A stretch of 64,000 bases of DNA from the IMG/VR virus record IMGVR_UViG_3300017917_005384, positions 1 through 64,000 of that record. The stretch is one strand, 5' to 3'. Numbering within the stretch: the first letter of the stretch is position 1; every line of letters begins with the position of its first letter. Of this stretch, positions 1 through 64,000 are shown one piece after another. The notes beneath the pieces were generated by a model. That model made no database searches, was not told the origin of the DNA, and worked only from the letters and a program-made list of their open reading frames with translations. This DNA is from a virus. The position numbers and the translations under genes were made by a program.

Positions 1-123
1 TATTATTCCAATGGTCAATTAATGTGGAAAGGTCATTTTAAGAATGGTGAACAAGAGGGGTATTGGGAAAAGCGTTATTCCAATGGTCAATTAGAATGTA
101 AATCATTTCATGCTAGAATGTAA
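1..123 (+). CDS. MORN-repeat protein, 5' end cut by window
   Basis: The open frame runs from base 1 to a TAA at 121-123 and gives 40 residues of MORN-type repeats with the signatures NGQL, KGHF and GYWE. It ends in FHARM, close to the FYARM/FYAKM end of the paralogs downstream. MORN repeats are short beta-hairpin units. In small bacterial and phage proteins of this size no biochemical role is established, although some relatives are annotated as YwqK-type antitoxins. It is the first of seven such genes in the first 4.3 kb. Confidence 0.8.
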   Translation, partial: YYSNGQLMWKGHFKNGEQEGYWEKRYSNGQLECKSFHARM

Positions 124-135
124 ACCTGAATGGAT

Positions 136-378
136 ATGAATCAACGTAATGAACAAGGACAAAAACACGGTTATTGGGAAAACTATTATATCAATGGTAA
201 ATTATCCTATAAAGGTCATTATAAGAATGGTAAACGGGATGGTTATTGGGAAGGGTATAATTACAATGGTCAATTATGGAGGAAAGGTCATTATAAGGAT
301 GATGAAAAAGATGGTTATTGGGAAGACTATTGGTCTGATGGTCAATTAAATTATAAAGGATTTTATGCAAAAATGTAA
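136..378 (+). CDS. MORN-repeat small protein
   Basis: An 80-residue protein made almost wholly of three 23-residue MORN-like units (GYWExYYxNGQLxxKGHYKDG). It starts MNQRNEQGQ and ends FYAKM. An in-frame ATG six bases upstream (130) gives MDMNQRN. I chose 136 because the paralogs at 3900 and 4155 start with MNQRN. It lies 12 bases after the preceding MORN gene with no promoter between, so the two are probably co-transcribed. Function unknown. Confidence 0.8.
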   Translation: MNQRNEQGQKHGYWENYYINGKLSYKGHYKNGKRDGYWEGYNYNGQLWRKGHYKDDEKDGYWEDYWSDGQLNYKGFYAKM

Positions 379-384
379 ATCTGA

Positions 385-576
385 ATGGATATGAAACCAC
401 ATCAAAAAGCAAAAGATATTGTTGATAAATTTTATATTTTTAACCATCTTGGAAATAAACATGCTATTAAATGTGCATCAATTGCTGTTGAAGAAATTAT
501 GAATGCATTAGAAGAAAATGGCTCATGGAATTATGATTATTGGAATGAAGTAAAACAAGAAATTGAAAAACTATAA
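385..576 (+). CDS. Small conserved phage-type protein
   Basis: A 63-residue protein, alternative start at 391. It reads KAKDIVDKFY, then KHAIKCASIAVEEIMNAL, then YWNEVKQEIEKL. Short proteins with this pattern (a helix ending in CAxIAVEEI followed by YWxEVKxEIEKL) recur in Bacteroidota phages, from memory and without a search. It is predicted all-helical and has no known function. It begins seven bases after the MORN gene, sharing its transcript. Confidence 0.7.
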   Translation: MDMKPHQKAKDIVDKFYIFNHLGNKHAIKCASIAVEEIMNALEENGSWNYDYWNEVKQEIEKL

Positions 577-594
577 AGTAATACCTTTTAAAGA

Positions 595-619
595 GGCAAA
601 ATAATATTGTTATATTTAA
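595..619 (+). promoter_or_regulatory. Early-type promoter for the AT-hook gene
   Basis: GGCAAAA at 595 and TATATTTAA at 611, 16 nt start to start. The ATG at 638 follows 18 nt after the second box, leaving a short A-rich leader without a Shine-Dalgarno sequence. Confidence 0.65.
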
Positions 620-637
620 CGAAATAAAATAAACAAT

Positions 638-1330
638 ATGCCTAAAATTATAGAAAAACCACTTATTGTTAGTGGAGAACAATGCGGTAATTTTTTAGCA
701 TATGGTGAAATAGAACCAGAACTTCTTGTAACACCAGAAACACCATACTTTACTCGTGTATTACCAGCTCCATTTTTTTATGAAAAACGATTGTTTTTCT
801 TTTTAATTAAACGATACGAACCCGGAGAAAAATCCACTTTCCCTAATGGTGGGTTTGAAGTAAGAGATGAAGGTGGAGCATTTAGGTCATATGATTTAGA
901 TCAAGTAATTATTCATCCTCAAGTAATTAAACATAAAAAAACACTTGAAAAAATGGCTCGTCGAGCCGAAAAAGAACAAGTTAAACGTGAACGACAGCGT
1001 AAAAAAGTTGAACAACAATTTCAAAAATCAGAACAACCTAAAACAACAATAAGTACAGGAAAACGAGGCCGTCCACCACTTGATCCTGTAATTAAAGCAG
1101 CACGTGAAGCAGAAAAAGTATCTAAAGCCATTGTCTCTAAAGGGCACCGTGGGCGACCAAAAGGTACAGGTACACCTAAACCACCTAAACCAACAGTTGA
1201 TCCTAATCAACCTAAACGTAGAAGAGGTCGCCCTGCCTTGTCTCCAGAAGCAAGAGAAATGAAAGCCCAAGCTAAAATTGCAGTTTATTCTCGATCAAAG
1301 GGGTTAAGGGGAAGGCCTAAACGTAAGTAA
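638..1330 (+). CDS. Multi AT-hook protein
   Basis: A 230-residue protein. The N-terminal ~115 residues form an unrecognised acidic/aromatic domain. A basic coiled segment follows (residues ~108-130, rich in K, R, E). The tail carries four GRP-centred motifs: KRGRPPL, HRGRPKGTG, RRRGRPALS and LRGRPKRK. GRP cores flanked by basic residues are the AT-hook signature, which binds the minor groove of AT-rich DNA. In this AT-rich genome it could compact or silence DNA or act as a nucleoid-like transcription factor (inference). It has its own early-type promoter. Related hooks occur in the genes at 8426 and 53191. Confidence 0.75.
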   Translation: MPKIIEKPLIVSGEQCGNFLAYGEIEPELLVTPETPYFTRVLPAPFFYEKRLFFFLIKRYEPGEKSTFPNGGFEVRDEGGAFRSYDLDQVIIHPQVIKHKKTLEKMARRAEKEQVKRERQRKKVEQQFQKSEQPKTTISTGKRGRPPLDPVIKAAREAEKVSKAIVSKGHRGRPKGTGTPKPPKPTVDPNQPKRRRGRPALSPEAREMKAQAKIAVYSRSKGLRGRPKRK

Positions 1331-1332
1331 AA

Positions 1333-1357
1333 GGCAAAACTTTTTACGTAAATTTAT
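1333..1357 (+). promoter_or_regulatory. Early-type promoter for small membrane protein
   Basis: GGCAAAA at 1333 and TAAATTTAT at 1349, with the same 16-nt spacing as the others. It starts three bases after the AT-hook stop codon, so the stop region and promoter nearly overlap. The target ATG is at 1373. Confidence 0.6.
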
Positions 1358-1372
1358 TTTAAATAAATAACT

Positions 1373-1543
1373 ATGAAAACAAATACAATTATTAAAGGAA
1401 CCTATGCATTCTATATGGGATTCGCATTATCTCTATTTTTTGATGCTGGTTTAACTGACTGGCGCTGGTGGGCAATTGCGATACCAAGTATGCTTGTTAT
1501 GGAGTTATTAACTTCAAAGAATGAAGAAAATGAATCAATATAA
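1373..1543 (+). CDS. Small two-helix membrane protein
   Basis: A 56-residue protein starting MKTNTIIKG. Two hydrophobic stretches (about residues 11-24 and 33-46) are separated by LTDWRWW and could form a membrane hairpin. The tail is acidic. The last 14 bases overlap the start of the next MORN gene at 1530, so the pair is probably translationally coupled. A role in the host inner membrane, for example exclusion, is possible but only inferred. Confidence 0.65.
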   Translation: MKTNTIIKGTYAFYMGFALSLFFDAGLTDWRWWAIAIPSMLVMELLTSKNEENESI

Positions 1544-1844
1544 TGAAAAAGGAAACAGGGAAGGTTATTGGGAAGGATATTATTCCGATGATCAATTAAG
1601 TTGGAAGGGCCATTATAAGGATGGAGTAAAAGAGGGTTATTGGCAAAACTATTATACCAATGGTCAATTATCATGTAAAGGTCATTATAAGGATGGCGAA
1701 TATGAAGGTTATTGGGAAATGTATTATATCAATGGTCAATTAATGTATAAAGGTCATTATAAGAATGGTAAACCAGATGGTTATTGGGAAGGGTATTATG
1801 AGAATGGTCAATTATGTTATAAATCATTTTATGCCAGAATGTAA
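1530..1844 (+). CDS. MORN-repeat protein, four-unit version
   Basis: A 104-residue protein starting MNQYNEKGN. It contains four 23-residue MORN-like units, one more than most of its neighbours, and ends FYARM. An in-frame ATG at 1521 (MKKMNQY) is less likely because the paralogs begin at MNQ. The differing unit count shows in-frame gain or loss of a 69-bp module. Confidence 0.8.
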   Translation: MNQYNEKGNREGYWEGYYSDDQLSWKGHYKDGVKEGYWQNYYTNGQLSCKGHYKDGEYEGYWEMYYINGQLMYKGHYKNGKPDGYWEGYYENGQLCYKSFYARM

Positions 1845-1847
1845 AAA

Positions 1848-1872
1848 GGCAAAATTCTTATCTTATATTTAT
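1848..1872 (+). promoter_or_regulatory. Early-type promoter, duplicated copy A
   Basis: GGCAAAA at 1848 and TATATTTAT at 1864. The 25-bp core, with the spacer TTCTTATCT, is identical at 2139, 2742 and 4329, so promoter and flanks were duplicated as a block. It drives the repeat-protein gene at 1888. Confidence 0.65.
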
Positions 1873-1887
1873 ATAAAATAAAAAAAT

Positions 1888-2139
1888 ATGACAATCGCAC
1901 AACAACTCAAGATTAAAGAATTTCCTTTCGAGATTAATGATTCGCAAGGAAAATGTATCTATTACGAAAATTCCAGTGGGAATTGGTTTAAGCAGGAATA
2001 CGACGCGCAGGGCAACCAAATCTACTATGAAAATTCAGGGGGCACGATCATCGACAATCGCGCCAAAACCGAGTTCACAATGGACGAGATCGCAGCCAAG
2101 TTTGGCATTCCAGTTTCACAACTTAAAATCAAAAAATAG
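1888..2139 (+). CDS. EYDAQGN-repeat protein, short member
   Basis: An 83-residue protein with conserved ends and a repeat centre. The N-terminus is MTIAQQLKIKEFPFEI. The centre holds one full repeat unit (YYENSSGNWFKQEYDAQGN) and a partial one. The C-terminus reads TMDEIAAKFGIPVSQLKIKK, which looks like a small helical binding motif. Three larger paralogs lie at 4372, 6301 and 7745. The tandem units resemble YD/RHS-type repeats, but no toxin domain is attached. Function unknown. Confidence 0.75.
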   Translation: MTIAQQLKIKEFPFEINDSQGKCIYYENSSGNWFKQEYDAQGNQIYYENSGGTIIDNRAKTEFTMDEIAAKFGIPVSQLKIKK

Positions 2140-2163
2140 GCAAAATTCTTATCTTATATTTAT
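2139..2163 (+). promoter_or_regulatory. Early-type promoter, duplicated copy B
   Basis: GGCAAAA starts on the last base of the preceding TAG stop codon, and TATATTTAT starts at 2155. The core is identical to the copy at 1848. The target start at 2199 has a longer A-rich leader than usual. Confidence 0.65.
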
Positions 2164-2198
2164 ATAAATAAATAGTTAAACATTAAAAACAAAACAAA

Positions 2199-2426
2199 AT
2201 GACAAAGACAATTGTACTTGAACCTTCAACTAACACACACGCACTGACTGGTGTAACTGAAGTAGCTAACATTACTAGCTCAATTCTTAAAGTGAAAACA
2301 TCAGGCCCTTCTAAAGTGTTTCATGGTGAACATCACACTATTGGAATTGAAAGTGAAAATATAATCAAATATGTCCAGCAGGAACTAAACCCAGTAACAG
2401 GTAAGCTTCAGAATGCTTGGGACTAA
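2199..2426 (+). CDS. Hypothetical protein
   Basis: A 75-residue protein starting MTKTIVLEPSTNTHALTG. It has a central HGEHHTIGIES segment and ends LNPVTGKLQNAWD. No domain is recognised. It is monocistronic, with its own promoter upstream and a strong hairpin terminator 18 bases downstream. Confidence 0.65.
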   Translation: MTKTIVLEPSTNTHALTGVTEVANITSSILKVKTSGPSKVFHGEHHTIGIESENIIKYVQQELNPVTGKLQNAWD

Positions 2427-2443
2427 TTTAGATGAAAAAAAAG

Positions 2444-2475
2444 TGGGTGCTTAAAGGAGCACCCATTATTTTTTT
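2444..2475 (+). terminator. Rho-independent terminator
   Basis: An 8-bp perfect stem, TGGGTGCT (2444) with AGCACCCA (2458), a 6-nt loop and a following T-rich run. It ends the transcript of the gene at 2199. Confidence 0.85.
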
Positions 2476-2495
2476 AATTTATAGTGTTATAATGT

Positions 2496-2738
2496 ATGAA
2501 TCAATATAATGAAAAAGGGAATAGGGAAGGTTATTGGGAAGGGTATTGGTACAACGGTCAATTACGGGGGAAAGGTCATTATAAGGATGGTAAACATGAA
2601 GGTTATTGGGAATACTATTATTCCAATGGTCAATTAATACGGAAAGGTCATTATAAGGATGGAGCACCAGATGGTTATTGGGAAGAGTATCATTTAAATG
2701 GTCAATTATGGTATAAAGAATTTTATGCAAGAATGTAA
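2496..2738 (+). CDS. MORN-repeat small protein
   Basis: An 80-residue protein, MNQYNEKGN to FYARM, with three MORN-like units. It starts only 20 bases after the upstream terminator and no 16-nt-spaced promoter is visible, so it may depend on read-through or a weak internal promoter. Closest by eye to the genes at 1530 and 3646. Confidence 0.8.
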   Translation: MNQYNEKGNREGYWEGYWYNGQLRGKGHYKDGKHEGYWEYYYSNGQLIRKGHYKDGAPDGYWEEYHLNGQLWYKEFYARM

Positions 2739-2741
2739 AAA

Positions 2742-2766
2742 GGCAAAATTCTTATCTTATATTTAT
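2742..2766 (+). promoter_or_regulatory. Early-type promoter, duplicated copy C
   Basis: GGCAAAA at 2742 and TATATTTAT at 2758. It sits immediately after the stop codon of a MORN gene, the same arrangement as at 1848 and 4329. It drives the gene at 2797. Confidence 0.65.
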
Positions 2767-2796
2767 ATAAAATAAAAACAGTAAAATTAAAACAAA

Positions 2797-3546
2797 ATGA
2801 AAATTTACATCACAACATTTAATGAAGTTTATTTTGACACTGAACAAAATTCTATGGTTGGTTGTTCCAATTCTGAATTTCTTCGTTACCTAAAAGGTAT
2901 TCACACAAATCGTGAACGATTTATTAATCGTTATGTAAATGTGTTGCTTGAAAAACTTGAAAGTTTGAAAGAACATAGTATGGAAGATTATGATTGTATT
3001 AAAAAGTTTATTGACTTTTTGGTTGATAACTACAACGATGCTGTTTCTTTTTCATTTAAAGAATCTTTTGAACTAAATGAAAAACGAGAATTTCAAGCAC
3101 TAGTGTTTTCATCAATCAATATCGGTGAAATGATGCAAGAATTGGGTGCTACTCGTTATAAAACAGATGGTATCGAAGTTAAACACCGTCGATATGATGA
3201 TGATGGAAATGTTACTAATGAAGAAATGTACCACAATGTTTATGAAGTGTGGGAAGTGAATGGTGAAAAATTGGGAATTAATGAAAATCTTTACACAGTT
3301 AAATGCTGGTGTACTTCGACCAATAAAGAACATTGGTTGTGGATTGAAGATCAATACAAAGAAGATCCACTTGAAGCTATTGCATCTACTTTCCGAGTGC
3401 ATGAAAATATCATTCCTCATATCAAATGTTTGAAGCGACATGGTGATATTCTTTTAGCTGAAATGAATGAAGATGTCACACCAGAAGGTAATATTGTTCC
3501 ATTTACTAAGGAACTATATTTCAAACTATTAGTTGCTCAAAGTTGA
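2797..3546 (+). CDS. Hypothetical protein, 249 aa
   Basis: The largest early protein without a recognised domain. The N-terminus is MKIYITTFNEVYFDTEQNS. A helical, charged middle (residues ~20-90) is followed by a KTDGIEVKHRRYDDDGNV stretch and a possible beta segment, YTVKCWCTSTNKEHWLWIE. It lacks signal peptide and membrane segments and is probably cytoplasmic. Its own promoter precedes it and a GC-rich terminator follows, so it is expressed as a single unit. Confidence 0.75.
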   Translation: MKIYITTFNEVYFDTEQNSMVGCSNSEFLRYLKGIHTNRERFINRYVNVLLEKLESLKEHSMEDYDCIKKFIDFLVDNYNDAVSFSFKESFELNEKREFQALVFSSINIGEMMQELGATRYKTDGIEVKHRRYDDDGNVTNEEMYHNVYEVWEVNGEKLGINENLYTVKCWCTSTNKEHWLWIEDQYKEDPLEAIASTFRVHENIIPHIKCLKRHGDILLAEMNEDVTPEGNIVPFTKELYFKLLVAQS

Positions 3547-3564
3547 TGTTGTGATAATAAATGT

Positions 3565-3602
3565 AAAAAGCCCCTGATCGTTTAGAAAAGGGGCTTTTTT
3601 TA
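3565..3602 (+). terminator. Rho-independent terminator
   Basis: AAAAAGCCCCT pairs with AGGGGCTTTTT around a 13-nt loop. The A-run/T-run flanks suggest function in both directions. It ends the gene at 2797. Confidence 0.85.
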
Positions 3603-3605
3603 TTT

Positions 3606-3630
3606 GTCAAAACAACTATAATATATTTAT
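3606..3630 (+). promoter_or_regulatory. Early-type promoter for a MORN operon
   Basis: GTCAAAA at 3606, preceded by TTT so that TTTG is complete, and TATATTTAT at 3622. It drives three consecutive MORN genes starting at 3646, 3900 and 4155. Confidence 0.65.
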
Positions 3631-3645
3631 TAAAATTAATAAAAA

Positions 3646-3888
3646 ATGAATCAATATAACAAAAAAGGAAATCAAGAAGGTTATTGGGAACAATATTGGT
3701 TTAATGGTCGATTACGATGTAAAGGTCATTATAAGGATGGCAAAGCTGATGGTTACTGGGAAGACTATTATTCCAATGGTCAATTAATATGGAAAGGTCA
3801 TTATAACGATGGGGCACCAGATGGATATTGGGAAGTGTATTATGAGAATGGTCAATTAGAATTGAAAGAATTTTACGCAAAAATGTAA
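3646..3888 (+). CDS. MORN-repeat small protein
   Basis: An 80-residue protein, MNQYNKKGN to FYAKM, with three repeat units. It is the first gene of a three-gene MORN operon. It differs from its paralogs mostly at the variable positions flanking NGQL, the pattern expected of diversifying surface residues on a fixed scaffold. Confidence 0.8.
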   Translation: MNQYNKKGNQEGYWEQYWFNGRLRCKGHYKDGKADGYWEDYYSNGQLIWKGHYNDGAPDGYWEVYYENGQLELKEFYAKM

Positions 3889-3899
3889 ATTAGATTTAT

Positions 3900-4142
3900 A
3901 TGAATCAACGTAATGAGAAAGAAAATAGAGAAGGCTATTGGGAAGAGTATTACAACAATGGTCAATTAGATTATAAAGGGCATTATAAGGATGGTGTGCT
4001 AGATGGTTATTGGGAAAGATATTATTACAATGGTCAATTATGGCGGAAAGGTCATTATAAGGATGGCAAACGGGAAGGTTATTGGGAATTCTTTTATGAC
4101 AATGGTCAATTATACTATAAAGAATTTTTAGCAAGAATGTAA
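3900..4142 (+). CDS. MORN-repeat small protein
   Basis: An 80-residue protein, MNQRNEKEN to FLARM, with three units. It lies 11 bases after the previous MORN gene and 12 before the next. The MNQR start groups it with the genes at 136 and 4155 rather than with the MNQY group (1530, 2496, 3646), so at least two sub-lineages are interleaved. Confidence 0.8.
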   Translation: MNQRNEKENREGYWEEYYNNGQLDYKGHYKDGVLDGYWERYYYNGQLWRKGHYKDGKREGYWEFFYDNGQLYYKEFLARM

Positions 4143-4154
4143 ACCTGAATGTAT

Positions 4155-4325
4155 ATGAATCAACGTAATGAACAGGGACAAAAACATGGCTATTGGGAAG
4201 GGTATTATTCCGATGGCCAATTAAATTGGAAAGATCATTTTAAAGATGACAAAAAAGAGGGTTATTGGGAATCATATTTTTTCGATGGTCAATTACAGTA
4301 TAAAGAATTTTATGCAAGGATATAA
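4155..4325 (+). CDS. MORN-repeat protein, two-unit version
   Basis: A 56-residue protein, MNQRNEQGQ to FYARI, with only two repeat units. The repeats are decaying (KDHFKDDKK in place of KGHYKDGK). It may be an in-frame deletion product of a three-unit gene. Confidence 0.75.
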   Translation: MNQRNEQGQKHGYWEGYYSDGQLNWKDHFKDDKKEGYWESYFFDGQLQYKEFYARI

Positions 4326-4328
4326 AAA

Positions 4329-4353
4329 GGCAAAATTCTTATCTTATATTTAT
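4329..4353 (+). promoter_or_regulatory. Early-type promoter, duplicated copy D
   Basis: GGCAAAA at 4329 and TATATTTAT at 4345. As at 1848, it links a MORN gene to an EYDAQGN-repeat gene, so the MORN-promoter-repeat unit seems to have duplicated together. Confidence 0.65.
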
Positions 4354-4371
4354 ACAAATAAAATAAAAAAT

Positions 4372-4749
4372 ATGACAATCGCACAACAACTCAAGATTAA
4401 AGAATTTCCGTTCGAGATTAGGGATTCACATGGAAACTATATCTATTACGAAAATTCCAGGGGGAATTGGTTTAAGCATGAATACGACGCACAGGGCAAC
4501 CAAATCTACTACGAAACTTCCACTGGGTATTGGCACAAGGTTGAATACGATGCCGACGGCAGAAACATCTACTTCGAAAATTCAGCGGGGCATTGGTCCA
4601 AGCGAGAATACGATGCTCAAGGTAAAGAAATCTACTACGAAAACTCACGCGGTGAGGTCATCGACAAACGACCCAAAATCGAAATTACTATGGATGAAAT
4701 TGCAGCCAAGTTTGGCATTCCCGTTGAACAACTTAAAATCAAAAAATAG
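4372..4749 (+). CDS. EYDAQGN-repeat protein, three to four units
   Basis: A 125-residue protein starting MTIAQQLKIKEFPFEI and ending MDEIAAKFGIPVEQLKIKK. The centre has tandem units of about 21 residues (IYYENSxGxWxKxEYDAQG). The frame is open to 4246, but the conserved MTIAQQ start and the promoter at 4329 fix the start at 4372. Function unknown. Confidence 0.8.
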   Translation: MTIAQQLKIKEFPFEIRDSHGNYIYYENSRGNWFKHEYDAQGNQIYYETSTGYWHKVEYDADGRNIYFENSAGHWSKREYDAQGKEIYYENSRGEVIDKRPKIEITMDEIAAKFGIPVEQLKIKK

Positions 4750-4773
4750 GCAAAACAAACAAACTATCTTTAT
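4749..4773 (+). promoter_or_regulatory. Early-type promoter for exported protein
   Basis: GGCAAAA starts on the last base of the TAG stop at 4749, and TATCTTTAT starts at 4765. The target ATG is at 4810. Confidence 0.55.
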
Positions 4774-4809
4774 ACAAATATCGACTGAAATTTTGAAAAT
4801 TTTAAAAGC

Positions 4810-5244
4810 ATGAAAAACATACTAGCAACAGCACTGCTCCTGATCGGACTACAAGCATTTGGACAGCAAATCACCCTCAAAGACGTGTTCGCCATTTATG
4901 ACTTGAGAGGCGACTCTATGGCAATTCTGAAGATAGTGAAAGATAGCGGGTTCGTTTTTGTTGGGCAGCCGTATGAGGAGAACCACGATTGCTTTATTCA
5001 CAAAAGTGCGGAAACGATGGTTGCCATGCAATGGGGAAAGAGGGTGGTTTATAACTTCAAGTCGCTTAGCCTATACCAATCATACGAAATCGGCCTAGCC
5101 CAAATGGGATACACCAATACCGGCCAATTATTAATTGAAAAAGATATGGTGTATCAGTACAAAAACGGCAATAGAGAAGCCTACTTAGTTAAGTTCAACT
5201 TGGGTGATCCTAAACAATCCTATGGGATTAGTTTGGCTGACTAG
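4810..5244 (+). CDS. Exported protein with signal peptide
   Basis: A 144-residue protein. The first ~19 residues (MKNILATALLLIGLQAFGQ) are a typical Sec signal peptide with likely cleavage after AFG or FGQ. The mature part is mixed alpha/beta and has no recognised domain. Codon use looks less AT-rich than its neighbours, which may mark a recent acquisition from a host. The product is probably periplasmic or on the cell surface during infection. Confidence 0.75.
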   Translation: MKNILATALLLIGLQAFGQQITLKDVFAIYDLRGDSMAILKIVKDSGFVFVGQPYEENHDCFIHKSAETMVAMQWGKRVVYNFKSLSLYQSYEIGLAQMGYTNTGQLLIEKDMVYQYKNGNREAYLVKFNLGDPKQSYGISLAD

Positions 5245-5282
5245 AACTATAAATTGAAAAGTATAAACCAAAAAAAAAAATA

Positions 5283-5307
5283 GGCAAAATAATTGTATTA
5301 TCTTTAT
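5283..5307 (+). promoter_or_regulatory. Early-type promoter
   Basis: GGCAAAA at 5283 and TATCTTTAT at 5299. It drives the 71-residue gene at 5324. Confidence 0.6.
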
Positions 5308-5323
5308 ACAAAGAAAATTAAAA

Positions 5324-5539
5324 ATGTTACATAAAGAAATTGAAAAAAACAACCGCAAGGTTCAAGTTTATCGTCAAAAAAGTCCGATACGAAATGGATA
5401 TGAGTATTTTTTACAAGTCCTCACAAAAGGTATGTTTGGCGATTGGGTTGTAAATGCTAATTACAAACAAAAGACTGAAATAAATTCTGAACAAGTTGCA
5501 GTAAGAATGGCTAATGAATTTTTAGAGGATACCATTTAG
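5324..5539 (+). CDS. Hypothetical protein, 71 aa
   Basis: Starts MLHKEIEKNNRKVQVYRQK and ends AVRMANEFLEDTI. Basic at the N-terminus, with a possible small beta-sheet followed by a helix. No family recognised. It is the last gene before a 260-base region of unusual composition. Confidence 0.65.
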   Translation: MLHKEIEKNNRKVQVYRQKSPIRNGYEYFLQVLTKGMFGDWVVNANYKQKTEINSEQVAVRMANEFLEDTI

Positions 5540-5800
5540 GGTTTCCGCTAACTCACCACCTCACAACCCGCACCCGGCGGAACCGGGTAGTAAAATACAA
5601 TAAATAAAATGAAATAAACACAAAATACTAAGGTCAACGAAGTATATTGGATGGTAAGTATATGCGTTTTTTGCGGGTTTTTTGTGGTTTTTAATGGGTT
5701 TTTTATGTGTGGGTGAGTGAGACGAAGGGTGTAGAACAAAAATAAAGGGTGGAAACAAGAATTTTTTGTATTGGGGGAGGATGAAGGAGGTACATATAGT
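5540..5800 (+). other. Non-coding region with hairpin and G/T-rich tract
   Basis: No convincing gene. The left part has a 6-bp hairpin, ACCCGG-CGGAA-CCGGGT (5572-5588). Nested or pseudoknot-like pairing is also possible: GGGTT at 5539 with AACCC at 5565, and TTCCGC at 5543 with GCGGAA at 5577. The right part (about 5660-5800) is G/T-rich on this strand, with many GGG runs, unlike the A/T-rich gaps elsewhere. An AAGGAGG sequence at 5784-5790 is one of the few strong ribosome-binding-like sites in the window. Confidence 0.5.
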
Positions 5801-5917
5801 ATGTGGAACGGGGGGTATATGTTGGATGTGTTTTTGTGTGATAGGGGTAGAAAAGTTACAGTGGCTACATCCTCTCTACTAAGGAAAAAAGTATATACTA
5901 GGGACTACACAAAATAG
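5801..5917 (+). CDS. Candidate small protein, 38 aa
   Basis: ATG at 5801 to TAG at 5915-5917, beginning MWNGGYMLDVFLCDRGRK. Two things support it: an AAGGAGG ribosome-binding-like site about 10 bases upstream, and an ending directly at the next GGCAAA promoter box, as the real genes around it do. The G-rich base composition and the absence of a 16-nt-spaced promoter count against it. Confidence 0.35.
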   Translation: MWNGGYMLDVFLCDRGRKVTVATSSLLRKKVYTRDYTK

Positions 5918-5941
5918 GCAAAGTTTTTTTATTATTTTTAT
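5917..5941 (+). promoter_or_regulatory. Early-type promoter for ArdA-like gene
   Basis: GGCAAAG at 5917 and TATTTTTAT at 5933. It drives the gene at 5961. Confidence 0.6.
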
Positions 5942-5960
5942 ACAAATGAAATAAAAAGTT

Positions 5961-6248
5961 ATGAATTCAAGAATGAACGAAGATGATTTTTTGCTGGAGA
6001 TGTATTCAAAAGCAACAGGTTATGAAGTACAAGACCTTGATATTAATGAAGTACAAAATGCTTTTTTTGGTACAGCATATAGTGAAGAAGAATTTGTAGA
6101 ACAACTAATGGAAGAACAAGGAGTACTAGATAAAATCCCAAACAATATTGTTATTGATTGGAAAAGAACATGGGAAGAGAATTTTAGCCACGACTATTGG
6201 ACTGCAGAAGCAGAAGATGGTACCATTTATTTCTTTCTTACAAATTAA
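5961..6248 (+). CDS. ArdA-like antirestriction candidate
   Basis: A 95-residue acidic protein. Residues ~36-95 read GTAYSEEEFVEQLMEEQG, then a helix, then HDYWTAEAEDGTIYFF. This resembles the C-terminal part of ArdA antirestriction proteins (pattern: G.Y.S.EDFAEE, a Gly-Leu-Leu-type turn, then a D-Y-x-x-x-DG-x-(V/I)-x-F end), which mimic DNA to block type I restriction enzymes. ArdA is usually ~165 residues, so this would be a single-domain version. The match is by eye; net acidity is consistent with DNA mimicry. It has its own early promoter, fitting a need immediately after injection. Confidence 0.5.
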   Translation: MNSRMNEDDFLLEMYSKATGYEVQDLDINEVQNAFFGTAYSEEEFVEQLMEEQGVLDKIPNNIVIDWKRTWEENFSHDYWTAEAEDGTIYFFLTN

Positions 6249-6254
6249 AAAATA

Positions 6255-6279
6255 GGCAAAATTTTTTTATTATTTTTAT
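6255..6279 (+). promoter_or_regulatory. Early-type promoter
   Basis: GGCAAAA at 6255 and TATTTTTAT at 6271. It drives the repeat-protein gene at 6301. Confidence 0.6.
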
Positions 6280-6300
6280 AGTAAGAAAATAAAAAAAGAT

Positions 6301-6741
6301 ATGACAATTGCACAACAACTCAAGATCAAGGAATTTCCGTTTGAGATTAGAGATTCGCAAGGAAAATGTATCTATTCAGAAGAAGCCAACGGGCTTTGGA
6401 ATAAATGGAATTACGATACTCAAGGTAACATCATTCGTTACGAAACATCAACCGGGCATTGGGAAAAGTGGGAATACAACACTAACAGAATCGAGACTCG
6501 TTACGAAAACTCCGACGGGTTTTGGGAAAAGCGGGAATACGATGCCAACGGATACATCATTCGTTACGAAAACTCTGATAGATATTGGTCAAAGTGTAAA
6601 TACGACACACAGGGCAATATAATCTACTACGAAAACTCACACGGTAGGGTCATCGACAAACGGCCCAAAACCGAAATTAGTATGGACGAAATTGCACAGA
6701 AATTTGGCATTCCAGTTTCACAACTAAAGATTAAAAAATAG
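6301..6741 (+). CDS. EYDAQGN-repeat protein, longest member
   Basis: A 146-residue protein with the family N-terminus MTIAQQLKIKEFPFEI and C-terminus MDEIAQKFGIPVSQLKIKK. It has about five central units, with IRYENSDGFWEKREYD as the best-conserved form. Units differ more from each other than from the matching unit of paralogs, so unit gain is not all recent. Function unknown. Confidence 0.8.
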   Translation: MTIAQQLKIKEFPFEIRDSQGKCIYSEEANGLWNKWNYDTQGNIIRYETSTGHWEKWEYNTNRIETRYENSDGFWEKREYDANGYIIRYENSDRYWSKCKYDTQGNIIYYENSHGRVIDKRPKTEISMDEIAQKFGIPVSQLKIKK

Positions 6742-6765
6742 GCAAAGCTTTTTTATTATTTTTAT
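6741..6765 (+). promoter_or_regulatory. Early-type promoter, upstream of tRNA region
   Basis: GGCAAAG starts at 6741, on the last base of the stop codon, and TATTTTTAT at 6757. No start codon follows closely. A second promoter at 6794 lies between it and the tRNA gene. Confidence 0.5.
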
Positions 6766-6793
6766 AGTAAGAAAATTAAAAAAAATTTGATAG

Positions 6794-6818
6794 GTCAAAA
6801 TTAAAATTGTATATTTAA
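6794..6818 (+). promoter_or_regulatory. Promoter of the tRNA/ncRNA cluster
   Basis: GTCAAAA at 6794 and TATATTTAA at 6810, 15 bases before the mature tRNA-Leu end. Use of the same promoter type for RNA genes suggests an early stable-RNA operon covering 6833 to about 7285. Confidence 0.65.
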
Positions 6819-6832
6819 TATATCAAACAAAT

Positions 6833-6918
6833 AGTCGAGTGGCGAAATTGGTAGACGCGACAGACTTAAAATCTGTTGAGCCGAAAGGCTCGTGTGGGTT
6901 CGATTCCCATCTTGACTA
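6833..6918 (+). tRNA. tRNA-Leu (anticodon UAA)
   Basis: The acceptor stem is AGTCGAG/CTTGACT, with a G-T pair. The D-loop has GG, the anticodon loop is CTTAAAA (anticodon TAA), the variable arm is long (GAGCC-GAAA-GGCTC), and the T-arm has GGGTTCGATTCCC. The long variable arm and anticodon agree on leucine. CCA is not encoded. It would read TTA, the dominant leucine codon of these genes. Confidence 0.9.
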
Positions 6919-6977
6919 CGAGTGAGACTGTTACTAATTCATAGAACTATAGAGTGATTGCGTAGAATTAGAATTTT

Positions 6978-7098
6978 AGTCAGGTAATGTGTAATGTGAA
7001 AATGGCATCACATCCCAAAGACACCACGGTCCATAACCAATTGGACGCGAGACGTTATAAGGGTTACATTGTTACAGGTTCGAGTCCTGTCCTGACTA
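6978..7098 (+). ncRNA. tRNA-like RNA, 121 nt, non-canonical core
   Basis: A perfect 7-bp acceptor-type stem, AGTCAGG (6978) with CCTGACT (7091), encloses a perfect T-arm, ACAGG-TTCGAGT-CCTGT, placed directly before the 3' strand as in tRNA. The interior is far too long for a tRNA. It contains hairpins ATGTGA/TCACAT (about 6990-7012) and GTCCA/TGGAC (about 7030-7055), and I cannot build a normal anticodon arm. It may be an intron-containing tRNA, a decayed tRNA, or a tRNA mimic. Acceptor and T-arm are nearly identical to the element at 9205. Confidence 0.55.
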
Positions 7099-7110
7099 CA
7101 TTAAAGTTCT

Positions 7111-7277
7111 TTGACCACTTGCTTGAAGATAGACAGTAAGCAGCAATGCTCCTATAGCCGATACGAGAAATATAGGGCTTACAAACTATGCCAGTAGTTG
7201 TTGTCTATTGTAAAGATACAGTGAGTTGCGCATTAAGAGTTGCGGCTGTATTCCTCTGGTAAAGGACAAGTGGTCAA
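7111..7277 (+). ncRNA. Structured RNA with three-way junction
   Basis: A perfect 11-bp closing stem pairs TTGACCACTTG (7111-7121) with CAAGTGGTCAA (7267-7277). Inside are two long hairpins. Hairpin 1 has nested helices ATAGACA/TGTCTAT (7129, 7202), GTAAGC/GCTTAC (7136, 7177) and CCTATA/TATAGG (7151, 7171). Hairpin 2 has ATACAG/CTGTAT (7216, 7246) with an inner CGCA/TGCG. TTTTTAT follows the closing stem closely and may act as terminator. There is no open reading frame. It does not match tmRNA, RNase P or the simple long hairpin of 6S RNA as I know them. It lies in the tRNA cluster. Confidence 0.7.
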
Positions 7278-7470
7278 TGTTTTTATCTTGATTACTTCAA
7301 ACCATTTCACGTTGAAGAGACGTGGGGTAGTTTTCTTTTTGTCGTGGAGAGAGAAAAATAATAAGTAGCCTACCTCTGATCCCTCCACCTATTCTATAAG
7401 GCGCCCGTCCAAATCGACAATATAAATTTAAAAAGTTTATTTTGCCGAATAAAATTTTATTTATTTTTTA
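7278..7470 (+). other. Non-coding region after the structured RNA
   Basis: No gene seen. It contains a small hairpin, CACGT-TGAAGAG-ACGTG (about 7302-7323), and a longer-range pairing, GTGGAG (7344) with CTCCAC (7383), with GCCT/AGGC outside it. This could be a second structured RNA, but I cannot define its ends. Base composition is more GC-rich than in other gaps. Confidence 0.4.
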
Positions 7471-7495
7471 GTCAAAATATGATTTGTATATTTAT
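7471..7495 (+). promoter_or_regulatory. Early-type promoter
   Basis: GTCAAAA at 7471 and TATATTTAT at 7487. It drives the gene at 7515. Confidence 0.65.
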
Positions 7496-7514
7496 ACAAA
7501 TAAAATAAAAAGTT

Positions 7515-7706
7515 ATGAATGTTTATCAAGACACTGCTGATCGACTATTGGGTATTTGTGATGATTGGACAATAAAAAACATAAAAGAACATCTGTTGTG
7601 GTTAATTGATAATCCAGAAGAAATAGCAGATGGATATAATAAATCTGTTTTTAAAGAAAGTAATGTGGATAAAATTATGAAATATGTTAAAGTTTTAAAA
7701 AAATAG
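7515..7706 (+). CDS. Hypothetical protein, 63 aa
   Basis: A helical protein starting MNVYQDTADRLLGICDDWT with basic C-terminal KVLKK. No domain recognised. Single gene between two early-type promoters. Confidence 0.65.
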   Translation: MNVYQDTADRLLGICDDWTIKNIKEHLLWLIDNPEEIADGYNKSVFKESNVDKIMKYVKVLKK

Positions 7707-7730
7707 GCAAAACATATTTCGTATATTTAT
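7706..7730 (+). promoter_or_regulatory. Early-type promoter
   Basis: GGCAAAA starts on the stop codon's last base (7706) and TATATTTAT at 7722. The start codon at 7745 is only 14 bases past the second box. Confidence 0.65.
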
Positions 7731-7744
7731 ACAAATAAAAAGTT

Positions 7745-8125
7745 ATGACAATAGCACAACAATTAGGTATTAAAAAATTTCCATTTGAAATTAAGAATTC
7801 TCGTAATCAACGTATCTATTTGGAAGATGGAAAAGGGTTTTGGTTAAGACGAGAATTTGACGTTCAGGGTAACGAAATTTATTATGAAGACTCAAATGAA
7901 TGTTGGGCAAAGATAGAACACGATGCTCGAGGTAATGAAATCCGTTATGAAGACTCAAACAAGTATTGGGCCAAGTGGGAATACGATGCTCAAGACAATC
8001 GAATTTACTTTGAAGACTCATTGGGTATTATTGAGGATAAACGACCACCCAAAACCGAAATTAGTATGGATGAAATTGCAGCCAAGTTTGGTATTCCAGT
8101 TTCACAATTGAAAATCAAAAAATAG
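7745..8125 (+). CDS. EYDAQGN-repeat protein, diverged member
   Basis: A 126-residue protein starting MTIAQQLGIKKFPFEIKNS and ending MDEIAAKFGIPVSQLKIKK. The repeats carry EDS in place of ENS (YYEDSNECWAKIEHDARGN). It shows the most AT-rich codon use of the four paralogs and is probably the oldest copy in this genome. Function unknown. Confidence 0.8.
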   Translation: MTIAQQLGIKKFPFEIKNSRNQRIYLEDGKGFWLRREFDVQGNEIYYEDSNECWAKIEHDARGNEIRYEDSNKYWAKWEYDAQDNRIYFEDSLGIIEDKRPPKTEISMDEIAAKFGIPVSQLKIKK

Positions 8126-8149
8126 TCAAAACTAATTACTTATATTTAA
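8125..8149 (+). promoter_or_regulatory. Early-type promoter
   Basis: GTCAAAA at 8125 and TATATTTAA at 8141. It drives the gene at 8168. Confidence 0.65.
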
Positions 8150-8167
8150 TTAATAAAATTAGAACAT

Positions 8168-8365
8168 ATGCCTAACATGTCTTATTGCCGATTCCAAAAC
8201 ACGTATCAGGATTTGATGGATTGCTATGAAAATTTGAATGATAGTGATTTGAGTCATAATGAACGTCGTTATCGAGAAAAACTAGTAGAGTTGTGTCAAG
8301 ATATTTTGGATGAATATGATCCTCAGGAAGAAGAAGACGAAGAAAATGATGATTTTGAGGAGTAA
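8168..8365 (+). CDS. Small acidic conserved phage protein
   Basis: A 65-residue protein starting MPNMSYCRFQNTYQDLMDCY, with a central LSHNERRYREKLVELC helix and a very acidic tail. Short MSYCRFxNTxxDLxDC proteins recur in Bacteroidota phages and genomes (from memory). Function unknown. Confidence 0.7.
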   Translation: MPNMSYCRFQNTYQDLMDCYENLNDSDLSHNERRYREKLVELCQDILDEYDPQEEEDEENDDFEE

Positions 8366-8371
8366 AAAATA

Positions 8372-8396
8372 GGCAAAACACGTTTCGTATATTTAA
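8372..8396 (+). promoter_or_regulatory. Early-type promoter for AT-hook gene
   Basis: GGCAAAA at 8372 and TATATTTAA at 8388. The start at 8426 has a longer AAAAC-rich leader. Confidence 0.65.
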
Positions 8397-8425
8397 TTAT
8401 TAATAAAAACAAAAAACAAAAGGTT

Positions 8426-8698
8426 ATGAACAACGTAGAAACAACCACAACAGAAGTAACAAACGTTAAGCGCGGTCGTCCTGTACTTGAAGGTTCAGCT
8501 CGCCAAGCAAAACTTGCAGCCCGAGCAGCCAAAATGGCTAATGGTGAAACCATTTCTCGAGGCCGTCCTGTGAATCCTAATTCACCTCGTCAGCTCCGTC
8601 TTGCAGCTCGTGCTGCACGAGCAGAAAGTGGTATTGAAGTTAAGGTTGGACGTCCTAAGGGTACAGGAAAGAAAGTAACTGAGGAAGTTACGGCTTGA
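8426..8698 (+). CDS. AT-hook protein with Arg/Ala helices
   Basis: A 90-residue basic protein with three GRP hooks (KRGRPVLEG, SRGRPVNPN, KVGRPKGTG). Between them are alanine/arginine-rich helices (RQAKLAARAAKMA and RQLRLAARAARAE). The hook-helix-hook layout is repeated, as in HMGA- or histone-tail-like DNA compaction proteins. It could coat the AT-rich phage or host genome early in infection (inference). Terminator directly downstream. Confidence 0.75.
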   Translation: MNNVETTTTEVTNVKRGRPVLEGSARQAKLAARAAKMANGETISRGRPVNPNSPRQLRLAARAARAESGIEVKVGRPKGTGKKVTEEVTA

Positions 8699-8702
8699 GC
8701 TT

Positions 8703-8742
8703 AAAAAATCCTGTTTTTCGTTTGGAAGGCAGGATTTTTTTA
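8703..8742 (+). terminator. Rho-independent terminator merged with a promoter region
   Basis: AAAAAATCCTG (8703) pairs with CAGGATTTTTT (8730). The following TATTATTTTTATTC may double as the -7 region for the gene at 8771, although the usual upstream GxCAAA box is missing there. Confidence 0.8.
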
Positions 8743-8770
8743 TTATTTTTATTCTATAAGATTAAAAAAT

Positions 8771-8980
8771 ATGAAAACGTTATTTGAACGGCTTAAACCT
8801 GAATTCAGAGAACAACTTGAATCACAACTTGAAAGATACCCATCATCAATTGGGAAAATAATTGATGAGTTGAAAGAAAATTATTTTTATGTTGATATTA
8901 AGTATGGAACTGTTTTAGAAACAGGGTTGTTTATTTCAGGAACGTTTGAAGATATGTTTGAAGATGTTAAATATAAATAA
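8771..8980 (+). CDS. Hypothetical protein, 69 aa
   Basis: Starts MKTLFERLKPEFREQLESQL and ends TFEDMFEDVKYK. An N-terminal amphipathic helix precedes a short beta-rich part. No family recognised. Forms a two-gene unit with the gene at 8987, six bases downstream. Confidence 0.65.
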   Translation: MKTLFERLKPEFREQLESQLERYPSSIGKIIDELKENYFYVDIKYGTVLETGLFISGTFEDMFEDVKYK

Positions 8981-8986
8981 ATAGTT

Positions 8987-9190
8987 ATGGTATCATATTG
9001 GGAAGCAATCGCAGATTTTGTTACAACAACATTGTTTGGTGAACGTATGCCCGGTGAATCACTTAAACCAGTCAGGTTTAAAACCACTCACCCAACAGAA
9101 CCACTCAGTTACAACGAATGGATGCAGATGTTTCGAGTAAGTTCGTTACATGGTGTTAATCAAAGAATATTTTTTGAGTCAAGATCTTAG
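8987..9190 (+). CDS. Hypothetical protein, 67 aa
   Basis: Starts MVSYWEAIADFVTTTLFGE and contains SYNEWMQMFRVSS. No family recognised. Its stop lies 14 bases before a tRNA-like element. Confidence 0.6.
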   Translation: MVSYWEAIADFVTTTLFGERMPGESLKPVRFKTTHPTEPLSYNEWMQMFRVSSLHGVNQRIFFESRS

Positions 9191-9204
9191 TATTATATTT
9201 AAAT

Positions 9205-9301
9205 AGTCAGGTGGCGCAATGGTAGCGGACGGAAATGGGAGTAACCGAAAGGTCAGTACCAATCACTTGCCGGAGTACAGGTTCGAATCCTGTCCTGACT
9301 A
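9205..9301 (+). ncRNA. tRNA-like RNA, 97 nt
   Basis: A perfect acceptor stem, AGTCAGG (9205) with CCTGACT (9294), and a perfect T-arm, ACAGG-TTCGAAT-CCTGT. A tRNA-like D-arm is present (TGGCGCAATGGTAGCGG). The anticodon region is too long (about 45 nt) and has small internal pairings. It may be a tRNA with an insertion in the anticodon arm. The sequence CTTGCC near its end resembles a glycine-type anticodon loop, but no clean stem forms. 3' CCA is not encoded. Confidence 0.6.
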
Positions 9302-9358
9302 CAAAAACAATAACCGTCCCAGTCGTTGTTTTGATTCATACTTTTAATTTTATATTAC

Positions 9359-9388
9359 GCCCGATGTTTCTACATTGGGCTTTTTTTT
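9359..9388 (+). terminator. Rho-independent terminator
   Basis: GCCCGATG-TTTCTA-CATTGGGC (one G-T pair) followed by eight T. It ends the transcript through the tRNA-like element. Confidence 0.85.
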
Positions 9389-9392
9389 ATTT

Positions 9393-9417
9393 GTCAAAAT
9401 AATTTTATTATATTTAA
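9393..9417 (+). promoter_or_regulatory. Early-type promoter
   Basis: TTTGTCAAAA (G at 9393) and TATATTTAA at 9409. It starts right after the upstream terminator and drives the mini-gene at 9437. Confidence 0.65.
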
Positions 9418-9436
9418 TTAAATAAAATAAAAGGTT

Positions 9437-9514
9437 ATGTTTGAATTACAAGTTCCTGTTCAAATTATGGGTGACGTAGTTGTTGATCCTATTCAAATTA
9501 TTTACCTCAACTAG
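9437..9514 (+). CDS. Very small protein, 25 aa
   Basis: ATG at 9437 to TAG at 9512-9514, starting MFELQVPVQIMGDVVVDP. Placement 19 bases after a well-formed promoter, and its stop merging with the next promoter, exactly mimic the neighbouring genes. I therefore call it real despite its size. Function unknown. Confidence 0.55.
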   Translation: MFELQVPVQIMGDVVVDPIQIIYLN

Positions 9515-9538
9515 TCAAAATTTTTTTATTATATTTAA
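9514..9538 (+). promoter_or_regulatory. Early-type promoter
   Basis: GTCAAAA starts on the last base of the TAG stop (9514) and TATATTTAA at 9530. It drives the gene at 9558. Confidence 0.65.
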
Positions 9539-9557
9539 TTAATAAAATTAAAAGGCT

Positions 9558-9764
9558 ATGTTATCTTTTAAGATGGAAAAAAAAGTAACAATGTTACTTA
9601 AAGAATTAGAACGAGCCAAAACTGATAGGGATTTTATTCAGGTGGAAAATAAAATTTGTTTTTTACCTAAGAAGGTGATTAAAGAATTTTATATACGGGC
9701 TGAAAAACAGGGGTTGATTATTAATCATGGAGATGAAATAGAATACATTTATTGGTTAGAATAG
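9558..9764 (+). CDS. Hypothetical protein, 68 aa
   Basis: Starts MLSFKMEKKVTMLLKELERA. A helical, basic N-terminal half is followed by a short hydrophobic end (EIEYIYWLE). No family recognised. Confidence 0.6.
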   Translation: MLSFKMEKKVTMLLKELERAKTDRDFIQVENKICFLPKKVIKEFYIRAEKQGLIINHGDEIEYIYWLE

Positions 9765-9777
9765 TTTTTTTTAACTA

Positions 9778-9802
9778 GTCAAAATTTTTTTATTATTTTT
9801 AG
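9778..9802 (+). promoter_or_regulatory. Early-type promoter
   Basis: GTCAAAA at 9778 and TATTTTTAG at 9794. Drives the gene at 9821. Confidence 0.6.
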
Positions 9803-9820
9803 TTAATAAAATTAAAAGTT

Positions 9821-10066
9821 ATGAAACAAGTAGCAACAAAAGAATTTGGTTCTGGTAAGTATAAGCAAATTTTGAGTCTTCATATCGATGAAGAAGATAA
9901 TTCAGGTTACATTGAGCAAGTAACTGAAGGGTATGATAATATATTTGATATTGGTTTGTGGTTTGAAGGAAAACGTGTAGTTGGTTACGATGGTGTGTTT
10001 GTTTTATCTAAAGAAGCAATTCAGCTACTCCAAGAAAATGGTTTTATCACAGATGATGTGGAATAA
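9821..10066 (+). CDS. Hypothetical protein, 81 aa
   Basis: Starts MKQVATKEFGSGKYKQIL and ends AIQLLQENGFITDDVE. Predicted beta-rich with a C-terminal helix; acidic overall. No family recognised. Confidence 0.6.
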   Translation: MKQVATKEFGSGKYKQILSLHIDEEDNSGYIEQVTEGYDNIFDIGLWFEGKRVVGYDGVFVLSKEAIQLLQENGFITDDVE

Positions 10067-10074
10067 CATTTTTA

Positions 10075-10099
10075 GTCAAAATAATTTTATTATATTTAA
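10075..10099 (+). promoter_or_regulatory. Early-type promoter
   Basis: GTCAAAA at 10075 and TATATTTAA at 10091. Drives the gene at 10118. Confidence 0.65.
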
Positions 10100-10117
10100 T
10101 TAATAAAATTAAAAGTT

Positions 10118-10312
10118 ATGAAAAGTAAAAGTGTTTATCTTATTTTCTTCCACCACAAGGATGTATTCAATAATGCTTGTATTGAATGTACAAGAGAAGA
10201 ATTTATTGATGAGTGTATTAAAAATGAGTTAGTCAGTAGTAAAGAAGAACTTGATAAGGTAAAGTGGGTTATTTTTGAAGATGGATATGAGTGGTTCCCG
10301 GTTATATATTAG
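10118..10312 (+). CDS. Hypothetical protein, 64 aa
   Basis: Starts MKSKSVYLIFFHHKDVFNN. Has two cysteines in ACIEC and an FEDGYEW motif near the end. No family recognised. Confidence 0.6.
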   Translation: MKSKSVYLIFFHHKDVFNNACIECTREEFIDECIKNELVSSKEELDKVKWVIFEDGYEWFPVIY

Positions 10313-10331
10313 CAATAGTTTTTTTTAGTTT

Positions 10332-10356
10332 GTCAAAATTTTTTTATTATTTTTAA
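10332..10356 (+). promoter_or_regulatory. Early-type promoter
   Basis: TTTGTCAAAA (G at 10332) and TATTTTTAA at 10348. Drives the gene at 10371. Confidence 0.6.
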
Positions 10357-10370
10357 TTAAATAATAAAAT

Positions 10371-10604
10371 ATGAAATACCAGATTAAAAGTATTTTTGAA
10401 CAAATTAGTTCAACAGTTTTTAGTATGACTGATGTTAATGAAGCTAAAGCATTCATTATTAATTTTGTTAATGATAAAAACATTAATGAAACTGATAAAA
10501 TTCAGATACTAAATAATATCCAACCTATTAAAAGTATTACTAAGTTACAAACATACCTTTGTAACTCATTATTAAAATATGAAGGTATGAGTGTAAATAA
10601 ATAG
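10371..10604 (+). CDS. Hypothetical helical protein, 77 aa
   Basis: Starts MKYQIKSIFEQISSTVFSM. Lysine/asparagine-rich, with several helices. No family recognised. Confidence 0.6.
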   Translation: MKYQIKSIFEQISSTVFSMTDVNEAKAFIINFVNDKNINETDKIQILNNIQPIKSITKLQTYLCNSLLKYEGMSVNK

Positions 10605-10628
10605 GCAAAATTTTTTTATTATATTTAA
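10604..10628 (+). promoter_or_regulatory. Early-type promoter
   Basis: GGCAAAA starts on the last base of the stop (10604) and TATATTTAA at 10620. Drives the gene at 10655. Confidence 0.65.
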
Positions 10629-10654
10629 TTATTAAATAAATAAAATTAAAAGTT

Positions 10655-10906
10655 ATGACAGTAAAAGAATTAATGGACACATTAAGTACATTTGATCCTG
10701 AAACAGAAGTAGTAGGTATGTGTATTGATCCTACAGATTACATCTATAAACTTCCTATTGAATCAATTGAATTAGGTGATCCATTTGATAGTAATGGTAT
10801 ACATGGTGTTACAGGTGATGAAATAGATGATTGGGATGATGTACATGATAAAGATGGTGAATATGTTGGTGAAAAAGTATTGATTATAAATTTAGGTAAT
10901 GTTTAA
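10655..10906 (+). CDS. Small acidic MTVKEL-type protein
   Basis: An 83-residue protein starting MTVKELMDTLSTFDPETEV. Short phage proteins with a TVKELIxxLxxFDPDxEV start are common and uncharacterised. The rest is strongly acidic (DEIDDWDDVHD). A role by charge mimicry is conceivable but unsupported. Confidence 0.65.
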   Translation: MTVKELMDTLSTFDPETEVVGMCIDPTDYIYKLPIESIELGDPFDSNGIHGVTGDEIDDWDDVHDKDGEYVGEKVLIINLGNV

Positions 10907-10917
10907 TTAAGATAAAG

Positions 10918-10948
10918 AATACCCTAGAAATAGGGTATTTTTTTTTTA
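10918..10948 (+). terminator. Rho-independent terminator
   Basis: AATACCCTA-GAAA-TAGGGTATT, a perfect 9-bp stem with a GNRA-type tetraloop, then a T-run. Confidence 0.9.
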
Positions 10949-10964
10949 TTAATGAATAATATTT

Positions 10965-10989
10965 GTCAAAATTTTTTTATTATATTTAA
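10965..10989 (+). promoter_or_regulatory. Early-type promoter
   Basis: TTTGTCAAAA (G at 10965) and TATATTTAA at 10981. The preceding TTATTAATGAATAATA is repeated upstream of the promoters at 11310 and 11655, so the upstream flank was duplicated too. Confidence 0.65.
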
Positions 10990-11015
10990 TTATTAAATAA
11001 ATAAAATTAAAAATT

Positions 11016-11249
11016 ATGGAAAAGAAATTAGTATTAGAAATTTTAGAAAGGAATGGATATGATAAAGAATATTTTGAGGAAATGGATGATAATGTAATTG
11101 AAGGAGGTACTGAAGAATGGATGGATGTGTTAAGTGATATAATTGGAAAAAATGCATATGATCAAGATAATTGGACTGAAGAGGATTATATGAAAGTTAG
11201 AAAATTTATTAATGTTATGGAAAATGATTTAGGATTAGAATTATTGTAA
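11016..11249 (+). CDS. Acidic protein with domain shared with 47968
   Basis: A 77-residue protein starting MEKKLVLEILERNGYDKE. Residues ~32-66 (EEWMDVLSDIIGKNAYDQDN and on) are nearly identical to the C-terminal half of the gene at 47968. At DNA level, 75 bases are the same (11112-11186 against 48145-48219). Here the domain has no RMQQLAGINE leader and is driven by an early promoter. Function unknown. Confidence 0.7.
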   Translation: MEKKLVLEILERNGYDKEYFEEMDDNVIEGGTEEWMDVLSDIIGKNAYDQDNWTEEDYMKVRKFINVMENDLGLELL

Positions 11250-11264
11250 ATTTTTAAATAAAAG

Positions 11265-11292
11265 ATACCTCAGAAATGAGGTATTTTTTTTT
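11265..11292 (+). terminator. Rho-independent terminator
   Basis: ATACCTCA-GAAA-TGAGGTAT followed by eight T. Same loop and flanks as the terminator at 10918 with a compensated stem, so the two look like evolved copies. Confidence 0.9.
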
Positions 11293-11309
11293 ATTAATGA
11301 ATAATATTT

Positions 11310-11334
11310 GTCAAAATTTTTTTATTATATTTAA
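11310..11334 (+). promoter_or_regulatory. Early-type promoter
   Basis: TTTGTCAAAA (G at 11310) and TATATTTAA at 11326. Drives the gene at 11353. Confidence 0.65.
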
Positions 11335-11352
11335 TTAATAAGATTAAAAAAT

Positions 11353-11616
11353 ATGATTAGTGTTAAAGTTTTAATAAATGAAATTGAAAAATTTATTAGT
11401 GAAAATGAGAATGAATTTGAATTTATTGTTGATTTTAAAAATATAGAAGATAATTGGGAAATTAATTTTGAAAAAAAATGTATTAATATTTTAGAATGTT
11501 GTAATATATTTGTGAGAGAAAATGATGATAATGAGTTAGAGAATTGGTTTAAAAAAGAAAATTTAATACATAAAAAGATTAAAATTAATAATTGTATTTT
11601 ATATATAATGATGTAA
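11353..11616 (+). CDS. Hypothetical protein, 87 aa
   Basis: Starts MISVKVLINEIEKFISENE. Very rich in N, K, E and I. Contains CINILECCNIF. No family recognised; extremely AT-rich codons. Confidence 0.6.
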   Translation: MISVKVLINEIEKFISENENEFEFIVDFKNIEDNWEINFEKKCINILECCNIFVRENDDNELENWFKKENLIHKKIKINNCILYIMM

Positions 11617-11654
11617 ATAAAATATATAAGGGTTATTATTAATGAATAATATTT

Positions 11655-11679
11655 GTCAAAATTTTTTTATTATATTTAT
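11655..11679 (+). promoter_or_regulatory. Early-type promoter
   Basis: TTTGTCAAAA (G at 11655) and TATATTTAT at 11671. Drives the lipoprotein-like gene at 11707. Confidence 0.65.
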
Positions 11680-11706
11680 ATAAATAAAAAATAAAAAATT
11701 AAAAGT

Positions 11707-11859
11707 ATGAAAAATAAAATGACTCCAGCTAATATTATTTTGATTGTTATTGTAATGATTGGATTGTTAAATGGACTCACTAGTTGTAAGACATCTGGTT
11801 ATGGATGTCGTGGTAAAGAATCTTGGAATGGTATGGTAAAAAGAATTAATAGACAATAA
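11707..11859 (+). CDS. Small lipoprotein candidate, 50 aa
   Basis: MKNKMTPANIILIVIVMIG gives a hydrophobic segment, followed by the lipobox LTSC at residues 24-27. The mature part (CKTSGYGCRGKESWNGMVK) is short and basic. A signal peptide with a lipobox points to a membrane-anchored lipoprotein. Phage lipoproteins of this kind often act in superinfection exclusion; that role is inferred. GYGCRGK-ending small proteins recur in Bacteroidota phages, from memory. Confidence 0.65.
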   Translation: MKNKMTPANIILIVIVMIGLLNGLTSCKTSGYGCRGKESWNGMVKRINRQ

Positions 11860-11878
11860 AAAAAAATGAATAATATTT

Positions 11879-11903
11879 GTCAAAATTTTTTTATTATATT
11901 TAA
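11879..11903 (+). promoter_or_regulatory. Early-type promoter
   Basis: TTTGTCAAAA (G at 11879) and TATATTTAA at 11895. Last of the dense promoter series. Drives the gene at 11922. Confidence 0.65.
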
Positions 11904-11921
11904 TTAATAAAATTAAAAAAT

Positions 11922-12278
11922 ATGAATGAATTATTAGAAAAAATCTTGCATCAAGTAACTAACTATGATTTATTTAAAGTTAACTTTAATTTATGGGAAA
12001 CAACATTGTTGAATGATAAGTATGATGAAGTAGTAAATAAAGGATTTATAAAAAATAATGAAATAACAAAAGAAGAATTCAATGAACTTCATAATGAATT
12101 AAATAATAACTTTAATTTTAATTATTTCATCAGAAATTGGACAGTATTAGATGATGAAGAAACACGACATGAAGATGATATAAATAAAGATATAGAATAT
12201 TTTAAAATTAAATATAACGTTGATGATAATACAGCAAATACTATGAAAATAATTATAGATAAATTTTTAAATATATAA
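11922..12278 (+). CDS. Hypothetical protein, 118 aa
   Basis: Starts MNELLEKILHQVTNYDLF. Mostly helical, asparagine-rich middle (NELNNNFNFNYF), acidic EETRHEDD stretch. No family recognised. Last gene before the repeat/terminator region. Confidence 0.65.
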   Translation: MNELLEKILHQVTNYDLFKVNFNLWETTLLNDKYDEVVNKGFIKNNEITKEEFNELHNELNNNFNFNYFIRNWTVLDDEETRHEDDINKDIEYFKIKYNVDDNTANTMKIIIDKFLNI

Positions 12279-12343
12279 TAATAAAATATGATGTTGGTAA
12301 AAAAAAGTATACAGTTAAGTATATGCTTCTATAATATCGGGGC

Positions 12344-12376
12344 GATAGCGGAATGATAGCGAAACGATAGCGGAAT
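12344..12376 (+). repeat. Three tandem 11-bp direct repeats
   Basis: GATAGCGGAAT (12344), GATAGCGAAAC (12355) and GATAGCGGAAT (12366) follow each other without gaps. They are GC-richer than the surroundings and lie in a gene-free stretch between early and late regions. The layout resembles iterons or an operator array for a DNA-binding protein. Confidence 0.7.
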
Positions 12377-12392
12377 ACTCCCACGGTAATTG

Positions 12393-12415
12393 CGGTCCAT
12401 CGATGGACCGTTTTT
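12393..12415 (+). terminator. Perfect palindrome terminator
   Basis: CGGTCCATCGATGGACCG is a perfect 18-bp palindrome followed by TTTTTATTAT. It is probably a transcription terminator closing the early region, and may work in both directions. Confidence 0.75.
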
Positions 12416-12623
12416 ATTATGATAAAATGTGCCATATTCTCAACTCGCAAACACCCTCTCACCATCGACAGTATATACGCATATACCCAATAATATATTT
12501 GCATTTTCCGTATAACCCCTTTTGATTTTCTTTGTAAAAATCCAAAATCTTCTTTTAACAAACTTTTTTTATATAAGCAAAGTATATACATTGATATTAT
12601 ATAAACATAAAACATATATTAAT
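12416..12623 (+). other. Non-coding leader region
   Basis: No gene supported. AT-rich with repeated GTATATAC/CATATAC-like words (also near 12308-12325), no 16-nt-spaced promoter and no strong hairpin. It probably holds the promoter for the gene at 12624, perhaps around AACAAACTTTTTTTATATAAG. Confidence 0.4.
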
Positions 12624-12809
12624 ATGAATAAAAAAATAATAGATATGTTTTTCACTAAAGAAGCATTTGAACAATATGCTCGTCGTTTACGTGAAGAACA
12701 AGCAAAACAATATGGTATAACTTTAGAAGAATGGGATGAAGCCGTACGTGAAGGTAAAACCATTAACCCTAATACACAATCTAATAATACCCAGCAACAT
12801 GAAATCTAA
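12624..12809 (+). CDS. Small charged helical protein, 61 aa
   Basis: Starts MNKKIIDMFFTKEAFEQYA, with RRLREEQAKQYG and EEWDEAVREGK. The frame is open further upstream, but no earlier ATG fits a leader. Its 3' end overlaps the nuclease-domain gene at 12799 by 11 bases, suggesting coupled translation and a linked role. Confidence 0.65.
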   Translation: MNKKIIDMFFTKEAFEQYARRLREEQAKQYGITLEEWDEAVREGKTINPNTQSNNTQQHEI

Positions 12810-13305
12810 TTTTCATTACGTAACACCAGAAGAATCTAAATATTATATAAAATTACCATACGATAAAGCGCATAAAGCTGATGCTTTTACTTTTATCCCC
12901 GAAGAAGATGGATGGGATCGTGTATACTATTTAGCAAATTCTATTATTGATCCTTCAGGTGGAGTACGTCCTGTTGAATATGTTTATATTTTAGTAAACA
13001 AATCAATACCTGGAATGGTTAAGATAGGAATGACTACTAAAACTCCTGATGAAAGAGCACATGAAATATCTTCTCATACTGGTATTCCAACACCTTGGGT
13101 TCCTGTTTTTTCGTTTAAGTGTTATCGTTCTGATTTGTTAGAAGAAGAAATACATGAGTACTTTGCAGCTCAACGTGTTAGTGATCAACGAGAAATGTTT
13201 ACTGTTGATTCATATACTGCTCAAAAAGTAATTGAAACATTAGGACAAAAATATTCTAGTGTACTACATGCTGACAGTTTACTTGAATTTAAAAATAAAA
13301 AATAA
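12799..13305 (+). CDS. T5orf172 (GIY-YIG-type) domain protein
   Basis: A 168-residue protein. Residues ~60-150 carry the T5orf172/MUG113 pattern: YVYILVNKSIPGMVKIGMT, TPDERAHEISSHTGIP, then EEEIHEYF and REMFTV. This domain belongs to the GIY-YIG nuclease superfamily and is common in phages as a nuclease or DNA-binding module. The N-terminal ~55 residues are unrecognised. The internal ATG at 12799 was chosen over 12736 because it gives a short overlap with the upstream gene. A role in DNA processing is likely. Confidence 0.75.
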   Translation: MKSNFHYVTPEESKYYIKLPYDKAHKADAFTFIPEEDGWDRVYYLANSIIDPSGGVRPVEYVYILVNKSIPGMVKIGMTTKTPDERAHEISSHTGIPTPWVPVFSFKCYRSDLLEEEIHEYFAAQRVSDQREMFTVDSYTAQKVIETLGQKYSSVLHADSLLEFKNKK

Positions 13306-13371
13306 ACGAAAAAATTTTTTATCTAATATTTTATGTATTTTAGATAGATAGCAATAGTTTTCGTTTTTTTA
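13304..13371 (+). terminator. Long AT-rich hairpin terminator
   Basis: The outer stem AAACGAAAA (13304) pairs with TTTTCGTTT (13358), and an inner stem TATCTAA pairs with TTAGATA (13320, 13340). A T-run follows. Confidence 0.6.
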
Positions 13372-13470
13372 TTACTTTTTATCAATTGTTATATTGGTTT
13401 TATAATATTTAAAAGTATATACGTAGGTAATATGGAGAAGTATAGATGCTGTGAATGGATTGTAGTTTTA

Positions 13471-13480
13471 TAATATTTAT
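13471..13480 (+). promoter_or_regulatory. Late-type AATATTTAT motif
   Basis: TAATATTTAT ends five bases before the ATG at 13486. No GxCAAA box lies 16 nt upstream. If this is the -10 box, the transcript would be leaderless or nearly so. Confidence 0.45.
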
Positions 13481-13485
13481 ACACG

Positions 13486-13725
13486 ATGAAACCATATAAA
13501 ATTAAACTTGAAGACAAAGCTGCATTTTTAAATCGTTTGGAAAAATACGATATTAAAGTGGGCAGCTATGAAATAATTGATAATAAGTTAAAAGGTTATT
13601 TTACTTTTACTCCTACAGACCCATCTATTGCTGATGTTGTAAAGGATATTTTGAAGCAATCTCCTAAGATTGATCAAATCAAAGAAATAATTCGTAAAAT
13701 TGTTCGTGAAGAACTTTTAAAGTAA
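13486..13725 (+). CDS. Hypothetical protein, 79 aa
   Basis: Starts MKPYKIKLEDKAAFLNRL. A short beta-rich N-terminal half precedes a C-terminal amphipathic helix ending EIIRKIVREELLK. That helix resembles the MKKSELRQIIREE leaders further on, but sits at the C-terminus. First gene of the late-type region. Confidence 0.6.
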   Translation: MKPYKIKLEDKAAFLNRLEKYDIKVGSYEIIDNKLKGYFTFTPTDPSIADVVKDILKQSPKIDQIKEIIRKIVREELLK

Positions 13726-13773
13726 GTTTGGAAATATAAAATTTTTTCTATAACTTTAACCTACAGGGGGTTT

Positions 13774-13827
13774 GGAAATAAGGAAATGAGAGAGAATGAG
13801 GAGAGGAGAATGAGGGGGGAGGGGAAA
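13774..13827 (+). repeat. Polypurine GA tract
   Basis: About 54 bases almost wholly A and G (GGAAATAAGGAAATGAGAG and on, ending GGGGGGAGGGGAAA), with only a few T. It is non-coding, between genes at 13486 and 13855. Such tracts can form triplex or single-strand structures or act as a protein-binding site. Confidence 0.7.
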
Positions 13828-13830
13828 TTA

Positions 13831-13839
13831 TATATTTAT
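13831..13839 (+). promoter_or_regulatory. Late-type TATATTTAT motif
   Basis: TATATTTATATATAAAT, 15 bases before the ATG at 13855, directly after the GA tract. No upstream GxCAAA box. Confidence 0.45.
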
Positions 13840-13854
13840 ATATAAATACATATT

Positions 13855-14055
13855 ATGCGTTATAAAAACAATGTTTTAGATAAACTTAACCAAGCTGATG
13901 CTTTAGTTAACCACTTAGTGGTGCAATTAAATAGAAATAATTCTCGTGATGAAGTTCTTGAGACTCTTACTTCTTTAAAAGAGCAAATTGAATCTACTCG
14001 TGAAATGGTTTCTATTGAACATGATGAATTTGCTCAACAATTTTCTGGAAGATGA
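13855..14055 (+). CDS. Small coiled-coil protein, 66 aa
   Basis: Starts MRYKNNVLDKLNQADALVN. Regular heptads along most of its length. Its last four bases overlap the start of the next gene (ATGA), so translation is coupled. Function unknown. Confidence 0.65.
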   Translation: MRYKNNVLDKLNQADALVNHLVVQLNRNNSRDEVLETLTSLKEQIESTREMVSIEHDEFAQQFSGR

Positions 14056-14330
14056 ATATAGTACTTTGGGTTTTAGGGATTCATTTAATTGAATTAATGT
14101 TAATTGGTGGGTATCTTCTTATTAGAAAAAATAAGATTCTTGAAGAAACTGTAGCTAGCCAACAACAATATATTGATGCTATTAGTATTATTGTTAATGA
14201 TTCAAGTGAAACAATAAAACAATTAGATGCTAAAGGTGCTTTTGAATCTGATGATGAAGTGGGTACTTTTTTTAGAAATTTAAAAGAAATTCAAAGAGTA
14301 TTAGATCAATTTAATCTTAATAAAAAATAG
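14052..14330 (+). CDS. Membrane-anchored coiled-coil protein
   Basis: A 92-residue protein. Residues 1-24 (MNIVLWVLGIHLIELMLIGG) form a transmembrane segment. A coiled coil follows, then FESDDEVGTFFRNLKEIQ. Small proteins with SDDEVGxFFxxLKxIQ near the C-terminus are known from T4-like cyanophages (from memory), of unknown role. Located just before the late sigma gene. Confidence 0.65.
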   Translation: MNIVLWVLGIHLIELMLIGGYLLIRKNKILEETVASQQQYIDAISIIVNDSSETIKQLDAKGAFESDDEVGTFFRNLKEIQRVLDQFNLNKK

Positions 14331-14381
14331 TTTGGTTACGGTATTTTTTGTTTTTATATTTGATATTAAACATTAAATATC

Positions 14382-15164
14382 ATGTCATATTACTACGAAG
14401 AAGATTTAGATGTATATCTGGATAGAGAATTGGGGAAAGTTGCTTTAACTAAACATGGACAACCCCGTAAACGTAAACCCAAAGAACCTCGAGTTTATTT
14501 TACTCAAGACACTGAAGAGGCTATTATTGAATATTTAAATTCATCTAATCAAGATGATCGTAATGCTATTTATAAAGATCGCATAGAATATGCTTTTTAT
14601 AAATTAGCAGAAAATATTATTCATACTTTTAAATTTTATTATACCGACTCAGATACAATTGAAGAATTGAAACATGAGGTGGTTACTTTCTTGCTTGAAA
14701 AACTTCATCTTTACAATCAATCTAAAGGTAAAGCATATTCTTATTTTGGTACTATTGCTAAACGTTATCTTATTATTTATAATAGCAATAATTATAAAAA
14801 ACTCCAAGAACATGCTGATGTAGAAGAAATAGATGAGGATAAAAATATATTATATAATAATATCCGTGAAGAAGAAGAAAAATCCAACCCAGATAATTTT
14901 ATAGACCAATACATATTATATGTTGATAAGCATCTTTATAGTATATTTCCTAAACAACAGGATGCTAAAACAGCAGATGCTATAATGGAATTATTTCGCA
15001 AACGTGAAACTTTAGAAATATTTAATAAAAAAGCTTTATACATTTATATTCGCGAAATTACTGACACTACTACTCCCCAGATTACTAAAGTTACTAAAAA
15101 ATTAGATGCTTTACGTACTAAGTTGTATAATGAATATTATCAACATGGATACATAAAGATTTAG
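14382..15164 (+). CDS. Late-transcription sigma factor, gp55-like
   Basis: A 260-residue protein. After a basic N-terminus, residues ~40-145 resemble sigma region 2: YFTQDTEEAIIEYLN, IEYAFYKLAENIIHTFKFYY, then EELKHEVVTFLLEKLHLY and AYSYFGTIAKRYLI. This is the layout of T4 gp55-type late sigma factors, which recognise only a -10-like TATAAATA box together with the sliding clamp. The C-terminal part is helical and charged. It probably directs transcription of the structural genes that follow, perhaps from the AATATTTAT motifs. Assigned by pattern, not search. Confidence 0.7.
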   Translation: MSYYYEEDLDVYLDRELGKVALTKHGQPRKRKPKEPRVYFTQDTEEAIIEYLNSSNQDDRNAIYKDRIEYAFYKLAENIIHTFKFYYTDSDTIEELKHEVVTFLLEKLHLYNQSKGKAYSYFGTIAKRYLIIYNSNNYKKLQEHADVEEIDEDKNILYNNIREEEEKSNPDNFIDQYILYVDKHLYSIFPKQQDAKTADAIMELFRKRETLEIFNKKALYIYIREITDTTTPQITKVTKKLDALRTKLYNEYYQHGYIKI

Positions 15165-15170
15165 GAATAT

Positions 15171-15179
15171 CATATTTAT
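15171..15179 (+). promoter_or_regulatory. Late-type CATATTTAT motif
   Basis: CATATTTATTATTAAATATAA, 15 bases before the ATG at 15195. Confidence 0.4.
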
Positions 15180-15194
15180 TATTAAATATAATTT

Positions 15195-15590
15195 ATGACT
15201 AACTTTAATGATATAAAATTATTTGGTGATACATCATTATCGGATATTTTTAAACAAGCTCATAAACGTACTAAAGATACTGATAAACAAATTAATGATC
15301 TTATTGATACATTAAAACCACTTGCTTCATCTAATGCAGGTTCTGCAGTGATGCTTATGCCTACTGTTAAAGATTTAATTGATGTTAATGTAAAAAATAA
15401 TGAACAGTTAATCAAAATGGCTGGTATTGCGCAACGTGCTGCTACATCTGCTGCTAATTCGGGGCAAGCAGATTTATTTGATCCAACAGAATTACAACAA
15501 TTAATTGATGAACAACGTATTATTGAAGTTGAAGGTCAAAAATTACTTGAACAAACTCAAAATATTCAAAAACAAATTGATAATAAATGA
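15195..15590 (+). CDS. Hypothetical structural-region protein
   Basis: A 131-residue helical protein starting MTNFNDIKLFGDTSLSDIF. Contains a long C-terminal helix (EQTQNIQKQIDNK end). It overlaps the spike gene by an ATGA, so it is probably a baseplate-associated partner or chaperone. No family recognised. Confidence 0.65.
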   Translation: MTNFNDIKLFGDTSLSDIFKQAHKRTKDTDKQINDLIDTLKPLASSNAGSAVMLMPTVKDLIDVNVKNNEQLIKMAGIAQRAATSAANSGQADLFDPTELQQLIDEQRIIEVEGQKLLEQTQNIQKQIDNK

Positions 15591-16756
15591 GTTTTAAGAT
15601 AAAAGAAAATTTAAGTGCTATAGTTGCTTCTACTTCAAAGCAATCTATTGCTCTTCCTACTTCTATTTCTCAAATAGGGAAAGTATATGGAGTTATAATA
15701 GATGAAACTTCTGTTCCTAAAGAATTATTTGATAGAAGTGGAGGATTCAGTGGAATAGGCACTATATTTTATCTTGATTATAATCAATCAAAAAATACAA
15801 TTAATGTTGATTTAAATATATGTAAAACAGCTAAACCCTTCTATTCAGATAATCAAAATTATCCATTAATAGGAGAATTAGTATACATAATAGATGGTCC
15901 TAATCCGGCTAGTCAAATTCAAAGCAATCAAACTCAAAAATATTATTTAGGTACTGTTAATGTTTGGAATAATAATCAACAAAATTCACTTACATCTAAT
16001 CCCTTAGGAAAAACATTTACTGAAAATGCTGATATAAGAAATTTATTAAGTTTTGAAGGAGATAGAATTTATCAAGGAAGAAAAGGTAATGGTATTAGAT
16101 TTGGTAGTACTGTAAAGTCTAAATCTAATAAAAATGAATGGAGTAGTGTAGGCAATGATGGTGATCCTATAACTATACTAGTAAATGGATATGTTACTAT
16201 TAATACAGGTTCATTAGCTCCAAATATTGAAGAGATAAATAAAGAGATGTCTTCTATATATATGACATCTACTCAAATGATTCCTTTATTACCTGATAGA
16301 AATAATACTTTAAATCCCTTAACTCAACCTTTATTACCTAATAAATACATTTTTCCTCAAATTATAGTAAATAGTGATAGAATAACTCTTAATTCTAAGA
16401 AAGATGAAGTAATGATATTTGCTAAAACTAATGTTGAGGTAAATACAAATAATATAATAAATTTAAATGCTGGGGGAAGAGTACATTTGAATACTCCTAT
16501 AATATGGTTAGGAACTAAAAAAAATAATACTCAACCAACAGAACCATTAATATTAGGAAACCAATTAAAAGATTTACTTAATCAATTATTTGAAGTATTA
16601 GAAGCATTAGGAAATGATTTATCTTCTGTAGTAGTACCACCTCAAGGTTCTCCTTTAGTAGGAGTTAATATTGCTGGGTCTCGCGCTGTTAGTAAACTTC
16701 AAGAAATACATAGAAAAATTGAAAATATTACTTCTAAAAATAACTTTACTGTGTAA
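15587..16756 (+). CDS. Baseplate central spike, gp5-like
   Basis: A 389-residue protein. Residues ~25-115 look like an OB-fold (IGKVYGVIIDETSVPKELF, GIGTIFYLDY, YPLIGELVYII). The C-terminal half has short beta strands (SDRITLNSKKDEVMIFAKTN, VEVNTNNIINLNAG, VHLNTPIIWLG) typical of the triple beta-helix needle of phage spikes. T4 gp5 carries an inserted lysozyme domain; none is visible here. The protein probably forms the trimeric membrane-puncturing spike. Flanked by baseplate genes. Confidence 0.7.
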   Translation: MSFKIKENLSAIVASTSKQSIALPTSISQIGKVYGVIIDETSVPKELFDRSGGFSGIGTIFYLDYNQSKNTINVDLNICKTAKPFYSDNQNYPLIGELVYIIDGPNPASQIQSNQTQKYYLGTVNVWNNNQQNSLTSNPLGKTFTENADIRNLLSFEGDRIYQGRKGNGIRFGSTVKSKSNKNEWSSVGNDGDPITILVNGYVTINTGSLAPNIEEINKEMSSIYMTSTQMIPLLPDRNNTLNPLTQPLLPNKYIFPQIIVNSDRITLNSKKDEVMIFAKTNVEVNTNNIINLNAGGRVHLNTPIIWLGTKKNNTQPTEPLILGNQLKDLLNQLFEVLEALGNDLSSVVVPPQGSPLVGVNIAGSRAVSKLQEIHRKIENITSKNNFTV

Positions 16757-17961
16757 TGGCTAAGATATCCAACATATCATCTTTAATTTCTCCAAATTTA
16801 GTAAATTCAGCTAAAAATAATTTACCTAATAAACCATCAACATCAGTAACTACTTCTGTTGTTTCTAATAAAAGCCAACTAGAAAAACAATTAAGAGATT
16901 TAAACCAACAAGCAAATAAAGTTAATAAAGAGTATGATAATTTAATAAAAAAAACTCAAGAAGATCCTAATTTATCTCAAGAAGAAAAAAATCAACAGAT
17001 AAATAATTTACAACAACAACGACAAAACGAACTAAATGTAATACAAAAAAATATTGCTGATGTTAATGGAAAATTATCTAAAACTAATGTAGATCCTTTA
17101 AAATCAGCTAAAGAAGAAGAAACCAAAATTAATAAAAGAATTAGAAATAGTATTTCTAAATCTAAAAAAGGACAAAGACGAGCCAGTTTAAATAGACTAA
17201 AACAAATTCAAAAGTCTATACCTAATCTTGTTGCTGCTCAATTAACTAATGTTTTTATTAGATTAGTTGAACAAAATGGTAAATTACAAGATTTGGTTGA
17301 TAGAACTAATGAAGTTATAGATAATGCTACTACACCTGAACAAATAAGTAATGCTATTGTTTTAAGAAATAATGCTTTAACTATTCTTACTAATCAAGAA
17401 CAAAGAATATTAACTATAAGACAAACATTAGATAGACTACAAAGAATAATTCAAATATTTACTTTAATAATAAGAATTATTGAAAGGATTTTAAGATTGC
17501 CTTCACCTATTCCTATACCACCCCCAATAAAAATAACACTCCAACCTGTTCTTCAAAGATTATTAAAAATATTAGAAGCATTAAATATAGTATTAAATAT
17601 AGCTATTCCTATTTTAGATTCTATATTAATAGATATTGAAGATTTAAAATCACAATTACGTGACATTAATAATAGATTAGATGACAATGCAGCTAATAAT
17701 TTACTTAATCTTAACACAGATATATTAGGTAATAATTCATTTGGATCAAATCAATTCCCTCCATATAAAGGGTTTAGATTTGCTTTAAAAGAAGAAAATA
17801 ATCCTAAATTTGTAATAAGAGGTAATAAACGTCATTTTGCTGTAGCTATTAATACTGATAATGTAGAAATATTAAAAAGTGAACCTTCTTTTACATTAGA
17901 TCCAAATGATTTGATAGAACAATTAAAGTTAATAATAGATCAACAAAATTTACAAAGTTAA
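16756..17961 (+). CDS. Large coiled-coil tail/baseplate protein
   Basis: A 401-residue protein, coiled-coil for much of residues 35-120 and 190-235. A long hydrophobic/proline segment follows (IERILRLPSPIPIPPPIKIT, ~235-260) and then a hydrophobic helix (~265-300). The C-terminal ~70 residues are a folded domain (FPPYKGFRFALKEENNPKF). TAATG overlap with the spike gene suggests assembly with it. Could be a tape-measure-like or baseplate protein; unrecognised. Confidence 0.6.
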   Translation: MAKISNISSLISPNLVNSAKNNLPNKPSTSVTTSVVSNKSQLEKQLRDLNQQANKVNKEYDNLIKKTQEDPNLSQEEKNQQINNLQQQRQNELNVIQKNIADVNGKLSKTNVDPLKSAKEEETKINKRIRNSISKSKKGQRRASLNRLKQIQKSIPNLVAAQLTNVFIRLVEQNGKLQDLVDRTNEVIDNATTPEQISNAIVLRNNALTILTNQEQRILTIRQTLDRLQRIIQIFTLIIRIIERILRLPSPIPIPPPIKITLQPVLQRLLKILEALNIVLNIAIPILDSILIDIEDLKSQLRDINNRLDDNAANNLLNLNTDILGNNSFGSNQFPPYKGFRFALKEENNPKFVIRGNKRHFAVAINTDNVEILKSEPSFTLDPNDLIEQLKLIIDQQNLQS

Positions 17962-17970
17962 ATATTTATA
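17961..17970 (+). promoter_or_regulatory. Late-type AATATTTATA motif
   Basis: Ends three bases before the ATG at 17974 and begins right after the previous stop codon. A promoter here would give a leaderless transcript. Confidence 0.4.
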
Positions 17971-17973
17971 TAT

Positions 17974-18327
17974 ATGAAAGTAGATACATTTAAAAGATTA
18001 ATTAAAGAAGCAGTATCTGAAGCTGTTCGTGAAGAATTACAAGAAATTCTATCACAATCTTCAATTCCTTCTCCTTTAAAAGAAATGAAAACTATTAATT
18101 TTACTAGTAATGATATAACAAACACTAATGATATTCGTGCGCAACTGCGAGCACAAATGGGAGAAGCATTTGGGTATTCACAACAAACCGCACCTAGTAG
18201 TTTAAAAGTAATAGATGCTGTTGACCCATCAACTGGTGAAAAAGTTAATCCTTATTTAGCCTTTATAAACGACGCAGCACGTAATATGACTGCTCAAGAT
18301 AGATCAGGGTTAAGACAATTAGATTAA
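17974..18327 (+). CDS. Leader-bearing protein in baseplate cluster
   Basis: A 117-residue protein starting MKVDTFKRLIKEAVSEAVRE, a helical N-terminus that resembles the MKKSELRxIIkE leaders and contains IKE followed by A. The remainder has a conserved-looking LRAQMGEAFGY and VDPSTGEKVNPYLAFINDAA. It lies two bases upstream of the gp25-like gene. Function unknown. Confidence 0.6.
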   Translation: MKVDTFKRLIKEAVSEAVREELQEILSQSSIPSPLKEMKTINFTSNDITNTNDIRAQLRAQMGEAFGYSQQTAPSSLKVIDAVDPSTGEKVNPYLAFINDAARNMTAQDRSGLRQLD

Positions 18328-18328
18328 T

Positions 18329-18751
18329 ATGCCTATACCTCAAACCATACGTGTTAATCCTTTAGATTTACAAGGTAATATAGCCATTGGAGTGTCTTTA
18401 CCTTTTAATGGTCCTTCAGGGCCGTTTAATAGTACTTATAGTACTAAAGACCAAATTAAATCTAATCTAATTAATCTTTTACTTACTAATAAAGGTGAAA
18501 GAATAATGAATCCTGAATTTGGATGTGATTTAAAAACAGTATTGTTTGAAGGTATAGTAGAAGATATTTCTGAAACAATTGAAAATTTAATTCGTTTTAA
18601 TGTGTCTATATTTGTACCTGAAGTGATAATTACAGATATAATAATAGATACTTCTCCTAATTACAATAATGCAAATACTATTTCTATAACTATTAATTAT
18701 AGATTAAGAATATCACAAGATGCAGATCAAATAACAGTACAATTTATATAA
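18329..18751 (+). CDS. Baseplate wedge protein, gp25-like
   Basis: A 140-residue protein with the GPW/gp25 pattern: DQIKSNLINLLLTNKGERIM, NPEFGCDLKTVLFE, then a C-terminal beta-strand set ISITINYRL. gp25 forms part of the wedge core that starts sheath assembly and is ~132 residues in T4. Next to the gp6-like gene, as expected. The ATG overlaps neither neighbour and has a one-base gap. Confidence 0.9.
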   Translation: MPIPQTIRVNPLDLQGNIAIGVSLPFNGPSGPFNSTYSTKDQIKSNLINLLLTNKGERIMNPEFGCDLKTVLFEGIVEDISETIENLIRFNVSIFVPEVIITDIIIDTSPNYNNANTISITINYRLRISQDADQITVQFI

Positions 18752-18752
18752 A

Positions 18753-20573
18753 ATGGCAGATAATAATATTTCATATTTAAATAAAACATTTCCTGAGTTT
18801 AAAACAAACTTAATAAATTACGCTAAAACCTACTTCCCTACAGCGTATAACGACTTTTCAGAATCTACCCCAGGAGGTTTATTTATTGAAATGGCATCTT
18901 ATGTAGGAGATGTTATGTCATTTTATTTAGATACTCAAATACAAGAGAATTTTTTATTATACGCTAAGGAAAGAGAAAATCTATTTGCTTTATCTTATGC
19001 ATTAGGGTACCGTCCAAAAGTATCTTATGCTTCAAGTACAGATATTGATCTATACCAATTAATTCCTACAACAGGATCCGGAGGTACTCTTCAACCTGAT
19101 TTTAATTATGCTTTAATAGTACCTGAAAATACTTCTCTTACTTCAAATTCTAACGGAACTAAATTTATAACAACAACTAAAGTTGATTTTAGAGATACAG
19201 GAAGTATGGAAATTAGTTTTGTAGATGAAAATTATTTTCTACTTAGAAAAACAACAAAAGCAATATCAGCTGAAATCAGATCTACAACTTTAACTTTTTC
19301 TACTCCTGAAAAATTCTCAATAGCTACTATTACTGATACAAATATTTTACAAATATTAGACGCTACTGATTCTCAAGGTAATACATGGTATGAAGTACCT
19401 TATTTAGCTCAATCTGTTATATTTGATAAAGTAGCTAATCCTTCATCTGGTAGTGATGGGGTACCTTTCCTAATGCAATTAAAACGTGTACCTCGCCGTT
19501 TTGTATCTCGCTTTCTATCAGATAATAGTTTACAATTTGAATTTGGAGCAGGAGTATCTAATAAATCTGATAACACAATATTGCCAAACCCAGATAATAT
19601 TCGTTTAGGATTAGTACCAGGTATTTCTAATCTATATAATAATTTTAATGCTGCTTCAGTATTTTATACTCAAGAATATGGTTTAGCACCAAGTACTAAT
19701 ATAACTGTTAGATATCTTGTTGGTGGTGGTATAACATCAAATGTTGCTTCAAACACAATTACTACAATAGATAAATCAACTTCTTATTTCCCTAGTGGAG
19801 TTGTTGGAGCATTAGCTGATAATATTAAAGCAAGTTTAGTTTCTAATAATCCTTCTGTTGCTTCTGGTGGTAGAAATGGAGATCAAGTTGAAGAAATACG
19901 TAATAATGCTTTATATGCTTATCAATCTCAATTACGAGCTGTAACTAGAGAAGACTATATGGTAAGAGCATTGTCTTTACCTTCTGATTTTGGTTCTATA
20001 GCTAAAGTATATGTTACACAAGATGTAGCTCAAGAAATGATTCCTACTTCTACAGTATCTACCACTGAAGGTCGCAATCCTTTGTCTTTAGATATGTATA
20101 TTTTAGCATACGACAATAATAAAAATCTAACTGCTGCTTCTAATACATTGAAATCTAATTTAGCAACCTACCTTAATCAATTTAGAATGGTTACGGATGC
20201 TATCAATATTAAAGATGCATTTTACATTAATATTGGAGTTAATTTTGATGTTGTAGTAGCTAATGGATATAACAATAATGATGTTATAACTAATTGTATT
20301 TTAGCCTTAAAAAATCATTTCAACATAGATCAATGGAACATTAATGAACCTATTATACTTTCAGACATCACTTCTTTATTATTACAAGTAAAAGGAGTAC
20401 AAAATGTTATTAAAGTTGAAATTGTAAATAAACAAGGAGGAAATTATTCACAATATGCTTATGATATACCGGGAGCTACAAGACAAGGTAATATATATCC
20501 TTCATTAGATCCTAGTATATTTGAAGTAAGATTTCCTGATATTGATATTCAAGGTAGAGTTGTACCTTATTAA
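18753..20573 (+). CDS. Baseplate wedge protein, gp6-like (baseplate J family)
   Basis: A 606-residue protein beginning MADNNISYLNKTFPEFKTNL. Residues ~25-75 (YFPTAYNDFSESTPGGLFIE, MASYVGDVMSFYLDTQIQE) are the classic gp6/J N-terminus that contacts gp25. The middle has beta-rich insertions. A NALYAYQSQLRAVTREDYMV motif (~385) and the C-terminal domain (VNFDVVVANGYNNNDV) match J-family folds. T4 gp6 is 660 residues. It forms the wedge backbone dimer. Confidence 0.9.
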   Translation: MADNNISYLNKTFPEFKTNLINYAKTYFPTAYNDFSESTPGGLFIEMASYVGDVMSFYLDTQIQENFLLYAKERENLFALSYALGYRPKVSYASSTDIDLYQLIPTTGSGGTLQPDFNYALIVPENTSLTSNSNGTKFITTTKVDFRDTGSMEISFVDENYFLLRKTTKAISAEIRSTTLTFSTPEKFSIATITDTNILQILDATDSQGNTWYEVPYLAQSVIFDKVANPSSGSDGVPFLMQLKRVPRRFVSRFLSDNSLQFEFGAGVSNKSDNTILPNPDNIRLGLVPGISNLYNNFNAASVFYTQEYGLAPSTNITVRYLVGGGITSNVASNTITTIDKSTSYFPSGVVGALADNIKASLVSNNPSVASGGRNGDQVEEIRNNALYAYQSQLRAVTREDYMVRALSLPSDFGSIAKVYVTQDVAQEMIPTSTVSTTEGRNPLSLDMYILAYDNNKNLTAASNTLKSNLATYLNQFRMVTDAINIKDAFYINIGVNFDVVVANGYNNNDVITNCILALKNHFNIDQWNINEPIILSDITSLLLQVKGVQNVIKVEIVNKQGGNYSQYAYDIPGATRQGNIYPSLDPSIFEVRFPDIDIQGRVVPY

Positions 20574-20612
20574 AATAATAATATTTAGTTGGTTTAAAAA
20601 ATAATAATTTAC

Positions 20613-20626
20613 CATATTTATATATA
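20613..20626 (+). promoter_or_regulatory. Late-type CATATTTATATATA motif
   Basis: Lies in the 67-base gap between the gp6-like gene and the gene at 20641, 15 bases before the ATG. Confidence 0.45.
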
Positions 20627-20640
20627 GTAATTATATAATT

Positions 20641-21744
20641 ATGGCTATTTATAAAATATTTCCTGAAAAAAGTGCTACACTTTATTCTTACTATCCAACA
20701 TTAAATGCTGGTTTGGATGAGATTCTAGAACTTAGTACTTATGAATCTATTACTAGTACAAATGAAGTATCTCGTCCTATTATTAAATTCCCAACAGATG
20801 AAATAAATAATATAATTACTAATAAAATAGGTACTGCTAGCTTTGATGTTTATTTGAAATTATATTTAGCTAATGCTTCTGAATTACCTTTAAATTATAC
20901 TATATATTCTCATCCTTTAGCATCAGATTGGAATGTAGGTACAGGAAGATTAGCTAATTCACCTATTACAGAAAACGGAGTTAGTTGGGAATTCAAAGAT
21001 GAAGTAAGCGGAAGTGTATGGTTTTTAGCTAATTCATTCCCTGCTGGGACTACTGGTTCATATAGTAATAGTATAGGTGGTGGTTTATGGTGGACTGGAT
21101 CTCAATACACAGCAACTCAATCTTTTACTTTAAAATCATCAAAAGATATTGAATTAAAAGTAACAAATGTTGTCAAAGATTGGAATAGTGGATCTATTTC
21201 AAATTATGGTTTTATTATAAAACATGATGAAACTATAGAATTCACCACAGCTTCTAAATTTGAAACTAAATATTTTTCAGGAAACACACATACTATATAC
21301 CCACCTGCTCTTGAAATTAGATGGAATGATTTTTCATACAATCCTGGTACTCAAACAGCCATTGATTCCGATTTATATGTAGCTAGCTTAGGTAATAATA
21401 AAAATACATTTCAACAAGACTCAGTACAACGTTTTAGAGTAAAGTTAAGACAAAAATTTCCACCAAGAACTTTTTCTCTTTCTTCATTTACTTATTCTTT
21501 AACTAATTATGTATTTCCTACTTCTTCATACTGGTCTATAAAAGATTTGGATACTGAAGAAATTGTCGTAGATTACGACACTACATATACTAAAATTAGT
21601 TGTGATTCAAACGGTAGTTATTTTGATGTATATATGAATGGATTAGAACCTGAACGTTATTATAAACTATTATTTAAAACAATATTAAATAATGGTGAAA
21701 CAATAGTGTTTGATGAAAATTACTACTTTAAAGTTATAAGATAA
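20641..21744 (+). CDS. Beta-rich tail/baseplate protein
   Basis: A 367-residue protein starting MAIYKIFPEKSATLYSYYPT. Residues 5-215 look like a jelly-roll beta-sandwich similar to DNRLRE-type modules (SATLYSYYPTLNAGLDEIL, DVYLKLYLANASELPLNYTI, VTNVVKDWNSG). The C-terminal ~130 residues form a second beta domain. Probably a virion protein at the baseplate periphery. The stop overlaps the next start (TAATG). Confidence 0.6.
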   Translation: MAIYKIFPEKSATLYSYYPTLNAGLDEILELSTYESITSTNEVSRPIIKFPTDEINNIITNKIGTASFDVYLKLYLANASELPLNYTIYSHPLASDWNVGTGRLANSPITENGVSWEFKDEVSGSVWFLANSFPAGTTGSYSNSIGGGLWWTGSQYTATQSFTLKSSKDIELKVTNVVKDWNSGSISNYGFIIKHDETIEFTTASKFETKYFSGNTHTIYPPALEIRWNDFSYNPGTQTAIDSDLYVASLGNNKNTFQQDSVQRFRVKLRQKFPPRTFSLSSFTYSLTNYVFPTSSYWSIKDLDTEEIVVDYDTTYTKISCDSNGSYFDVYMNGLEPERYYKLLFKTILNNGETIVFDENYYFKVIR

Positions 21745-22088
21745 TGTCTCAAATTCCTATACAAAAACAAGTTTTTAATAAGGATCAGTTTAGTCGAGTT
21801 ATAGATACTGAATTTAGTCAACTATTAAATCAACAACCAACTGATACAACACCTGCATTTACATTAGATGATTTTTTTATATTATACGATCAGGTATTCT
21901 ATCAAATTCCAAAGGAAGGAGACACTGATTCTCATAGATTTATTTTACAAAGAGAAGCAGATTATTTAGGAGTAACAATTAGTCAAGAAGATATTCAAGC
22001 TTTATTAGATGAAATTACTTCTTTAAGACAACAATTATTAGATTCACAAACATTAATTAATGAATTAACCAAAACAGTTGGACAATAA
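21744..22088 (+). CDS. Small tail protein or chaperone
   Basis: A 114-residue protein starting MSQIPIQKQVFNKDQFSRVI, ending in a coiled coil (ITSLRQQLLDSQTLINELTK). TAATG overlaps on both sides place it as a translationally coupled partner of the 1811-residue protein. It could be an assembly chaperone or a small baseplate protein. Confidence 0.6.
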   Translation: MSQIPIQKQVFNKDQFSRVIDTEFSQLLNQQPTDTTPAFTLDDFFILYDQVFYQIPKEGDTDSHRFILQREADYLGVTISQEDIQALLDEITSLRQQLLDSQTLINELTKTVGQ

Positions 22089-25000
22089 TGGCTAATAATA
22101 TAAAAATAATAGGTAATATTATAAACACAACTACAGTTTCACGTTATTCTAGTCAAGATGCTGCTTTAATTTCTTCTAGAAATTTACAAGATAATTTTGG
22201 TGGTGAAGGAGACTATATTGAATACTTTGTATATGATATTGGAGGAAATTTATTAAACATTAATTATAGTTATCTTGATTATAAATTACCTCCAAACCAA
22301 GGATTAACTCCTGGAGTAGATACTTTACCAAATACAAACGGAAGCATTCAAACTACAGATGTAGGAGTCCAGTCAACATTAGCAACCCCAACAAGTTCTT
22401 TATATCCTATTATTGAAATAGATCCTGTAGCTGATTTACAAAACTTAGGATATTCATCTGGAGAATTTCAAGTTAGATATAATTTTTTCCAAAATAAGAT
22501 TTCTAATTATTTTAATCAAGATTTATTTGTTAAAGAAATATCTCCAAATAGAACTGAAGTAAGATTAGCTTCTACTACATTAACAAATGAACAAATTAAA
22601 AGTGGATCTTTAGATTTAATAGATAAACTTAATAATTCTGATTATTATGTAGATTATATATTAAACTTTGGAAATAATGAACAATATATAGCAGTAAATG
22701 TTGCTTTAGATGAAAATCCTAATGGGTTTGAAATATTATTTAAATTATATCAACCTTTACCTTTATCTGTACAAGAAAAACAAACACTATGGGTTACTGA
22801 AGAAATAGTTAACCCGTATGTTTTTGATATTAATTTAGACAAATTAATTACTCCACCTCCTCCTCCAACTTTAAGAGGACCCAATTTTAATATTCCTGTT
22901 GAAAATCAAGGAACCATATCTACTTCATATAGTAATTATTCTAATTTAATATCTAGCATTCAATCTTTACAAAGTTCATCATACAGTAAAATTCAAAATT
23001 TAATGTCAACACAAAGTATTGACATAAATGTAGATTATACTGATTTTAACAATTTTGTATTTTTTGGATCTGCTTATCAACGTGTAGTTAATTTTTATAA
23101 TAAAGTTAAACAAATTGAAGACTACAATAATTTTATTACAACTTATGCCCCATATGTAGCTACAACAGCAAGTTTACAAACCACAATCAACCAATATTCA
23201 GCAAGTATTGTTAATGTTATTACTCAATTTGATGGGTATGAATATTATTTATATTTTGAATCTAGCTCATATGCTTGGCCTAAAATAAATTCAAATAAAC
23301 CCTTTATATTATTATCTACAGGATCTGTTCAAACTTGGTATAATAATTTAACTGCTTCTGCTAAGACATATGATTTAAATAATTATGATAATTTAGAATT
23401 TGCTGTTCCTAACTTTATACGAGATGATGAAAATAACCAACCTTTCTTATTGTTTTTGAATATGGTTGGTCAATATTTTGACAATATTTGGATTTATTTA
23501 AAATCTATCACTGATATTAATTTAGCAAATAATAATTTAGATTATGGGATATCTAAAGATTTAGTATATCAACAATTACAATCATTGGGTGTTAAATTAT
23601 ATAATTCCCAAGCAGGAGACAGTGTAGCAAATTATTTAATTGGAGCTAATACTGGTAGTAGCATATGGGATAATGATTTTACTATTACTGGTAGTTATTT
23701 GAATAATATTCCACGTAAAGATTTAGTAGCTGAATTATATAAGCGTATTTACCACAATTTACCTTTATTGTTAAAAACTAAAGGTACTGTTGCTGGTTTA
23801 AATTACTTAATGACTATATTTGGTATTCCTAATCAAACATATTATGTTATTACTAGTGGATCTATTACTCAATCTTATTATACCCCAACTGGTAGTAATT
23901 TTACATCTAGTATACTAAATGTTAAAGAATTTGGAGGCTCACTTAAATCAGAACTAATTAAAGGATATAATAATAATAAAGTAAGAATTGTATCCAATAC
24001 TATAACAGGTAGTGTATTGTCTTCTGAATTAAGCTTACAAACATATCCTACTACATCTGCTACTTTTAGAGATGATGATTTACATTATGTAGATATATCT
24101 TTTAGTCCACAAACTCAAATTGACACTTACATATCCGGAGCTATTGCTTCTAATAATTCAACTTGGAGTTTAGATGATTTTATTGGAGACCCAAGACAAC
24201 AATATAGTGCTTCTTACCCGGATTTAGATAACCAACGTAAATTATATTTCCAAACAGGCACTCCAGGATATCCCGGATTTACAGGATCTCTTTTAGATTA
24301 TAATGGATTTATTAGACTAATTGAGTATTTTGATAATTCATTATTCAAAATGTTAAATGATTTTGTTCCTGAAAGAACAAGTTTATCTACTGGTGTTACT
24401 ATTAATTCACCTGTACTTGAAAGGAATAAAACCGTTTACTCTGTACCTAATGTTACTAACCAACAGATATATGAAGCTAATTATCAAACATCTTCCATAA
24501 CAGCTCAATATGGCCCACTATATGAAGATCTACAAGGAGATAAAAAACCTTTCTTTACAGGTGAATTGAGTGGTAGTGTGGTTGATGTAAATCAATATTT
24601 TGAAGATAATTATAATCAATATCTTGGAGATTGGAATGTGTGGAATTTACAACATACTATTAGTGAAAGTATTGATTTAAATAAATTTTTACATTCTGAT
24701 TGGAATGTATTATTAAATAATGTTTCTTCTAGTGTTAAATCGCAATTTAGAAATAATATAGAATATACTGGTAATTTTTTGCCAACAACTAGTCTTACAT
24801 ATCCTGCTGAATTGCAAGATTCATATTTAACATTACGTTCATATAATACTTCTCGTTATGAAGGTTCCAAATTAACTAGTTTAACATATAATATTTACAC
24901 TAGTGGATCTTATACAGGATCAAATGGTATTTCTATACAAAATGGAGATAAATCATATGGTAAAACAGCCGTTATTGATCGCCAGTCATATAAGATAGGA

Positions 25001-27523
25001 TGGGTAAAAAATATACCATCTCAAAGTTTAAATTTCTTTGATAAAACACAAATACAATTAAAATATTTAGTTGATAGTAATCTAAACATTACAGATTTAA
25101 CATTAAAGAATAATAATTTATTTGAAATACAAAACACATTTAAATCAGGAGATAACGTAGTATTATCATTATCAGATACTACTAAACCTTCATTTCAAAA
25201 ACCACTTGATGGTACTAAAACCATTTTTAGAGGAGGATATTCATATGATCCTATATTATACAGGGAACAAAAAGAACCATTATATATTAGATTAAATAAT
25301 ACTATATCTACTACTAATTACCTTGGGTATAAAGCTACTGCTACTGATTTTTATTCTTACCAAAATTATGGAGCCGCTATAGGAAATATGGCAGGAGGAC
25401 CATATCCTATATCAAATCCCCCTGCTGATTTAGGAAATCCTCGTTTCAATAATAACCCTCTATCTTCTCTATCAGGATTTGGGTATATTTTTCTTAAAAA
25501 TTACGGTGGGCGAACACAAGCTTCTCAAGGATCTTTATTAACAACCCCAATGGTTAATGAAGTATTAGACCCTACTGGGTTTTCAAATTTATATTCTACT
25601 TTAGCAAATCAACCTCAAACGTCTTTTCCTGATATATCTTGGACGGGCCCTATAGCTCAAGGTTATTATGACCATCAATCTGGGGATAGAAGAGTATATG
25701 TTTTTGATTTGTCAAACTCAAATAGTTCAACATATATTTCTTTTAACAATTCTAATCTTAACAATGGATTTGTTAATGGATATACATTAGATAATTTCAC
25801 AGACAGAAACCAATACCTATTCAAAGCCCAAACCCCAGGAACATATACTATATCAGGTAATATTCCATTCTTTATGAGATTATCATATGTTAAATGGTTT
25901 CGTTTTAGAAGAGGTATTTTTGCTACTTCAAATGTTCCTGATCCTTTTCATTTATTTGGAGCTAAATTTAAAATAGTTGCTGTAGTTGAAAAAAGTAACA
26001 ATCCTACTTCTCCTAATTCTTGGATATATGTAGCTAGTACTAGAATACAAAACGCTTATGTACCTGGAGGTGGATTTACATATAATGCAAACAATAATGA
26101 GTTTAAAATAAACAGTGGATTAGGAGGTGGAGCATGGGATTCAGATTCTACAGACGGGGGAGAAAATGCTGGACTTAGTAGTAGTAATAATTATCTTTAT
26201 AGAATAGCGTTTAATCTTAAATTTAAAAATGATAATATTTCTTCTTCTACTCCTGACGAAATAAATGTAACTTTAGCAGCAGGAGAAGTTCTCAGACTTA
26301 GATTATATTTTTATGATGTTGATGCTTTTTTTACTTGGGGAAGAGATGCAAGTTTTGACATAGGAAAACCAAATACACGTACATCTCTAACTATTCCTCC
26401 TTTCCCATCAGTTACTGGCTTTACTTCTGCTGAAATAGATTATTTAAATGATGCTGTTTTTGCTATAGAAGAAAGAAGCATTCCTATTGTAAACTATAGT
26501 AATATTGTTGAATATAATAATGATAATGTATTTACAGGAACTGGAAATAATGAAATATTATTCACTCCAACAATATCTTCATATATTGTTTCTGGTTCAA
26601 TTTTTACTCCTTCTTCATTAATAGGGACAAATAATTACTATTCTCCTATAGTAGATAATTTAACTATTCAATCACAAGATTTAATTCGAATAGGATCTAT
26701 TAATGACCCTACTCCTAGTTATTATACTGTTAAAAATGTTGAAGAATATTATGCATTAGAAAATGGATCTTCTTTTACAGGAAATGTAGCTTTTGCTAGT
26801 TCATATGATTTTAATGTATCTACTATTCCTACTCAATATCGCTCATTAGGAAGAAGAAGTGTAATATGGTTTCCTAATAATATTGTGGGTAATAATGGTT
26901 CTTCACAAAATAATGCTTTATCTGATTACTTTAATCTTATATATAATTCAACCGATATTAATGGGGCTAAAAAAATTACAATAGGTAATATGCAGAACAG
27001 AAATGGAATTTCTCCTTCTACTGTTTTTACTATAAAAGATATAATAACATGTAGAGTAGTTTTTTTTGACTCTTCCCTTTCTAAACTATATCCAATGACT
27101 TTTGTAATATTATCTGATGATCTTACTGTACCAACAAATCAACGTGCTTTTAACACTGATTATAATGATTGGGTTATAAGTAGCAATACCATTGCTCCAA
27201 GTTTATCTACACCTTATACTAATACTAACCCTACTCCAACTTTTTTCCCACAAATAACATCAGAATTATATATTAAAGCTACATTAGATAAAGATGTATC
27301 TGGAACAGCTTTACTTCCTTTATCTCAAATAAGTCAAAATTTTGCTATATTACGTCCCAAACCAGATGAAACTTCTATAATAATAGAATATTCAAAACAG
27401 CTTGGAGATGTATCACAAACAATATTAATACCTCAAGATGCTAATGATGAAATAAAAAATAATATAGGTAAAATATTCCAAAGCTTAAATGTCGATTTGT
27501 CTAACCAAAATATTACTCAATAA
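22088..27523 (+). CDS. Very large tail/baseplate protein, 1811 aa
   Basis: The largest gene in the window. Rich in S, T, N, Y and beta strands with many GSxxxxT turns (for example TGSVLSSELSL), typical of fibre or baseplate-arm proteins. An N-terminal region starts SSQDAALISSRNLQDNFGGE. Residues ~530-620 contain RKDLVAELYKRIYHNLPLLL KTKGT-like sequence, a pattern I associate with large structural proteins of marine T4-like phages. No enzymatic motif seen. Location between wedge proteins and the LRR protein supports a host-contact or baseplate-arm role. Confidence 0.6.
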   Translation: MANNIKIIGNIINTTTVSRYSSQDAALISSRNLQDNFGGEGDYIEYFVYDIGGNLLNINYSYLDYKLPPNQGLTPGVDTLPNTNGSIQTTDVGVQSTLATPTSSLYPIIEIDPVADLQNLGYSSGEFQVRYNFFQNKISNYFNQDLFVKEISPNRTEVRLASTTLTNEQIKSGSLDLIDKLNNSDYYVDYILNFGNNEQYIAVNVALDENPNGFEILFKLYQPLPLSVQEKQTLWVTEEIVNPYVFDINLDKLITPPPPPTLRGPNFNIPVENQGTISTSYSNYSNLISSIQSLQSSSYSKIQNLMSTQSIDINVDYTDFNNFVFFGSAYQRVVNFYNKVKQIEDYNNFITTYAPYVATTASLQTTINQYSASIVNVITQFDGYEYYLYFESSSYAWPKINSNKPFILLSTGSVQTWYNNLTASAKTYDLNNYDNLEFAVPNFIRDDENNQPFLLFLNMVGQYFDNIWIYLKSITDINLANNNLDYGISKDLVYQQLQSLGVKLYNSQAGDSVANYLIGANTGSSIWDNDFTITGSYLNNIPRKDLVAELYKRIYHNLPLLLKTKGTVAGLNYLMTIFGIPNQTYYVITSGSITQSYYTPTGSNFTSSILNVKEFGGSLKSELIKGYNNNKVRIVSNTITGSVLSSELSLQTYPTTSATFRDDDLHYVDISFSPQTQIDTYISGAIASNNSTWSLDDFIGDPRQQYSASYPDLDNQRKLYFQTGTPGYPGFTGSLLDYNGFIRLIEYFDNSLFKMLNDFVPERTSLSTGVTINSPVLERNKTVYSVPNVTNQQIYEANYQTSSITAQYGPLYEDLQGDKKPFFTGELSGSVVDVNQYFEDNYNQYLGDWNVWNLQHTISESIDLNKFLHSDWNVLLNNVSSSVKSQFRNNIEYTGNFLPTTSLTYPAELQDSYLTLRSYNTSRYEGSKLTSLTYNIYTSGSYTGSNGISIQNGDKSYGKTAVIDRQSYKIGWVKNIPSQSLNFFDKTQIQLKYLVDSNLNITDLTLKNNNLFEIQNTFKSGDNVVLSLSDTTKPSFQKPLDGTKTIFRGGYSYDPILYREQKEPLYIRLNNTISTTNYLGYKATATDFYSYQNYGAAIGNMAGGPYPISNPPADLGNPRFNNNPLSSLSGFGYIFLKNYGGRTQASQGSLLTTPMVNEVLDPTGFSNLYSTLANQPQTSFPDISWTGPIAQGYYDHQSGDRRVYVFDLSNSNSSTYISFNNSNLNNGFVNGYTLDNFTDRNQYLFKAQTPGTYTISGNIPFFMRLSYVKWFRFRRGIFATSNVPDPFHLFGAKFKIVAVVEKSNNPTSPNSWIYVASTRIQNAYVPGGGFTYNANNNEFKINSGLGGGAWDSDSTDGGENAGLSSSNNYLYRIAFNLKFKNDNISSSTPDEINVTLAAGEVLRLRLYFYDVDAFFTWGRDASFDIGKPNTRTSLTIPPFPSVTGFTSAEIDYLNDAVFAIEERSIPIVNYSNIVEYNNDNVFTGTGNNEILFTPTISSYIVSGSIFTPSSLIGTNNYYSPIVDNLTIQSQDLIRIGSINDPTPSYYTVKNVEEYYALENGSSFTGNVAFASSYDFNVSTIPTQYRSLGRRSVIWFPNNIVGNNGSSQNNALSDYFNLIYNSTDINGAKKITIGNMQNRNGISPSTVFTIKDIITCRVVFFDSSLSKLYPMTFVILSDDLTVPTNQRAFNTDYNDWVISSNTIAPSLSTPYTNTNPTPTFFPQITSELYIKATLDKDVSGTALLPLSQISQNFAILRPKPDETSIIIEYSKQLGDVSQTILIPQDANDEIKNNIGKIFQSLNVDLSNQNITQ

Positions 27524-29067
27524 TGACACTATTATATTATCAACCAGCATCAGCTTCATTTTCTTCTTCTATACAAGCTGTTTCTACTGATCCTTTAGCT
27601 CCATTTCCTAATATTATAGAATATAACAATATTACTCTAATAACAGGATCTGGAGTGTATAATATATATACAGGAAGTATAATATTAGCCACATATCCTA
27701 TTGAGGATACTATTATTTATTATAGTTCCTCATATCTTCCCAATACAGTAGCTGTTGAAATTCCTCCTACTCAGTCTACTTTTCTAACACAATATATATT
27801 TACTCCTAATATTATAGTTACTTCATCTAATGATGTATTTACAATATCTGGGTCATTATACACTGCTAGTTTTTCACAATCATCAGCAGCAGGAGGAATA
27901 TCTTTAAATTTAAATACAAACTATTTAACAACTATATCAGGTAGTGGATTATTCTATACTTCTTCTTTAATAATAATAAATACAAGTACTGGAATAACTT
28001 CATCTTATATAACAGCATCTAATACTTACATATCTTCTAGCTTTTCAGGATCCTTATCAACAGATTCATATATTATATTAGCTAAAACAGAAACATTATC
28101 TGGTTTTATGGCAACATTTAGCAGTTCTGCTGATATACCTGTGTTACCAACAGGTAGTTTAGTATCTTGGAGTGCATATTTAAACGCTACTGCTTCATAT
28201 ATTTCAAGTAGTGGAAATACTTTTTATTTAGCTGGTGGAAACTTATCTACTATTAATTCAATAATAATAACAGGATCTGCTCTTATTAATTTTAATACAT
28301 ATGGGATAACAGAATTAACCAGCTGTAGTTTTTATAATAATAAATTATCTACATTTCCTAATGTTTTAACTGCATCTAACTTACAATATTTCAATGTTGA
28401 ATCTAATCTCATATCAGGGAGCATACCTAGTTTACCTAGTAATATACGTGCCTTCATAGCCCAGAATAATAAATTATCTGGTAGTATTCCTAATTTATCT
28501 AGTTCTTATAGCTTACAACATTTTGATGTGAGTAACAATTACATAACAGGAAACATAAATTTAACAAATTGTTACAACCTACAATATTTTGACGTAAATA
28601 ACAATTTACTTTCAGGTAGTGTTTTAATTACAGGAAGTGAAAATTTAAAATACATTAACATAAGCAATAATAACCAATTAACAGGTAGTTTACCTAATTT
28701 AAGTAACTTATATAATCTTACCTATATCAATTACAGTTACACATCTATGTCTGGTAATATACCTAGCATTGCAAGTTGTAGTCTTTTAACAGATTTTATA
28801 TGTGAATACAATGGTAGTAATAATGTTAATCCTCAAGAATATAAATTTACTGAAACTTTTCCTTCTACATTATTGAATTTTCAAGCATTCAATGCTAACT
28901 TCCGAAAAACAGATTCAATAGAAAATATATTATATGGATTAGATGCAGGAGGAGGAATAAGTGGATCTGTAAATTTATCTGGTTCAAATAATGCTGTTCC
29001 TTCTTTTATTGGATATTCTTATACAGCATCTTTAAAAAATAAAGGATGGACAGTTTACACAAATTAA
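27523..29067 (+). CDS. Leucine-rich-repeat tail adhesin candidate
   Basis: A 514-residue protein. The first ~235 residues are a serine/threonine-rich beta region. Residues ~240-470 hold about ten LRR units of the form NLQYFDVNNNLLSGSV / LSGSIPNLSSSYSL, close to the LxxLxxLxLxxNxLSGxIP type. LRR solenoids bind proteins or glycans. TAATG overlap with the 1811-residue tail gene and no signal peptide argue for a virion component, most likely a receptor-binding tip (inference). Confidence 0.65.
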   Translation: MTLLYYQPASASFSSSIQAVSTDPLAPFPNIIEYNNITLITGSGVYNIYTGSIILATYPIEDTIIYYSSSYLPNTVAVEIPPTQSTFLTQYIFTPNIIVTSSNDVFTISGSLYTASFSQSSAAGGISLNLNTNYLTTISGSGLFYTSSLIIINTSTGITSSYITASNTYISSSFSGSLSTDSYIILAKTETLSGFMATFSSSADIPVLPTGSLVSWSAYLNATASYISSSGNTFYLAGGNLSTINSIIITGSALINFNTYGITELTSCSFYNNKLSTFPNVLTASNLQYFNVESNLISGSIPSLPSNIRAFIAQNNKLSGSIPNLSSSYSLQHFDVSNNYITGNINLTNCYNLQYFDVNNNLLSGSVLITGSENLKYINISNNNQLTGSLPNLSNLYNLTYINYSYTSMSGNIPSIASCSLLTDFICEYNGSNNVNPQEYKFTETFPSTLLNFQAFNANFRKTDSIENILYGLDAGGGISGSVNLSGSNNAVPSFIGYSYTASLKNKGWTVYTN

Positions 29068-29075
29068 AAAATTAA

Positions 29076-29085
29076 TATATTTATA
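29076..29085 (+). promoter_or_regulatory. Late-type TATATTTATA motif
   Basis: Located in the 41-base gap before the ATG at 29109. Confidence 0.45.
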
Positions 29086-29108
29086 GTATATATAACAAAT
29101 AATAAACA

Positions 29109-29774
29109 ATGGCAATATTAAACCCTACAGTAGTAACAGTAGATGCAATTTTAACCACAAAAGGTCGTGAGTTATTGGCTCGCAATGATGGTTCATTTCA
29201 GATTACCCAATTCTCACTTGCAGATGATGAAATTGATTATACATTATATAATCCAAATCACCCATCCGGGTCTGCATTTTATGGTGAAGCAATTGAAGCG
29301 ATGCCTATGATTCAAGCATTTCCTGAAGATACACAAATTATGCGTTATAAATTAGTAACACTTCCTCGTGGTACATCACGTTTACCTGTTATTAGTTTAG
29401 GTTATAACACAATTACATTAAAACAAGGTGCTTCTTTAACAATCACCCCTCAAACACTTAATTATTTAGGTGCAACTTCAACATTTGAAGCTAATGGATA
29501 TGTTGCAACCATTGCAGATATTCGTTTATTATCTTCATTCCAAGGTACTGGTATTACAACAACCACTGTAGGTCAAGTTGGATTGAATACAACTGTTGGT
29601 ACTGTATTATCTAAATCAGAACTTGGTACTTCATTTACTTTAACTGGTACAACTGTTAATACATTATTTGGTAGTTCATTAACTACACTATCTACTACAA
29701 TCACAGTAATTGGTAGAGACAGTGGAGCCAGAATTACAATTCCAGTAAATATTCAAAAAGTATCAACTATATAA
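29109..29774 (+). CDS. Virion structural protein with Ig-like C-terminus
   Basis: A 221-residue protein starting MAILNPTVVTVDAILTTKGR, with RNDGSFQITQFSLADDEIDY and TLPRGTSRLP. The C-terminal ~100 residues are beta-rich (SLGYNTITLKQGASLTITP), like Ig/BACON modules. The N-terminal TTKGRELLA-DDEIDY pattern is familiar from structural proteins of T4-like environmental phages (from memory). Codon use is less AT-biased than in the adjacent tail genes, consistent with high expression. Confidence 0.6.
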   Translation: MAILNPTVVTVDAILTTKGRELLARNDGSFQITQFSLADDEIDYTLYNPNHPSGSAFYGEAIEAMPMIQAFPEDTQIMRYKLVTLPRGTSRLPVISLGYNTITLKQGASLTITPQTLNYLGATSTFEANGYVATIADIRLLSSFQGTGITTTTVGQVGLNTTVGTVLSKSELGTSFTLTGTTVNTLFGSSLTTLSTTITVIGRDSGARITIPVNIQKVSTI

Positions 29775-29792
29775 TTTAAAATAACTTAAAAA

Positions 29793-30779
29793 ATGTCATT
29801 TGTAAGATATAACCCCGAAGATTCAGTAATAAGTGCAGAAAGTGTAGTTAGACCTATGTGGACTAACGACTTATATACATTATCATCTTTTTTCACAGCT
29901 AGTGGATATACTGAATATTATTTAGATGTTTATAACCAATCTCCTTCTACTACAGGTTCAGAAGTACAATTTTCTATCCAATATGGTAATAGATTAGGAT
30001 CTGGATCTGCCCTTATTAACACTGCCACTCCAGGATATACTCCTTCTCGTGTTATATATGGTCAGTATAGAAATTTAGTTTATGGTACTGAAACTAATGA
30101 TTTTAGCTTTGATGGGGGGGTTACAACAGCAAATGATATCTATATAATTAATATTTCAAGAGCTCGTTATAAAGAATCAATTCAACCTGGCTCTTTAAAT
30201 TTGTCCTTAACAAGTGGTAGTGCAACTATTCAATTAACAGATGATAGTAATACTACTTCATTAACTCGTTTTATAGGAGAAAATAGAGTATTTTATATTA
30301 TTAGTGGAAGTAACGGAAACGCATATACAAGTAGTGCTGCGACAATCTACTATGGTATGATGTTACCTGATTTAGGGTTTATTGTATTAAATGGTACTGG
30401 GTCAGGTGCTAATACTTTAGCTCCTTACATCCAAGCAGCAAGTCAAGCAACTTCTTCTGCTCAAAATAACCATTTAAAACTATTCAATTCTATTTCAGCT
30501 AGTGGTAATTTTCAATTACGTTCTCAAGAAACAGTATCTTCTCGTTTCTTTTTCACTCGTGTTAAAAATAGTGAATTTAATTATACAACTAACCCATCTA
30601 TTATAGATGCTAATGGTAATTTACTATATACTACATTGATTAATAATCCTCAAACTTTTATTACTACTGTTGGTATGTACAACGATAATAATGAATTATT
30701 AGCTGTAGCTAAGTTAAGTAAACCATTAGTAAAAGATTTCACTAAAGAAGCCTTAATTAGGATTAAGTTAGACTATTAA
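29793..30779 (+). CDS. Tail protein with GMYNDxNELLxVAKLSKP C-terminus
   Basis: A 328-residue beta-rich protein starting MSFVRYNPEDSVISAESVV. The C-terminal ~70 residues (EFNYTTNPSIIDANGN, GMYNDNNELLAVAKLSKP) recur in the 103-residue gene at 31599. Its middle resembles the gene at 30783. Probably a tail or fibre protein; the shared end may be a docking domain. Confidence 0.6.
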   Translation: MSFVRYNPEDSVISAESVVRPMWTNDLYTLSSFFTASGYTEYYLDVYNQSPSTTGSEVQFSIQYGNRLGSGSALINTATPGYTPSRVIYGQYRNLVYGTETNDFSFDGGVTTANDIYIINISRARYKESIQPGSLNLSLTSGSATIQLTDDSNTTSLTRFIGENRVFYIISGSNGNAYTSSAATIYYGMMLPDLGFIVLNGTGSGANTLAPYIQAASQATSSAQNNHLKLFNSISASGNFQLRSQETVSSRFFFTRVKNSEFNYTTNPSIIDANGNLLYTTLINNPQTFITTVGMYNDNNELLAVAKLSKPLVKDFTKEALIRIKLDY

Positions 30780-30782
30780 TGC

Positions 30783-31586
30783 ATGTCGTCATTCAAAAAA
30801 TTAAACAAAGCTGACATTACTACAGTTCCATATGCTGCTAATAAGCAATGGAACTTGTCATTTTCTTGTTTTCCTACTTCTAGTGAATATATAACTATAT
30901 ATAAAGGTACTAATCTTACCAGTAGTTTCTCTTCAGGAAGTGATCCTATAAGTGAAGGACAATATGAAAGATTAATTTATGCTTCTATAAATCATTTGTT
31001 CTATCAAAAATATACTGATACTCTTAATACAGGATCATTAATGTTTGATATTAACACGTATGAATCTGCTTCTCAACAACGTCCCACTGGAGCTTATTTT
31101 GATTACAATATTAATCCCTTATTAATTAAAAACTTCCCAACAGGAGCTAATGAAAGCATTCGTGTATTATCTATTAATAGAAATATATATGGTAATAAAA
31201 TATTACCTTATTCTTTCATATTATCTTCATCTGCATATTATGTAACAGATGATGGATATGGAAATTTATATGATACAGGAAGTATTAACGGATATGTACA
31301 CATAGGAAATATATTTTATGCTCATGGTGTTGCAATAATTACAAATCCAGATTATCAATCAATGTTTCCTTTCTCGTCTGCATCTTGTTTTCCTGCTTGT
31401 CATACTTATGAAGTTGCTCCTAAACCTGAAGGTGATCTAGAAATTCAATGGACACAATGTGATGGAATAGTTACTAGTAGCCTTTATATATGGCCAGATA
31501 GTGGATCCATATGTGCTCAAACAGGATCCGTAATTAGAATTGGAAGTAATGACGGTTTTATAACAAAAGGAAGCTCCTGCATTTAA
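30783..31586 (+). CDS. Tail protein, paralog lacking the C-terminal domain
   Basis: A 267-residue protein starting MSSFKKLNKADITTVPYAAN. Its order of strands (QYERLIYASINHLFYQKY, ILPYSFILSSSAYYVTDD, HIGNIFYAHGVAIIT) parallels that of the gene at 29793. It ends in a Cys-containing segment (SASCFPACHTYE, SSCI). It may act with the short protein at 31599 as a split version of a 29793-type protein. Confidence 0.55.
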   Translation: MSSFKKLNKADITTVPYAANKQWNLSFSCFPTSSEYITIYKGTNLTSSFSSGSDPISEGQYERLIYASINHLFYQKYTDTLNTGSLMFDINTYESASQQRPTGAYFDYNINPLLIKNFPTGANESIRVLSINRNIYGNKILPYSFILSSSAYYVTDDGYGNLYDTGSINGYVHIGNIFYAHGVAIITNPDYQSMFPFSSASCFPACHTYEVAPKPEGDLEIQWTQCDGIVTSSLYIWPDSGSICAQTGSVIRIGSNDGFITKGSSCI

Positions 31587-31595
31587 ATATTTATA
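31586..31595 (+). promoter_or_regulatory. Late-type AATATTTATA motif
   Basis: Starts on the last base of the preceding stop codon and ends three bases before the ATG at 31599. Confidence 0.4.
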
Positions 31596-31598
31596 CCC

Positions 31599-31910
31599 AT
31601 GCCAGCAATATCACATACAGGATCGTTTACTTTATCTTTTCAAAATGAACATATAATTCATGAAAATGAAATACGTTGTATTGTAAAAGAAAGTGAATTT
31701 AATTTATCTTATAATCCAACATTAGTAACAGGTAGTTATGAAGGAGGAATATTAAGAAACTTTGCTACTGGGTCTGATTTTCAACCATATGTTACTTCTA
31801 TTGGTATGTATAATGATGAAAATGAATTATTAATGGTTGCAAAATTAAGTAAACCAATTATGGTGTTTCCCGATACAGATATGACTTTTATAGTTAAATA
31901 TGATTTATAA
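31599..31910 (+). CDS. Short tail protein, stand-alone C-terminal domain
   Basis: A 103-residue protein starting MPAISHTGSFTLSFQNEHII. Residues ~35-100 (ESEFNLSYNPTLV, GMYNDENELLMVAKLSKP) match the C-terminus of the gene at 29793 by eye. It looks like the separated end domain of a related protein. Confidence 0.6.
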   Translation: MPAISHTGSFTLSFQNEHIIHENEIRCIVKESEFNLSYNPTLVTGSYEGGILRNFATGSDFQPYVTSIGMYNDENELLMVAKLSKPIMVFPDTDMTFIVKYDL

Positions 31911-31934
31911 TAATTCGCATATATTTAATAAGTT

Positions 31935-32366
31935 ATGAATAAGTGGCAATATAAAGAAGAATTTAACCCTGAAAATTATTTGGGTTTTGTTTACAAAATA
32001 ACTAATCTTACAAATAAAAAGTTTTATATTGGCAAAAAATACTTTTGGTTTAGTAAAAAGAAAAAATTAACTAAAACACAACTTGCTGAACAAACCGGAC
32101 CCGGCCGTAAACCAACACACGAAATTATTCAAACAGAAAGTGATTGGAAAACATATTGGGGGTCATCTAAAGAATTACTTAAAGATATTAAAGAATTAGG
32201 TGAAGAACATTTCGAATGTGTTATACTTAAATTATGTAAAACCAAAAAACAACTAACATATTTTGAAATGCATTATCAATGTATAAATGAATGTTTAATG
32301 TCTCCTTCATATAATGATAATATTCTTGGAAAATTCTATCGTAAAGATTTTGATTTGGCAGAATAA
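31935..32366 (+). CDS. GIY-YIG-type (Seg-like) nuclease protein
   Basis: A 143-residue protein. GFVYKITNLTNKKFYIGKKY at residues ~17-36 is a GIY-YIG core (VYKIT...FYIGKK). DWKTYWGSS and HYQCINECLMSPSYND are typical of the small Seg-like proteins carried by T4-like phages. Such proteins are free-standing endonucleases or DNA-repair-like nucleases. It lies between structural and replication genes. Confidence 0.75.
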   Translation: MNKWQYKEEFNPENYLGFVYKITNLTNKKFYIGKKYFWFSKKKKLTKTQLAEQTGPGRKPTHEIIQTESDWKTYWGSSKELLKDIKELGEEHFECVILKLCKTKKQLTYFEMHYQCINECLMSPSYNDNILGKFYRKDFDLAE

Positions 32367-32384
32367 CTTACTATCTTTGTAGTT

Positions 32385-33323
32385 ATGGAAAATGCTGCCC
32401 TTTTAATACTATTAGAATCTGTATTAGGTCGTGGTGATAAAACTAGTAGAGGTAATTATGCCTTTAAATGCCCTTTTTGTCAACACCACAAAAATAAATT
32501 AGAAATCAACTGCATAACAAACGAAAAAAAAGAAAATCCTTGGCATTGTTGGGTATGTGAAGCAAAAGGAAAAACAATTAAATCTCTTTTTAAATCGCTG
32601 AAGGTATCCACTAATAAAATGTTAGAATTAAATATGGTTATTGTTCCTGGTAAACAGAAAGAAAAAACCATATCTACAGTATTAAGTTTACCCAAAGAAT
32701 TTATTCCATTATATAAACCAATTGATGATAGAATTACACAAATTGAAGCAAAACATGCTATTAAATTTTTACGTAAACGTGGAATAACAATTGAAGATAT
32801 TATAAAATATAATATAGGTTTTTGTAATGAAGGACCTTATAAAGAACGTATTATTATACCTTCATATGATGAAAAAGGAATAATAAACTATTTCATAGCC
32901 AGATCCTATAAAGATAATACTACAAAATATAAAAACCCTCCAGCTGATGCTAAATCAATTATTGGATGGGAGTTATATATAAATTGGGATGCTCCTATTA
33001 TTTTAGTAGAAGGTATATTTGATGCTTTAACTATTAAGAGAAATGTTATTCCTCTATTTGGGAAAATAATTCATGAAAAACTAATGCAAAAATTAGTACG
33101 TTCAACTGTTAATAAAATATATATAGCTTTAGATCCTGATGCTATTAAGAATGCTTTAAAACATGCTGAATTATTAATGTCATATAATAAAGAAGTATAT
33201 TTAGTAGAATTAGATGGTAAGGATGCTAATGAAATTGGATTTGAAAATTTTTTAAAATCAATAGAAAACACACAACCGCTTACTTTCCAAAGTTTATTAT
33301 CCAAAAAATTACAATTAATATGA
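32385..33323 (+). CDS. DNA primase, DnaG/gp61-type
   Basis: A 312-residue protein. The N-terminal zinc-binding domain has C29-x2-C32 (KCPFCQHHKNKLE) and C55-x2-C58 (WHCWVC). A TOPRIM domain begins with ILVEGIFDALT (~206) and continues with IYIALDPDAIKNA (~247), giving the E and DxD catalytic acidic residues. It synthesises RNA primers with the replicative helicase at the fork. A TATCTTTG box lies 15 nt after a GGCA in the short leader. Four-base overlap with the downstream nuclease gene. Confidence 0.85.
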   Translation: MENAALLILLESVLGRGDKTSRGNYAFKCPFCQHHKNKLEINCITNEKKENPWHCWVCEAKGKTIKSLFKSLKVSTNKMLELNMVIVPGKQKEKTISTVLSLPKEFIPLYKPIDDRITQIEAKHAIKFLRKRGITIEDIIKYNIGFCNEGPYKERIIIPSYDEKGIINYFIARSYKDNTTKYKNPPADAKSIIGWELYINWDAPIILVEGIFDALTIKRNVIPLFGKIIHEKLMQKLVRSTVNKIYIALDPDAIKNALKHAELLMSYNKEVYLVELDGKDANEIGFENFLKSIENTQPLTFQSLLSKKLQLI

Positions 33324-34105
33324 TAGAAAAAAGTACAAATATAATTAAAGACCCAAAAATTAAACGTATCGTTGAATATACAGAAGATAATAAACAAATT
33401 AACATTTTAGACTCCAGATTCTACAGACGGAATGGCAAATATTATCCTTCAGTAACTTCAATATTAAATTACTTTCCTAAAAACCAATTTTTTCATAGTT
33501 GGTTAAAAGATGTAGGACATAATTCAGACATCATTGCTTCTAAAGCAGCAGCAGAAGGTACTGCTGTACATAATGCTATTGAATCTTTTTTAAATGGTGA
33601 TGAAATAAACTGGTTAGACGATTATGGAAATACTAAATATAATTTAGAAGTTTGGAAAATGATATTAAAATTCGCTGAATTTTGGAATACACACAAACCA
33701 GAATTAGTAGCTTCTGAATATCATTTATTTTCAGATGAACATGAATTTGCAGGAACTGCCGATTTAGTAGTTAAATGGTTAGACAATTTATGGTTATTAG
33801 ATATCAAAACTTCCAATTCATTACACACCAGCTATGATTTACAATTATCGGCTTACGCTACAGCATGGAACGAAACACACAACGAAAAAATTACACGTAC
33901 TGGTATAGTATGGTTAAAAGCATCTACCCGTAGTGAAGGTAAAAATGGTAAAATCCAAGGTAAGGGATGGGAAGTAAAAATGATAGATAATATTGAAAAT
34001 AACTTTAAAATGTTTAAATATATACAAGAAATATATAAACTTGAAAACCCTGAATCTAAACCATATACTGAATTATTACCTACTGTAGTTAAGTTAAACC
34101 ATTAA
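33320..34105 (+). CDS. PD-(D/E)XK exonuclease (RecB/Cas4-like)
   Basis: A 261-residue protein. Motifs in order: AAAEGTAVHNAIESFL (~75, with the GTxxH motif), EHEFAGTADLVV (~145, catalytic D), LLDIKTSNSL (~162, catalytic D and K), and DLQLSAYATAW (~175, the QxxxY motif). These are diagnostic of RecB-family single-strand nucleases. It likely works in phage recombination or DNA end processing. ATGA overlap with the primase gene. Confidence 0.85.
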   Translation: MIEKSTNIIKDPKIKRIVEYTEDNKQINILDSRFYRRNGKYYPSVTSILNYFPKNQFFHSWLKDVGHNSDIIASKAAAEGTAVHNAIESFLNGDEINWLDDYGNTKYNLEVWKMILKFAEFWNTHKPELVASEYHLFSDEHEFAGTADLVVKWLDNLWLLDIKTSNSLHTSYDLQLSAYATAWNETHNEKITRTGIVWLKASTRSEGKNGKIQGKGWEVKMIDNIENNFKMFKYIQEIYKLENPESKPYTELLPTVVKLNH

Positions 34106-34114
34106 ATATTTATA
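34105..34114 (+). promoter_or_regulatory. Late-type AATATTTATA motif
   Basis: Starts at the last base of the preceding stop codon, 17 bases before the ATG at 34132. It marks the change from replication genes to a candidate packaged effector. Confidence 0.45.
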
Positions 34115-34131
34115 GATATATACTATAAAAT

Positions 34132-35889
34132 ATGGATATTCTCAATAAACAGTGGTGGAAACAAGTACTTCAACTAAACGAAATAGTAGATAATGATGTT
34201 GAAGATAAAATAATAAAAGGATTTTCATTATATAGATTTCCATCAGGGTTTGGTAGAGCTTACAAAACATCAAATGGTAAAGCATCTCCTTTTCTAGCTA
34301 AACAGATAAATAAATGGATTGAAAAAACATTCCCTGAAAGTAAAGTTAGAGTAGCGTATGAAAAAACGTATGCTACTATTAATATATTCAATCCTAATGT
34401 TATTCATGAGATGTCTTCTATTCAAGAATCACCTCCTATTAATTTTGGAGATGACTCCCCATATCAAAATTATATTCTACAAAATCGCCATAAAATAGAA
34501 CAAGCTGCTTATGCTTTTAATATTCCTATTAGTGATATGGAATATGCATTTAGTGGTGGTAATGAAGTAGTATTAAATGATGAAATGTGGAAAGAAATGG
34601 AAAATACTAAGTCTTATAATATGAAGACATTAGAAGATGCTATTTCACACGCTTTAAAAATAGGTATTGATCCTAAACCCTATATTGATTATATTAAACA
34701 GAAAAAAGATATACCCCTTCCTCTTGTATTACAATATTCTCAAGGGAAATATTATTTAGTTGGTGGTGAAATAGTATTATCTATTTATAGATCTTTAGGC
34801 ATAATTCCTACTGTACTTTTAGCTACATTAAATTTACAAGATAAAACTTTATCTAAACCTATATTTGAAAATCAAAACAATACCGCAGAATTTAAAAATA
34901 AACAGATAGATACTATTAAACATTTTTTAAAATATGCTGTTAAAGAATTAGATATAAAACAATTACCTAAAGGTTTAACATTATCGTATGATAATGAAAA
35001 AGCTAAAACTCACCATACATTTGGTACTTTTGATCCTAATTCTGATAAAATATGGTTATACGTTAAAAATAGAAATTTAGCTGATATTCTTCGTACATTG
35101 GCTCATGAATTAGTTCATCGTAAACAAGCCGAAGAAGGTAGAATAGACATAAATAGTGGAGAAACTGGTAGTGAAATTGAAAATGAAGCCAATGCAAAAG
35201 CAGGAGTATTATTAAGAAATTTTGGTAAAAAACACGAAGAAATTTACGAAGCTAAAAATAGATTTGGAAATTATCTTTTCGGAGATAAAAAATCAGGTGT
35301 TAAAATAGGATGGTATAAAGATGAAATGGAAAAAGATACACCTGCTGAAAAAAAATTATTTGATTTAATAAAAAAATATGCTGATTCTGAACATAGTGTT
35401 TATTCAAAAATAAAATTAGACGATTTAGTCCCTTTATTTAAAATAATCAGAACACAATATCCTGAAATAGGAAAACCCAATCCTGACGAATATATCTATA
35501 GAGGTACATCTATACCTAAAGAAAAATTAGATGAATTAATAAATAATGCTAAAAACATAGAACCTTATTCTCAAGGTATTATATTATTAAATCAAATGTA
35601 TTCTTCAAGACGTCAAGTCCAATCCTGGAGTACAAAATATTACAATGCTGCTAGTTTCGCTGCGGGCACTGCAGAACGTAAAAAAGAAGCCGCTATAATT
35701 ATGAGAGCCAAATCAAGTGATGCTGATTTATATTTTAATCCGGATTTTATGAATAAATTAAGTTCACAAATTGAATATGAAACTTTTAATATTGTAAATC
35801 CAATTCCTGTAGATATCATGGTGTTAGAAGAATATAAAGATGAATTTGAAGATATGGAAGCAGGGTACTTACATAATAAAGAACAATAA
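34132..35889 (+). CDS. ADP-ribosyltransferase/metallopeptidase-like effector candidate
   Basis: A 585-residue multidomain protein. The N-terminus MDILNKQWWKQVLQLNE resembles the (L/I)xE-ending leaders of this phage. Residues ~195-230 (YYLVGGEIVLSIYRSLGI) form a small recurring module. HELVH at 325-329, with E349 and E352 beyond, is a zincin-type metal site. The C-terminal ~150 residues carry an R-S-E type ADP-ribosyltransferase signature: YRGTS with R457, SWST (498-501) and E548-Y-E550. T4 Alt is likewise a packaged ADP-ribosyltransferase that modifies host RNA polymerase on injection. Assigned by motifs only; the peptidase site could be structural. Confidence 0.65.
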   Translation: MDILNKQWWKQVLQLNEIVDNDVEDKIIKGFSLYRFPSGFGRAYKTSNGKASPFLAKQINKWIEKTFPESKVRVAYEKTYATINIFNPNVIHEMSSIQESPPINFGDDSPYQNYILQNRHKIEQAAYAFNIPISDMEYAFSGGNEVVLNDEMWKEMENTKSYNMKTLEDAISHALKIGIDPKPYIDYIKQKKDIPLPLVLQYSQGKYYLVGGEIVLSIYRSLGIIPTVLLATLNLQDKTLSKPIFENQNNTAEFKNKQIDTIKHFLKYAVKELDIKQLPKGLTLSYDNEKAKTHHTFGTFDPNSDKIWLYVKNRNLADILRTLAHELVHRKQAEEGRIDINSGETGSEIENEANAKAGVLLRNFGKKHEEIYEAKNRFGNYLFGDKKSGVKIGWYKDEMEKDTPAEKKLFDLIKKYADSEHSVYSKIKLDDLVPLFKIIRTQYPEIGKPNPDEYIYRGTSIPKEKLDELINNAKNIEPYSQGIILLNQMYSSRRQVQSWSTKYYNAASFAAGTAERKKEAAIIMRAKSSDADLYFNPDFMNKLSSQIEYETFNIVNPIPVDIMVLEEYKDEFEDMEAGYLHNKEQ

Positions 35890-35907
35890 ATAAAATAAAT
35901 TAGGTTT

Positions 35908-36492
35908 ATGAGTGATAATATGTTAAAGTGCGAATTTCGCGGAAAAGATGTACAACGTATGCGTAATATCATTACTAAAGATTACAACGCAAAAACAAGT
36001 ACACAAATAGGGTATACTAAAGAATATATTGAACATAAAGAAGGAGATATATGGGAAGAAAATAATAAAACATGGACTATTAAGAATGGTATTAAAATGA
36101 CCATTACTAAGTTAGATATAGTTAGAAAAGCATTAAATATGCCACTTACTTGTCCTACTTGTCATCAACCCATGAATAAAGGTAGATTAGATAAAGTAAT
36201 GTATTCTATCCATAAACAATGTTCTGATTGTGTTATTAAACATGAAACAGAATTAAAACGTCAAGGTAAATTTGAAGAATATCAACAAAATATCAATAAA
36301 CAAAGTATATCATACCATATTAAAGAAATGGAAAATATATTGTTAGAATTGGCTTTAAATCAATCTAATGATTCCTTTGTGACTGAAGATGGTGATGTTG
36401 AATCGTGGAAAGGTAAAGGAATTGATTATAAAAAAATAACAGAAGACATCCAAGAATATATTCAAAAATTAAAAGATGTTTTGAATTCATAA
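35908..36492 (+). CDS. Zinc-finger-like protein, 194 aa
   Basis: Starts MSDNMLKCEFRGKDVQRMR. A four-cysteine site, CPTCHQPM with a later CSDCVIK, probably binds zinc. A C-terminal helical segment follows. Similar proteins with a CPTCxxPM and CxxC pair occur in T4-like environmental phages (from memory). A nucleic-acid-binding role is plausible. Confidence 0.6.
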   Translation: MSDNMLKCEFRGKDVQRMRNIITKDYNAKTSTQIGYTKEYIEHKEGDIWEENNKTWTIKNGIKMTITKLDIVRKALNMPLTCPTCHQPMNKGRLDKVMYSIHKQCSDCVIKHETELKRQGKFEEYQQNINKQSISYHIKEMENILLELALNQSNDSFVTEDGDVESWKGKGIDYKKITEDIQEYIQKLKDVLNS

Positions 36493-36500
36493 TATTTATG
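36491..36500 (+). promoter_or_regulatory. Late-type AATATTTATG motif
   Basis: Begins on the last stop-codon base of the upstream gene, 43 bases before the ATG at 36544. Confidence 0.35.
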
Positions 36501-36543
36501 GGCAATACCTATTTAAACCAATAAAAATAGTTTAGAATTGATT

Positions 36544-37164
36544 ATGCCCACAGAATTAACCGTTGCTATAGTATCATCTGTATTTACTGCTATTATAGGT
36601 CCTATTGCAGTACATTATTTTAAAGAAAAATTAAACAAAAAATCTAAAGATATATTAAAAGAAACCTTAGAAGAAAATACATTAATAATTAATAAATTAG
36701 AAGAAATTAAAAATATCCATAAAGCAGACAGAGTTTGGATAATGCAATTTCATAACGGAGGTAATTTTTACCCAACTGGAAAATCAATCCAGAAATTTAG
36801 CATGTGTTACGAATTAGTAGAATATGGAGTTAGTTCTATTCAACAAAATTTTCAAAATATACCTATTAGCTTATTTAGCAAATCTATAAATCATCTTTTA
36901 GAAGAAGACATAATTGCTATCCCTGATTTTAAGGATGAAACTATACCTACTTATGGGTTAAAATATGTTGCTGAAGAATATGGTTGTAAAAGTGCCTATT
37001 TAGTTGCTATTAAATCTATAGATGGTAAGTATGTAGGAACATTAGGTATAGAATATACTAAACGTAAAACATCTCTTTCTCAAGAAGAAATAAATAACCT
37101 ATGGATTGAATCAACAGCAATAGGTGGGGTATTGATTTCTTCATTCAAAAACAAAACAATATGA
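36544..37164 (+). CDS. Membrane-anchored GAF-like domain protein
   Basis: A 206-residue protein from the ATG (an upstream TTG is less likely). An N-terminal transmembrane helix (VAIVSSVFTAIIGPIAVHYF) and a coiled linker precede a sensor-like domain: ADRVWIMQFHNGGNF, MCYELVEYG, SAYLVAIKSIDGKYVGTLG. This resembles GAF-type folds that bind small ligands. The protein would sit in the host inner membrane with the domain in the cytoplasm. Function unknown. Confidence 0.6.
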   Translation: MPTELTVAIVSSVFTAIIGPIAVHYFKEKLNKKSKDILKETLEENTLIINKLEEIKNIHKADRVWIMQFHNGGNFYPTGKSIQKFSMCYELVEYGVSSIQQNFQNIPISLFSKSINHLLEEDIIAIPDFKDETIPTYGLKYVAEEYGCKSAYLVAIKSIDGKYVGTLGIEYTKRKTSLSQEEINNLWIESTAIGGVLISSFKNKTI

Positions 37165-37409
37165 TTAAGCTAATAGATATGCTAAAAGAACATGAAGAAG
37201 GAGAAGAATATCCTCCTTACATGTATTCATCAGTAGGATTTGGTTGTCATGTATGTGATTATTATTATACAAAAGATGATAAACATATGTGTCGAAATGA
37301 ACATTATCAAGAATTAATGGGTACTGATGAATTAATTAACCCCAAGACTAAAAAACCAATTAAAGATCCATCAAAATATTGTTCAAACTGGTTTGAACCT
37401 AAAAAATAA
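37161..37409 (+). CDS. Leader-bearing Cys-rich small protein
   Basis: An 82-residue protein with leader MIKLIDMLKE followed by an acidic spacer. The mature part has a cysteine pattern (GFGCHVCDYYY, MCRNEH, KYCSNWFEP) that likely binds metal. ATGA overlap with the upstream gene. Confidence 0.65.
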   Translation: MIKLIDMLKEHEEGEEYPPYMYSSVGFGCHVCDYYYTKDDKHMCRNEHYQELMGTDELINPKTKKPIKDPSKYCSNWFEPKK

Positions 37410-37413
37410 TAAT

Positions 37414-38049
37414 ATGAATAAATTAGATATCTATGAAGTTGAAGATTGTGGTTGTTTTGGCCCCAAATTAACTTTAAATGAAGGACAAGATAATATTATG
37501 TTATCTGAAGGATTAAAATACCATATTCAAGAAGGTAGGATGCTTATACATAATATTTATCGCCCATTATCTAAATCCTATTTTGCTTTAGTACGTGAAG
37601 CACGTGATTTATATAATAAAGGATTATTATCTGTAACTGAGGATGATATGGAACTTTTAGAAAGCAATTTAGGTGAATTCGGTATATATAATGGTATTAA
37701 AGTTCCACTTGATTATGTATTTGATATTGATGAAGTTACCAACTATATTAATGAAGCTACTAAAGATAAAAAGAAAACACCCCCATTAGGCAAACCTAAA
37801 CGTGGTGGATCTAAAAAATTCTATGTTTATGTTCGTAAACCAGGTGGAGGAATTAAAAAGGTATCATTTGGAATGGCAGGTGGGGGATTGCGTGCTAAAT
37901 TAAATAACCCAAAAGCACGTCAAGCCTTTGCAAAACGTCATAAATGTTCACAAGCAAAAGATAGAACAACTGCTCGTTATTGGAGTTGTAGACTTCCTCG
38001 TTATGCTAAACTATTAGGCTTCAAAACCAGCTTTAGTGGTTATTGGTAA
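37414..38049 (+). CDS. Virion-type protein with basic C-terminal RYWSCR domain
   Basis: A 211-residue protein from MNKLDIYEVEDCGC. The segment LTLNEGQ near residue 20 has an LNE/G site like the other leaders. The C-terminal ~80 residues are basic: SKKFYVYVRKPGGGIKKVSF, then FAKRHKCSQAKDRTTARYWS followed by CRLPRY. The KRHxC...DRTTARYWSCRLP pattern is familiar from T4-like cyanophage and other large-phage proteins of unknown function. DNA binding inside the head is plausible. Confidence 0.6.
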   Translation: MNKLDIYEVEDCGCFGPKLTLNEGQDNIMLSEGLKYHIQEGRMLIHNIYRPLSKSYFALVREARDLYNKGLLSVTEDDMELLESNLGEFGIYNGIKVPLDYVFDIDEVTNYINEATKDKKKTPPLGKPKRGGSKKFYVYVRKPGGGIKKVSFGMAGGGLRAKLNNPKARQAFAKRHKCSQAKDRTTARYWSCRLPRYAKLLGFKTSFSGYW

Positions 38050-38063
38050 TAAATCGAAAAATC

Positions 38064-38693
38064 ATGAAATACTACAACTTTTTCAAATTTCTAGAAGATA
38101 AAGGAGAAAAGAAAATCCCTATCAAAGTAAAATTAATACAAAATCCAAACTACCAAATCACACAAGCTGACGCGACACCCGATTTGAATTTATACGATAC
38201 TCCAATCACATCTCTTGGAAATTTAACTTCAGTTGGTGGCAGTTTGAATTTATACGATACTCCAATCACATCTCTTGGAAATTTAACTTCAGTTGATGGG
38301 AATTTGAATTTACAATATAGTAATGTCAAATCTCTTGGAAATTTAACTTCAGTTGGTGGAGATTTGAATTTATATGGTACTCAAATCGAATCTCTTGGAA
38401 ATTTAACTTCGGTTGGTGGGAATTTGTATTTGATAGGAACTAATGTTGAATCTCTAGGAAATTTAACTTCGGTTGGTGGGAATTTGAATTTGGAAAATAC
38501 TAATATAGAATCTCTTGGAAATTTAACTTCGGTTGGCGGGGATTTGTATTTAAATAATAGTCCAATAAAATCTTTTGGAAATTTAACTTCGGTCGGTGGA
38601 TATTTGAGTTTATACAATACTCCCCTATCAAAAAAATACACTGAAGAGCAAATTCGATCAATGGTTGATGTTAAAGGTGAAATATATTTATAA
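38064..38693 (+). CDS. Leucine-rich-repeat protein with 60-bp tandem repeats
   Basis: A 209-residue protein from ATG (an upstream TTG start is less likely). Residues ~45-190 are eight 20-residue units of the form LNLYGTxIESLGNLTSVGGD, an LRR/right-handed solenoid pattern. At DNA level the units are 60-bp repeats with long identical cores (TCTTGGAAATTTAACTTC). The N-terminus MKYYNFFKFLED has an FLE/D site resembling the leaders. The repeats probably expand and contract. Function unknown; a binding scaffold is likely. Confidence 0.75.
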   Translation: MKYYNFFKFLEDKGEKKIPIKVKLIQNPNYQITQADATPDLNLYDTPITSLGNLTSVGGSLNLYDTPITSLGNLTSVDGNLNLQYSNVKSLGNLTSVGGDLNLYGTQIESLGNLTSVGGNLYLIGTNVESLGNLTSVGGNLNLENTNIESLGNLTSVGGDLYLNNSPIKSFGNLTSVGGYLSLYNTPLSKKYTEEQIRSMVDVKGEIYL

Positions 38694-38697
38694 AATC

Positions 38698-39171
38698 ATG
38701 ATTAAACTTTTAGATATATTAAAAGAAATTATTGCATTTTCTAATTGGAAAATGCCTTCTTTATCTCAACTTAAACAAGAATATAAAATAGAGCATGAGA
38801 TGAAAGGTAATGATTTTTGGGAAAGTGAAGAAGATTTTTTAAATGCTGTTAAGAATGGTAAAATAGTTACCATTACTCCTTCTGAAGATCAAAACATATA
38901 TTATAGAAGTGGAACAGAATCTTATGAAGAACTTTTAAATTTAATTAAATCATATAGATCTTACCCTAAATATAGAAATGAAACTACATTACAATCTTTA
39001 TATGATGGATTTAAAAACAATTCACCTATGGATTTACCCATAGTTATAAAATTCCCAGATAATACTAAACGAGTATTTTCAGGTAACACAAGAATGGATG
39101 TGGCTTTTCAATTAGGTATTAATCCAAAAGTATTATTAGTTAAAAGCGAATCTTATGACCCATCCATATAA
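38698..39171 (+). CDS. Leader-bearing ParB-like protein
   Basis: A 157-residue protein from MIKLLDILKEII (leader ending LKE). The frame is open further up, but the shared leader and ATG fix the start. The C-terminal half has LPIVIKFPDNTKRVFSGNTR followed by MDVAFQLGINPKVLLV, the GNxRxxxAxxxG core of ParB/sulfiredoxin-like folds. These folds can be nucleases or NTP-binding switches. Possibly a packaged DNA-interacting protein. Confidence 0.6.
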   Translation: MIKLLDILKEIIAFSNWKMPSLSQLKQEYKIEHEMKGNDFWESEEDFLNAVKNGKIVTITPSEDQNIYYRSGTESYEELLNLIKSYRSYPKYRNETTLQSLYDGFKNNSPMDLPIVIKFPDNTKRVFSGNTRMDVAFQLGINPKVLLVKSESYDPSI

Positions 39172-39418
39172 AGACATAGAAACTACATCTGAATATATTA
39201 TACGTGAATTTGATGAAAATATAGATCCTATAGAATTATTATGGCATCGTGATGATGAAAATCGCACAATAGAAATCATAGGAAAAACAGATTGGCAACT
39301 GCAGCTTGAAGATCAGTTGCCAACTTCATTGAATCGTCCTATATTTATACCACGTCATATGTGGCATCGTGCTATAAAGGGTACTGGCAAATTGTACTTA
39401 AAAATATATAAATCATGA
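39155..39418 (+). CDS. Cupin-like small protein
   Basis: An 87-residue protein starting MTHPYKDIETTSEYIIREFD, with LLWHRDDENRTIEIIGKTDW and FIPRHMWHRAIKGTGKLYL. Two HxD/HxWH-type metal-ligand motifs on either side of beta strands suggest a cupin fold. Similar WHRDxENR proteins occur in T4-like marine phages (from memory). Overlaps both neighbours by 4-17 bases. Confidence 0.6.
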   Translation: MTHPYKDIETTSEYIIREFDENIDPIELLWHRDDENRTIEIIGKTDWQLQLEDQLPTSLNRPIFIPRHMWHRAIKGTGKLYLKIYKS

Positions 39419-39813
39419 TAAAACTAACAAATATATTATTTGAAATGTTAGACGAGAAAAAAGCAGATCGTTGTAAACGTATTGCTGATCGTCGCTATTC
39501 AAAACCATCTGCTTATAAATCAGGTGCTATTGTGCGTTGCCGTCAAGGTAAAATATGGAAAAATATTAAAGAAAACGAATTAAATGAATTGGGCCCTAAT
39601 GATATTCATTATCAAAACATACTAAACTATTACGATAAATCTAATGATAATGTTAAAAAGAAAATATTAGAAAAATTTAATATTAAAATTATAAAAAATA
39701 AAAGCATATCAGAATATGCTGAAGAATATAAAAAGAAATTAGAAAAAGAATTGTCTGAAATAGGACGAGATGTTTTAGAAATAGAACAAGAATTAGGTAT
39801 ATCATTAAATTAA
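39415..39813 (+). CDS. Leader-bearing basic protein
   Basis: A 132-residue protein, leader MIKLTNILFE, then a Cys/Arg-rich segment ADRCKRIADRRYSKPSAYKS with GAIVRCRQGKIW. The second half is helical and charged. The KADRCxRxADxRY...PSAYxSGAxVRCR pattern is familiar from phage and giant-virus basic proteins. Could bind packaged DNA. Confidence 0.6.
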   Translation: MIKLTNILFEMLDEKKADRCKRIADRRYSKPSAYKSGAIVRCRQGKIWKNIKENELNELGPNDIHYQNILNYYDKSNDNVKKKILEKFNIKIIKNKSISEYAEEYKKKLEKELSEIGRDVLEIEQELGISLN

Positions 39814-39827
39814 AAATAAAAATACAA

Positions 39828-40073
39828 ATGAAAAAATCCGAATTAAAAAGAATCATCAAAGAAACCATATCAGACCTTACTCAAAATAATCTAAATGAAC
39901 AAAATGAAGGTGTTAGACAATATCTAAGACAACTTCAAGATTTTGAAGAAACATATGTTGATACTTTAGATGATTTAGAAAATTTAGCTACTGCTGTTGA
40001 ATCTTTCCATAGAAGTTTAATTAATAGAATTAAACAAGAAAAAGGAAACGTATACGGAGACTGGGAAGCATAA
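39828..40073 (+). CDS. Leader-bearing small helical protein
   Basis: An 81-residue protein with leader MKKSELKRIIKETISDLTQ, followed by a coiled-coil-like stretch (LRQLQDFEETYVDTLDDLEN). The stop and the next ATG overlap by one base. Function unknown. Confidence 0.6.
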   Translation: MKKSELKRIIKETISDLTQNNLNEQNEGVRQYLRQLQDFEETYVDTLDDLENLATAVESFHRSLINRIKQEKGNVYGDWEA

Positions 40074-40366
40074 TGATCAAGTTAACAGACATATTACTTG
40101 AAATAATAAACGAAACAAGATACGAATCAAGTACTCTGAATGAAAAAAAAGAAACTCTTCGTACTTGGTTTAAACGTAAAGGTGCTCCTGGAAAAGTAGG
40201 TGGATGGGTAGATTGCAACACCTGCCGTAAGGTAGATGGTAAAACTAAATGTAAACCATGTGGTAGACAAAAAGGTGAAAAACGTTCTAAGTATCCTTCT
40301 TGCCGTCCCACTCCATCTCAATGTAAACAACCCGGTAAAGGTAAAAAATGGGGTAAAACAAAATAG
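40073..40366 (+). CDS. Leader-bearing Cys/Lys-rich protein
   Basis: A 97-residue protein, leader MIKLTDILLE, then a very basic domain. Cysteine pairs occur in WVDCNTCRKVDGKTKCKPCG, followed by YPSCRPTPSQC. The pattern APGKxGGWVDCNTC...CGRxxGEKRxxYPxCRPTPSxC is widespread in large phages and is of unknown function. Zinc and DNA binding are likely; a packaged nucleoid protein is the natural guess. Confidence 0.65.
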   Translation: MIKLTDILLEIINETRYESSTLNEKKETLRTWFKRKGAPGKVGGWVDCNTCRKVDGKTKCKPCGRQKGEKRSKYPSCRPTPSQCKQPGKGKKWGKTK

Positions 40367-40381
40367 AAATTAAAATTTTAC

Positions 40382-40391
40382 AATATTTATA
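40382..40391 (+). promoter_or_regulatory. Late-type AATATTTATA motif
   Basis: AATATTTATATATATAAAT, 17 bases before the ATG at 40409. Confidence 0.45.
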
Positions 40392-40408
40392 TATATAAAT
40401 TAAACAAA

Positions 40409-40993
40409 ATGAATAATTCTGCATTACGCTTATTTATAAGAAGTATTATAACTGAAGCTAAAGAAAAAAAGGTTGAAAAAGAACCTAAAAAAACTATAAA
40501 AAAAGAAGAAAAAGCTCCAAAAAGTAGTGGTAAATTAGTAGACCTTAAAAAAGAATTAGCTGCTTTAAAACAATATAAAGATGAGCTTCAAGTAGCTAAA
40601 TTTGCAGAAAAAACTGCATCTACTGAGGTTGAATTTGCTGATTTAGCTAAATTTGCTAAAGAATTAGATGCGTTAAAAGCAAAAGGTGTTGCTTTAGAAA
40701 AACAAATTGATGAGAAAATTAAAGAACTTGAAACTCGCATTTCTGATGAAAAAAATAAAATCAAAGAAATGATGGGTCTTACCGCTCCTGAGAAAAAAGG
40801 AGCTAAAAAAATGATGGATGAAAAAAAAGACGAATTAGAAGAAGCTCGTTTTAAAAAAGGTACTGATGTAGGTAAACCTGGTAAAGGATTTGCTAAAATA
40901 GCTAAATCAGCCGCTAAAAAATATGGTTCAAAAGAAGCTGGTCAAAAAGTAGCAGGTGCTGTATTAAAGAAAGTAGTAGCTAAAAACAAATAA
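40409..40993 (+). CDS. Lysine-rich coiled-coil protein with leader
   Basis: A 194-residue protein. The N-terminus MNNSALRLFIRSIITEAKEK contains ITE/A, a cleavage-type site. A lysine/glutamate-rich linker is followed by a long coiled coil (~45-120) and a basic Ala/Lys/Gly tail (FAKIAKSAAKKYGSKEAGQK) similar to histone-H1-like tails. Possibly an internal head protein that condenses DNA. Confidence 0.6.
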   Translation: MNNSALRLFIRSIITEAKEKKVEKEPKKTIKKEEKAPKSSGKLVDLKKELAALKQYKDELQVAKFAEKTASTEVEFADLAKFAKELDALKAKGVALEKQIDEKIKELETRISDEKNKIKEMMGLTAPEKKGAKKMMDEKKDELEEARFKKGTDVGKPGKGFAKIAKSAAKKYGSKEAGQKVAGAVLKKVVAKNK

Positions 40994-40994
40994 T

Positions 40995-41372
40995 ATGGAA
41001 AACAATGCTTTAATGGGCCAATTTGTATCTACATTACTTGCTGCTCGTACACAAGCCCATATATTTCATCTTCAAACACCCTCGTTTGCTGCTCATAAAG
41101 CATTAAATGAATTTTATGATGCTATTGTGGATTTAACAGATAGTATTGTTGAATCTTACCAAGGTAAATATGGTATTATTACTGGATACGGCAATGTTTC
41201 TTTACAAGAATACCAAAGTTGTGAAGGTATTATTATGTACTTTAACACTTTATGTATGTTTGTAGAAAAAAGTAGACAAATGTTAGCTCAAGACTCATAT
41301 ATTCAAAATCAAATTGATGAAGTTGTTGCATTGATCAACTCTACAATTTATAAACTACGCTTTTTAAAATGA
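40995..41372 (+). CDS. Ferritin/Dps-like protein (DUF5856-type)
   Basis: A 125-residue helical protein: FVSTLLAARTQAHIFHLQTP, SFAAHKALNEFYDAIVDLTD, SIVESYQGKYGIITGY. The TQAHIFHxQTxSxAxHKALxxFYDxI pattern is that of a small T4-like phage family related in layout to Dps/ferritin helices (DUF5856 from memory). It may protect or bind DNA. The stop overlaps the next start (ATGA). Confidence 0.65.
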   Translation: MENNALMGQFVSTLLAARTQAHIFHLQTPSFAAHKALNEFYDAIVDLTDSIVESYQGKYGIITGYGNVSLQEYQSCEGIIMYFNTLCMFVEKSRQMLAQDSYIQNQIDEVVALINSTIYKLRFLK

Positions 41373-41707
41373 TAAAATTACTTGATATTCTAGAAAACCT
41401 AGATCCAGTAGGTAAAGAAGATGCTGATATTAATAACGATGGTAAAGTAAATAAAACAGATAAATATTTAGCTAATCGTCGTAAAGCAATAGCTGCTAAT
41501 CTTAAAGAAGGAGATCATGAAGTAGCAATGGCCGTTTCTAGCCTAGAATCAATTGCCAAAGCAATTGTTGAATTAAGACAAAAACTTGGAAATGTTGAAC
41601 GTAACATTCCAGGTTGGATTCAAGATCATATAGCAAAAGCAGAAAACTATATTGAGCAAGCTGCTCAAGGTTTTCATGAATTAAAACATATAGATGAAAA
41701 TAAATAA
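41369..41707 (+). CDS. Leader-bearing EF-hand/dockerin-like protein
   Basis: A 112-residue protein, leader MIKLLDILEN, then a calcium-binding loop-like motif, DADINNDGKVNKTDKYLANR (D-x-N-x-D-G-x-V-x-x-x-D). A helical domain follows (EVAMAVSSLESIAKAIVELR, PGWIQDHIAKAENYIEQAAQ). Same arrangement recurs in marine T4-like phage proteins of unknown role. Confidence 0.65.
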   Translation: MIKLLDILENLDPVGKEDADINNDGKVNKTDKYLANRRKAIAANLKEGDHEVAMAVSSLESIAKAIVELRQKLGNVERNIPGWIQDHIAKAENYIEQAAQGFHELKHIDENK

Positions 41708-41785
41708 ATTACTGTAATTAAAAATAGTAATTTTAATTTTAAAAATCCTTATAGATCATAAAAATAAGGAAAACTAAAGAAACCA

Positions 41786-42358
41786 ATGAGTAAAACATTA
41801 TTATTAGAAAAATATATTAAAGTTGCTGTTCGTAAAGCATTAAAAGAGCAAGAAGAACAACAACGTAAAGCAGAAAAAGCAATATATCTTGTATATCGTT
41901 TTCCTGGTTTGAAAAAAATAATGGAAGACTTAATGTCTCCTGCTTTTGGTCGTTATATTAATGATGTTGATATTGTTGCTCCTAAACCAACAACATTTAA
42001 AATTACCTTAATCAACAATCAAGATTTTACTGTTAAATACCTTGGTAAAGGTAAATTTAACATTAAAGTATCAGGCAAACAATACCATTCAGATAATTTA
42101 GGAGAAGCAGAACGTTGTTCTCAAGCTATAGCTGATTTATTAGAATTAAACTATTCAACAGCAGAAGGTAAAGAACAAACTAGCCCTACTCCAGGAGCAA
42201 CTGAACCTGGTTCTACTTCTCCAACATCTTCAACAGAATTGGGTGCTGCTGAATTAGGTCCTGAATTAGCAGCAGCTGAAGAAACACCACCTCCTACAAC
42301 AGCAAGTACTCCTGAAGAAACACCCGCACCAGAAGAAGAAACACCAGCTGAAGCTTAA
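41786..42358 (+). CDS. Leader-type protein with Pro/Thr/Glu-rich tail
   Basis: A 190-residue protein. The N-terminal helix MSKTLLLEKYIKVAVRKALK ends LKE/Q. A small folded domain (~35-125) is followed by a ~60-residue low-complexity tail of P, T, E, A and S (TPEETPAPEEETPAEA). No family recognised. Confidence 0.6.
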   Translation: MSKTLLLEKYIKVAVRKALKEQEEQQRKAEKAIYLVYRFPGLKKIMEDLMSPAFGRYINDVDIVAPKPTTFKITLINNQDFTVKYLGKGKFNIKVSGKQYHSDNLGEAERCSQAIADLLELNYSTAEGKEQTSPTPGATEPGSTSPTSSTELGAAELGPELAAAEETPPPTTASTPEETPAPEEETPAEA

Positions 42359-42378
42359 AAATATTAAATATATAAAAT

Positions 42379-42579
42379 ATGTTAATTAACGAATTAAAAG
42401 CAATGCACCTCAGAGTAGGAGATGTTTTTACTATGAATGCTTCTTTAGGTAATTTTAAACAAGGAGAAGAAGTTACTGTTAAAAGTATTAAACCTTCTGG
42501 TGAGGACATAGTTGTTACTTTGTCTAACTCTAAAGGAGTAAAAGATGTTTTTTATTTTGATAAAAACGATGAAGTTTAA
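42379..42579 (+). CDS. Small beta-barrel-like protein, 66 aa
   Basis: Starts MLINELKAMHLRVGDVFTMN. Alternating strands (GEEVTVKSIKPSGEDIVVTL, KDVFYFDKNDEV) suggest an SH3-like barrel. No family recognised. Confidence 0.6.
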   Translation: MLINELKAMHLRVGDVFTMNASLGNFKQGEEVTVKSIKPSGEDIVVTLSNSKGVKDVFYFDKNDEV

Positions 42580-42635
42580 AATTTGGTCTTTTAAATCTTC
42601 TTTTATATTTTTATGACCAATAAACTTTTACCGTT

Positions 42636-43388
42636 ATGGATAAGAAAATAAAAAGGCTATTTTTTGATATCGAAACAAGTCCTAATATAGGATTATTTTG
42701 GACTGCTGGGTATAAGCAAACAATAAGCCACGAAAATATAATCAAAGAAAGAGCTATAATATGTATTTGTTATAAATGGGCTGGTGAAGATAAAGTATAT
42801 TCCTTAACGTGGGATGAAAATCAAAATGATAAAAAATTACTAGAACAATTTGTAGAAATAGTTAATGAAGCTAATGAAATTGTAGGCCATAATGGTGATC
42901 GTTTTGATCTACCTTGGATCAGAACAAGATGTTTATATCACAGAATACCTATATTTCCTAATTATACTACATTAGATACTCTTAAAAATTCTCGTTCTAG
43001 ATTTAAATTTAATAGTAATAAATTAGATTATATTGCTAATTTTTTAGGATTAGGAAAAAAAATTCATACTGGATATGATTTATGGAAAAAAATAGTTTTA
43101 GATAAAGACAAGCAGTCTCTAGAACAAATGGTAGAATATTGTAAAAATGATGTTATTTTACTTGAAAAAGTATATAATGAACTTTCACCATATATTCCTG
43201 CCAAAACCCACCACGGTATTATATTAGGAGGAGAAAAACATTCCTGTCCTGAATGTGGATCAATAGATATGAGATTCTCACAAAAACGTTATACTGCTTT
43301 GGGCACTCCTCGAATTCAACTTCAATGTAATTCTTGTCACAAATATCATACTATTTCTCAAAAAACGTATGAGTCTGTTAAAGAATAA
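42636..43388 (+). CDS. DEDDy 3'-5' exonuclease with zinc ribbon
   Basis: A 250-residue protein. Exo I: FFDIETSP with D11 and E13. Exo II: NEIVGHNGDRFDLPWI (~83-98). Exo III: YCKNDVILLEKVY (~170, YxxxD). The C-terminal ~45 residues form a zinc ribbon (CPECGS and CNSCHKYH). DnaQ-like exonucleases with this layout degrade DNA or RNA. In the absence of a polymerase domain it may act as a free-standing nuclease in repair or recombination. Confidence 0.8.
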   Translation: MDKKIKRLFFDIETSPNIGLFWTAGYKQTISHENIIKERAIICICYKWAGEDKVYSLTWDENQNDKKLLEQFVEIVNEANEIVGHNGDRFDLPWIRTRCLYHRIPIFPNYTTLDTLKNSRSRFKFNSNKLDYIANFLGLGKKIHTGYDLWKKIVLDKDKQSLEQMVEYCKNDVILLEKVYNELSPYIPAKTHHGIILGGEKHSCPECGSIDMRFSQKRYTALGTPRIQLQCNSCHKYHTISQKTYESVKE

Positions 43389-43396
43389 TATTTATT
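43387..43396 (+). promoter_or_regulatory. Late-type AATATTTATT motif
   Basis: Overlaps the preceding stop codon. It is followed directly by the early-type element at 43397, so the gene at 43425 may have both promoter types. Confidence 0.35.
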
Positions 43397-43420
43397 GGCA
43401 CAATATTTTAATTATATTTG
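43397..43420 (+). promoter_or_regulatory. Early-type promoter with full TAnnTTTG box
   Basis: GGCACAA at 43397 and TATATTTG at 43413, spaced 16 nt as in the early region. The second box is an exact Bacteroidota-type TAnnTTTG. The ATG at 43425 follows within five bases, so a transcript would be leaderless. Confidence 0.45.
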
Positions 43421-43424
43421 CCAA

Positions 43425-43811
43425 ATGGAATTTATTACTGAAGTAAAACGTTTACAAAAACTAGCAGGAATATTAACTGAACAAGAAAAACAACCAGAAG
43501 AAGAAATTTCTTCTGCTGATACTCCTGAAACTCCATCTGGTTCTATTACTAAGGCTGAAGCAAAACAGCTTATAAAAGGAACAAAAGGTAAATTCTTTAC
43601 TGTTACTTTCATTAAAAAAGACGGCACTACTCGTGTTATGAATGCCCGTTTAGGTGTAAAAGCATACCTTAAAGGAGGAGAACTTCCTTATGATCCTGAA
43701 GCAAAAGGATTAATACCTGTATTTGATATTCCTAAACGTGAATACAGAATGGTGAATTTAAATACTATTATTAAGTTAAAGATTGGTAATAACGAATACG
43801 ATGTAAAATGA
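43425..43811 (+). CDS. WYL_2/Sm-like SH3 barrel protein with LAGI leader
   Basis: A 128-residue protein from MEFITEVKRLQKLAGILTEQ, a leader of the RxQxLAGI class with an LTE/Q site. After an acidic linker, residues ~40-128 have GKFFTVTFIKKDGTTRVMNA and RLGVKAYLKGGE, the pattern of the Sm-like SH3 barrel (WYL_2, formerly DUF2693) found in many phages. It may bind nucleic acid. The ATG at 43425 was chosen because it begins the leader. Confidence 0.65.
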   Translation: MEFITEVKRLQKLAGILTEQEKQPEEEISSADTPETPSGSITKAEAKQLIKGTKGKFFTVTFIKKDGTTRVMNARLGVKAYLKGGELPYDPEAKGLIPVFDIPKREYRMVNLNTIIKLKIGNNEYDVK

Positions 43812-43862
43812 TTAAACTAATCCACATAAATACGATGTAAAATGATTAAACTAACCCACATA
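43795..43862 (+). repeat. 34-bp tandem duplication over a gene start
   Basis: AATACGATGTAAAATGATTA-type unit at 43795-43828 and again at 43829-43862, 33 of 34 bases identical (T/C difference). Each copy contains the end of the upstream gene, an ATG, and the MIKL leader start. The first copy now encodes a 10-residue remnant, MIKLIHINTM, and the second starts the real gene at 43842. Confidence 0.85.
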
Positions 43863-45881
43863 TTAGAAAATATACTATTTGAATATAGTCAAGCTCAAAT
43901 TGACAAAACTATTAAAAGATGGGAAAATGAACCTAACTTTGATAAAAATGTCGCTTTAAATTTAATAAAAACATTTGATAATAAAAAAAGTGGATTATCA
44001 AGTAAATTAGATTTAGTAGTATTACCTGATAAACTAAAACAAGGGAATAATTATCTTAATATAGATCTATATTCATATGAAGATATGAAACGATTAATAA
44101 ATTCTATCCCTGAAAATCCTGAAACTGTTAAAAAAACAGCTATTAATAGATTTGTAGAGTTATTTGGAATAAATAAACAAACTGCTCAATCATATGTTGC
44201 TCGTTTTTTATATAATAAAGATAAATTAAAATTAGCAGCAAAAGAAGGACTAGAAGATATAGGAGTAACTAAAGAAGAAGTATTAAATTTAATCCCTAAA
44301 AAACTTCAACGAAATGAAGCATTTTTAGATCCACGTAACTGGAATTGGATTTCATTTGAACAAATAACAGATGCTCTATTCCCTAGTCAAAAAACTTCAG
44401 AAGATAATATTAACTTAGCTACTGCAGAAGGTGATAAAGTGTATGATAAAGATGGAATAGAAATATATAAAGGAGATGATATTCAAAAATGTATATCTTA
44501 TAATCCTGTTATAGAAAAAACAAAAAAGAAAAAATACGGGTGGTGTGTAACTCAAGTAGGAAATACTAATTATGATTTTTATAGATTTAAAAATCAAGCC
44601 CCTACTTTTTATTTTGTATTTGATAGAAACAAACCTTCTAGCCCCGAACATGCTCTTTTTGATGATGAATGGCATGCTTTTGTAATACAAGTAACTGCTG
44701 ATAAGAAAACATATATAGTAACAGGAGCTAATAATAGAAGAGATATTGATACTGGAGATAAAGGATGGGAAGGTATAGCAAACATAGTACCTCCTGATAC
44801 ATGGAATAAAATTAAAAATTTAAAAGATTATTTTGTACCTGTACCCTTATCTGCTGTAGAAAGAGCAAGAAAATATGCTTCTGGGATGGATTTATCTTTA
44901 GATGAATTTAAAGAACTTTCTCAAGATGAAAAGATATTATATATACAAGGAAAAGCTTCTAAAAATCAAATATCTACTGATATTTTAAAAATCTTACCAA
45001 AATATAAAATATCATATCAGGGTAAAACTACAACATTAGCTAATATTGCTATAGATAGTGGACAAGAAATTCCTTATTCTGTATTGAAAGATAACGAAGC
45101 TTTAGCTAAAAGATATGCTATATTTAGATTTAGACATACTAATTATGGTAATTTACCTATTCCCCTTCCTTTTGTAAAATATTTAGACGAACCTGCTAAA
45201 GAAAAATATTTAAAAACATTCGATAATAATCTTACATTTGAATATATAGAGAAATATTTTGGAGAAAAATCAGCTCAAAAATATGTAAATGAACAAATCA
45301 AAACTCTTAACTATCTCCCCCCAGGTGCTATAAAATATATTACAGATCCTAAAATAAAAGATTTATATTTATCTTATAGTAAATTATTCAAAAATTGGCA
45401 AAATTCGGCTAATACTAATATTGATGAAGAAAGATTAGAAAATTCAAAACAAATGCCTATACAGGAAATCGATCCTGTTCCTATAATGTATGATGATTGG
45501 AAAGAATTTTCTAATAAAGAAAAACAAATTATATATAATTTAGCAAAAACTGCAGATAACAATACGGAAGAATATTTAACAGTTAGTTATGCTGTACCCT
45601 TCTTTTTACAAGATGGTGAACAAAAATACGCTCTACTCCCAGAAGATGATACTTATGAAAATTGGGTAATAACCGATATGAATGGAAATATAATATCCGA
45701 ATTTAAATCAATCGAATCTATATCATTAAAAAATAAACCTGTATATGGTGGTTACCCAGATTATAGTAATATAGAAAATGCTAAAAGGATATATAAATTG
45801 TCTGATTTGCAGATAAATGGTAAACCTGTTTCTTTAAAAGAAATAAAACGTATATTAAAATTAGCAGGAATATTACGTTAA
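43842..45881 (+). CDS. Large leader-bearing protein, 679 aa
   Basis: Leader MIKLTHILENILFE with ILE and LFE sites. Residues ~215-320 contain KYGWCVTQVGNTNYDFYRFK, then TFYFVFDRNKPSSPEHALFD and DEWHAFVIQVTADKKTYIVT. This WCxxxxxxxNYxxxY...YFVxD...HAxF pattern is a recurrent domain in large-phage proteins, of unknown function. The rest is helical repeats. The C-terminus EIKRILKLAGILR repeats the LAGI motif of the leaders. A candidate packaged protein. Confidence 0.65.
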   Translation: MIKLTHILENILFEYSQAQIDKTIKRWENEPNFDKNVALNLIKTFDNKKSGLSSKLDLVVLPDKLKQGNNYLNIDLYSYEDMKRLINSIPENPETVKKTAINRFVELFGINKQTAQSYVARFLYNKDKLKLAAKEGLEDIGVTKEEVLNLIPKKLQRNEAFLDPRNWNWISFEQITDALFPSQKTSEDNINLATAEGDKVYDKDGIEIYKGDDIQKCISYNPVIEKTKKKKYGWCVTQVGNTNYDFYRFKNQAPTFYFVFDRNKPSSPEHALFDDEWHAFVIQVTADKKTYIVTGANNRRDIDTGDKGWEGIANIVPPDTWNKIKNLKDYFVPVPLSAVERARKYASGMDLSLDEFKELSQDEKILYIQGKASKNQISTDILKILPKYKISYQGKTTTLANIAIDSGQEIPYSVLKDNEALAKRYAIFRFRHTNYGNLPIPLPFVKYLDEPAKEKYLKTFDNNLTFEYIEKYFGEKSAQKYVNEQIKTLNYLPPGAIKYITDPKIKDLYLSYSKLFKNWQNSANTNIDEERLENSKQMPIQEIDPVPIMYDDWKEFSNKEKQIIYNLAKTADNNTEEYLTVSYAVPFFLQDGEQKYALLPEDDTYENWVITDMNGNIISEFKSIESISLKNKPVYGGYPDYSNIENAKRIYKLSDLQINGKPVSLKEIKRILKLAGILR

Positions 45882-45946
45882 AATATATAAGAATAAAAAA
45901 ATACTATTAAATTAATCAATAACAACGAATAAATATAATATAAATA

Positions 45947-46804
45947 ATGATTAAGCTTTTAAATATATTACGTGAAATATTATTACAAGAACTAATTGAC
46001 AAGGAAGGTCATTTTCAGTTTCGTATATCAGAAAGAGGTAATGTGTTAGATATATTAAATTTGAATGATATTCCTCTTAAAGATTATAAATTTACTGAAG
46101 TAAAGGAAAAACTTAAAACTAATATTTCAACTGAATTGAAAGATAGAGCTGAAAGAATATTAGAGAAAGATATACCCTCATCTATTACTTATGGTATAGG
46201 TATTAAAATACTTAAACCTGTATTAGTAGTTGATGGAGAAAAATATCCTCTTAAACTATATGCTATATCAACTAAGGAAAAAAAAGACAAAGATGGAAAT
46301 GTTATTGAAAAAATAAAAAAAGATAACATAGGTACATTATATTTTGCTGTTGTTTCCGATAATGAAGCAAAAACATTAATGTTAGTAAATAAAGAAGATG
46401 ATAATGATTTATATTTTCAAATAAAGAATCATATAAATAGAAAAGGAGGATATAAAGAAGCTAAAATTTTAACCCCACCGAATTATATCTATGAAATAGA
46501 TTTAGATGAATTGATGACAGGTATAAGTAAAACAAATCAAAATATAAATTTGATTGATCCTGCTACATTAGAATATACATTAAGAACAGATTATAGAAAA
46601 GATGCCAAATTTGTCCATAAAAAATATGGTACTGGAACAATCATCAATACATCATCAGGAAGTGGTGGAAAAGGAGATAGTAAAGGGAAACTAGATTGGA
46701 TAGAAGTAGATTTTGGTAAACCTGTAGTAAAAGGAGGTAAACTAATACCATATCGTAGAATTGAAAACATATTAACATTAGTATCTCCTTTAATTAAAAA
46801 ATAA
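45947..46804 (+). CDS. Leader-bearing protein, 285 aa
   Basis: Leader MIKLLNILREILLQE (LRE/I). An alpha/beta domain follows. The C-terminal part has KFVHKKYGTGTIINTSSGSG and a later WIEVDFGKPVV, a small barrel-type segment resembling KYGxGxI-type domains found in DNA-repair helicases and phage proteins. Function unknown. Confidence 0.6.
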   Translation: MIKLLNILREILLQELIDKEGHFQFRISERGNVLDILNLNDIPLKDYKFTEVKEKLKTNISTELKDRAERILEKDIPSSITYGIGIKILKPVLVVDGEKYPLKLYAISTKEKKDKDGNVIEKIKKDNIGTLYFAVVSDNEAKTLMLVNKEDDNDLYFQIKNHINRKGGYKEAKILTPPNYIYEIDLDELMTGISKTNQNINLIDPATLEYTLRTDYRKDAKFVHKKYGTGTIINTSSGSGGKGDSKGKLDWIEVDFGKPVVKGGKLIPYRRIENILTLVSPLIKK

Positions 46805-46851
46805 CATAAAAATAAATTATCAAGATAAACTATATATTAAAATATATAAAA

Positions 46852-47361
46852 ATGGAACAACACATTAATGAAATTCGTAGAATGCAACAATTAGCAGGTA
46901 TTAATGAAATTAAAGTATCTCAACCGACAAATTCAAAAAATAATAATATTAGTTTATATAATTTTTTAAATAGACATATTGAAGAATTTGCTAAAGATCA
47001 ACTTCAAACAAATGAAAATTTATCAATATTTGTTTTTAATGAATATTATAATTGGGATACTAATCCTGCAAATTTAGAAGATGAAAATTATCCATACGAT
47101 ACAGAATTTAAAGATATGCCTCAACCTATTCAACAAGATATGATAAATTATTTAGTAGAAAAAGGATTAGAATATTATGGGGAATGGAAATCAGAAGAAG
47201 ATAACGATAAAACTTACGGAATAGAATGGAATTTAGATTACGGTATGGTATATAATTGGACAAATAAAGCCTACCCAGGACCTGCAGAAGATTTGCATCA
47301 TGGTTGGATTGAACAAAAGTTTAAAGGAATAATATTTTATGTTTTATATTTTAATGTATAG
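46852..47361 (+). CDS. LAGINE-leader protein, 169 aa
   Basis: The first 20 residues, MEQHINEIRRMQQLAGINEI, form the LAGINE leader, followed by KVSQPTNSKNNN as a flexible linker. The cargo is acidic and aromatic-rich (GIEWNLDYGMVYNWTNKAYP). No family recognised. Confidence 0.65.
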   Translation: MEQHINEIRRMQQLAGINEIKVSQPTNSKNNNISLYNFLNRHIEEFAKDQLQTNENLSIFVFNEYYNWDTNPANLEDENYPYDTEFKDMPQPIQQDMINYLVEKGLEYYGEWKSEEDNDKTYGIEWNLDYGMVYNWTNKAYPGPAEDLHHGWIEQKFKGIIFYVLYFNV

Positions 47362-47394
47362 TTTTAATGAATAAGATAATATTATTATAAGTAT

Positions 47395-47422
47395 AAGTGC
47401 CTCATAAAGGTACTTTTTTTTT
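47395..47422 (+). terminator. Rho-independent terminator
   Basis: AGTGCCT-CATAA-AGGTACT (one G-T pair) followed by eight T. It separates the leader-protein run from the gene at 47464. Confidence 0.75.
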
Positions 47423-47447
47423 GTCAAAATGAAATTTATATTTTTAA
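47423..47447 (+). promoter_or_regulatory. Early-type promoter inside the late region
   Basis: TTTGTCAAAA (G at 47423) and TATTTTTAA at 47439, again 16 nt apart. It starts within the terminator T-run and drives the gene at 47464. Confidence 0.65.
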
Positions 47448-47463
47448 CTTAAATAAATAAGTT

Positions 47464-47955
47464 ATGAATATATTCTATATCCACCCAGACCCAAAAATAG
47501 CAGCTCAGCAACTGGCAGATGACCATATTCGTAAAATGCAGATTGAATCTGCACAAATGTGTTGTACTGCTCATTGGTCTGTAGGTAACGAAGCTCCATA
47601 TAAGCGAGCTCATTTTAATCATCCTTCAACAAAATGGACACGAGAATCTATTCAACATTATCGTTGGTTAGTTCAACATGGGTTAGAAATTTGCAATGAA
47701 TTTATTAAACGTTATGGTAAACGTCATAAAACACAAGATGTATTAGAATGGTGTCGTGATAATGAACCTAATATTCCTGATAATGGGTTTACTCCTCCAC
47801 CACAATGTATGCCGGATGAATATAAAAAAGAAAATACTATAGAAGCATATCGTAAATTTTATATTAAAGATAAAATAAAAATTAAAGGATTAAAATGGGA
47901 AAAATTAAAAAACATACCAGAATGGGCTTTTATTGATATTTATTACCACAAGTAA
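47464..47955 (+). CDS. Conserved phage/giant-virus family protein
   Basis: A 163-residue protein: MNIFYIHPDPKIAAQQLADD, HIRKMQIESAQMCCTAHW, HFNHPSTKWTRESIQHYRWL, then FTPPPQCMPDEYK. The His/Cys-rich IFYxxxDPxxAAxxxxDxHxxKMxxE...NHPxxxW...YRWL...TPPxxxMPDEYK pattern belongs to a widespread family of large phages and giant viruses whose function I do not know for certain; some are labelled pyrimidine-dimer-glycosylase-like. It has its own early-type promoter and no leader. Confidence 0.7.
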   Translation: MNIFYIHPDPKIAAQQLADDHIRKMQIESAQMCCTAHWSVGNEAPYKRAHFNHPSTKWTRESIQHYRWLVQHGLEICNEFIKRYGKRHKTQDVLEWCRDNEPNIPDNGFTPPPQCMPDEYKKENTIEAYRKFYIKDKIKIKGLKWEKLKNIPEWAFIDIYYHK

Positions 47956-47967
47956 AAATAAAACATA

Positions 47968-48279
47968 ATGAAAAAACATATTAACGAAATTTATAGAATG
48001 CAGCAATTAGCTGGTATTAATGAAATACGAGTAGCAACTCCTGGAAAGAGTCACTATTTGAATTTTTCTCAAAATGATGTAATTAATATTTTAACTAATA
48101 ACGAAATAGATATAGATGATGAAGAAGGAATAGATACAGATTCAGAAGAATGGATGGATGTGTTAAGTGATATAATTGGAAAAAATGCATATGATCAAGA
48201 TAATTGGACTGAAGAGGATCATATGAAAGTTGGAAAATTTATAAAGGTTGTGGAAGAAATGGGCATTGAATTTATATAA
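47968..48279 (+). CDS. LAGINE leader fused to early-gene domain
   Basis: A 103-residue protein. Leader MKKHINEIYRMQQLAGINEI, a linker, then EEWMDVLSDIIGKNAYDQDN, which matches residues ~33-52 of the early protein at 11016. 75 bases are identical between 48145-48219 and 11112-11186. This shows a recent transfer of the cargo domain onto a leader. Function unknown. Confidence 0.7.
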   Translation: MKKHINEIYRMQQLAGINEIRVATPGKSHYLNFSQNDVINILTNNEIDIDDEEGIDTDSEEWMDVLSDIIGKNAYDQDNWTEEDHMKVGKFIKVVEEMGIEFI

Positions 48280-48316
48280 AGGTTATGGAAAAAATGAATA
48301 TTAAAATATAATAAAA

Positions 48317-48628
48317 ATGAAACAATATATTAACAAACATAGAATGCAGCAGCTAGCTGGTATTAATGAAATCAAAGTATCTCAACCTGTTAGAATGTGG
48401 GATTGGAATATTGAAGAATTTGGTTATTATGATCCATTAAATAAAACATTTACAGTAGAATCAGGAGATGCATTTGCTGATTATATGGATACAGAATTTC
48501 CTGATTGGCTTAATAATGAATATGTTGCTAAAAAAGGAATAGAAAAATACACTAAAGATATTAAAAACGCGGTAAAAAAAGAATACGGTTCTGATGTAAC
48601 AATTATAGGAGATAATTTTTCATATTAA
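48317..48628 (+). CDS. LAGINE-leader protein, 103 aa
   Basis: Leader MKQYINKHRMQQLAGINEIK, one residue shorter than its relatives, then VSQPVRMWDW as linker. The cargo has EFPDWLNNEYVAKKGIEKYT and ends in a short beta segment. No family recognised. Confidence 0.65.
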   Translation: MKQYINKHRMQQLAGINEIKVSQPVRMWDWNIEEFGYYDPLNKTFTVESGDAFADYMDTEFPDWLNNEYVAKKGIEKYTKDIKNAVKKEYGSDVTIIGDNFSY

Positions 48629-48691
48629 TTAATTATTCAATATATAGACAGATTCATAGCCTGTCGCTTTAACAAAATATAACTGCAGCTG

Positions 48692-48725
48692 TGGCGCACC
48701 AATAAGGTGCGCCATCTGTTTGTTT
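48692..48725 (+). terminator. Strong hairpin terminator
   Basis: TGGCGCACC-AATAA-GGTGCGCCA is a perfect 9-bp GC-rich stem followed by TCTGTTTGTTT. The same tail follows the terminator at 54384. Confidence 0.85.
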
Positions 48726-48726
48726 A

Positions 48727-48751
48727 GTCAAAATAAAAATATTAAATTTAA
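48727..48751 (+). promoter_or_regulatory. Early-type promoter for FAD-enzyme gene
   Basis: GTCAAAA at 48727 and TAAATTTAA at 48743. Drives the gene at 48766 and perhaps the inserted genes behind it. Confidence 0.6.
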
Positions 48752-48765
48752 ATATAAATAATAAT

Positions 48766-49290
48766 ATGGAACAAAAGAAAATTGTAATTATTGGAGCAGG
48801 AGTAGCAGGTATCAACGCTGCTACTAAACTAGTTGATAACGGTTATCCGGGTGAATTAATCACAATTATAGATAAAGGTAATGACCCACATAACCGCTTA
48901 CCTGAAGAAGTAATGACAGGTATGTTAGGTGCCGGTGGTTGGAGTGATGGTAAATTAACTTATCACACTGCTATTGGTGGTCAGTTATCTAAATATTGTG
49001 GTGAAGAAAAAGCAATGGAATTAATGGATCAAGTTATTTCTAATTTTAGACGTTTTCATCCTAAACCAGAAGAAATATTCTGTTCTGATCCTCAGGAAGA
49101 ACCTGAATTTATTAAACCATATTTTGGTTTGAGAATGTTCCCTGTATGGCATATTGGAAGTAATTATCTTCATCTCATTGCTTGTAAATGGTACGAATAT
49201 TTATTATCGAAGGGAGTGAATTTCATGTGGAATACTGAAGTCACAGATATAAACTTTGATACTAATGAAATCGAATTTAAAACAAACTAG
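48766..49290 (+). pseudogene. FAD-dependent dehydrogenase, N-terminal fragment
   Basis: Encodes 174 residues. IVIIGAGVAGINAATKLVDN (residues ~6-25) is a Rossmann FAD-binding motif, and GAGGWSDGKLTYHTAIGG (~56-73) is typical of the COG2509-type FAD-dependent dehydrogenases. The frame ends at EFKTN and continues logically in the fragment at 50325 (KIKYDSLIFAVGKSG). A 1-kb insertion with a homing endonuclease and an acetyltransferase gene separates the halves. The enzyme would be inactive unless the halves assemble in trans. Confidence 0.75.
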
Positions 49291-49921
49291 AATCTATATT
49301 TACTTCTTAGAAAAGAATAATAATGTCTTTTATGTTGGTAAAACAAAAAATCCTAAACGTAGAGAATATGATTGGAAAAGAGAATTTGGAGAAGACATTA
49401 ATTTTAATTTAGTAGATGAAATAGAAGATAATAAAATAATATGGAAATTTTGGGAAAATTATTGGATTCAACAATTTAAACAGTGGGGTTTTAATTTAAT
49501 TAACCAAAACGAAGGTGGTGGTGGTTTAGATAAACATTCTGATGAAACTATTGAAAAAATTAGATCTAAAAAAATAGGTGTAAAACAAAATAGAACTAAA
49601 ATTAGAAAAGATAAAGGATTAAAACATAATAAACAACAAGGTATTAAGATTGGTCGTCCTGAAGGATTTAGATACAGTGAAGAACTTAAATTACATTTAA
49701 GTAATAAAATGAAAGGACGTTCAAAACATACTGAAGAAGGAAAATATAAATTTGTAGATAATAAGGTTTATTCTTTTATTAATATAGATACTAATGAAGA
49801 ATTTAATGGTATTAGATATGATTTTCAAAAGAAATATAATTTAAAATATAAAGGAATATATAATTTAATAACAAGTAAAGCAAAAACATATAAAAGATGG
49901 AAAATAAAAGAATTAAATTAA
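49256..49921 (+). CDS. GIY-YIG homing endonuclease
   Basis: A 221-residue protein. IYIYFLEKNNNVFYVGKTKN followed by PKRRE is a GIY-YIG core. The C-terminal half has basic NUMOD-type DNA-binding segments (GRPEGFRYSEELKLHLSNKM, YSFINIDTNEEFNGI). It begins inside the 3' end of the first dehydrogenase fragment. An internal later start is possible, because the first residues (MILMKSNLKQ) are encoded by the host gene's sequence in another frame. Confidence 0.8.
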   Translation: MILMKSNLKQTRIYIYFLEKNNNVFYVGKTKNPKRREYDWKREFGEDINFNLVDEIEDNKIIWKFWENYWIQQFKQWGFNLINQNEGGGGLDKHSDETIEKIRSKKIGVKQNRTKIRKDKGLKHNKQQGIKIGRPEGFRYSEELKLHLSNKMKGRSKHTEEGKYKFVDNKVYSFINIDTNEEFNGIRYDFQKKYNLKYKGIYNLITSKAKTYKRWKIKELN

Positions 49922-50313
49922 TAGATTTATTAGAAGAAACAATAAATTGGGATAGAGCATCTGAATTTTATGATACTGGCAATTATGTGACTATAAATAA
50001 AGGTTATGGTATTATAGAGTTTGGTCTAGAAACACTATCAGATGGAGAAGAAGCATTATTCATTAATGATATTTCTATTAAACCGGAATTTCAAGGAAAA
50101 GGATATGGTTCTAAAATTATTCAAAGTGCTATAGAATATGCTAAAGAGCAAGGAATACCAGTAGCATTAAGAGCATCCGTAGGAGGGCATTATAATACAA
50201 ATAGTAATATGTCACAAGAAGATTTGATTAAATTTTATAAAAAATTTGGATTTGAAAATAGACCAGATCTATCAAATTTTGGGCACGATGATATTTTTAT
50301 GGTTAAATTTTAA
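49897..50313 (+). CDS. GNAT acetyltransferase with MIKL-type leader
   Basis: A 138-residue protein. The N-terminus MENKRIKLIDLLEETINW contains IKLIDLLEE, the MIKLxDIL-type leader with an LLE site. GNAT motif A, ISIKPEFQGKGYGSKIIQSA (QGKGYG acetyl-CoA loop), is followed by FYKKFGFENR. Its start overlaps the endonuclease gene by 25 bases. It would acetylate a protein or small molecule, possibly after injection into the host (inference). Confidence 0.75.
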   Translation: MENKRIKLIDLLEETINWDRASEFYDTGNYVTINKGYGIIEFGLETLSDGEEALFINDISIKPEFQGKGYGSKIIQSAIEYAKEQGIPVALRASVGGHYNTNSNMSQEDLIKFYKKFGFENRPDLSNFGHDDIFMVKF

Positions 50314-50324
50314 AAATAAATAAT

Positions 50325-51104
50325 ATGAAAAAAATAAAATACGACTCTCTTATATTTGCTGTAGGCAAATCAGGTATTGATTTTGCACAACAACTATCAA
50401 ATGATTATAAACTACCAACTGAACCTAAATCAGTTCAAATAGGTGTTCGTTTTGAAGCACCACAAAAATACTTCCAGAAATTGATTGATGTATCTTATGA
50501 CTTTAAACTCTATCAAAAATTTGATAATGTATCTCTACGTTCATTCTGTACTAACAATAATGCAGCTTATGTGGCTGTTGAAGAGACTTATGGGGATATA
50601 AGTTATAACGGTCATGCTAAGAAAGGTGAAGAATTTCGTAATGATATGACTAATTTTGGTATCTTGATGGAAATTAAAGGTATTGAGAATCCATTTGAGT
50701 GGTCACGTAATGTAGTTAAAAAACTACAGGTTGATGATTATGGAGGAATATATTATAGCCCTGATAAAGATCGTATGCCTTCTCTTACATCTGAAGGAGC
50801 ACCTATCAAAACATTTAAAGTAGATAATTTAGGATTATTTAAATACGCAATGGGAGAATATGCCCAATATATAATTGATTTTATCGAACAAATGAATAAA
50901 ATATTTCATTTTGGTAATGAATATGGTTTTTATGCTCCTGAAGTAAAATATCTTAGCCCTGAGCCTCTAGTAGATTATTCGAATCTTGCATTGGTTAATT
51001 TTCCTAATATTCACTTTGTAGGTGATGCTTTAAGTGCTCGTGGTATTACAGTAAGTGGAGCGCAAGGGATATATGTAGCTGAAAGTATATTAAAAAAAGT
51101 ATAA
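50325..51104 (+). pseudogene. FAD-dependent dehydrogenase, C-terminal fragment
   Basis: Encodes 259 residues with its own ATG. KYDSLIFAVGKSGIDFAQQL and the end FVGDALSARGITVSGAQGIY (the terminal GD...G...A FAD-contact motif) are the second half of the same dehydrogenase family. Clean start and stop codons mean a stable fragment may still be made. Not obviously decayed, which suggests a recent insertion or trans-complementation. Confidence 0.75.
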
Positions 51105-51120
51105 ATATTTAATTTTTGGT

Positions 51121-51130
51121 AATATTTATT
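51121..51130 (+). promoter_or_regulatory. Late-type AATATTTATT motif
   Basis: A second, AATATTTAAT, lies at about 51105-51114, and this one is 16 bases before the ATG at 51147. Confidence 0.4.
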
Positions 51131-51146
51131 AACACAATGATGGTAA

Positions 51147-51638
51147 ATGAAAAAATCAGAACTAAGACAAATAATCAAGGAAGAAATTACCAAAGTATTA
51201 AATGAATTTGAAGATTTATCTATTAAAAATAATTATCTAGACAAAAATTTTTATGACCCTATAACAAAAGAATACTCAGAAGATGTAGTAGTGGATAGTA
51301 ATAAAATATTTAAAGATTTATTAAAAACCAAAGTATATTATAAATCAAAATTACCATTATATCAAAACAATAAACCATTAACTGACTCTCAAATAGACTC
51401 ACTAATTGATACATTTGCTGCTAATGAAAGAGATATCATGATTTCTGACATACCTGATATAGATAAAGTAAAATGGATAAATAAATGGAAAAGGGTAGAT
51501 CTAGATGATTTAACTGATAATTTTATAAGTTTTGTAGAGGGTATATCTGAAAATTGGGAAGAATGGGAATTCCATGATGTTAATCAAACACGATATTCTG
51601 ATAATTATCCATCAGAAAATAAATGGAACCAACTTTAA
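51147..51638 (+). CDS. MKKSELRQIIKEE-leader protein, 163 aa
   Basis: Leader MKKSELRQIIKEEITKVLNE, then an acidic, mostly helical cargo (PITKEYSEDVVVDSNKIFKD, ENWEEWEFHDVN). No family recognised. The next gene has an almost identical leader but unrelated cargo. Confidence 0.65.
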   Translation: MKKSELRQIIKEEITKVLNEFEDLSIKNNYLDKNFYDPITKEYSEDVVVDSNKIFKDLLKTKVYYKSKLPLYQNNKPLTDSQIDSLIDTFAANERDIMISDIPDIDKVKWINKWKRVDLDDLTDNFISFVEGISENWEEWEFHDVNQTRYSDNYPSENKWNQL

Positions 51639-51661
51639 TTAAAAATGAATACTCAAATAAA

Positions 51662-52618
51662 ATGAAAAAATCAGAACTAAGACAAATAATTAGAGAAGAA
51701 TTACAAAAACTAGCTGAAACACCTCAATATGAAAAACAACCTGTAGATGAAGGTTGGAAAGAAAATGCTATGGCTTTAGCATTAACTGCTGCTAGTATGA
51801 TAGGAGGGGGTAAAAAAGCAAAAGGACAAGATATCCTACAAAAATCTCCCGTTGCTGCTGCTACTGTTAAACAAACACAAGATACATTATCTGTTAATTT
51901 TAATGATAATTTTAAAAGCGGTAGATATACTCTTAGTGCTGAATCATCAAAAGATATAGTAGAAAAATTAAGAGCTATAGGCAACTTTATTAGAAATAAC
52001 CCAAATAATAATATTAAAATAAGTATCATTTCAAGTGAATCTAAAGTTCCTAATTATGATAAAGAACCTTCATCTTCTACTTATAATTCTCGCTTAAACA
52101 CAGGTGAATTAGCTAGTAAAAGATCAGCTTCAATGAAATATACCATTCAAACTTTACTCAAAGATTTGGAAAAAAATGGTGTAGATACTAGTAAAGTAAC
52201 TTTTGAACCTGCTCAAAATTTAGTTGGAGGACCAGAATGGAAACAAGGAATGTCACCTTCTGATTCTCAATTTGTCAAACATCAGTTTGTTAAAGTTGTT
52301 ATATCTTTATCTGATGAAAACAAAGTTGACTATTCTGCTTTTGCTAAAGAAGGAGAAAGTTATTTTGACGCTAACGACCATTTAACTGCTATAGTATTTT
52401 ACAGAACAAGAGAAGCATATGATAGATCTCAATCTGGCCTAGTAGATACAGGCCGTGAAGATGTTTTAGTAAGATTTGTAGATAAAAATGGAAAATTTAT
52501 AGGAGAAGATTATTTATTGGATAATAGCTGGTGGAATACTAATAAAAATATTAGCAGTGAAATGACTTCTGAATTTAAAGAAAAAATTATTAAGAACGGA
52601 AAACGAGTTAAACCATAA
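51662..52618 (+). CDS. Leader-bearing OmpA-like protein
   Basis: A 318-residue protein from MKKSELRQIIREELQKLAE. The frame is open from 51623, but the shared leader fixes the start. A short hydrophobic stretch (NAMALALTAASMIGGG) could be a membrane segment. Residues ~75-220 resemble an OmpA-like peptidoglycan-binding domain: NFKSGRYTLSAESSKDIVEK, NIKISIISSES, LASKRSASMKYTIQTLL. It might anchor a packaged or injected protein to the cell wall. Confidence 0.6.
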   Translation: MKKSELRQIIREELQKLAETPQYEKQPVDEGWKENAMALALTAASMIGGGKKAKGQDILQKSPVAAATVKQTQDTLSVNFNDNFKSGRYTLSAESSKDIVEKLRAIGNFIRNNPNNNIKISIISSESKVPNYDKEPSSSTYNSRLNTGELASKRSASMKYTIQTLLKDLEKNGVDTSKVTFEPAQNLVGGPEWKQGMSPSDSQFVKHQFVKVVISLSDENKVDYSAFAKEGESYFDANDHLTAIVFYRTREAYDRSQSGLVDTGREDVLVRFVDKNGKFIGEDYLLDNSWWNTNKNISSEMTSEFKEKIIKNGKRVKP

Positions 52619-52623
52619 TTTTG

Positions 52624-52648
52624 GGCAAAATTTTTATTATAAATTTAT
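52624..52648 (+). promoter_or_regulatory. Early-type promoter for lipoprotein gene
   Basis: GGCAAAA at 52624 and TAAATTTAT at 52640. Drives the gene at 52667. Confidence 0.6.
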
Positions 52649-52666
52649 AATAATAAAAAAAAACAT

Positions 52667-52837
52667 ATGACAAAATTATTAATTATTTTATCTGTTCTTA
52701 GTTTAACATCATGTGGAATTATTAAACATAATTCTAATAAATGTAATATTACTAAACATAATCACTATAAAGATCCAGTAGATGCTGCTGTTTATAGTAC
52801 AATGAAGAAACTAAAGCAAGATAAAATTATTAATTAA
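52667..52837 (+). CDS. Small lipoprotein candidate, 56 aa
   Basis: MTKLLIILSVLSLTSCG is a lipoprotein signal peptide with lipobox LTSC, cysteine at residue 16. The mature part is short, His/Lys-rich (KHNSNKCNITKHNHYKDP). Another lipoprotein candidate is at 11707. A superinfection-exclusion or envelope role is possible (inference). Confidence 0.7.
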   Translation: MTKLLIILSVLSLTSCGIIKHNSNKCNITKHNHYKDPVDAAVYSTMKKLKQDKIIN

Positions 52838-52890
52838 TTTTTGAAAATTTGGATTAACAAAACTTTTTTAATAATTTTAATTTAAAACAC

Positions 52891-53136
52891 ATGGAAAAAT
52901 CGCCCGAAACAAAACGTATAAAAACATCAGATGGTTCTATAGTTTATTATTGTTTAGGTAAAATGCATAATTGGGATGGCCCAGCATATATTCCTCAAGG
53001 TAATAAACGTCAAGCTGAATATTATTTGTTTGGTTTTAAACTTACAAAAGATCAATGGTTAGATCGTAAAAAAGACACCAATGGTGTACCTTGGTATAAA
53101 ACATCTGCTGGAAAAGCTGCGGGAGCTAGAGTTTAA
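52891..53136 (+). CDS. Small HNWDGPA-type protein
   Basis: An 81-residue protein: KRIKTSDGSIVYYCLGKMHN, WDGPAYIPQGNKRQAEYYLF, GFKLTKDQWLDRK. The H-x-x-GPA-x-x-x-x-x-G-x-x-x-x-EYYxxG pattern occurs in small phage proteins and is distantly reminiscent of MORN-like hairpins. Function unknown. Terminator follows. Confidence 0.65.
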   Translation: MEKSPETKRIKTSDGSIVYYCLGKMHNWDGPAYIPQGNKRQAEYYLFGFKLTKDQWLDRKKDTNGVPWYKTSAGKAAGARV

Positions 53137-53156
53137 TTATAAAAAAATATAAAATT

Positions 53157-53178
53157 AGGATCGTTAAGATCCTTTTTT
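53157..53178 (+). terminator. Rho-independent terminator
   Basis: AGGATC-GTTAA-GATCCT followed by a T-run, 20 bases after the stop codon of the gene at 52891. Confidence 0.8.
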
Positions 53179-53190
53179 TAATTTTATATT

Positions 53191-53439
53191 ATGAGAGGAA
53201 GACCAAAAGAACCATCATTAGAAGAAAAACCACGCAAATTTAGTTATATTTATGAAGATGAAGATACTACTGAAACTTGGATTTATGATATAGATAAATT
53301 TGATAAAGGTCCAATAGAAGTTAATATTAAGTATAAGGCTGGTGCTGAAAAACGTATAAAAGAACGTATAAAAGAAAATAAACAAATTAAAAAAACAGCA
53401 CGCCAAATGAAAAAAATAAATAAACGTAATAAAAAATGA
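53191..53439 (+). CDS. Basic protein with N-terminal AT-hook
   Basis: An 82-residue protein starting MRGRPKEPSLEEKPRKFS (RGRPK hook). It ends in a strongly basic lysine/arginine helix (KRIKERIKENKQIKKTARQM). The last four bases overlap the kinase-like gene. A DNA- or RNA-binding role is likely. Confidence 0.65.
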   Translation: MRGRPKEPSLEEKPRKFSYIYEDEDTTETWIYDIDKFDKGPIEVNIKYKAGAEKRIKERIKENKQIKKTARQMKKINKRNKK

Positions 53440-53957
53440 AAATAGGATTATGTGGAACTGTTAGTGTAGGTAAAACTACATTAGTAAATGCTCTTAAACA
53501 ATTAGATCAATTTAAAGATTATGAAACTGCTACTGAACGTAGTAAATATCTTCGCGATCAGGGTATTACATTAAATACTGATTCTACATTAAAAGGTCAA
53601 TTAGTATTTGCTGCTGAACGTAGTATTGAATTATTAAAACCTAATATTATTACTGACAGAACAATATATGACGTATGCGCTTTTACACTCTCAGCAAATT
53701 CAATTGATTGGACTGAAAAACGTTATTTTGTAGAATTACTTATGTCTCTTCGTAATGAATATGACATTATAATCTATGTTTCACCAGAAGGAGTAAACAT
53801 AGAAGATAATGGTGTACGTACAACTAACGCAGAATATCGTGATAAAATTGATTATATTATTAAAGAAATGTTAAATGAATATCCACCTAAAAAACTAATT
53901 AAAATATCAGGTAATACAGAAAAACGCATTACTGATATTATTTCTAATATAAATTAA
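53436..53957 (+). CDS. P-loop nucleotide kinase-like protein
   Basis: A 173-residue protein. Walker A GTVSVGKTTLVNAL (residues 7-20), TDRTIYDVCAFTL (~80, DRxxxD as in nucleoside kinases), and an YRDKIDYIIKEML helix. It resembles the AAA_28/nicotinamide-riboside-kinase-type P-loop proteins found in T4-like phages. It may phosphorylate nucleosides or cofactors. ATGA overlap with the AT-hook gene. Confidence 0.7.
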   Translation: MKIGLCGTVSVGKTTLVNALKQLDQFKDYETATERSKYLRDQGITLNTDSTLKGQLVFAAERSIELLKPNIITDRTIYDVCAFTLSANSIDWTEKRYFVELLMSLRNEYDIIIYVSPEGVNIEDNGVRTTNAEYRDKIDYIIKEMLNEYPPKKLIKISGNTEKRITDIISNIN

Positions 53958-53965
53958 TATTTATT
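53956..53965 (+). promoter_or_regulatory. Late-type AATATTTATT motif
   Basis: Overlaps the preceding stop and is 26 bases before the ATG at 53992. Confidence 0.4.
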
Positions 53966-53991
53966 ATTATAAATAAAAAAAAAATAAAAAA

Positions 53992-54342
53992 ATGAAACAA
54001 CCAATTAATGAAATTAAAAGAATGCAGCAACTAGCGGGCATTAATGAAATTAAAATACCTACACCTGGAGGTAAAGATGGAGTATTATATAGGAAATTAA
54101 AAAATGCAGGTTTATTTGATAAATATTTTGATATTTATGAAATTTACGATTATGGAACAGCTTTACAAGAAATAGAAGCGTATGAAATACAAAATAATTT
54201 AGCTTATGAAATAGCAAAAGAAAAAGGATTTAAAGGTAGTTTTGGTGATCTTGTCAATAATGAAGAATTAAATTCAGAGTTGAATCGTTTAGCTGATAGT
54301 TTTGTAAAACAATTTGCTAAAGAAAAATTTAATATAACTTAA
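53992..54342 (+). CDS. LAGINE-leader protein, 116 aa
   Basis: Leader MKQPINEIKRMQQLAGINEI, then KIPTPGGKDG as linker, close to the PTPG/TPGK linker of the gene at 47968. The cargo is helical (YEIAKEKGFKGSFGDLVNNE). No family recognised. A strong terminator follows. Confidence 0.65.
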   Translation: MKQPINEIKRMQQLAGINEIKIPTPGGKDGVLYRKLKNAGLFDKYFDIYEIYDYGTALQEIEAYEIQNNLAYEIAKEKGFKGSFGDLVNNEELNSELNRLADSFVKQFAKEKFNIT

Positions 54343-54383
54343 TATCTATAATTTACTATTTTAAAACAAATTATTTTATAACT

Positions 54384-54420
54384 ATGGTGTACTAAGATAA
54401 AGTACACCATTTGTTTGTTT
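54384..54420 (+). terminator. Strong hairpin terminator
   Basis: ATGGTGTACT-AAGATAA-AGTACACCAT, a perfect 10-bp stem, followed by TTGTTTGTTT. Confidence 0.85.
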
Positions 54421-54421
54421 G

Positions 54422-54446
54422 GGCATAATCAAATTTATAAATTTAG
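54422..54446 (+). promoter_or_regulatory. Early-type promoter variant
   Basis: GGCATAA at 54422 and TAAATTTAG at 54438, 16 nt apart. The ATG at 54450 follows within four bases, so the transcript may be leaderless. Confidence 0.5.
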
Positions 54447-54449
54447 CTT

Positions 54450-54803
54450 ATGATAAAAATAGGAAAATATAATTTAGGGCGTGATGAATTTATTATTTCT
54501 TTACCTTTCGAAGATAACTATAATGTATTATCTACAAGAACTAAAAGAAATATAAATTCATTTATAAACTTTACTGGATTTGAAGCTAAAACAATATATA
54601 TAGGATATCGAAATTTTATTTCAAGAAAATCATATTATATTGAGGGACATATAGATGGAAATCATATAATATATGCTAGAAAAGAAAGTAATAGTCCATG
54701 TGCAGGACAAACATATGTATATTCTGAAAATGGATATAAACAATTCAATAAATTGATGACCAGTTCATCAAAAGATCAATTATTATTTGAAATAAAACTA
54801 TAA
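54450..54803 (+). CDS. Hypothetical protein in MoxR/VWA operon
   Basis: A 117-residue protein starting MIKIGKYNLGRDEFIISLPF. Beta-rich with a C-terminal helix. No family recognised. It sits six bases upstream of the VWA gene, suggesting a shared transcript and possibly shared function. Confidence 0.6.
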   Translation: MIKIGKYNLGRDEFIISLPFEDNYNVLSTRTKRNINSFINFTGFEAKTIYIGYRNFISRKSYYIEGHIDGNHIIYARKESNSPCAGQTYVYSENGYKQFNKLMTSSSKDQLLFEIKL

Positions 54804-54809
54804 TAAGTT

Positions 54810-56018
54810 ATGAATGATGTATTAAATGATGTTAGCAAAATTGCTAAACAATTAATGTTAAAAGAACCATTTTATGGAATGTTTTTATCTACACTTAATA
54901 AGCGCGTTGGAAATGATACACCAACAGCAGGTGTATCTAAACTTAATATTAATTATCAACTAATAATTAATGAAGAATTTTGGAATAGTTTAGATACTGA
55001 TTTCAAAAAAATTGGATTATTAAAACATGAATTACTTCATATTTGTTTTCATCATTTAGTAGATAGAGATAATTATCCTGATCATGAATTACATAATATA
55101 GCAGCTGATATAGAAATTAATCAATATATTGATCCTGCATATTATCCATCAAATAAATTATTATTACCTTCTTCATTCCCTGAACTTAATTTACCATTAA
55201 AAGCAGGTACTAAAGAATATTATAAACTATTACAACAAGCTAAACAAAATGGTACATCTCCGTCTTTAAATGCTATGTTAAATAGTAATCCAAGTTTTGG
55301 AGGAACACATGGGTCTATAGCTGATAATTTACATCCAACTTGGAAAGAATTTGATTCATTGAGTGAAGCTGATAAGCGTTTAGTTAAAGCTCAAATTGAT
55401 CATCAAATTAAAGAATTAGTTGAAGCACAAAGTAAAAATAAAGGTTTAATCCCAGCTGAGTTAGAAAGTTATATTAATAGTCTATTTGAAGAAAGACCAC
55501 CATCATATGATTGGAAAGGATATTTTAGACGTTTCTTTGGATCATCATCTAAAATATACACCAAAAAAACACGTAGAAAATTAAATAAGCGATTCAAAGA
55601 AAATCCAGCACTTAAAATTAAACCAAAGAAAAAAGTATTATTAGGAATAGATACATCTGGTTCAGTTAGTGATAAAGATTTAATGGAATTTTTTAATGAA
55701 ATAAATCATATGTATAAAACTGGCATATCAATCACTATAGCAGAAGGAGATGCAACTATATATAAAGTATATGAATATAATGGAAAAGTATCTGAAACGG
55801 TTACTGGTAGAGGTGGTACTGATATGAATATATTTATTGATTATTTTAATGAAAATAAACAATATAATAGTTTAATTATATTAACTGATGGTGAAATAGG
55901 AGAAAAAACATCAACAACATTTAAACCAACATTATTAGTTTTATGTTCTACAGGAGCCGATATAGAAACTGTAGTAGAAAATGGATGGGGTAATGTAATA
56001 AAGATACAAAATAATTAA
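54810..56018 (+). CDS. VWA-like metallopeptidase (DUF2201-type)
   Basis: A 402-residue protein. An N-terminal zincin-type motif HELLHICFHH (~76-85) with a following D-x-x-H-E-x-x-x-N (HELHNIAADIEINQY) is typical of the putative metallopeptidase part. The C-terminal von Willebrand A domain has the MIDAS motif DTSGSVSD (~286), a conserved T in GRGGTDMN and a later D-G-E (ILTDGEIGE). Proteins of this type pair with MoxR AAA ATPases to remodel or insert metals into target proteins. The partner ATPase is the next gene. Confidence 0.8.
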   Translation: MNDVLNDVSKIAKQLMLKEPFYGMFLSTLNKRVGNDTPTAGVSKLNINYQLIINEEFWNSLDTDFKKIGLLKHELLHICFHHLVDRDNYPDHELHNIAADIEINQYIDPAYYPSNKLLLPSSFPELNLPLKAGTKEYYKLLQQAKQNGTSPSLNAMLNSNPSFGGTHGSIADNLHPTWKEFDSLSEADKRLVKAQIDHQIKELVEAQSKNKGLIPAELESYINSLFEERPPSYDWKGYFRRFFGSSSKIYTKKTRRKLNKRFKENPALKIKPKKKVLLGIDTSGSVSDKDLMEFFNEINHMYKTGISITIAEGDATIYKVYEYNGKVSETVTGRGGTDMNIFIDYFNENKQYNSLIILTDGEIGEKTSTTFKPTLLVLCSTGADIETVVENGWGNVIKIQNN

Positions 56019-56022
56019 AATA

Positions 56023-56047
56023 GGCAAAGTTATCTTGTTAAATTTAT
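56023..56047 (+). promoter_or_regulatory. Early-type promoter for MoxR-type ATPase
   Basis: GGCAAAG at 56023 and TAAATTTAT at 56039. It gives the ATPase gene at 56071 its own start in addition to read-through from the VWA gene. Confidence 0.6.
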
Positions 56048-56070
56048 CTAAACAAAAATAAATAGGTTAT

Positions 56071-57255
56071 ATGGCAAAAAAACAACCACAGCAAGTTTCA
56101 TTAAATGTTAAAGAAACAAAAACATTTCTTAAACATATTATCAACAACAATCGTTTTTTACAACAAAACAACAAACCCCCAGTAGCAGTAGAAGTAGTAG
56201 GCGATTCAGGAATTGGTAAAACATCTACTATTATTCAATTAGCAAATGAATTAGATTTACATTTTGTTAAATTGAATTTAGCGCAGATTGAAGAATTAGG
56301 TGATTTAGTTGGCTTTCCAATCCGTCAATTTGAAGTATGTAAAGATACTGATTGTATTTGGATTGATGAACATGCTGTAGAAGAGTATATAAAATTAGGT
56401 TATACGTTTACTGGATTAAATCGAATGAGTTATTGTCCACCTGAATGGATTAGTGGTAAAACAACAGGCGGAATATTACTACTGGATGATTGGAATCGTG
56501 CTGATGTTAGATTTATTCAAGCTGTAATGGAACTAATTGATCGTCAACAATATATTAGTTGGACATTACCTAAAGATTGGCATATTATTTTAACATCAAA
56601 TCCTGATAATGGAGAATATTTAGTTAATAGTATTGATAATGCTCAAAAAACACGTTTTATTAGTGTCAATTTAAAATTTGATATTGATTGTTGGGGAGAA
56701 TGGGCTGAAAATAATCAAATTGATAATAGATGTATTAATTTCTTACTAAAACATCCAGAATTAGTTACTACAAATATTAATTCACGAAGTATAACTACAT
56801 TTTTTAATTCAATATCATCATTAGATTCATTTGAAACATCATTACCATTAATTCAAATGATTGGTGAAGGTAGTGTAGGTTCGGAATTTACGACATTGTT
56901 CACAATGTTTATCAATAATAAATTAGATAAAATTATTTCACCTAAGACAATATTAACTCATGAAAGTGATGAATATATTTTAAATACTTTAAAAGGTATT
57001 ATTGGTAAAGATGAAAAGTATAGAGCTGATTTAGCATCAATTATATCAACTCGTATTATTAATTATAGTATATTTTATGCTAAAGAAAATAAAATTGAAA
57101 AACAATTTATTGATAGATTAGCATTACTAATTAATGAAAATCTATTCACAGTAGATTTAAAATATAATATAGTAAAATCAATTTATAATGGTGATCAATC
57201 ATCATTTAAACAACTCATGTTGAATAAAACATTATTAACATTTTTAACTAAATAA
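56071..57255 (+). CDS. MoxR-type AAA+ ATPase
   Basis: A 394-residue protein. Walker A GDSGIGKTSTIIQL (~49), Walker B GGILLLDDWNRAD (~134, where DD replaces the usual DE), sensor 1 IILTSNPDNGEY (~172), and an arginine-containing NAQKTRFISVNL (~190). Non-MoxR AAA+ ATPases also look like this, but the neighbouring VWA protein makes the MoxR-type chaperone pairing likely. It would use ATP to remodel phage or host proteins. Confidence 0.8.
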   Translation: MAKKQPQQVSLNVKETKTFLKHIINNNRFLQQNNKPPVAVEVVGDSGIGKTSTIIQLANELDLHFVKLNLAQIEELGDLVGFPIRQFEVCKDTDCIWIDEHAVEEYIKLGYTFTGLNRMSYCPPEWISGKTTGGILLLDDWNRADVRFIQAVMELIDRQQYISWTLPKDWHIILTSNPDNGEYLVNSIDNAQKTRFISVNLKFDIDCWGEWAENNQIDNRCINFLLKHPELVTTNINSRSITTFFNSISSLDSFETSLPLIQMIGEGSVGSEFTTLFTMFINNKLDKIISPKTILTHESDEYILNTLKGIIGKDEKYRADLASIISTRIINYSIFYAKENKIEKQFIDRLALLINENLFTVDLKYNIVKSIYNGDQSSFKQLMLNKTLLTFLTK

Positions 57256-57256
57256 T

Positions 57257-58267
57257 ATGCCTACATATCAAAGATTACGATCATTATTAGATTATAATGG
57301 AAAAATTGCACCTTATATATATGGAAATAATATACATAAACGTATAAGTATTATTACTAAAGAACATGAGGATAAATACAATAAACTTTATAATAACAAT
57401 AAAGACAATAAGATAGAAAATAATACAACATTATGTATGTCGCCGTTAAGTAATTTACCTAATTACAAACTTAAATCATATATAACAGAAAATAAACTTA
57501 ATATTAAAACAGTCAGACGTACATCCAAACCTAATATTTTAGTAATAAATGATTCTTTAATTAAAGAATATTATTTTAATTCTCATTACTATAACACAGG
57601 CCTATTTTATATAGTTCCAGTTGAATTTTTAAAAACAATACAAACTAAAAACCATAATGAAAAATTAATAGCTGATTTTTATTATATAAACGATAACATT
57701 TTAGATGTTTTTAAAACTAAATATCCAAATTATTATAATGAATTAATACAATTTGAAAAAATTACAGGTAAAATAATAGATATTGAATGGGGTAATAAAA
57801 AAGCATATGAATGTTTTGATTTATTTATAAGTCTACTTGACGAAAATTTACCCTATAAAATAGTATTTGATCATAGTATCAATAACGATATCAATAAAGA
57901 TTTAGTAATAGATGATGATATGTTTATAAATTTAATAAACATGCTGAAAAGTTCAGATAAAGACAATCATAATTTAGCTCGTGAAATCGTAGCTAATTGT
58001 GAATTAGAATTATCTAAACCATATATTTTATTTCTATTATGGAAATATGAAGAGTTTAAAAAAACAAATAATAATAAAAATTTTAAATTTTGTTTAGATG
58101 CACTTAAACCATATAAAGAAATATATTATAATAGAATGTTAGATAATTTTCTAGCAAAAATAATAAATAAACACCCCGAATATTCACAAACTATATTTAA
58201 TTGTTTACGGTTATATATAAATAACGAAAATAATAAAGATATTATTAAAGGAATAACTATTTCTTGA
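57257..58267 (+). CDS. Hypothetical third partner of ATPase/VWA pair
   Basis: A 336-residue protein starting MPTYQRLRSLLDYNGKIAPY one base after the ATPase stop. Helical C-terminal half (LFLLWKYEEFKKTNNNKNFK). No domain recognised. Tight coupling suggests it is a substrate adaptor or target of the ATPase system. Confidence 0.6.
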   Translation: MPTYQRLRSLLDYNGKIAPYIYGNNIHKRISIITKEHEDKYNKLYNNNKDNKIENNTTLCMSPLSNLPNYKLKSYITENKLNIKTVRRTSKPNILVINDSLIKEYYFNSHYYNTGLFYIVPVEFLKTIQTKNHNEKLIADFYYINDNILDVFKTKYPNYYNELIQFEKITGKIIDIEWGNKKAYECFDLFISLLDENLPYKIVFDHSINNDINKDLVIDDDMFINLINMLKSSDKDNHNLAREIVANCELELSKPYILFLLWKYEEFKKTNNNKNFKFCLDALKPYKEIYYNRMLDNFLAKIINKHPEYSQTIFNCLRLYINNENNKDIIKGITIS

Positions 58268-58275
58268 TATTTATT
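58266..58275 (+). promoter_or_regulatory. Late-type GATATTTATT motif
   Basis: Overlaps the upstream stop codon and lies 24 bases before the ATG at 58300. Confidence 0.35.
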
Positions 58276-58299
58276 GTCAAATACAATAAAATACTAAAC

Positions 58300-58773
58300 A
58301 TGAAAAAAACTGAATTATTATCTTTAATAAGAGAAGAACTTAAATTAGAGATGGCTGCTATTGCATCTGGATTAAAATTAGCCGATAATTGGAAAGAATT
58401 ATGGGAGACTGTACCTGAATCTATTAAATTATCAACACGATATAAGCGTATAATTGATTTTTTAGAAGAAAACGGAACTGGAACTCTTAAAGATATTGCT
58501 ATAGAAAAATTTAATTCAACCGACACAGCAGTATGTAACCAATTAGTAAAAAGATTAAAAGAACTAGGTATAGTAGAAAGTACAGGATATGTTAGAGAAC
58601 CTAAATATAAAGAAAAAACTACTACTCCTGGAGCATTTGGTCGTCCTAAACTAACAGATGAAAATGTTAAAATGTTAGGTTTAAATATAGTTAGAAAGTT
58701 TAGTAAAGGTTTAACTGATTTTACGGATGAAGAAAAAGAGTTAATACAAAATATGTATAATTCTATTAAATAA
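58300..58773 (+). CDS. Leader-bearing winged-helix protein
   Basis: A 157-residue protein. Leader MKKTELLSLIREELKLEM. Residues ~35-90 (YKRIIDFLEENGTGTLKDIA, CNQLVKRLKELGIVESTG) look like a winged-helix DNA-binding domain, also found in the gene at 59485. An extension follows (EKTTTPGAFGRPKLTDENVK). The stop overlaps the next start. Confidence 0.6.
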   Translation: MKKTELLSLIREELKLEMAAIASGLKLADNWKELWETVPESIKLSTRYKRIIDFLEENGTGTLKDIAIEKFNSTDTAVCNQLVKRLKELGIVESTGYVREPKYKEKTTTPGAFGRPKLTDENVKMLGLNIVRKFSKGLTDFTDEEKELIQNMYNSIK

Positions 58774-59240
58774 TGGCTAAATATAAAAAAATAGTTCTTT
58801 TAAGTTGTGTTGCAACTAAATTACCTCATGCTGCTCCGGCTGAAGAACTATATAATTCTCCTTTATTTAAAAAATCATTAGAATATGCTAAATCATTAAA
58901 TCCAGATGATATAGTAATATTATCTGCTAAACATTATGTTTTACCGTTACGGAAAGTTATTAAACCTTATGATAAAACATTATTGAATATGCCTAGTGAA
59001 GAAATACAAGAATGGGCAGTACAGGTATTAAAAATATTAGCAGATAAATATAATTTAGAAAAAGATCATTTTATAATATTAGCAGGAGATAAATACAGAA
59101 AATATATAACTCCTCAAATAACACATTGGAGTGCTCCGCTAAAAGGATTAAGAATTGGGCAACAACTATCCTGGTATTCTAAAAAAATTGCTAAATTAGT
59201 AAAAGAAGGCTTAACCAAATTATTAAATTTATTTAAATGA
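58773..59240 (+). CDS. DUF6884-type protein
   Basis: A 155-residue protein: IVLLSCVATKLPHAAPAEEL, YNSPLFKKSLEYAK, IVILSAKHYVLPLRKVIKPY. The C-x-x-x-K...PAxxLYxSxLFKKSxxYA...LSAKxxxL...PYDxTL pattern is that of small DUF6884 proteins. Related larger folds occur in queuosine/7-deazaguanine-type DNA modification enzymes, but that link is only inference. Confidence 0.65.
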   Translation: MAKYKKIVLLSCVATKLPHAAPAEELYNSPLFKKSLEYAKSLNPDDIVILSAKHYVLPLRKVIKPYDKTLLNMPSEEIQEWAVQVLKILADKYNLEKDHFIILAGDKYRKYITPQITHWSAPLKGLRIGQQLSWYSKKIAKLVKEGLTKLLNLFK

Positions 59241-59479
59241 AAAAAATAGCTAAATTAATGGAAATGTATAAAGAAGATGCATACCATTATGATGATTTTA
59301 ATGATAATCAAATATCAAAAACTTTAAATAAATTAAATGAATCTATTTCAATTTTAGAAGAACATACAGTAAAATCATACGCCCAAACTATTAATGAATT
59401 TAAAAATTCATTACAGAGTAATGAAGAAAAAGAAATTATGGATGATTTTATACAATATTGTAAATATTATAACAAATAA
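59237..59479 (+). CDS. Small helical protein, 80 aa
   Basis: Starts MKKIAKLMEMYKEDAYHYDD; the first residues include LME/M. Two long helices. ATGA overlap with the upstream gene. No family recognised. Confidence 0.55.
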   Translation: MKKIAKLMEMYKEDAYHYDDFNDNQISKTLNKLNESISILEEHTVKSYAQTINEFKNSLQSNEEKEIMDDFIQYCKYYNK

Positions 59480-59484
59480 TAAAA

Positions 59485-60483
59485 ATGAAAGTTAAACAAC
59501 TACGTGAACTAATTCGTGAAGCAATCCATGAAACATTAAAAGAAGCTGAAATTTCTCCACAAGAAAAAGCAGCTAAAGATGCTGAAATAAATTCCATAAA
59601 TAAACAAATTCAAGCTTTACAAGCTAAAAAATCTGATCTTTCTTCAGGACGTGCATCTGTAGTATCTGAAACTGGATTAAAAGAAATGGCTCGTACACCC
59701 ATTAAATATAAATTATCTGATAATTATCAAGATAAAGTTTCTCAATTACCTTATGCTGGCTCTGAAAAAAGAATGAAATGGATAAATGGTATTATTGATT
59801 ACATTAGTCAAGAAGGATCAACAGATATTACATCAGTAGCTAAAAATAAATTTAACGTTCCTCAACCTCGTATAGCAGATTATGCTAGAGATATGATTCG
59901 TTTAGGTATTCTTGAACCAGAAACCTCAGGAGTTGTACCACAATTTATGCAATCTAACGATAAAGAAAAAACAACAGATGATTCAGAATCATCTACATTA
60001 GATATGGGAAATTTATCAAAATATTTCTCACCAGTTTCTAATGATGATAATGGAAATGAAGAAGATTTTAATACTGAAGAAGAACCTACAATAGGTGATA
60101 TAGATAATAAACCTGTATCTACTTCTAGTATGTCTGATGAAGACTATAATGCATGGGATAAGTATTATGACTTAAAAACTAAACTAAATGGTGTTAAATC
60201 AGATTTGAATAAAATAACTCGTAGTAAAAAAAGAGGTAGTGTTGCTGGTGATATTAAAGATAAACCATCTACTGAAGAACAACGCTTACGTGATTTGAAA
60301 AAATCCTTAGAAGATAGAATCAATACTTTAGTACAAAATTCTGATTATTTAAAGAAAAAAACCGGACAAGAAACAACACCCACTCCTGAAATAGAAGATA
60401 TTGAAGATGATGAAACAATAGATGAATCTTTCGACTCATATCAACTTAGAAAAATGCAATACTACGCTGGTATTAAAAAATAA
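59485..60483 (+). CDS. Leader-bearing winged-helix protein with LAGI-type tail
   Basis: A 332-residue protein. Leader MKVKQLRELIREAIHETLKE (IRE/A site). A short coiled coil and a winged helix (MKWINGIIDYISQEGSTDIT, IADYARDMIRLGILEPETSG, ~90-150) precede an acidic disordered region and a second coiled coil. The C-terminus YQLRKMQYYAGIKK resembles the RMQQLAGI motif. May be a packaged DNA-binding protein. Confidence 0.6.
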   Translation: MKVKQLRELIREAIHETLKEAEISPQEKAAKDAEINSINKQIQALQAKKSDLSSGRASVVSETGLKEMARTPIKYKLSDNYQDKVSQLPYAGSEKRMKWINGIIDYISQEGSTDITSVAKNKFNVPQPRIADYARDMIRLGILEPETSGVVPQFMQSNDKEKTTDDSESSTLDMGNLSKYFSPVSNDDNGNEEDFNTEEEPTIGDIDNKPVSTSSMSDEDYNAWDKYYDLKTKLNGVKSDLNKITRSKKRGSVAGDIKDKPSTEEQRLRDLKKSLEDRINTLVQNSDYLKKKTGQETTPTPEIEDIEDDETIDESFDSYQLRKMQYYAGIKK

Positions 60484-60486
60484 TTT

Positions 60487-60837
60487 ATGAAAAATAAAAC
60501 GAATTTTATTCAATTAGGTTTATATATAATTGCTAATTTATTATTAACTTTAGGAATAATTTGGATTACAACCCGTAAACCTGAAATGCCTATCGAATAT
60601 AAAACAGCAATTGATTCGCTTTCAAGAATTAATAAAATGTTGCTTGATAAACAACAAAAAATTGATAGTACAATTAAAGTATATAAAACTGAAATTGATC
60701 AAATTGATAATAGAATAAACAATATTAAAGAAAAAACAACTATTGTACGTGAATATTATCATGAAATAAATAATAGAGTTATTCAATATACTCCAACACA
60801 AGTAGATTCGTTTTTTAAATCACGTTATAATTATTAA
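60487..60837 (+). CDS. Spanin/holin-like membrane protein
   Basis: A 116-residue protein with an N-terminal transmembrane helix (FIQLGLYIIANLLLTLGIIW) followed by a ~65-residue periplasmic coiled coil. This is the layout of an inner-membrane spanin. It lies three bases before the endolysin gene, which fits a lysis cassette. A holin role is less likely with one TM segment and a long coil. Confidence 0.6.
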   Translation: MKNKTNFIQLGLYIIANLLLTLGIIWITTRKPEMPIEYKTAIDSLSRINKMLLDKQQKIDSTIKVYKTEIDQIDNRINNIKEKTTIVREYYHEINNRVIQYTPTQVDSFFKSRYNY

Positions 60838-60840
60838 TTT

Positions 60841-61491
60841 ATGAATATCTTACAAGTAGAATTCCCTGCAAATCAATATATTAGAGAAGAACACCCAAAA
60901 AAACAAATCTACCTACATCACACTGCAGGTAATAACAGTGGTACAAATGTATTTAGATGGTGGGCATCCAACCCAGAAAGAATTTCCACATGTGTGGTTA
61001 TTGCAGGTCCTGGCTCATCAGATGGAGATGGTAGGATTGTACAAGGATTTAGTTCTAAATACTGGGGATTCCATCTAGGTATTAAACGTAATACATTTGA
61101 TAGATTTGGACTTCCTTTTATAAATCTAGATAAATTATCAATTGGTATTGAAGTTTGTAACTGGGGGCAGCTATCATTTACAAATGGTAAGTTTTACAAC
61201 CATGTAGGAGGAGAAGTACCTGAAAATCAGGTAACTAAGCTCGATGTTCCATACAAAGGATTTACATATTTCCATAGTTATTCTGATGCACAAATCGCTA
61301 GTATAAAAGAACTTTTGCTTCTTTGGAAAGATAGATATAATATTCCTTTAACGTATAGAGAAGATATATGGAATGTAACTTCTAGAGCTCTTAGAGGAGA
61401 AGCTGGAGTATTTACTCATAATTCAGTCCGTACTGATAAAGTAGATGTTTATCCTCATCCTAAATTAATTCAAATGTTAAAATCCCTATAA
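60841..61491 (+). CDS. N-acetylmuramoyl-L-alanine amidase (endolysin)
   Basis: A 216-residue protein of the amidase_2/PGRP fold. IYLHHTAGNNSG (H26, H27) gives the first zinc ligand and conserved region. IGIEVCNWGQLS has the conserved E, and FTHNSVRTDKVDVYPHP has the other His and the K-x-D-x-x-PHP end. It cuts the amide bond between muramic acid and the peptide stem. No signal peptide, so it needs a holin or other export route. Codon use is less AT-rich than its neighbours. Confidence 0.85.
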   Translation: MNILQVEFPANQYIREEHPKKQIYLHHTAGNNSGTNVFRWWASNPERISTCVVIAGPGSSDGDGRIVQGFSSKYWGFHLGIKRNTFDRFGLPFINLDKLSIGIEVCNWGQLSFTNGKFYNHVGGEVPENQVTKLDVPYKGFTYFHSYSDAQIASIKELLLLWKDRYNIPLTYREDIWNVTSRALRGEAGVFTHNSVRTDKVDVYPHPKLIQMLKSL

Positions 61492-61896
61492 ATGAAAAAA
61501 ATACTATTTATTCTATTAATATGTCCTCTACTTAGCCTAGCACAGACCAAATCTCAACCAGATACAATTGAAATCCCAACTCATGTTGCACGACAAATAG
61601 TAAAGGATTTAGTTAGTTGCGATAGTTTAAAAGCAATTCATGCTCTTACAGTACAACAACTTACATTAACTGAACGCAAAGTAGATGTTCAAAATAATAT
61701 TATAAAGGCTCATGAAGAAAAAGGTATAATGTATGAACAACGGATTCAAGTTGAACAAGATAAATACCAAGTAATGAATAATTGGGTAAAAGATTTACAA
61801 AAACAAAACAAAAAACTTAAAGTAAAATTACGTTTTATTCAAATTGCAGGTACTGCTGTTATTGGGGGGTTGACATATTTATATATAACCAAGTAA
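61492..61896 (+). CDS. Exported coiled-coil protein, spanin-like
   Basis: A 134-residue protein. Signal peptide MKKILFILLICPLLSLAQ, a periplasmic coiled coil (~65-110), then a C-terminal hydrophobic helix (IQIAGTAVIGGLTYLYI). No lipobox, so it is not a classical outer-membrane spanin. The two hydrophobic ends might span the periplasm. Starts one base after the endolysin stop. Confidence 0.6.
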   Translation: MKKILFILLICPLLSLAQTKSQPDTIEIPTHVARQIVKDLVSCDSLKAIHALTVQQLTLTERKVDVQNNIIKAHEEKGIMYEQRIQVEQDKYQVMNNWVKDLQKQNKKLKVKLRFIQIAGTAVIGGLTYLYITK

Positions 61897-61922
61897 ATTT
61901 ACATATTAATATTCATATAGTA

Positions 61923-61953
61923 AGTCTAGCCTATTAAGGTTAGACTTTTCTTA
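61923..61953 (+). terminator. Rho-independent terminator of lysis operon
   Basis: AGTCTAGCC-TATTAA-GGTTAGACT (one G-T pair) followed by TTTTCTTAT. Confidence 0.8.
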
Positions 61954-61963
61954 TATATTTATA
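61954..61963 (+). promoter_or_regulatory. Late-type TATATTTATA motif
   Basis: Directly after the lysis terminator and 15 bases before the terminase ATG at 61979. This is one of the best-placed late promoter candidates. Confidence 0.5.
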
Positions 61964-61978
61964 TATATAAGTGACCAA

Positions 61979-63553
61979 ATGAATATAAAAGATATAATTA
62001 AACAAGAATATATTAAATGTGCCATGGATCCGGTACATTTTTTTCGTAAATACTGTTACATTACCCACCCTGTAAAAGGAAGAGTATTATTCCATTTATA
62101 CCCATTCCAAGAAGAAACATTAGGTAATTTTAGACAACATCGTTTCTCCATTATAAATAAATCCCGCCAGTTAGGTATTTCTACATTAGTAGCAGGATAT
62201 GCTTTATGGACTATGTTGTTTAATAAAGATAAAACAGTATTATGTATAGCTACTAAACAAGAAACTGCTAAAGGTATGGTTGAAAAAGTACAGTTTATGT
62301 ACAATAACTTACCTGCTTGGCTACGTGGAAATCAAAAACCATTATCTGATAATAAATTATCACTTAAATTAGCTAATAATTCTCAAATTGTAGCTACATC
62401 TGCCGCTTCAGATGCTGGTCGTTCTTATGCAGTATCTTTATTACTAATAGATGAGGCTGCGTTTATTGAAGGTATTGATCGAATTTATACAAGTATTAAA
62501 CCAACAATTGCTACTGGTGGAGGAATCATTGCATTGTCTTCTCCTAATGGTATTGGTAATTGGTTTCATAAAATGTATACTGAAGCCCAAATAGGAAAAA
62601 ATGATTTTAAAGCTATAGAATTAAAATGGAATCTTCATCCTGATCGAGATGAAAAGTGGGAAGCAACAGAAAGAGCAAATATGTCACCACGTGAATTTGC
62701 TCAAGAATATGATTGTGACTTCCTCGGCTCTGGGAATTCAGTAATTGAACCAGATAATTTATCTTTTTATGAACAAACCTTTATACAAGATCCTGTAGAA
62801 CGTCGTTTTATGGGTGGTGATTTTTGGATTTGGCAGTACCCTGATTATACTAAATCTTATATTGTATGTGCTGACGTGGCTCGTGGTGATGGTAGTGACT
62901 ATTCTGCGTTTCATGTCATTGATATTGAAGCATGTGAACAAGTTGCTGAGTATAAATCACAAATAGATACACGAACATACGGCAACATGCTTGTATCAGT
63001 AGCTAGTGAATATAACAATGCTCTACTAGTAGTAGAAAATGCAAATGTTGGTTGGGATGTAGTAAATACTATTATAGAAAAAGGATATCAAAATTTATAT
63101 TATTCACCTCGTGCATATGGTGAAATGCATATGGATAAATGGTTAGCTAAAATAGATAATGAACAAACTGTCCCTGGATTTACTACATCAGCTAAAACAA
63201 GACCTCTTGTTATCTCCAAAATGGAAGCGTATATTCGAGATAGAGTATTTACTTTTAGATCTAAACGATTATTAGAAGAATTAAGAGTATTCGTTTGGCA
63301 ACATGGTAAAGCTCAAGCACAAAGTGGATATAATGATGATTTAGTTATGTCATTAGGTATTGGATTATTTGCTAGAGATACAGGTGTTAAATTTCACCAA
63401 CAAGGTTTAGATTTAGCTCGTGCTTCTTTAGGTGGAATTTCTAATACTATTCATAATATGGGTAAAATGCCAATGTTATCAAATGGTCAATCTAATCCAT
63501 ATAAGATAGAAACACAACATGGTATTGAAGATATTACATGGTTGTTAGGTTAA
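61979..63553 (+). CDS. Terminase large subunit, gp17-type
   Basis: A 524-residue protein. ATPase: Walker A-like SRQLGIST (62-69), Walker B LLIDEA (155-160) and coupling motif SSPNG (~187-191). Nuclease of the RNase H fold: ADVARGDGSD with D299, VVENANVG with E353, and GYNDDLVMSLGI with D453/D454. It cuts concatemeric DNA and drives packaging through the portal. T4 gp17 is 610 residues. No inteins or insertions seen. Confidence 0.93.
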   Translation: MNIKDIIKQEYIKCAMDPVHFFRKYCYITHPVKGRVLFHLYPFQEETLGNFRQHRFSIINKSRQLGISTLVAGYALWTMLFNKDKTVLCIATKQETAKGMVEKVQFMYNNLPAWLRGNQKPLSDNKLSLKLANNSQIVATSAASDAGRSYAVSLLLIDEAAFIEGIDRIYTSIKPTIATGGGIIALSSPNGIGNWFHKMYTEAQIGKNDFKAIELKWNLHPDRDEKWEATERANMSPREFAQEYDCDFLGSGNSVIEPDNLSFYEQTFIQDPVERRFMGGDFWIWQYPDYTKSYIVCADVARGDGSDYSAFHVIDIEACEQVAEYKSQIDTRTYGNMLVSVASEYNNALLVVENANVGWDVVNTIIEKGYQNLYYSPRAYGEMHMDKWLAKIDNEQTVPGFTTSAKTRPLVISKMEAYIRDRVFTFRSKRLLEELRVFVWQHGKAQAQSGYNDDLVMSLGIGLFARDTGVKFHQQGLDLARASLGGISNTIHNMGKMPMLSNGQSNPYKIETQHGIEDITWLLG

Positions 63554-63555
63554 TA

Positions 63556-63565
63556 AATATTTATT
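63556..63565 (+). promoter_or_regulatory. Late-type AATATTTATT motif
   Basis: Three bases after the terminase stop and 18 bases before the portal ATG. Confidence 0.5.
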
Positions 63566-63583
63566 AATATAATAAAAATACAA

Positions 63584-64000
63584 ATGGCTGAACAAAATAC
63601 AGGCTTATTTAACAGATTAAAACGATTATTCTCTACAGATGTTATTATTAGAAATGTTGGAGGAAATCAATTAAAAACAATAGATGTTGATAGAATCCAA
63701 GCATACGGTAATGTTAAAACCAATGCTTTAATTGATAGATTCACCAAGTTACATCGCTATGGTGCTAACATGCCATACAACCCAACAATGAATTATCAAA
63801 CACTTCGCATTCAGTTATATACTGACTATGAAGCAATGGATACAGAATCAATTATTGCTTCTGCTCTTGATATTGTAGCTGATGAGTCTACTTTAAAAAA
63901 CGAAGCTGGAGAAATATTACAAATTAGAAGTGCTGATGAAAATACTCAACGTATTCTATATAATTTATTCTATGATGTGTTAAATATTGAATTTAACCTA
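63584..64000 (+). CDS. Portal protein, gp20-like, 3' end cut by window
   Basis: The first 139 residues of an open frame starting MAEQNTGLFNRLKRLFSTDV. IQLYTDYEAMDTESIIASAL followed by DIVADEST is the (Y-x-x-M-D-x-x-x-x-I-x-x-A-L-D-I-x-A-D-E) signature of T4-type portal proteins. Location right after the terminase supports this. The portal forms the dodecameric ring at one capsid vertex. Confidence 0.85.
   Translation, partial: MAEQNTGLFNRLKRLFSTDVIIRNVGGNQLKTIDVDRIQAYGNVKTNALIDRFTKLHRYGANMPYNPTMNYQTLRIQLYTDYEAMDTESIIASALDIVADESTLKNEAGEILQIRSADENTQRILYNLFYDVLNIEFNL

What the first reader, a model, noticed from the sequence alone, without database searches (positions are those of the whole stretch)
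7111..7277. Compact three-way-junction RNA in the tRNA cluster
A perfect 11-bp closing stem encloses two long hairpins with several perfect helices (listed in the feature), and a T-run follows. It has no reading frame and is preceded by the tRNA operon promoter. The architecture is unlike phage ncRNAs I know. It could sequester a host RNA-binding protein, imitate tRNA, or regulate early genes.
Basis: partly seen in the sequence, partly recalled or inferred. Interest (0 to 1): 0.75.

Follow-up and report, generated by a model that had tools for sequence, protein, structure and literature searches.

The report
New structured phage RNA beside tRNAs
An uncultivated virus of bacteria carries a small folded RNA next to a tRNA gene; a distantly related virus carries a version whose letters differ but whose helices are preserved by matching changes, so the fold is real and under selection, although what it does is not yet known.

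Summary
Window 7111-7277 (+) has a perfect 11-bp closing stem, the only perfect inverted repeat of >=11 bp with >=5 G/C in the window (0.05 expected), and no reading frame. It ends an early non-coding operon: promoter 6796-6817, tRNA-Leu, a 122-nt tRNA-like RNA, this RNA, terminator 7304-7328. Rfam has no match. A covariance model built from this one sequence found one homolog in a distantly related phage (L229:5014-5258, minus; E 1.7e-6). Of 31 pairs in four helices, 22 are identical, 8 changed on both sides with pairing kept, none changed on one side, 1 (outermost) is broken. The structure is therefore real and conserved: closing stem P1 plus an inner three-way junction (P2/P3/P4); the 3' domain differs between the phages. 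In both phages it sits beside a tRNA-like RNA of a hypervariable family with constant AGTCAGG...CCTGACTAC ends (>119 IMG/VR contigs), downstream of it in one phage and upstream in the other. That argues for a stand-alone trans-acting RNA rather than a cis signal. Best guess: an RNA effector or decoy against a host factor (tRNA metabolism or defence). That mechanism is inferred, not shown.

The parts
6796..6817 (+). early promoter-like motif CAAAA-N9-TATATTTA heading the non-coding operon
   Evidence: 19 copies in the window, all +, 0.53 expected by shuffling; promoter function inferred
6833..6919 (+). tRNA-Leu (UAA), first RNA of the operon
   Evidence: ARAGORN, Rfam RF00005 58.6 bits
6978..7099 (+). 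122-nt tRNA-like RNA with AGTCAGG/CCTGACT acceptor and a T-arm but no usable anticodon arm
   Evidence: two homologs, L164 and L225, with 4 pairs changed on both sides; missed by ARAGORN
7111..7277 (+). the structured RNA of the finding
   Evidence: fold, homolog in L229, covariation
7111..7121 (+). P1 5' strand, pairs with 7267-7277
   Evidence: 11 pairs: 3 changed on both sides in L229, only the outermost broken
7267..7277 (+). P1 3' strand
7128..7135 (+). P2 5' strand, pairs with 7202-7209
   Evidence: 8 pairs, 1 changed on both sides, none broken
7202..7209 (+). P2 3' strand
7136..7141 (+). P3 5' strand, pairs with 7177-7182
   Evidence: 6 pairs, 3 changed on both sides, none broken
7177..7182 (+). 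P3 3' strand
7184..7199 (+). P4 hairpin AACUAU/GUAGUU
   Evidence: 6 pairs, 1 changed on both sides, none broken
7216..7266 (+). variable 3' domain (hairpins 7216-7251 and 7252-7266)
   Evidence: predicted fold only; no counterpart in L229
7304..7338 (+). terminator-like hairpin and T-rich tail ending the operon
   Evidence: 0.3 such sites expected in the region
7473..7494 (+). next copy of the promoter motif, for the following gene

Best explanation
It is a discrete, early-expressed, structured non-coding RNA of about 170 nt, cut out of a tRNA-operon transcript. P1 seals the molecule. A conserved three-way junction (P2/P3/P4) with conserved CUUGAA, CAAU and GUAAAG segments is the constant part; a second, 3' domain is exchangeable. 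It most likely acts in trans, as an RNA effector or decoy that engages a host factor (a tRNA or RNA metabolism enzyme, or an RNA-targeting defence protein), as part of a fast-changing RNA island that also holds tRNAs and tRNA mimics. Shown: structure, conservation, absence of coding, operon layout. Inferred: expression, release by tRNA-maturation nucleases, trans action. Guess: the target.
For: A single-sequence covariance model finds a homolog at E 1.7e-6. Of 31 pairs, 22 are identical, 8 changed on both sides, 0 on one side, 1 broken. G-U pairs kept in P2 and P4 favour the + strand RNA. Non-coding operon with promoter and terminator. In both phages the RNA lies beside a tRNA-like RNA but in opposite order, so it is not tied to one neighbour as a cis signal would be. 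The locus is early and accessory: absent from G001, whose terminase is 91% identical. Phage tRNA regions are known to counter tRNA-targeting defences (PMC11555353).
Against: Only two members. No transcript data. No partner or target identified. No defence link tested. The T-run after P1 in both phages leaves a termination or processing role open.
Confidence: 0.4

Rival explanations
1. Cis-acting element: the folded segment directs 3' processing, stability or termination of the tRNA-operon transcript and has no function after cleavage.
For: It sits last in the window operon and a T-run follows P1 in both phages.
Against: In L229 the RNA precedes the tRNA-like RNA by a few bases, so termination there would silence the neighbour; a separate terminator-like hairpin exists in the window; the conserved inner junction is more than a terminator needs.
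Confidence: 0.2
2. Self-cleaving ribozyme that trims the tRNA-like RNA, as theta ribozymes do.
For: It lies 11 nt downstream of a tRNA-like 3' end; theta ribozymes occupy that place (PMC10879173).
Against: No ribozyme family of Rfam matches, even at E 10; theta sites lie within 5 nt of the tRNA end; in L229 the RNA is upstream of the tRNA-like RNA; I found no HDV-like nested pseudoknot by inspection.
Confidence: 0.08
3. Stable RNA with a structural or translational role in the infected cell (for example binding ribosomes or other RNA), not aimed at defence, as may be the case for GOLLD and ROOL.
For: Same genomic niche as GOLLD and ROOL (PMC12286853).
Against: Much smaller, with an exchangeable 3' domain; nothing tested.
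Confidence: 0.28
4. Not a functional RNA: a chance fold or decaying sequence.
For: The folding z-score alone is modest (-2.5; -1.4 for the homolog), and the locus does not stand out in a plain stability scan.
Against: Unselected divergence would break pairs or change one side; instead 8 pairs changed on both sides, none on one side, and only the outermost broke.
Confidence: 0.04

Closest known systems
GOLLD and ROOL RNAs (phage and prophage ncRNAs near tRNA islands)
   Same: Structured phage RNA without reading frame beside tRNAs; function unknown (PMC12286853).
   Different: About 170-245 nt against many GOLLD members over 800 nt; different architecture; no Rfam match.
Phage T4 RNAs C and D (stable RNAs of the T4 tRNA cluster; recalled from memory)
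   Same: Small, non-tRNA, stable RNA in a phage tRNA operon, function unknown.
   Different: No sequence comparison with T4 was made beyond the BLAST of GenBank phages, which gave no T4 match.
Theta ribozymes (HDV-like, next to phage tRNAs)
   Same: Structured element just downstream of a phage tRNA 3' end.
   Different: Spacing, order and fold differ; no model match.
Counter-defence tRNAs of phages such as T5 (PMC11555353)
   Same: RNA product of a variable phage tRNA region; possibly a shared purpose.
   Different: Those are functional tRNAs; this RNA is not tRNA-like and no defence link was tested.

Membership tests
GOLLD / ROOL | match to the family covariance models | tested here: not met
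   cmscan of Rfam 15 at gathering thresholds and up to E 10
GOLLD / ROOL | location in phage genomes near tRNAs | tested here: met
   tRNA-Leu at 6833-6919
GOLLD / ROOL | multimeric RNA cage | not testable with these tools
   needs cryo-EM or native gels
tRNA / tmRNA | acceptor and T-arm, tRNA fold or tag reading frame | tested here: not met
   ARAGORN and Rfam find neither at 7111-7277
theta / HDV-like ribozyme | cleavage site within 5 nt of a tRNA 3' end | tested here: not met
   P1 begins 11 nt after the tRNA-like end; in L229 the order is reversed (PMC10879173)
theta / HDV-like ribozyme | HDV-like nested pseudoknot | tested here: inconclusive
   no Rfam match, but divergent theta ribozymes may be missed; pseudoknots were only looked for by eye
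theta / HDV-like ribozyme | self-cleavage | not testable with these tools
   needs in-vitro assay
new family (window + L229) | shared helices P1-P4 kept by compensatory changes | tested here: met
   8 of 31 pairs changed on both sides, 0 on one side, 1 broken

The most novel reading that the evidence does not exclude
These phages carry an arsenal of small RNAs built on constant scaffolds (the AGTCAGG...CCTGACTAC tRNA-like frame and this P1-P4 junction), each with an exchangeable, fast-evolving part, used in an arms race against RNA-targeting host defences or host RNA-binding proteins: RNA counterparts of variable anti-defence proteins.
Probability: 0.2. Interest if true: 0.85.

Novelty: new variant of a known kind. 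Interest (0 to 1): 0.55.

Why it matters
It adds a new RNA family, with covariation support, to the small set of phage ncRNAs near tRNA islands whose purpose is an open question (GOLLD, ROOL, T4 RNAs C and D). At about 170 nt it is small enough for direct tests: in-vitro folding, pull-down, expression in trans. It also leads to a much larger set of hypervariable tRNA-like RNAs in uncultivated phages.

Tried and rejected
DNA-level relatives of the RNA: none in GenBank phages (best hits near E 0.2 or worse, mostly inside unrelated genes), and exact patterns gave none in IMG/VR or GTDB genomes. The G007 blastn hits are chance pieces in a repetitive coding-looking region. Neighbour proteins 5961-6248 and 7515-7706 have no relatives in IMG/VR, so synteny could not be used there. 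Model hits with E of about 0.02-5 in L183, L175, L284, L116 and others were judged chance. The genome search with the model missed the true homolog in G100, so its empty results are weak evidence of absence. Antisense to phage genes: nothing of 12 nt or more in the held parts. Theta/HDV ribozyme, GOLLD/ROOL and tRNA/tmRNA membership: rejected as in the membership table. MAFFT misaligns P3 by a base, so pairs were counted from explicit coordinates.

Full report
What was checked. The window is the first 64 kb of a 155,189-base IMG/VR virus record with baseplate and terminase genes. Thirty perfect inverted repeats of 11 bp or more spanning 100-250 nt exist in this A+T-rich window, but only this one has five or more G/C; resampled sequence gives 0.05. 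The folding z-score, -2.5, is suggestive and not conclusive, and a plain scan of 170-nt windows does not make the locus stand out. The case therefore rests on comparison.

Context. The motif CAAAA-N9-TATATTTA occurs 19 times in the window, always on the + strand and only between 597 and 11902, against 0.53 expected. I read it as the phage's early promoter (inference; it resembles Bacteroidota promoters as I recall them). One copy, 6796-6817, heads tRNA-Leu 6833-6919; the next is at 7473. Between them lie the tRNA-Leu, a 122-nt tRNA-like RNA (6978-7099), the RNA of the finding and a terminator-like hairpin at 7304-7328. This is a purely non-coding operon. The phage has a second RNA cluster at about 148 kb with three tRNAs and a tmRNA-like sequence.

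Finding a homolog. Relatives found through the terminase and the records searched held no detectable copy, including G001, whose terminase is 91% identical. The tRNA-like neighbour gave the lead: its exact 25-nt end, CAGGTTCGARTCCTGTCCTGACTAC, occurs in more than 119 IMG/VR contigs. A covariance model built from the window RNA alone (R1), run over those loci, gave one hit: L229 (IMGVR_UViG_3300046011_005921), 31.5 bits, E 1.7e-6 in 733 kb. Reading outward, the homolog spans L229:5014-5258 (minus) and is closed by a perfect 12-bp stem, AAATCACTTGAC/GTCAAGTGATTT, although the model had matched only positions 14-107. The two phages are distant: a few early genes are shared, for example 59% identity over 266 aa to window 2797-3546, and that gene lies shortly downstream of the RNA and its tRNA-like neighbour in the other contig.

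Structure test. Over P1, P2, P3 and P4 (31 pairs), 22 pairs are identical in the two phages, 8 have changed on both sides and still pair, none changed on one side, and only the outermost pair is broken. The registers of P2, P3 and P4 are fixed by direct adjacency in both sequences, and that of P1 by the shared CACTTG followed, after one inserted base in L229, by CTTGAAGAT. P2 and P4 each contain a G-U or U-G pair kept in both phages, which favours the + strand as the RNA strand. Domain 1 is therefore a conserved three-way junction inside P1. The 3' domain (7216-7266) is not conserved: L229 has an unrelated segment of about 120 nt there.

What it is and how it may work. Shown: a conserved structured non-coding RNA. 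Not shown: transcription, ends, partner. In the window the RNA follows its tRNA-like neighbour by 11 nt; in L229 it precedes a tRNA-like RNA by a few bases. Association without fixed order fits a separate gene product carried in the same RNA island better than a cis signal for the neighbour. I infer release by tRNA-maturation nucleases and action in trans. A decoy or effector aimed at a host RNA-handling or defence factor is the guess I would test first, because such regions turn over fast and phage tRNA regions are known to serve counter-defence (PMC11555353). I put the stand-alone effector/decoy reading at about 0.4, and the conserved RNA structure itself above 0.9.

Known families. Rfam has no match at gathering thresholds or up to E 10, and none for the L229 locus at gathering thresholds. 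By location it resembles GOLLD and ROOL (phage RNAs near tRNA islands; PMC12286853) but is several-fold smaller than many of them and of another architecture. Theta ribozymes cleave within 5 nt of tRNA 3' ends (PMC10879173); spacing, order and models do not fit. It is a new family of an already known, poorly understood kind.

Caveats. Two members only. The genome search missed the known homolog with the model, so absence elsewhere is uncertain. GenBank phages hold no recognisable copy at DNA level. The host is unknown.

A larger lead. The neighbours deserve their own study: 101 distinct tRNA-like RNAs under 200 nt from 75 sources, median 101 nt (60-192), with the searched 3' end and, not selected for, a conserved 5' part (TGGCGGAA in 47, TGG[CT]G in 79). 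ARAGORN accepts only 27. Their cores fall into 88 clusters among 98, and two contigs carry at least eight copies each within one fetched region.

Noticed in passing
window 6978-7099 and 9205-9302; loci L163-L242, L287, L291: A large family of tRNA-like RNAs with constant ends (AGTCAGG, TGGCGGAA...GGTAGACGC, CAGGTTCGAATCCTGTCCTGACTAC) and hypervariable cores of very different length, up to nine per phage, mostly without a usable anticodon arm: 101 distinct sequences, 88 core clusters, 27 accepted by ARAGORN; no match for a composite of the ends in GenBank phages.
   Followed up: partly
window 6978-7099; L164:9713-9834; L225:739-860 (-): The tRNA-like RNA next to the finding has two close homologs in other phages with four pairs changed on both sides; the RNA of the finding is not beside those copies.
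   Followed up: partly
L105:1348-1505 and L145:589-747: A second long tRNA-like RNA of 158-159 nt, shared by two phages, with conserved internal GGGTTGACCACA and T-arm plus acceptor.
   Followed up: no
window 597-11902: Nineteen copies of an early promoter-like motif CAAAA-N9-TATATTTA, all on the + strand, spacer exactly 9.
   Followed up: partly
L106 about 2290-2600 (G000 about 149.3-149.6 kb); L104:1936-2298; L105:1919-2285: Phage-borne tmRNA next to a tRNA cluster, tag ADYAVAA or ANEYALAA; ARAGORN calls it in the two relatives but not in the window phage's fetched stretch, where the tag-coding sequence is also present.
   Followed up: no
L104:972-1079; L136 about 7736-7810; L229 about 5260-5700 (-): Other stem-closed, branched non-coding segments between or beside tRNAs in related phages, suggesting whole arrays of structured RNAs.
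   Followed up: no
L136:7636-7711; L161:755-827 (-): tRNA-like genes whose predicted anticodon loop gives a four-base anticodon (gtga, tgta).
   Followed up: no
L136 about 7616-7632; L225 about 862-880 (-); L222; L322: A hairpin GCTYGGAAAGACRAGC directly precedes tRNA-like genes in 8 of 13 hits (hits include overlapping loci).
   Followed up: partly
window 6301-6741 and 7745-8125: Two similar small early proteins with repeated RYENS/NEIRYE-type motifs flank the RNA operon; no Pfam match; relatives of the first in 13 loci of other phages.
   Followed up: no

Follow-up and report, generated by a model that had tools for sequence, protein, structure and literature searches.

Short terminal peptides on unrelated proteins of a T4-like virus are candidate capsid-loading tags and match termini of head-assembly proteins

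Detailed knowledge of capsid targeting comes mainly from phage T4, in which one leader serves a few proteins, and in phage P22 the C-terminal docking segment of the scaffold directs encapsidation when it is placed on cargo by engineered fusion. The T4 capsid-targeting sequence (CTS) is a short N-terminal leader on unrelated proteins (IPI–III and Alt) that ends in LxE and is processed by gp21, an S77 prohead protease; targeting depends on its residues 4 and 7 and processing on residues 8 and 10 (PMC9026906). The T4 vertex protein gp24 is described as having a short N-terminal propeptide that gp21 removes (PMC5694885), and the prohead proteases of the giant phages SPN3US and phiKZ as removing N-terminal propeptides whose presumed role is the targeting of ejection proteins (PMC5694885, PMC7411985). 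The system analyzed here shares with that of T4 the short N-terminal leader on unrelated proteins, the LxE end, and the S77 prohead protease but differs in having four or more leader families in place of a single one and many more cargos in one genome; moreover, two of its families match termini of head-assembly proteins, and the scaffold C-terminal tail also appears usable as a C-terminal tag. The giant-phage propeptides, in contrast, are described as mostly exceeding 100 residues and, in SPN3US, as having an AxE site; a small interchangeable tag set is not described in the sections of those papers that deal with them (PMC5694885, PMC7411985). As in the P22 fusions, a scaffold C-terminal segment is placed on cargo; here, however, it apparently occurs naturally, at the start of many genes, as a tag that can be cleaved off.

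The window is a stretch of 64,000 nucleotides (positions 1 to 64,000 of IMG/VR record IMGVR_UViG_3300017917_005384) from a 155-kb T4-like contig, G000. Three leader families, A (MIKLxDILxE), B (MKKSELRxIIKE), and C (INEIxRMQQLAGIxE), stand at the start of 26 otherwise unrelated G000 proteins, 19 of which are encoded among the 45 genes of a window island adjoining the terminase (p ~1e-9); a fourth class, D (MDNFDLRKYLAE), was found elsewhere. All leaders listed in the preliminary description proved to be present, and its proposal to look for these families in the rest of the genome and in relatives added seven more in G000 and hundreds of viral contigs. The window features, some of them tentative, and the genes beyond the window are as follows.

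34132..35889, + strand: tentative; R-S-E type ADP-ribosyltransferase-like C-terminal domain; in L140, a homologue of the domain directly follows a class A leader
37161..37409, + strand: class A leader MIKLIDMLKE; 82-aa Cys-containing protein
37414..38049, + strand: tentative; Cys-rich; widespread family whose homologues start with varied class B-like helices
38698..39171, + strand: class A leader MIKLLDILKE; 157-aa protein; close homologue in L203 also class A
39415..39813, + strand: class A leader MIKLTNILFE; homologous cargo in L234 has a class D leader (66% identity over 47 aa)
39828..40073, + strand: class B leader MKKSELKRIIKE; 81-aa protein
40073..40366, + strand: class A leader MIKLTDILLE; basic Cys-rich protein
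40409..40993, + strand: probable class B-like leader MNNSALRLFIRSIITE, then AKE; homologues start MTINEIRQAVREVIAEAKE and similar
41369..41707, + strand: class A leader MIKLLDILE; homologous cargo in L256 has a class C leader (79% identity over 100 aa)
41786..42358, + strand: tentative leader MSKTLLLEKYIKVAVRKALKE; homologue N-termini variable
43425..43811, + strand: class C leader MEFITEVKRLQKLAGILTE; homologous cargo in L256 has a class B leader (76% identity)
43842..45881, + strand: class A leader MIKLTHILENILFE; 679-aa protein with a class C-like tag at its end too
45837..45878, + strand: C-terminal class C-like tag KEIKRILKLAGILR of the 43842 protein; homologues end ..RAGVLK, ..RAGIIK, ..KLAGLL
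45947..46804, + strand: class A leader MIKLLNILRE; 285-aa protein
46852..47361, + strand: class C leader MEQHINEIRRMQQLAGINE; homologous cargo in L149 has class A leader MIKLTDILNE, joined at NE/IK
47968..48279, + strand: class C leader MKKHINEIYRMQQLAGINE
48317..48628, + strand: class C leader MKQYINKHRMQQLAGINE
49897..50313, + strand: class A-type leader MENKRIKLIDLLEE; GNAT acetyltransferase; L202 homologue starts MIKLIDILKE
51147..51638, + strand: class B leader MKKSELRQIIKE
51662..52618, + strand: class B leader MKKSELRQIIRE; true start within the 51623 ORF; 318-aa protein
53992..54342, + strand: class C leader MKQPINEIKRMQQLAGINE
58300..58773, + strand: class B leader MKKTELLSLIRE
59485..60483, + strand: class B leader MKVKQLRELIREAIHETLKE; 332-aa protein with a class C-like tag at its C-terminus
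60445..60480, + strand: C-terminal tag LRKMQYYAGIKK of the 59485 protein; homologues end ..MQYYAGIIK, ..LQYRAGIIR, ..RFQKLANIIK
Leader genes beyond the window: G000 67203, 70254, 70673, 78672, 79015, 106252, 117803

The seven leader proteins outside the window are encoded near the prohead protease and head genes or farther along. Across the genome, the class A regex matched in 13 proteins, never farther than 12 residues from the start, and the class C core matched five N-termini and two extreme C-termini; within the window, this core is also found at the C-terminus of the 43842 and 59485 proteins. A pairwise comparison of 25-mers gave 69 pairs scoring 35 or more among N-termini versus 12 among residues 31–55 and 13 among C-termini. 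LxE alone was rejected as a criterion of membership because 56 of the 186 non-leader genes (30%) also have an early (L/I)xE at residues 8–30. Four genes (34132, 37414, 40409, and 41786) had originally been listed for this feature alone; among them, 40409 is additionally supported by its homologues as a probable class B variant, and 41786 and 37414 are plausible. Gene 17974, once counted as carrying a related leader, is a conserved tail-cluster gene and was not accepted.

By sequence, the scaffold protein, encoded in the gp22 position, has leader C as its C-terminal tail, a correspondence that is new here. At 77 related loci, the gene that immediately precedes the capsid gene ends in [RK][MWF]QxLAG[IL] (71 by regex and 6 as near variants), and in nearly all cases [ILV]xE lies shortly before this tail. 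When the proteomes of G000 and Flavobacterium phage immuto were searched with a scaffold-tail profile, for which tails had been picked by their position beside the capsid gene and not by motif, the top 11 matches were two scaffolds followed by nine N-terminal leaders, with E values from 1e-14 to 0.19 and a best shuffled match of 0.43. Immuto, an isolate from Flavobacterium sp. LMO8 (NC_055915), has leader genes at 24569–24994 (A), 25061–25456 (C), 102294–102869 (B), 102880–103359 (B), 103806–104354 (D-like), 111675–112139 (C), and 113188–113946 (B) of its record. Scaffold tail and leader variants showed no co-variation within genomes, the scaffold often having RWQ and the leaders RMQ or RLQ. 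The LAGI tail is not present in the T4 and P-SSM4 scaffolds, and the P-SSM4 scaffold tail does not recur as a leader, a pattern search having matched only its gp22 and one unrelated site. Leader B is similar to the start of a head-core protein in the gp67/68 position: a profile of N-termini from this position, chosen by body homology, retrieved the class B leaders, and the result was the same with or without the four capsid sequences that were left out. The earlier view that two of the classes share nothing with known capsid biology beyond the cleavage site thus needs revising, one of them being the scaffold C-terminal tail and the other similar to a head-core N-terminus.

Classes B and C are not similar to the T4 CTS, whereas class A shares the 10-residue register of MKTYQEFIAE (hydrophobic at 4, 7, and 8, acidic at 6, and E10), a likeness of register only. 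The T4 gp24 propeptide MAKINELLRE is the only match in the T4 genome to a generalized class A pattern, which was generalized after gp24 had been seen. Because this pattern is post hoc and the class A profile does not score the gp24 propeptide, we regard the match as a resemblance and not as proof of homology, and strict homology between the two was rejected.

The preliminary description had suggested looking for a prohead protease in the genome, and one of the S77 family is encoded at G000 68826–69440 (E 1.8e-31), with the His and Ser motifs GELxHPE and SSRG conserved. S77 was detected in 18 of the 21 large leader contigs, the other three giving no detection, versus 2 of 14 control contigs (p 5e-5). 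At the leader end, (L/I)xE is found in a fraction of 0.97–1.00 of leader proteins versus 0.17–0.29 of internal windows, a figure to which the search itself contributed in classes A and B (E10 belonged to the class A collection pattern) but not in class C or at the second class B site (position 20). It follows soon after the motif in 72 of 76 class C leaders, where the search did not require it. Capsid propeptides end in QL(V/I)xE, followed by an S/A-x-TG segment, and the core protein junction, E/xSTTGTGA, is the same as the capsid propeptide junction.

The leaders are present in hundreds of viral contigs, nearly always at protein starts. All 104 IMG/VR DNA matches to MIKLxDILxExI, and essentially all class B matches in IMG/VR, lie at or near ORF starts, and reversed patterns gave 0 matches for class A and 0 for class C versus 102 and at least 120 forward. 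A tblastn search of annotated phages with a 26-aa class C leader, a query too short for this purpose, gave no match, and the string RMQKLAGI was not found in the literature searched. On homologous cargo, leader classes have been swapped close to the predicted (L/I)xE junction. Recombination must have carried leaders from cargo to cargo.

About two dozen unrelated proteins thus carry tags that look like head peptides and end at a protease site, and we therefore consider the leaders to be probably a swappable address label for loading. The sequence evidence makes it likely that they form a modular capsid-loading system whose tags mimic docking peptides of head assembly and are cut off by the protease. 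The capsid-targeting reading first proposed for this DNA has in this way gained support from S77, the head-protein termini, the LxE junctions, and leader exchange, although some of its members show LxE alone. We infer packaging, cleavage, the binding partner, late expression, and injection as follows. A cargo protein, presumably made late in infection, would carry a terminal peptide of 10–20 residues, probably helical, mimicking one of the peptides by which the phage's own head-assembly proteins dock: the scaffold C-terminal tail for class C and the N-terminus of the core protein in the gp67/68 position for class B, with class A being a T4-type 10-residue propeptide. The tag would seat the cargo in the prohead core, S77 would cut after (L/I/V)xE at the border between tag and cargo to free the cargo inside the head, and the freed cargo may enter the host with the DNA. 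For the C-terminal tags, found in two families, removal may not occur. A T4-type late promoter (TATAAATA) was found upstream of 3 of the 26 leader genes versus 10 of 185, which is not significant.

The tagged proteins might instead be core components or chaperones that act in assembly only, being docked in the prohead via the tag and then degraded or expelled with no delivery to the host. In T4, scaffold and core proteins, the very kinds matched by the tags, are for the most part broken down and expelled (PMC9026906), and many cargos are small basic or acidic proteins with no recognizable enzyme domain. Some cargo is, however, enzyme-like, as is T4 Alt, including the GNAT protein (49897), nearly the only cargo named by Pfam and PHROGs, and the ADP-ribosyltransferase-like motif, and such cargo sits in a variable island and not in the conserved core; we therefore consider an assembly-only role unlikely. 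The model of the ADP-ribosyltransferase-like domain has a pLDDT of 58, its best PDB matches (KptA/PARP10, E 0.03) not being significant; that of the 679-aa 43842 protein has a pLDDT of 74 and no meaningful structural match. Homologues of the 59485 cargo were not found in annotated phages.

It is far less probable that the leaders are a general docking helix, for a membrane, a polymerase, or a different phage structure, that head proteins use by chance: class B is a simple amphipathic helix, and a similar N-terminus is found on the tail-cluster gene 17974 and, in immuto, on its counterpart 81525, but class C corresponds specifically to the scaffold tail, the leaders end in (L/I)xE, and leader contigs are strongly tied to the prohead protease. 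That the shared starts are DNA-level duplications or recombination hot spots with no selected protein function can be practically dismissed, for although movement of leaders between cargo requires recombination, the same peptides persist over hundreds of divergent contigs, and the many different synonymous codons among the class A leaders of one genome (Leu TTA/CTA/CTT, Ile ATT/ATA/ATC, Lys AAA/AAG) indicate that they are kept as protein and are not a recent DNA repeat.

Returning to modular capsid loading, we lean toward a general capsid cargo code in the T4-like clade, in which interchangeable tags would copy docking termini (the scaffold C-terminal tail, the core N-terminus, or a vertex/CTS-type propeptide), either N-terminal with a protease site or C-terminal, so that any accessory protein could be sent into the head and perhaps onward to the host. 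Prohead layer or copy number may differ from tag to tag. The match between class C and the scaffold tail suggests a docking partner for the tag, where the cited papers stop at "the core." As sequence by itself reveals the tags in hundreds of uncultivated viral contigs, many "hypothetical" phage genes would become predicted virion cargo and candidate early-acting effectors.

The window covers bases 1-64,000 of a virus record that is 155,189 bp long, and we assign this virus to the T4-like myoviruses because its terminase resembles those of Flavobacterium phage immuto (54% identity) and Microcystis phage Mel-JY01 (49%); the host presumably belongs to the Bacteroidota. Rechecking of coordinates confirmed three families of N-terminal leaders, class A (MIKLxDILxE), class B (MKKSELRxIIKE), and class C (INEIxRMQQLAGIxE), on 26 genes of the full record. 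These comprise 19 of the 45 genes in an island at 34.1–62.0 kb versus 7 of 167 elsewhere (p 1e-9), with almost none in the tail, replication, and glycosyltransferase regions. Among class A leaders the peptide is retained while the codons vary. A conserved tail-cluster protein (window 17974-18327; immuto 81525-81944) begins with a class B-like helix (MKVDTFKRLIKEAVSEAVREEL).

Leader genes outside the island (gene starts on the full record)
67203, class B
70254 and 70673, class C
78672, 79015, 106252, and 117803, class A

The head cluster lies directly past the end of the window, in the T4 gene order 20-67-68-21-22-23, and includes the prohead protease that the preliminary description proposed to seek, a member of the S77 family.

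Head cluster (gene starts on the full record)
63584, portal
65516, 66367, 67203, and 67711, head-cluster genes
68826, S77 prohead protease
70254 and 70673, head-cluster genes between protease and scaffold
71424, scaffold
72541, capsid

S77 is encoded in 18 of 21 large leader-bearing contigs versus 2 of 14 controls chosen by an arbitrary 15-mer (p 5e-5), a contrast somewhat weakened because the control contigs are smaller on average.

Searching IMG/VR with DNA patterns for each class recovered all three leader families in other viruses. Class A matched 102 stretches and class B at least 120; every class A match and virtually every class B match falls at an ORF start. The reversed class A and class C patterns gave no matches in IMG/VR. 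Class C was the surprise: 84 of its 123 matches sit at the very C-terminal end of an ORF, 36 are N-terminal leaders, and 3 are neither. In an unsupervised count of N-terminal patterns, A, B, and C ranked highest by number of distinct cargos and a fourth family, class D (MDNFDLRKYLAE), emerged; because the loci had been gathered with the A–C patterns, the rank of A–C is biased and that of D is not. Class D, M(D/E)NFDLRKYLAE(G/N)KL, occurs on diverse cargo in immuto (NC_055915) and contigs L234, L232, L298, and L341, often in runs of adjacent genes, and immuto gp069, adjoining the protease gene, begins with the related MENNFDIHKW.

Homologous cargo bears different leader classes in different contigs in six pairs.

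Leader exchanges
41369 cargo, A versus C, 79% identity over 100 aa
46852 cargo, C versus A, junction NE/IK
43425 cargo, C versus B
70673 cargo, C versus A
39415 cargo, A versus D
immuto gp095 cargo, B versus D

In most pairs cargo homology starts no more than a few residues away from the predicted cut; in the 43425 pair it starts ~6-20 residues past it. In one contig, L390, a class C leader stands between two fused cargos: a single-frame ORF of 249 aa reads class A-like leader, cargo 1, internal class C leader, cargo 2, possibly a polyprotein that the prohead protease would cleave in two.

Class B is the N-terminus of a small conserved protein encoded between portal and protease (66367; immuto gp072), and a profile of its N-termini, selected via the protein body, recovers class B leaders. 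Past the leader, members of this family continue with E/xSTTGTGA; the capsid protein has the closely similar QLVVE/xSxTGTGA where its propeptide ends, a likeness that points to a common protease site and suggests that the protease may also read the downstream side of the cut. An xSTTGTGASFTPG-like stretch directly follows the predicted cut in both the 66367 and capsid 72541 families. Class A equals the T4 capsid targeting sequence in length and hydrophobic register, as it does the T4 gp24 propeptide MAKINELLRE, a match found post hoc.

The cargo includes a GNAT acetyltransferase, Cys-rich proteins of basic character, many proteins of no known kind, and an ADP-ribosyltransferase-like domain recognized from its RGT, SWS, and ExE motifs, with weak fold support. 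In T4, Alt and the IP proteins offer a parallel to the ADP-ribosyltransferase theme and to the small basic proteins (PMC9026906). T4 IP1-3 each block one distinct restriction enzyme and have only the leader in common (PMC12373910); by analogy, some cargo here might plausibly do likewise. By eye, ORFs 48766-49290 and 50325-51104 each look like half of a single FAD-dependent oxidoreductase; between them lie a GIY-YIG-like endonuclease ORF (49256-49921) and the GNAT gene with its leader. Window 130-4142 encodes a tandem run of several paralogs with MORN-like repeats (YWExYYxNGQLxxKGHYKDG), plus a second group of paralogs whose C-termini read MDEIAAKFGIPVxQLKIKK.

Among 80 loci picked by capsid-protein similarity, the motif being unused, 71 of 77 have the class C core at the end of the gene that directly precedes the capsid gene, and the other 6 have near variants; (I/V/L)xE nearly always stands before this scaffold tail. 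Against the proteomes of this virus and immuto, a scaffold-tail profile ranked the two scaffolds first (C-termini), then nine N-terminal leaders, then noise. The 43842 and 59485 families carry a C-terminal class C-like tag that is retained in homologs.

The proposal that the leaders target cargo to the capsid for injection into the host thus stands in part: capsid targeting is their best reading, and a likely one, given the matches between tags and head proteins, leader exchange near the cut, and the S77 link. What is new is that at least one tag, probably two, mimics the presumed docking end of a protein that assembles the head. The gp22 C-termini of T4 (VYAKVASRF) and P-SSM4 (YVDALARWSK) may be remote equivalents of the RMQKLAGIK tail, in which case T4-like phages in general could use scaffold tails as docking signals.

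Follow-up and report, generated by a model that had tools for sequence, protein, structure and literature searches.

The two copies of the EWMD domain and their promoters

The window analysed here, bases 1-64000 (64,000 nt) of a 155,189-bp virus record (G000), comes from a T4-like myovirus with genes for a baseplate wedge, a primase and a DNA polymerase exonuclease, whose nearest relative in culture, judged by the capsid protein, is Flavobacterium phage vB_FspM_immuto_2-6A (58% identity). It encodes two forms of a domain of about 75 aa with a pI of about 4, here termed the EWMD domain, one of which bears an N-terminal leader of the LAGINE type:

10965..10990, plus strand: early promoter element TTTGTCAAAAT..TATATTTA, some 50 nt ahead of ORF 11016 (PWM score 32.2)
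11016..11249, plus strand: EWMD domain protein, early form without leader, 77 aa, net charge -14 (AlphaFold pLDDT 93.7)
11112..11186, plus strand: 75-nt block, early copy
47936..47943, plus strand: late-type promoter box ATATTTAT, also present ahead of the terminase and portal genes; lies 32 nt upstream of 47968
47968..48279, plus strand: leader-bearing form of the EWMD domain protein, 103 aa, starting MKKHINEIYRMQQLAGINE
47968..48024, plus strand: leader MKKHINEIYRMQQLAGINE; its scaffold-tail motif reads RMQQLAGI and precedes INE, with a gp21-type cut predicted after E19
48145..48219, plus strand: 75-nt block, leader copy; probable gene-conversion tract

A preliminary description of this DNA had reported a 75-nt identity between the two genes, near-identity beyond it, and a leader present at 47968 and absent from the early protein, and all of this is borne out by both ORFs. 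The segments 11112-11186 and 48145-48219 match exactly, in the same reading frame and at all synonymous positions too, and no other exact direct repeat in the window is as long (maxima of 16-20 nt in 20 Markov shuffles). Beyond this block the similarity reaches 11222/48255 (95% over 111 nt) and then collapses on both sides. An assembly artefact, raised in the same description, is unlikely because each copy is flanked on both sides by its own diverged homologous domain sequence and because leader-bearing and leaderless forms both recur in independent contigs.

The two genes lie behind promoter elements of different classes. The element at 10965, itself one of the sites on which the PWM was trained, compares with a best score of 18.3 in ten shuffled genomes, and elements of this type precede many of the small ORFs at 1-12 kb. 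The region 1-8300 additionally contains families of repeated early ORFs with shared promoters (e.g. MTIAQQL.IK.FPFEI at 1888 and 7745), which suggests repeated duplication in the early region. A further site at 47423, similar to the early element and upstream of the gene preceding 47968, was rejected as an early promoter, its score of 12.4 being within the shuffle range. Beyond 12.5 kb the plus strand has 59 copies of the ATATTTAT box, and 32 of them fall 20-60 nt upstream of a gene start, where 3.2 would be expected; the genes concerned include those for terminase, portal and tail proteins, the gene for the KKSEL protein at 51147, and the leader genes at 47968, 53992 and 70254. Among the EWMD genes the box precedes five of seven leader forms (the exceptions being L110:3911 and L112:3680) and none of eight leaderless ones, counts that come from small samples of related genes and hence describe an association and not independent trials.

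The leader motif, the scaffold tail and the exchange of cargo

The head module of G000, at 62-74 kb, comprises genes for terminase (61979), portal (63584), protease (68826), scaffold (71424) and major capsid protein (72541). The prohead protease matches phrog_207 (E = 1.4e-56) and the major head protein also has a PHROG match; the scaffold, with no PHROG match, was assigned by its location just upstream of the major capsid gene (the gp22 position) and by its conserved tail. Like T4-type phages with a CTS, G000 encodes a core scaffold, a gp21-type prohead protease and a capsid protein resembling gp23. The N terminus of the major capsid protein reads QLVTE-A in G000 and is similar in relatives.

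Taking the ORF directly upstream of the capsid gene as the scaffold, we found that R[MWLF][QK]xLA[GN] and then I or L form its C terminus in all 59 capsid loci examined, that of immuto included (tails: immuto ...VSRWQKLAGIIK; G000 ...VIARMQKLANIK). The N-terminal leader, a short propeptide common to 65 proteins with many unrelated cargo families, has the consensus R-M-Q-x-L-A-G-I/L, with [LIV]xE just after it in 63 of the 65. Across 2770 ORFs (567,675 residues) the motif is N-terminal in 67 instances, C-terminal in 71 and internal in three, and the internal ones are all leader-like, two being separators in the three-part ORF L033:7726-8793 and one, in L110, a leader preceded by a wrongly placed start. 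Searched as DNA, the motif pattern gave 35 matches in 13 genomes and the reversed control none. A literature search for the leader strings recovered none. From this sharing of the motif we infer that the leader reproduces the tail of the phage's own scaffold, a result that we regard as the most valuable of the analysis and that lies outside 47968-48279. The scaffolds of the distant phages RM378 and Mel-JY01 carry such a tail too, and the motif pattern matches nothing else in these two genomes, so the tail seems to be older than its use as a leader. The C terminus of T4 gp22, when compared, showed no such tail.

Leader genes were found at most 9 kb upstream of the capsid gene in 23 of the 59 loci, and the remaining 36 have none within that distance; in G000 the leader genes 70254 and 70673 lie between protease and scaffold. 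Immuto, whose host is Flavobacterium sp. LMO8, has two leader proteins, encoded at about 25.1 and 111.7 kb, for which cleavage would be predicted just after ITE. The 355-aa protein L033:7726-8793 has two internal motifs that would separate three cargos, and in the 160-aa cargo protein L046:8234-8716 the motif is C-terminal. It may therefore be functional wherever it is placed. The window contains several further leader proteins, some of them with a second type of leader:

43395..43811, plus strand: leader protein (RLQKLAGILTE); relative L108:2314-2667
46852..47361, plus strand: LAGINE-leader protein with a different acidic cargo
48317..48628, plus strand: LAGINE-leader protein; cargo similar to the central domain of L108:3587-4228 (28% over 120 columns, counting the leader)
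51147..51638, plus strand: second-leader-type protein, MKKSELRQIIKEE (the KKSEL protein), with late-type box
51660..52618, plus strand: second-leader-type protein, MKKSELRQIIREE
53992..54342, plus strand: LAGINE-leader protein; cargo also found behind a KKxEL leader in L106:501-944 (36% over 69 aa)

The second N-terminal leader (MKKSELRQIIKEE and variants) is likewise found on diverse proteins, encoded in the window at 39828, 51147, 51660 and 59485 and elsewhere by L106:501-944 and 1009-1284. The same cargo families occur behind either leader type: a 67-aa cargo, with copies 65-93% identical, follows a KKQQLQSLIREV-type leader in L096, L068, L069, L090 and L091 and is also present in LAGI-leader proteins of L075, L094 and L045, and L021:6498 has both leader types in series. 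Furthermore, the leader cargo of L038 matches a leaderless protein from a region of small ORFs (L120:1493-1753, 48% over 80 columns), on a contig that also has a leaderless EWMD gene. These sequence comparisons indicate that domains move between leader and no leader.

Other peculiarities of the window include a 60-nt tandem repeat in seven copies (38150-38682) within ORF 38043-38693, and an FAD-type oxidoreductase-like ORF (48766-49290) that stops after 174 aa and is overlapped in another frame by the next ORF (49256-49921). The ORF homologous to the oxidoreductase-like one in L108 (5589-6110) also ends at 173 aa, and an intron, a homing insertion or a frameshift are possible explanations.

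The EWMD family and the origin of the 75-nt block

Searches with single proteins recovered one relative of the EWMD domain, and a search with an alignment recovered 16 loci. Leaderless genes (window 11016, L011, L102 [= L121/L122], L115, L116, L117, L120 and L123) sit without exception in runs of small ORFs. The leader-bearing genes (window 47968, L101, L108, L110, L111, L112 and L113 [= L114, L119]) have the EWMD domain at the C terminus in every case, with differing architectures: the domain directly follows the leader in the window, L101 and L110; a cargo resembling that of window 48317 intervenes in L108, a KKSEL segment and further sequence in L111, and another domain in L112 and L113. 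The L101 and L108 proteins have a near-identical leader (MKKQxNEIKRMQLIAGLITESEYQESLMNE) and EWMD domains 97% identical, with the extra cargo between them absent or present. A leader gene with a DEWLSLL string (L106:1345-1686) was left out of the family, its domain match being weak (E about 0.01). Tblastn with both window copies gave no matches in cultured phages, and no occurrence was confirmed among 84,980 bacterial and archaeal genomes, so that a host origin of the domain is not supported at that sensitivity. Pfam and PHROGs gave the leader proteins and the EWMD domain weak, chance-level matches only.

The preliminary description took the 75-nt block as direct evidence that cargo domains are swapped onto the leader. 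As a general claim such swapping is supported, since the EWMD domain occurs with and without a leader at independent loci; the block itself is not the footprint of a leader-domain joining. Aligned over the domain, the two window copies match at 33 of 37 residues inside the similar tract and at 9 of 34 outside it, and both flanks of the block are recognisable as the same EWMD domain. Outside the tract, a comparison that spans only about 35 residues, the leader copy is closer to L101 and L108 (14/35) and to L116 (15/35). The gene preceding 47968 (47464-47955) also precedes the leader genes of L101 and L108, which places leader forms at a syntenic locus in relatives. Because of this synteny and the low match outside the block, the 75-nt identity is most readily explained by gene conversion over a short tract between two older paralogs. 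The conversion probably ran from the early into the leader copy, because the tract has the no-gap state common to the leaderless forms of L011, L102, L120 and L123; both the conversion and its direction are deduced from about 70 residues.

The competing account, favoured in the preliminary description, is a recent duplication that added a copy of the early domain to a leader gene already in place, the block being a remnant of the fusion. The identity at every synonymous position does mean that recent copying of DNA took place, and the no-gap state marks the copied segment as of the leaderless type. Nevertheless, the domain of the leader copy is complete and yet strongly diverged in its N-terminal half and last residues, and leader forms are already present at the syntenic locus in L101 and L108, for which reasons we consider such a duplication unlikely and retain conversion between paralogs. 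The domain tree is weakly resolved, with leader status changing at least twice on it. The occurrence of a leader on the early copy of a relative, which had been held to count against swapping, was found once: L110 has a leader form in an early-type neighbourhood, which points to leader gain or loss at both loci and does not refute swapping. Three tandem leader genes are present there (L110:2917-4219) in otherwise early-type surroundings.

Proposed role and comparison with known systems

We propose that the leader mimics the scaffold tail and thereby serves as a capsid-targeting signal, placed on the N terminus of small cargo proteins and followed by an [LI]-x-E site of the gp21 type. Such cargo would dock at the site used by the scaffold in prohead assembly, be freed of its leader by the gp21-type protease at maturation, remain in the head in its mature form and be ejected with the DNA. 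The match of the leader to the scaffold tail and its gp21-type site imply that the tagged EWMD form is probably used in the virion. The activity of the domain would accordingly be present at DNA entry, from the injected form, and soon afterwards, from new synthesis of the untagged early form. The two window copies would be old paralogs, with the 75-nt identity a later short conversion tract, probably from the early into the leader copy. We consider this reading as a whole, with its scaffold-tail leader, virion and early EWMD copies and later conversion, to be likely.

As to what the cargo does, the net charge ranges from -4 to -22 in the EWMD family and from -3 to -15 in the four LAGINE cargos of the window, and the early copy is the third most negative of the 37 early ORFs of G000. 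AlphaFold (15 sequences) predicts the EWMD domain to be a confident helical domain (pLDDT 93.7, pTM 0.82). Foldseek, VIA-align, Pfam and PDB-sequence searches gave no significant match; in the PDB (sequence and fold) and BFVD nothing reached E <= 0.001 and the best VIA Z was 3.8, so that no fold was assigned. T4 provides a precedent in IPI*, which is injected and inhibits a restriction enzyme (PMC3012670). By this analogy and from its acidity, the most plausible role of the EWMD protein is that of an acidic inhibitor of host defence, both injected and made early, a suggestion we put forward tentatively as the likeliest of the possible roles.

The leader proteins might instead be structural core or scaffold-accessory proteins that act in head assembly only and are degraded rather than delivered. 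The T4 core proteins gp67 and gp68 are degraded by gp21 (PMC9958956), the leader copies the scaffold tail, and genes such as 70254 and 70673 lie between protease and scaffold; against this, the cargos are exchangeable and of extreme diversity, and one of them also exists untagged under an early-type promoter, which is hard to explain for a pure assembly factor, making this role rather improbable. Alternatively, the leader might be no head signal but a regulatory or stability tag, its likeness to the scaffold tail being convergent. We hold this to be very improbable, as the motif is confined to the termini of leader proteins and scaffolds, is followed by a protease-type site, and is encoded in genes that share a late-type box with portal and terminase. 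Returning to the capsid-targeting proposal, we see about even grounds for and against its extension to a large group of T4-like phages, in which a copy of the C-terminal docking peptide of the scaffold would serve as a portable tag, removed by the prohead protease (N-terminal, C-terminal or internal) and an exchangeable set of injected proteins would gain or lose it together with a late promoter, at least one being kept untagged as an early gene for action at DNA entry and in early infection.

How T4-type targeting sequences put proteins into the scaffolding core is still described as mysterious (PMC9958956). If the leader is a scaffold-tail copy, a cultured phage would allow this question to be tested directly, and the tag offers a genome-readable flag for candidate host-delivered proteins, most of which have no known function. 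Paired tagged and untagged genes further suggest that one activity is required both when the DNA enters and in early infection, a useful clue to counter-defence functions. The acidic anti-restriction proteins of the Ocr and ArdA type are small, strongly negative, early phage proteins; the early EWMD protein is likewise small and strongly negative, but Foldseek, VIA-align, Pfam and PDB-sequence searches gave no significant sequence or fold match of its domain to them.

The T4 internal proteins carry a propeptide of 10-19 aa with an L/I-X-E site, after which gp21 cuts, and co-purify with gp22 (PMC9026906). The leader resembles the CTS of IPI, IPII and IPIII in being an N-terminal propeptide of 10-20 aa on unrelated small proteins that ends in such a site (PMC9026906), and here too a gp21-type protease is encoded; the diverse cargo of T4 is thought to act in counter-defence (PMC9026906, PMC3012670). 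The link to the T4 CTS is one of analogy: the leader here copies the C-terminal tail of the phage's own scaffold, whereas T4 gp22 ends differently. The T4 internal proteins are described as basic, a charge that is not essential to the definition of CTS cargo, whereas the cargo here is mostly acidic (EWMD pI about 4). Also unlike in T4, one cargo domain is encoded by an untagged gene under an early-type promoter as well, and two interchangeable leader types exist. In phage P1 the N-terminal signal of DarB suffices to place a foreign protein in the head, and Dar proteins counter restriction (PMC9024508). The leader would be comparable as an N-terminal head signal, here predicted from sequence, but the Dar proteins are large and the DarB signal is not known to be linked to a scaffold tail. 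P1 is not known to have a separate scaffold. In engineered P22 loading, cargo enters the capsid fused to the coat-binding C-terminal region of the scaffold (PMC9962691). That artificial system uses a long scaffold piece with the cargo at its N terminus, whereas in the present phages nature seems to rely on a motif of 8 residues, relocated to the N terminus and provided with a cleavage site.
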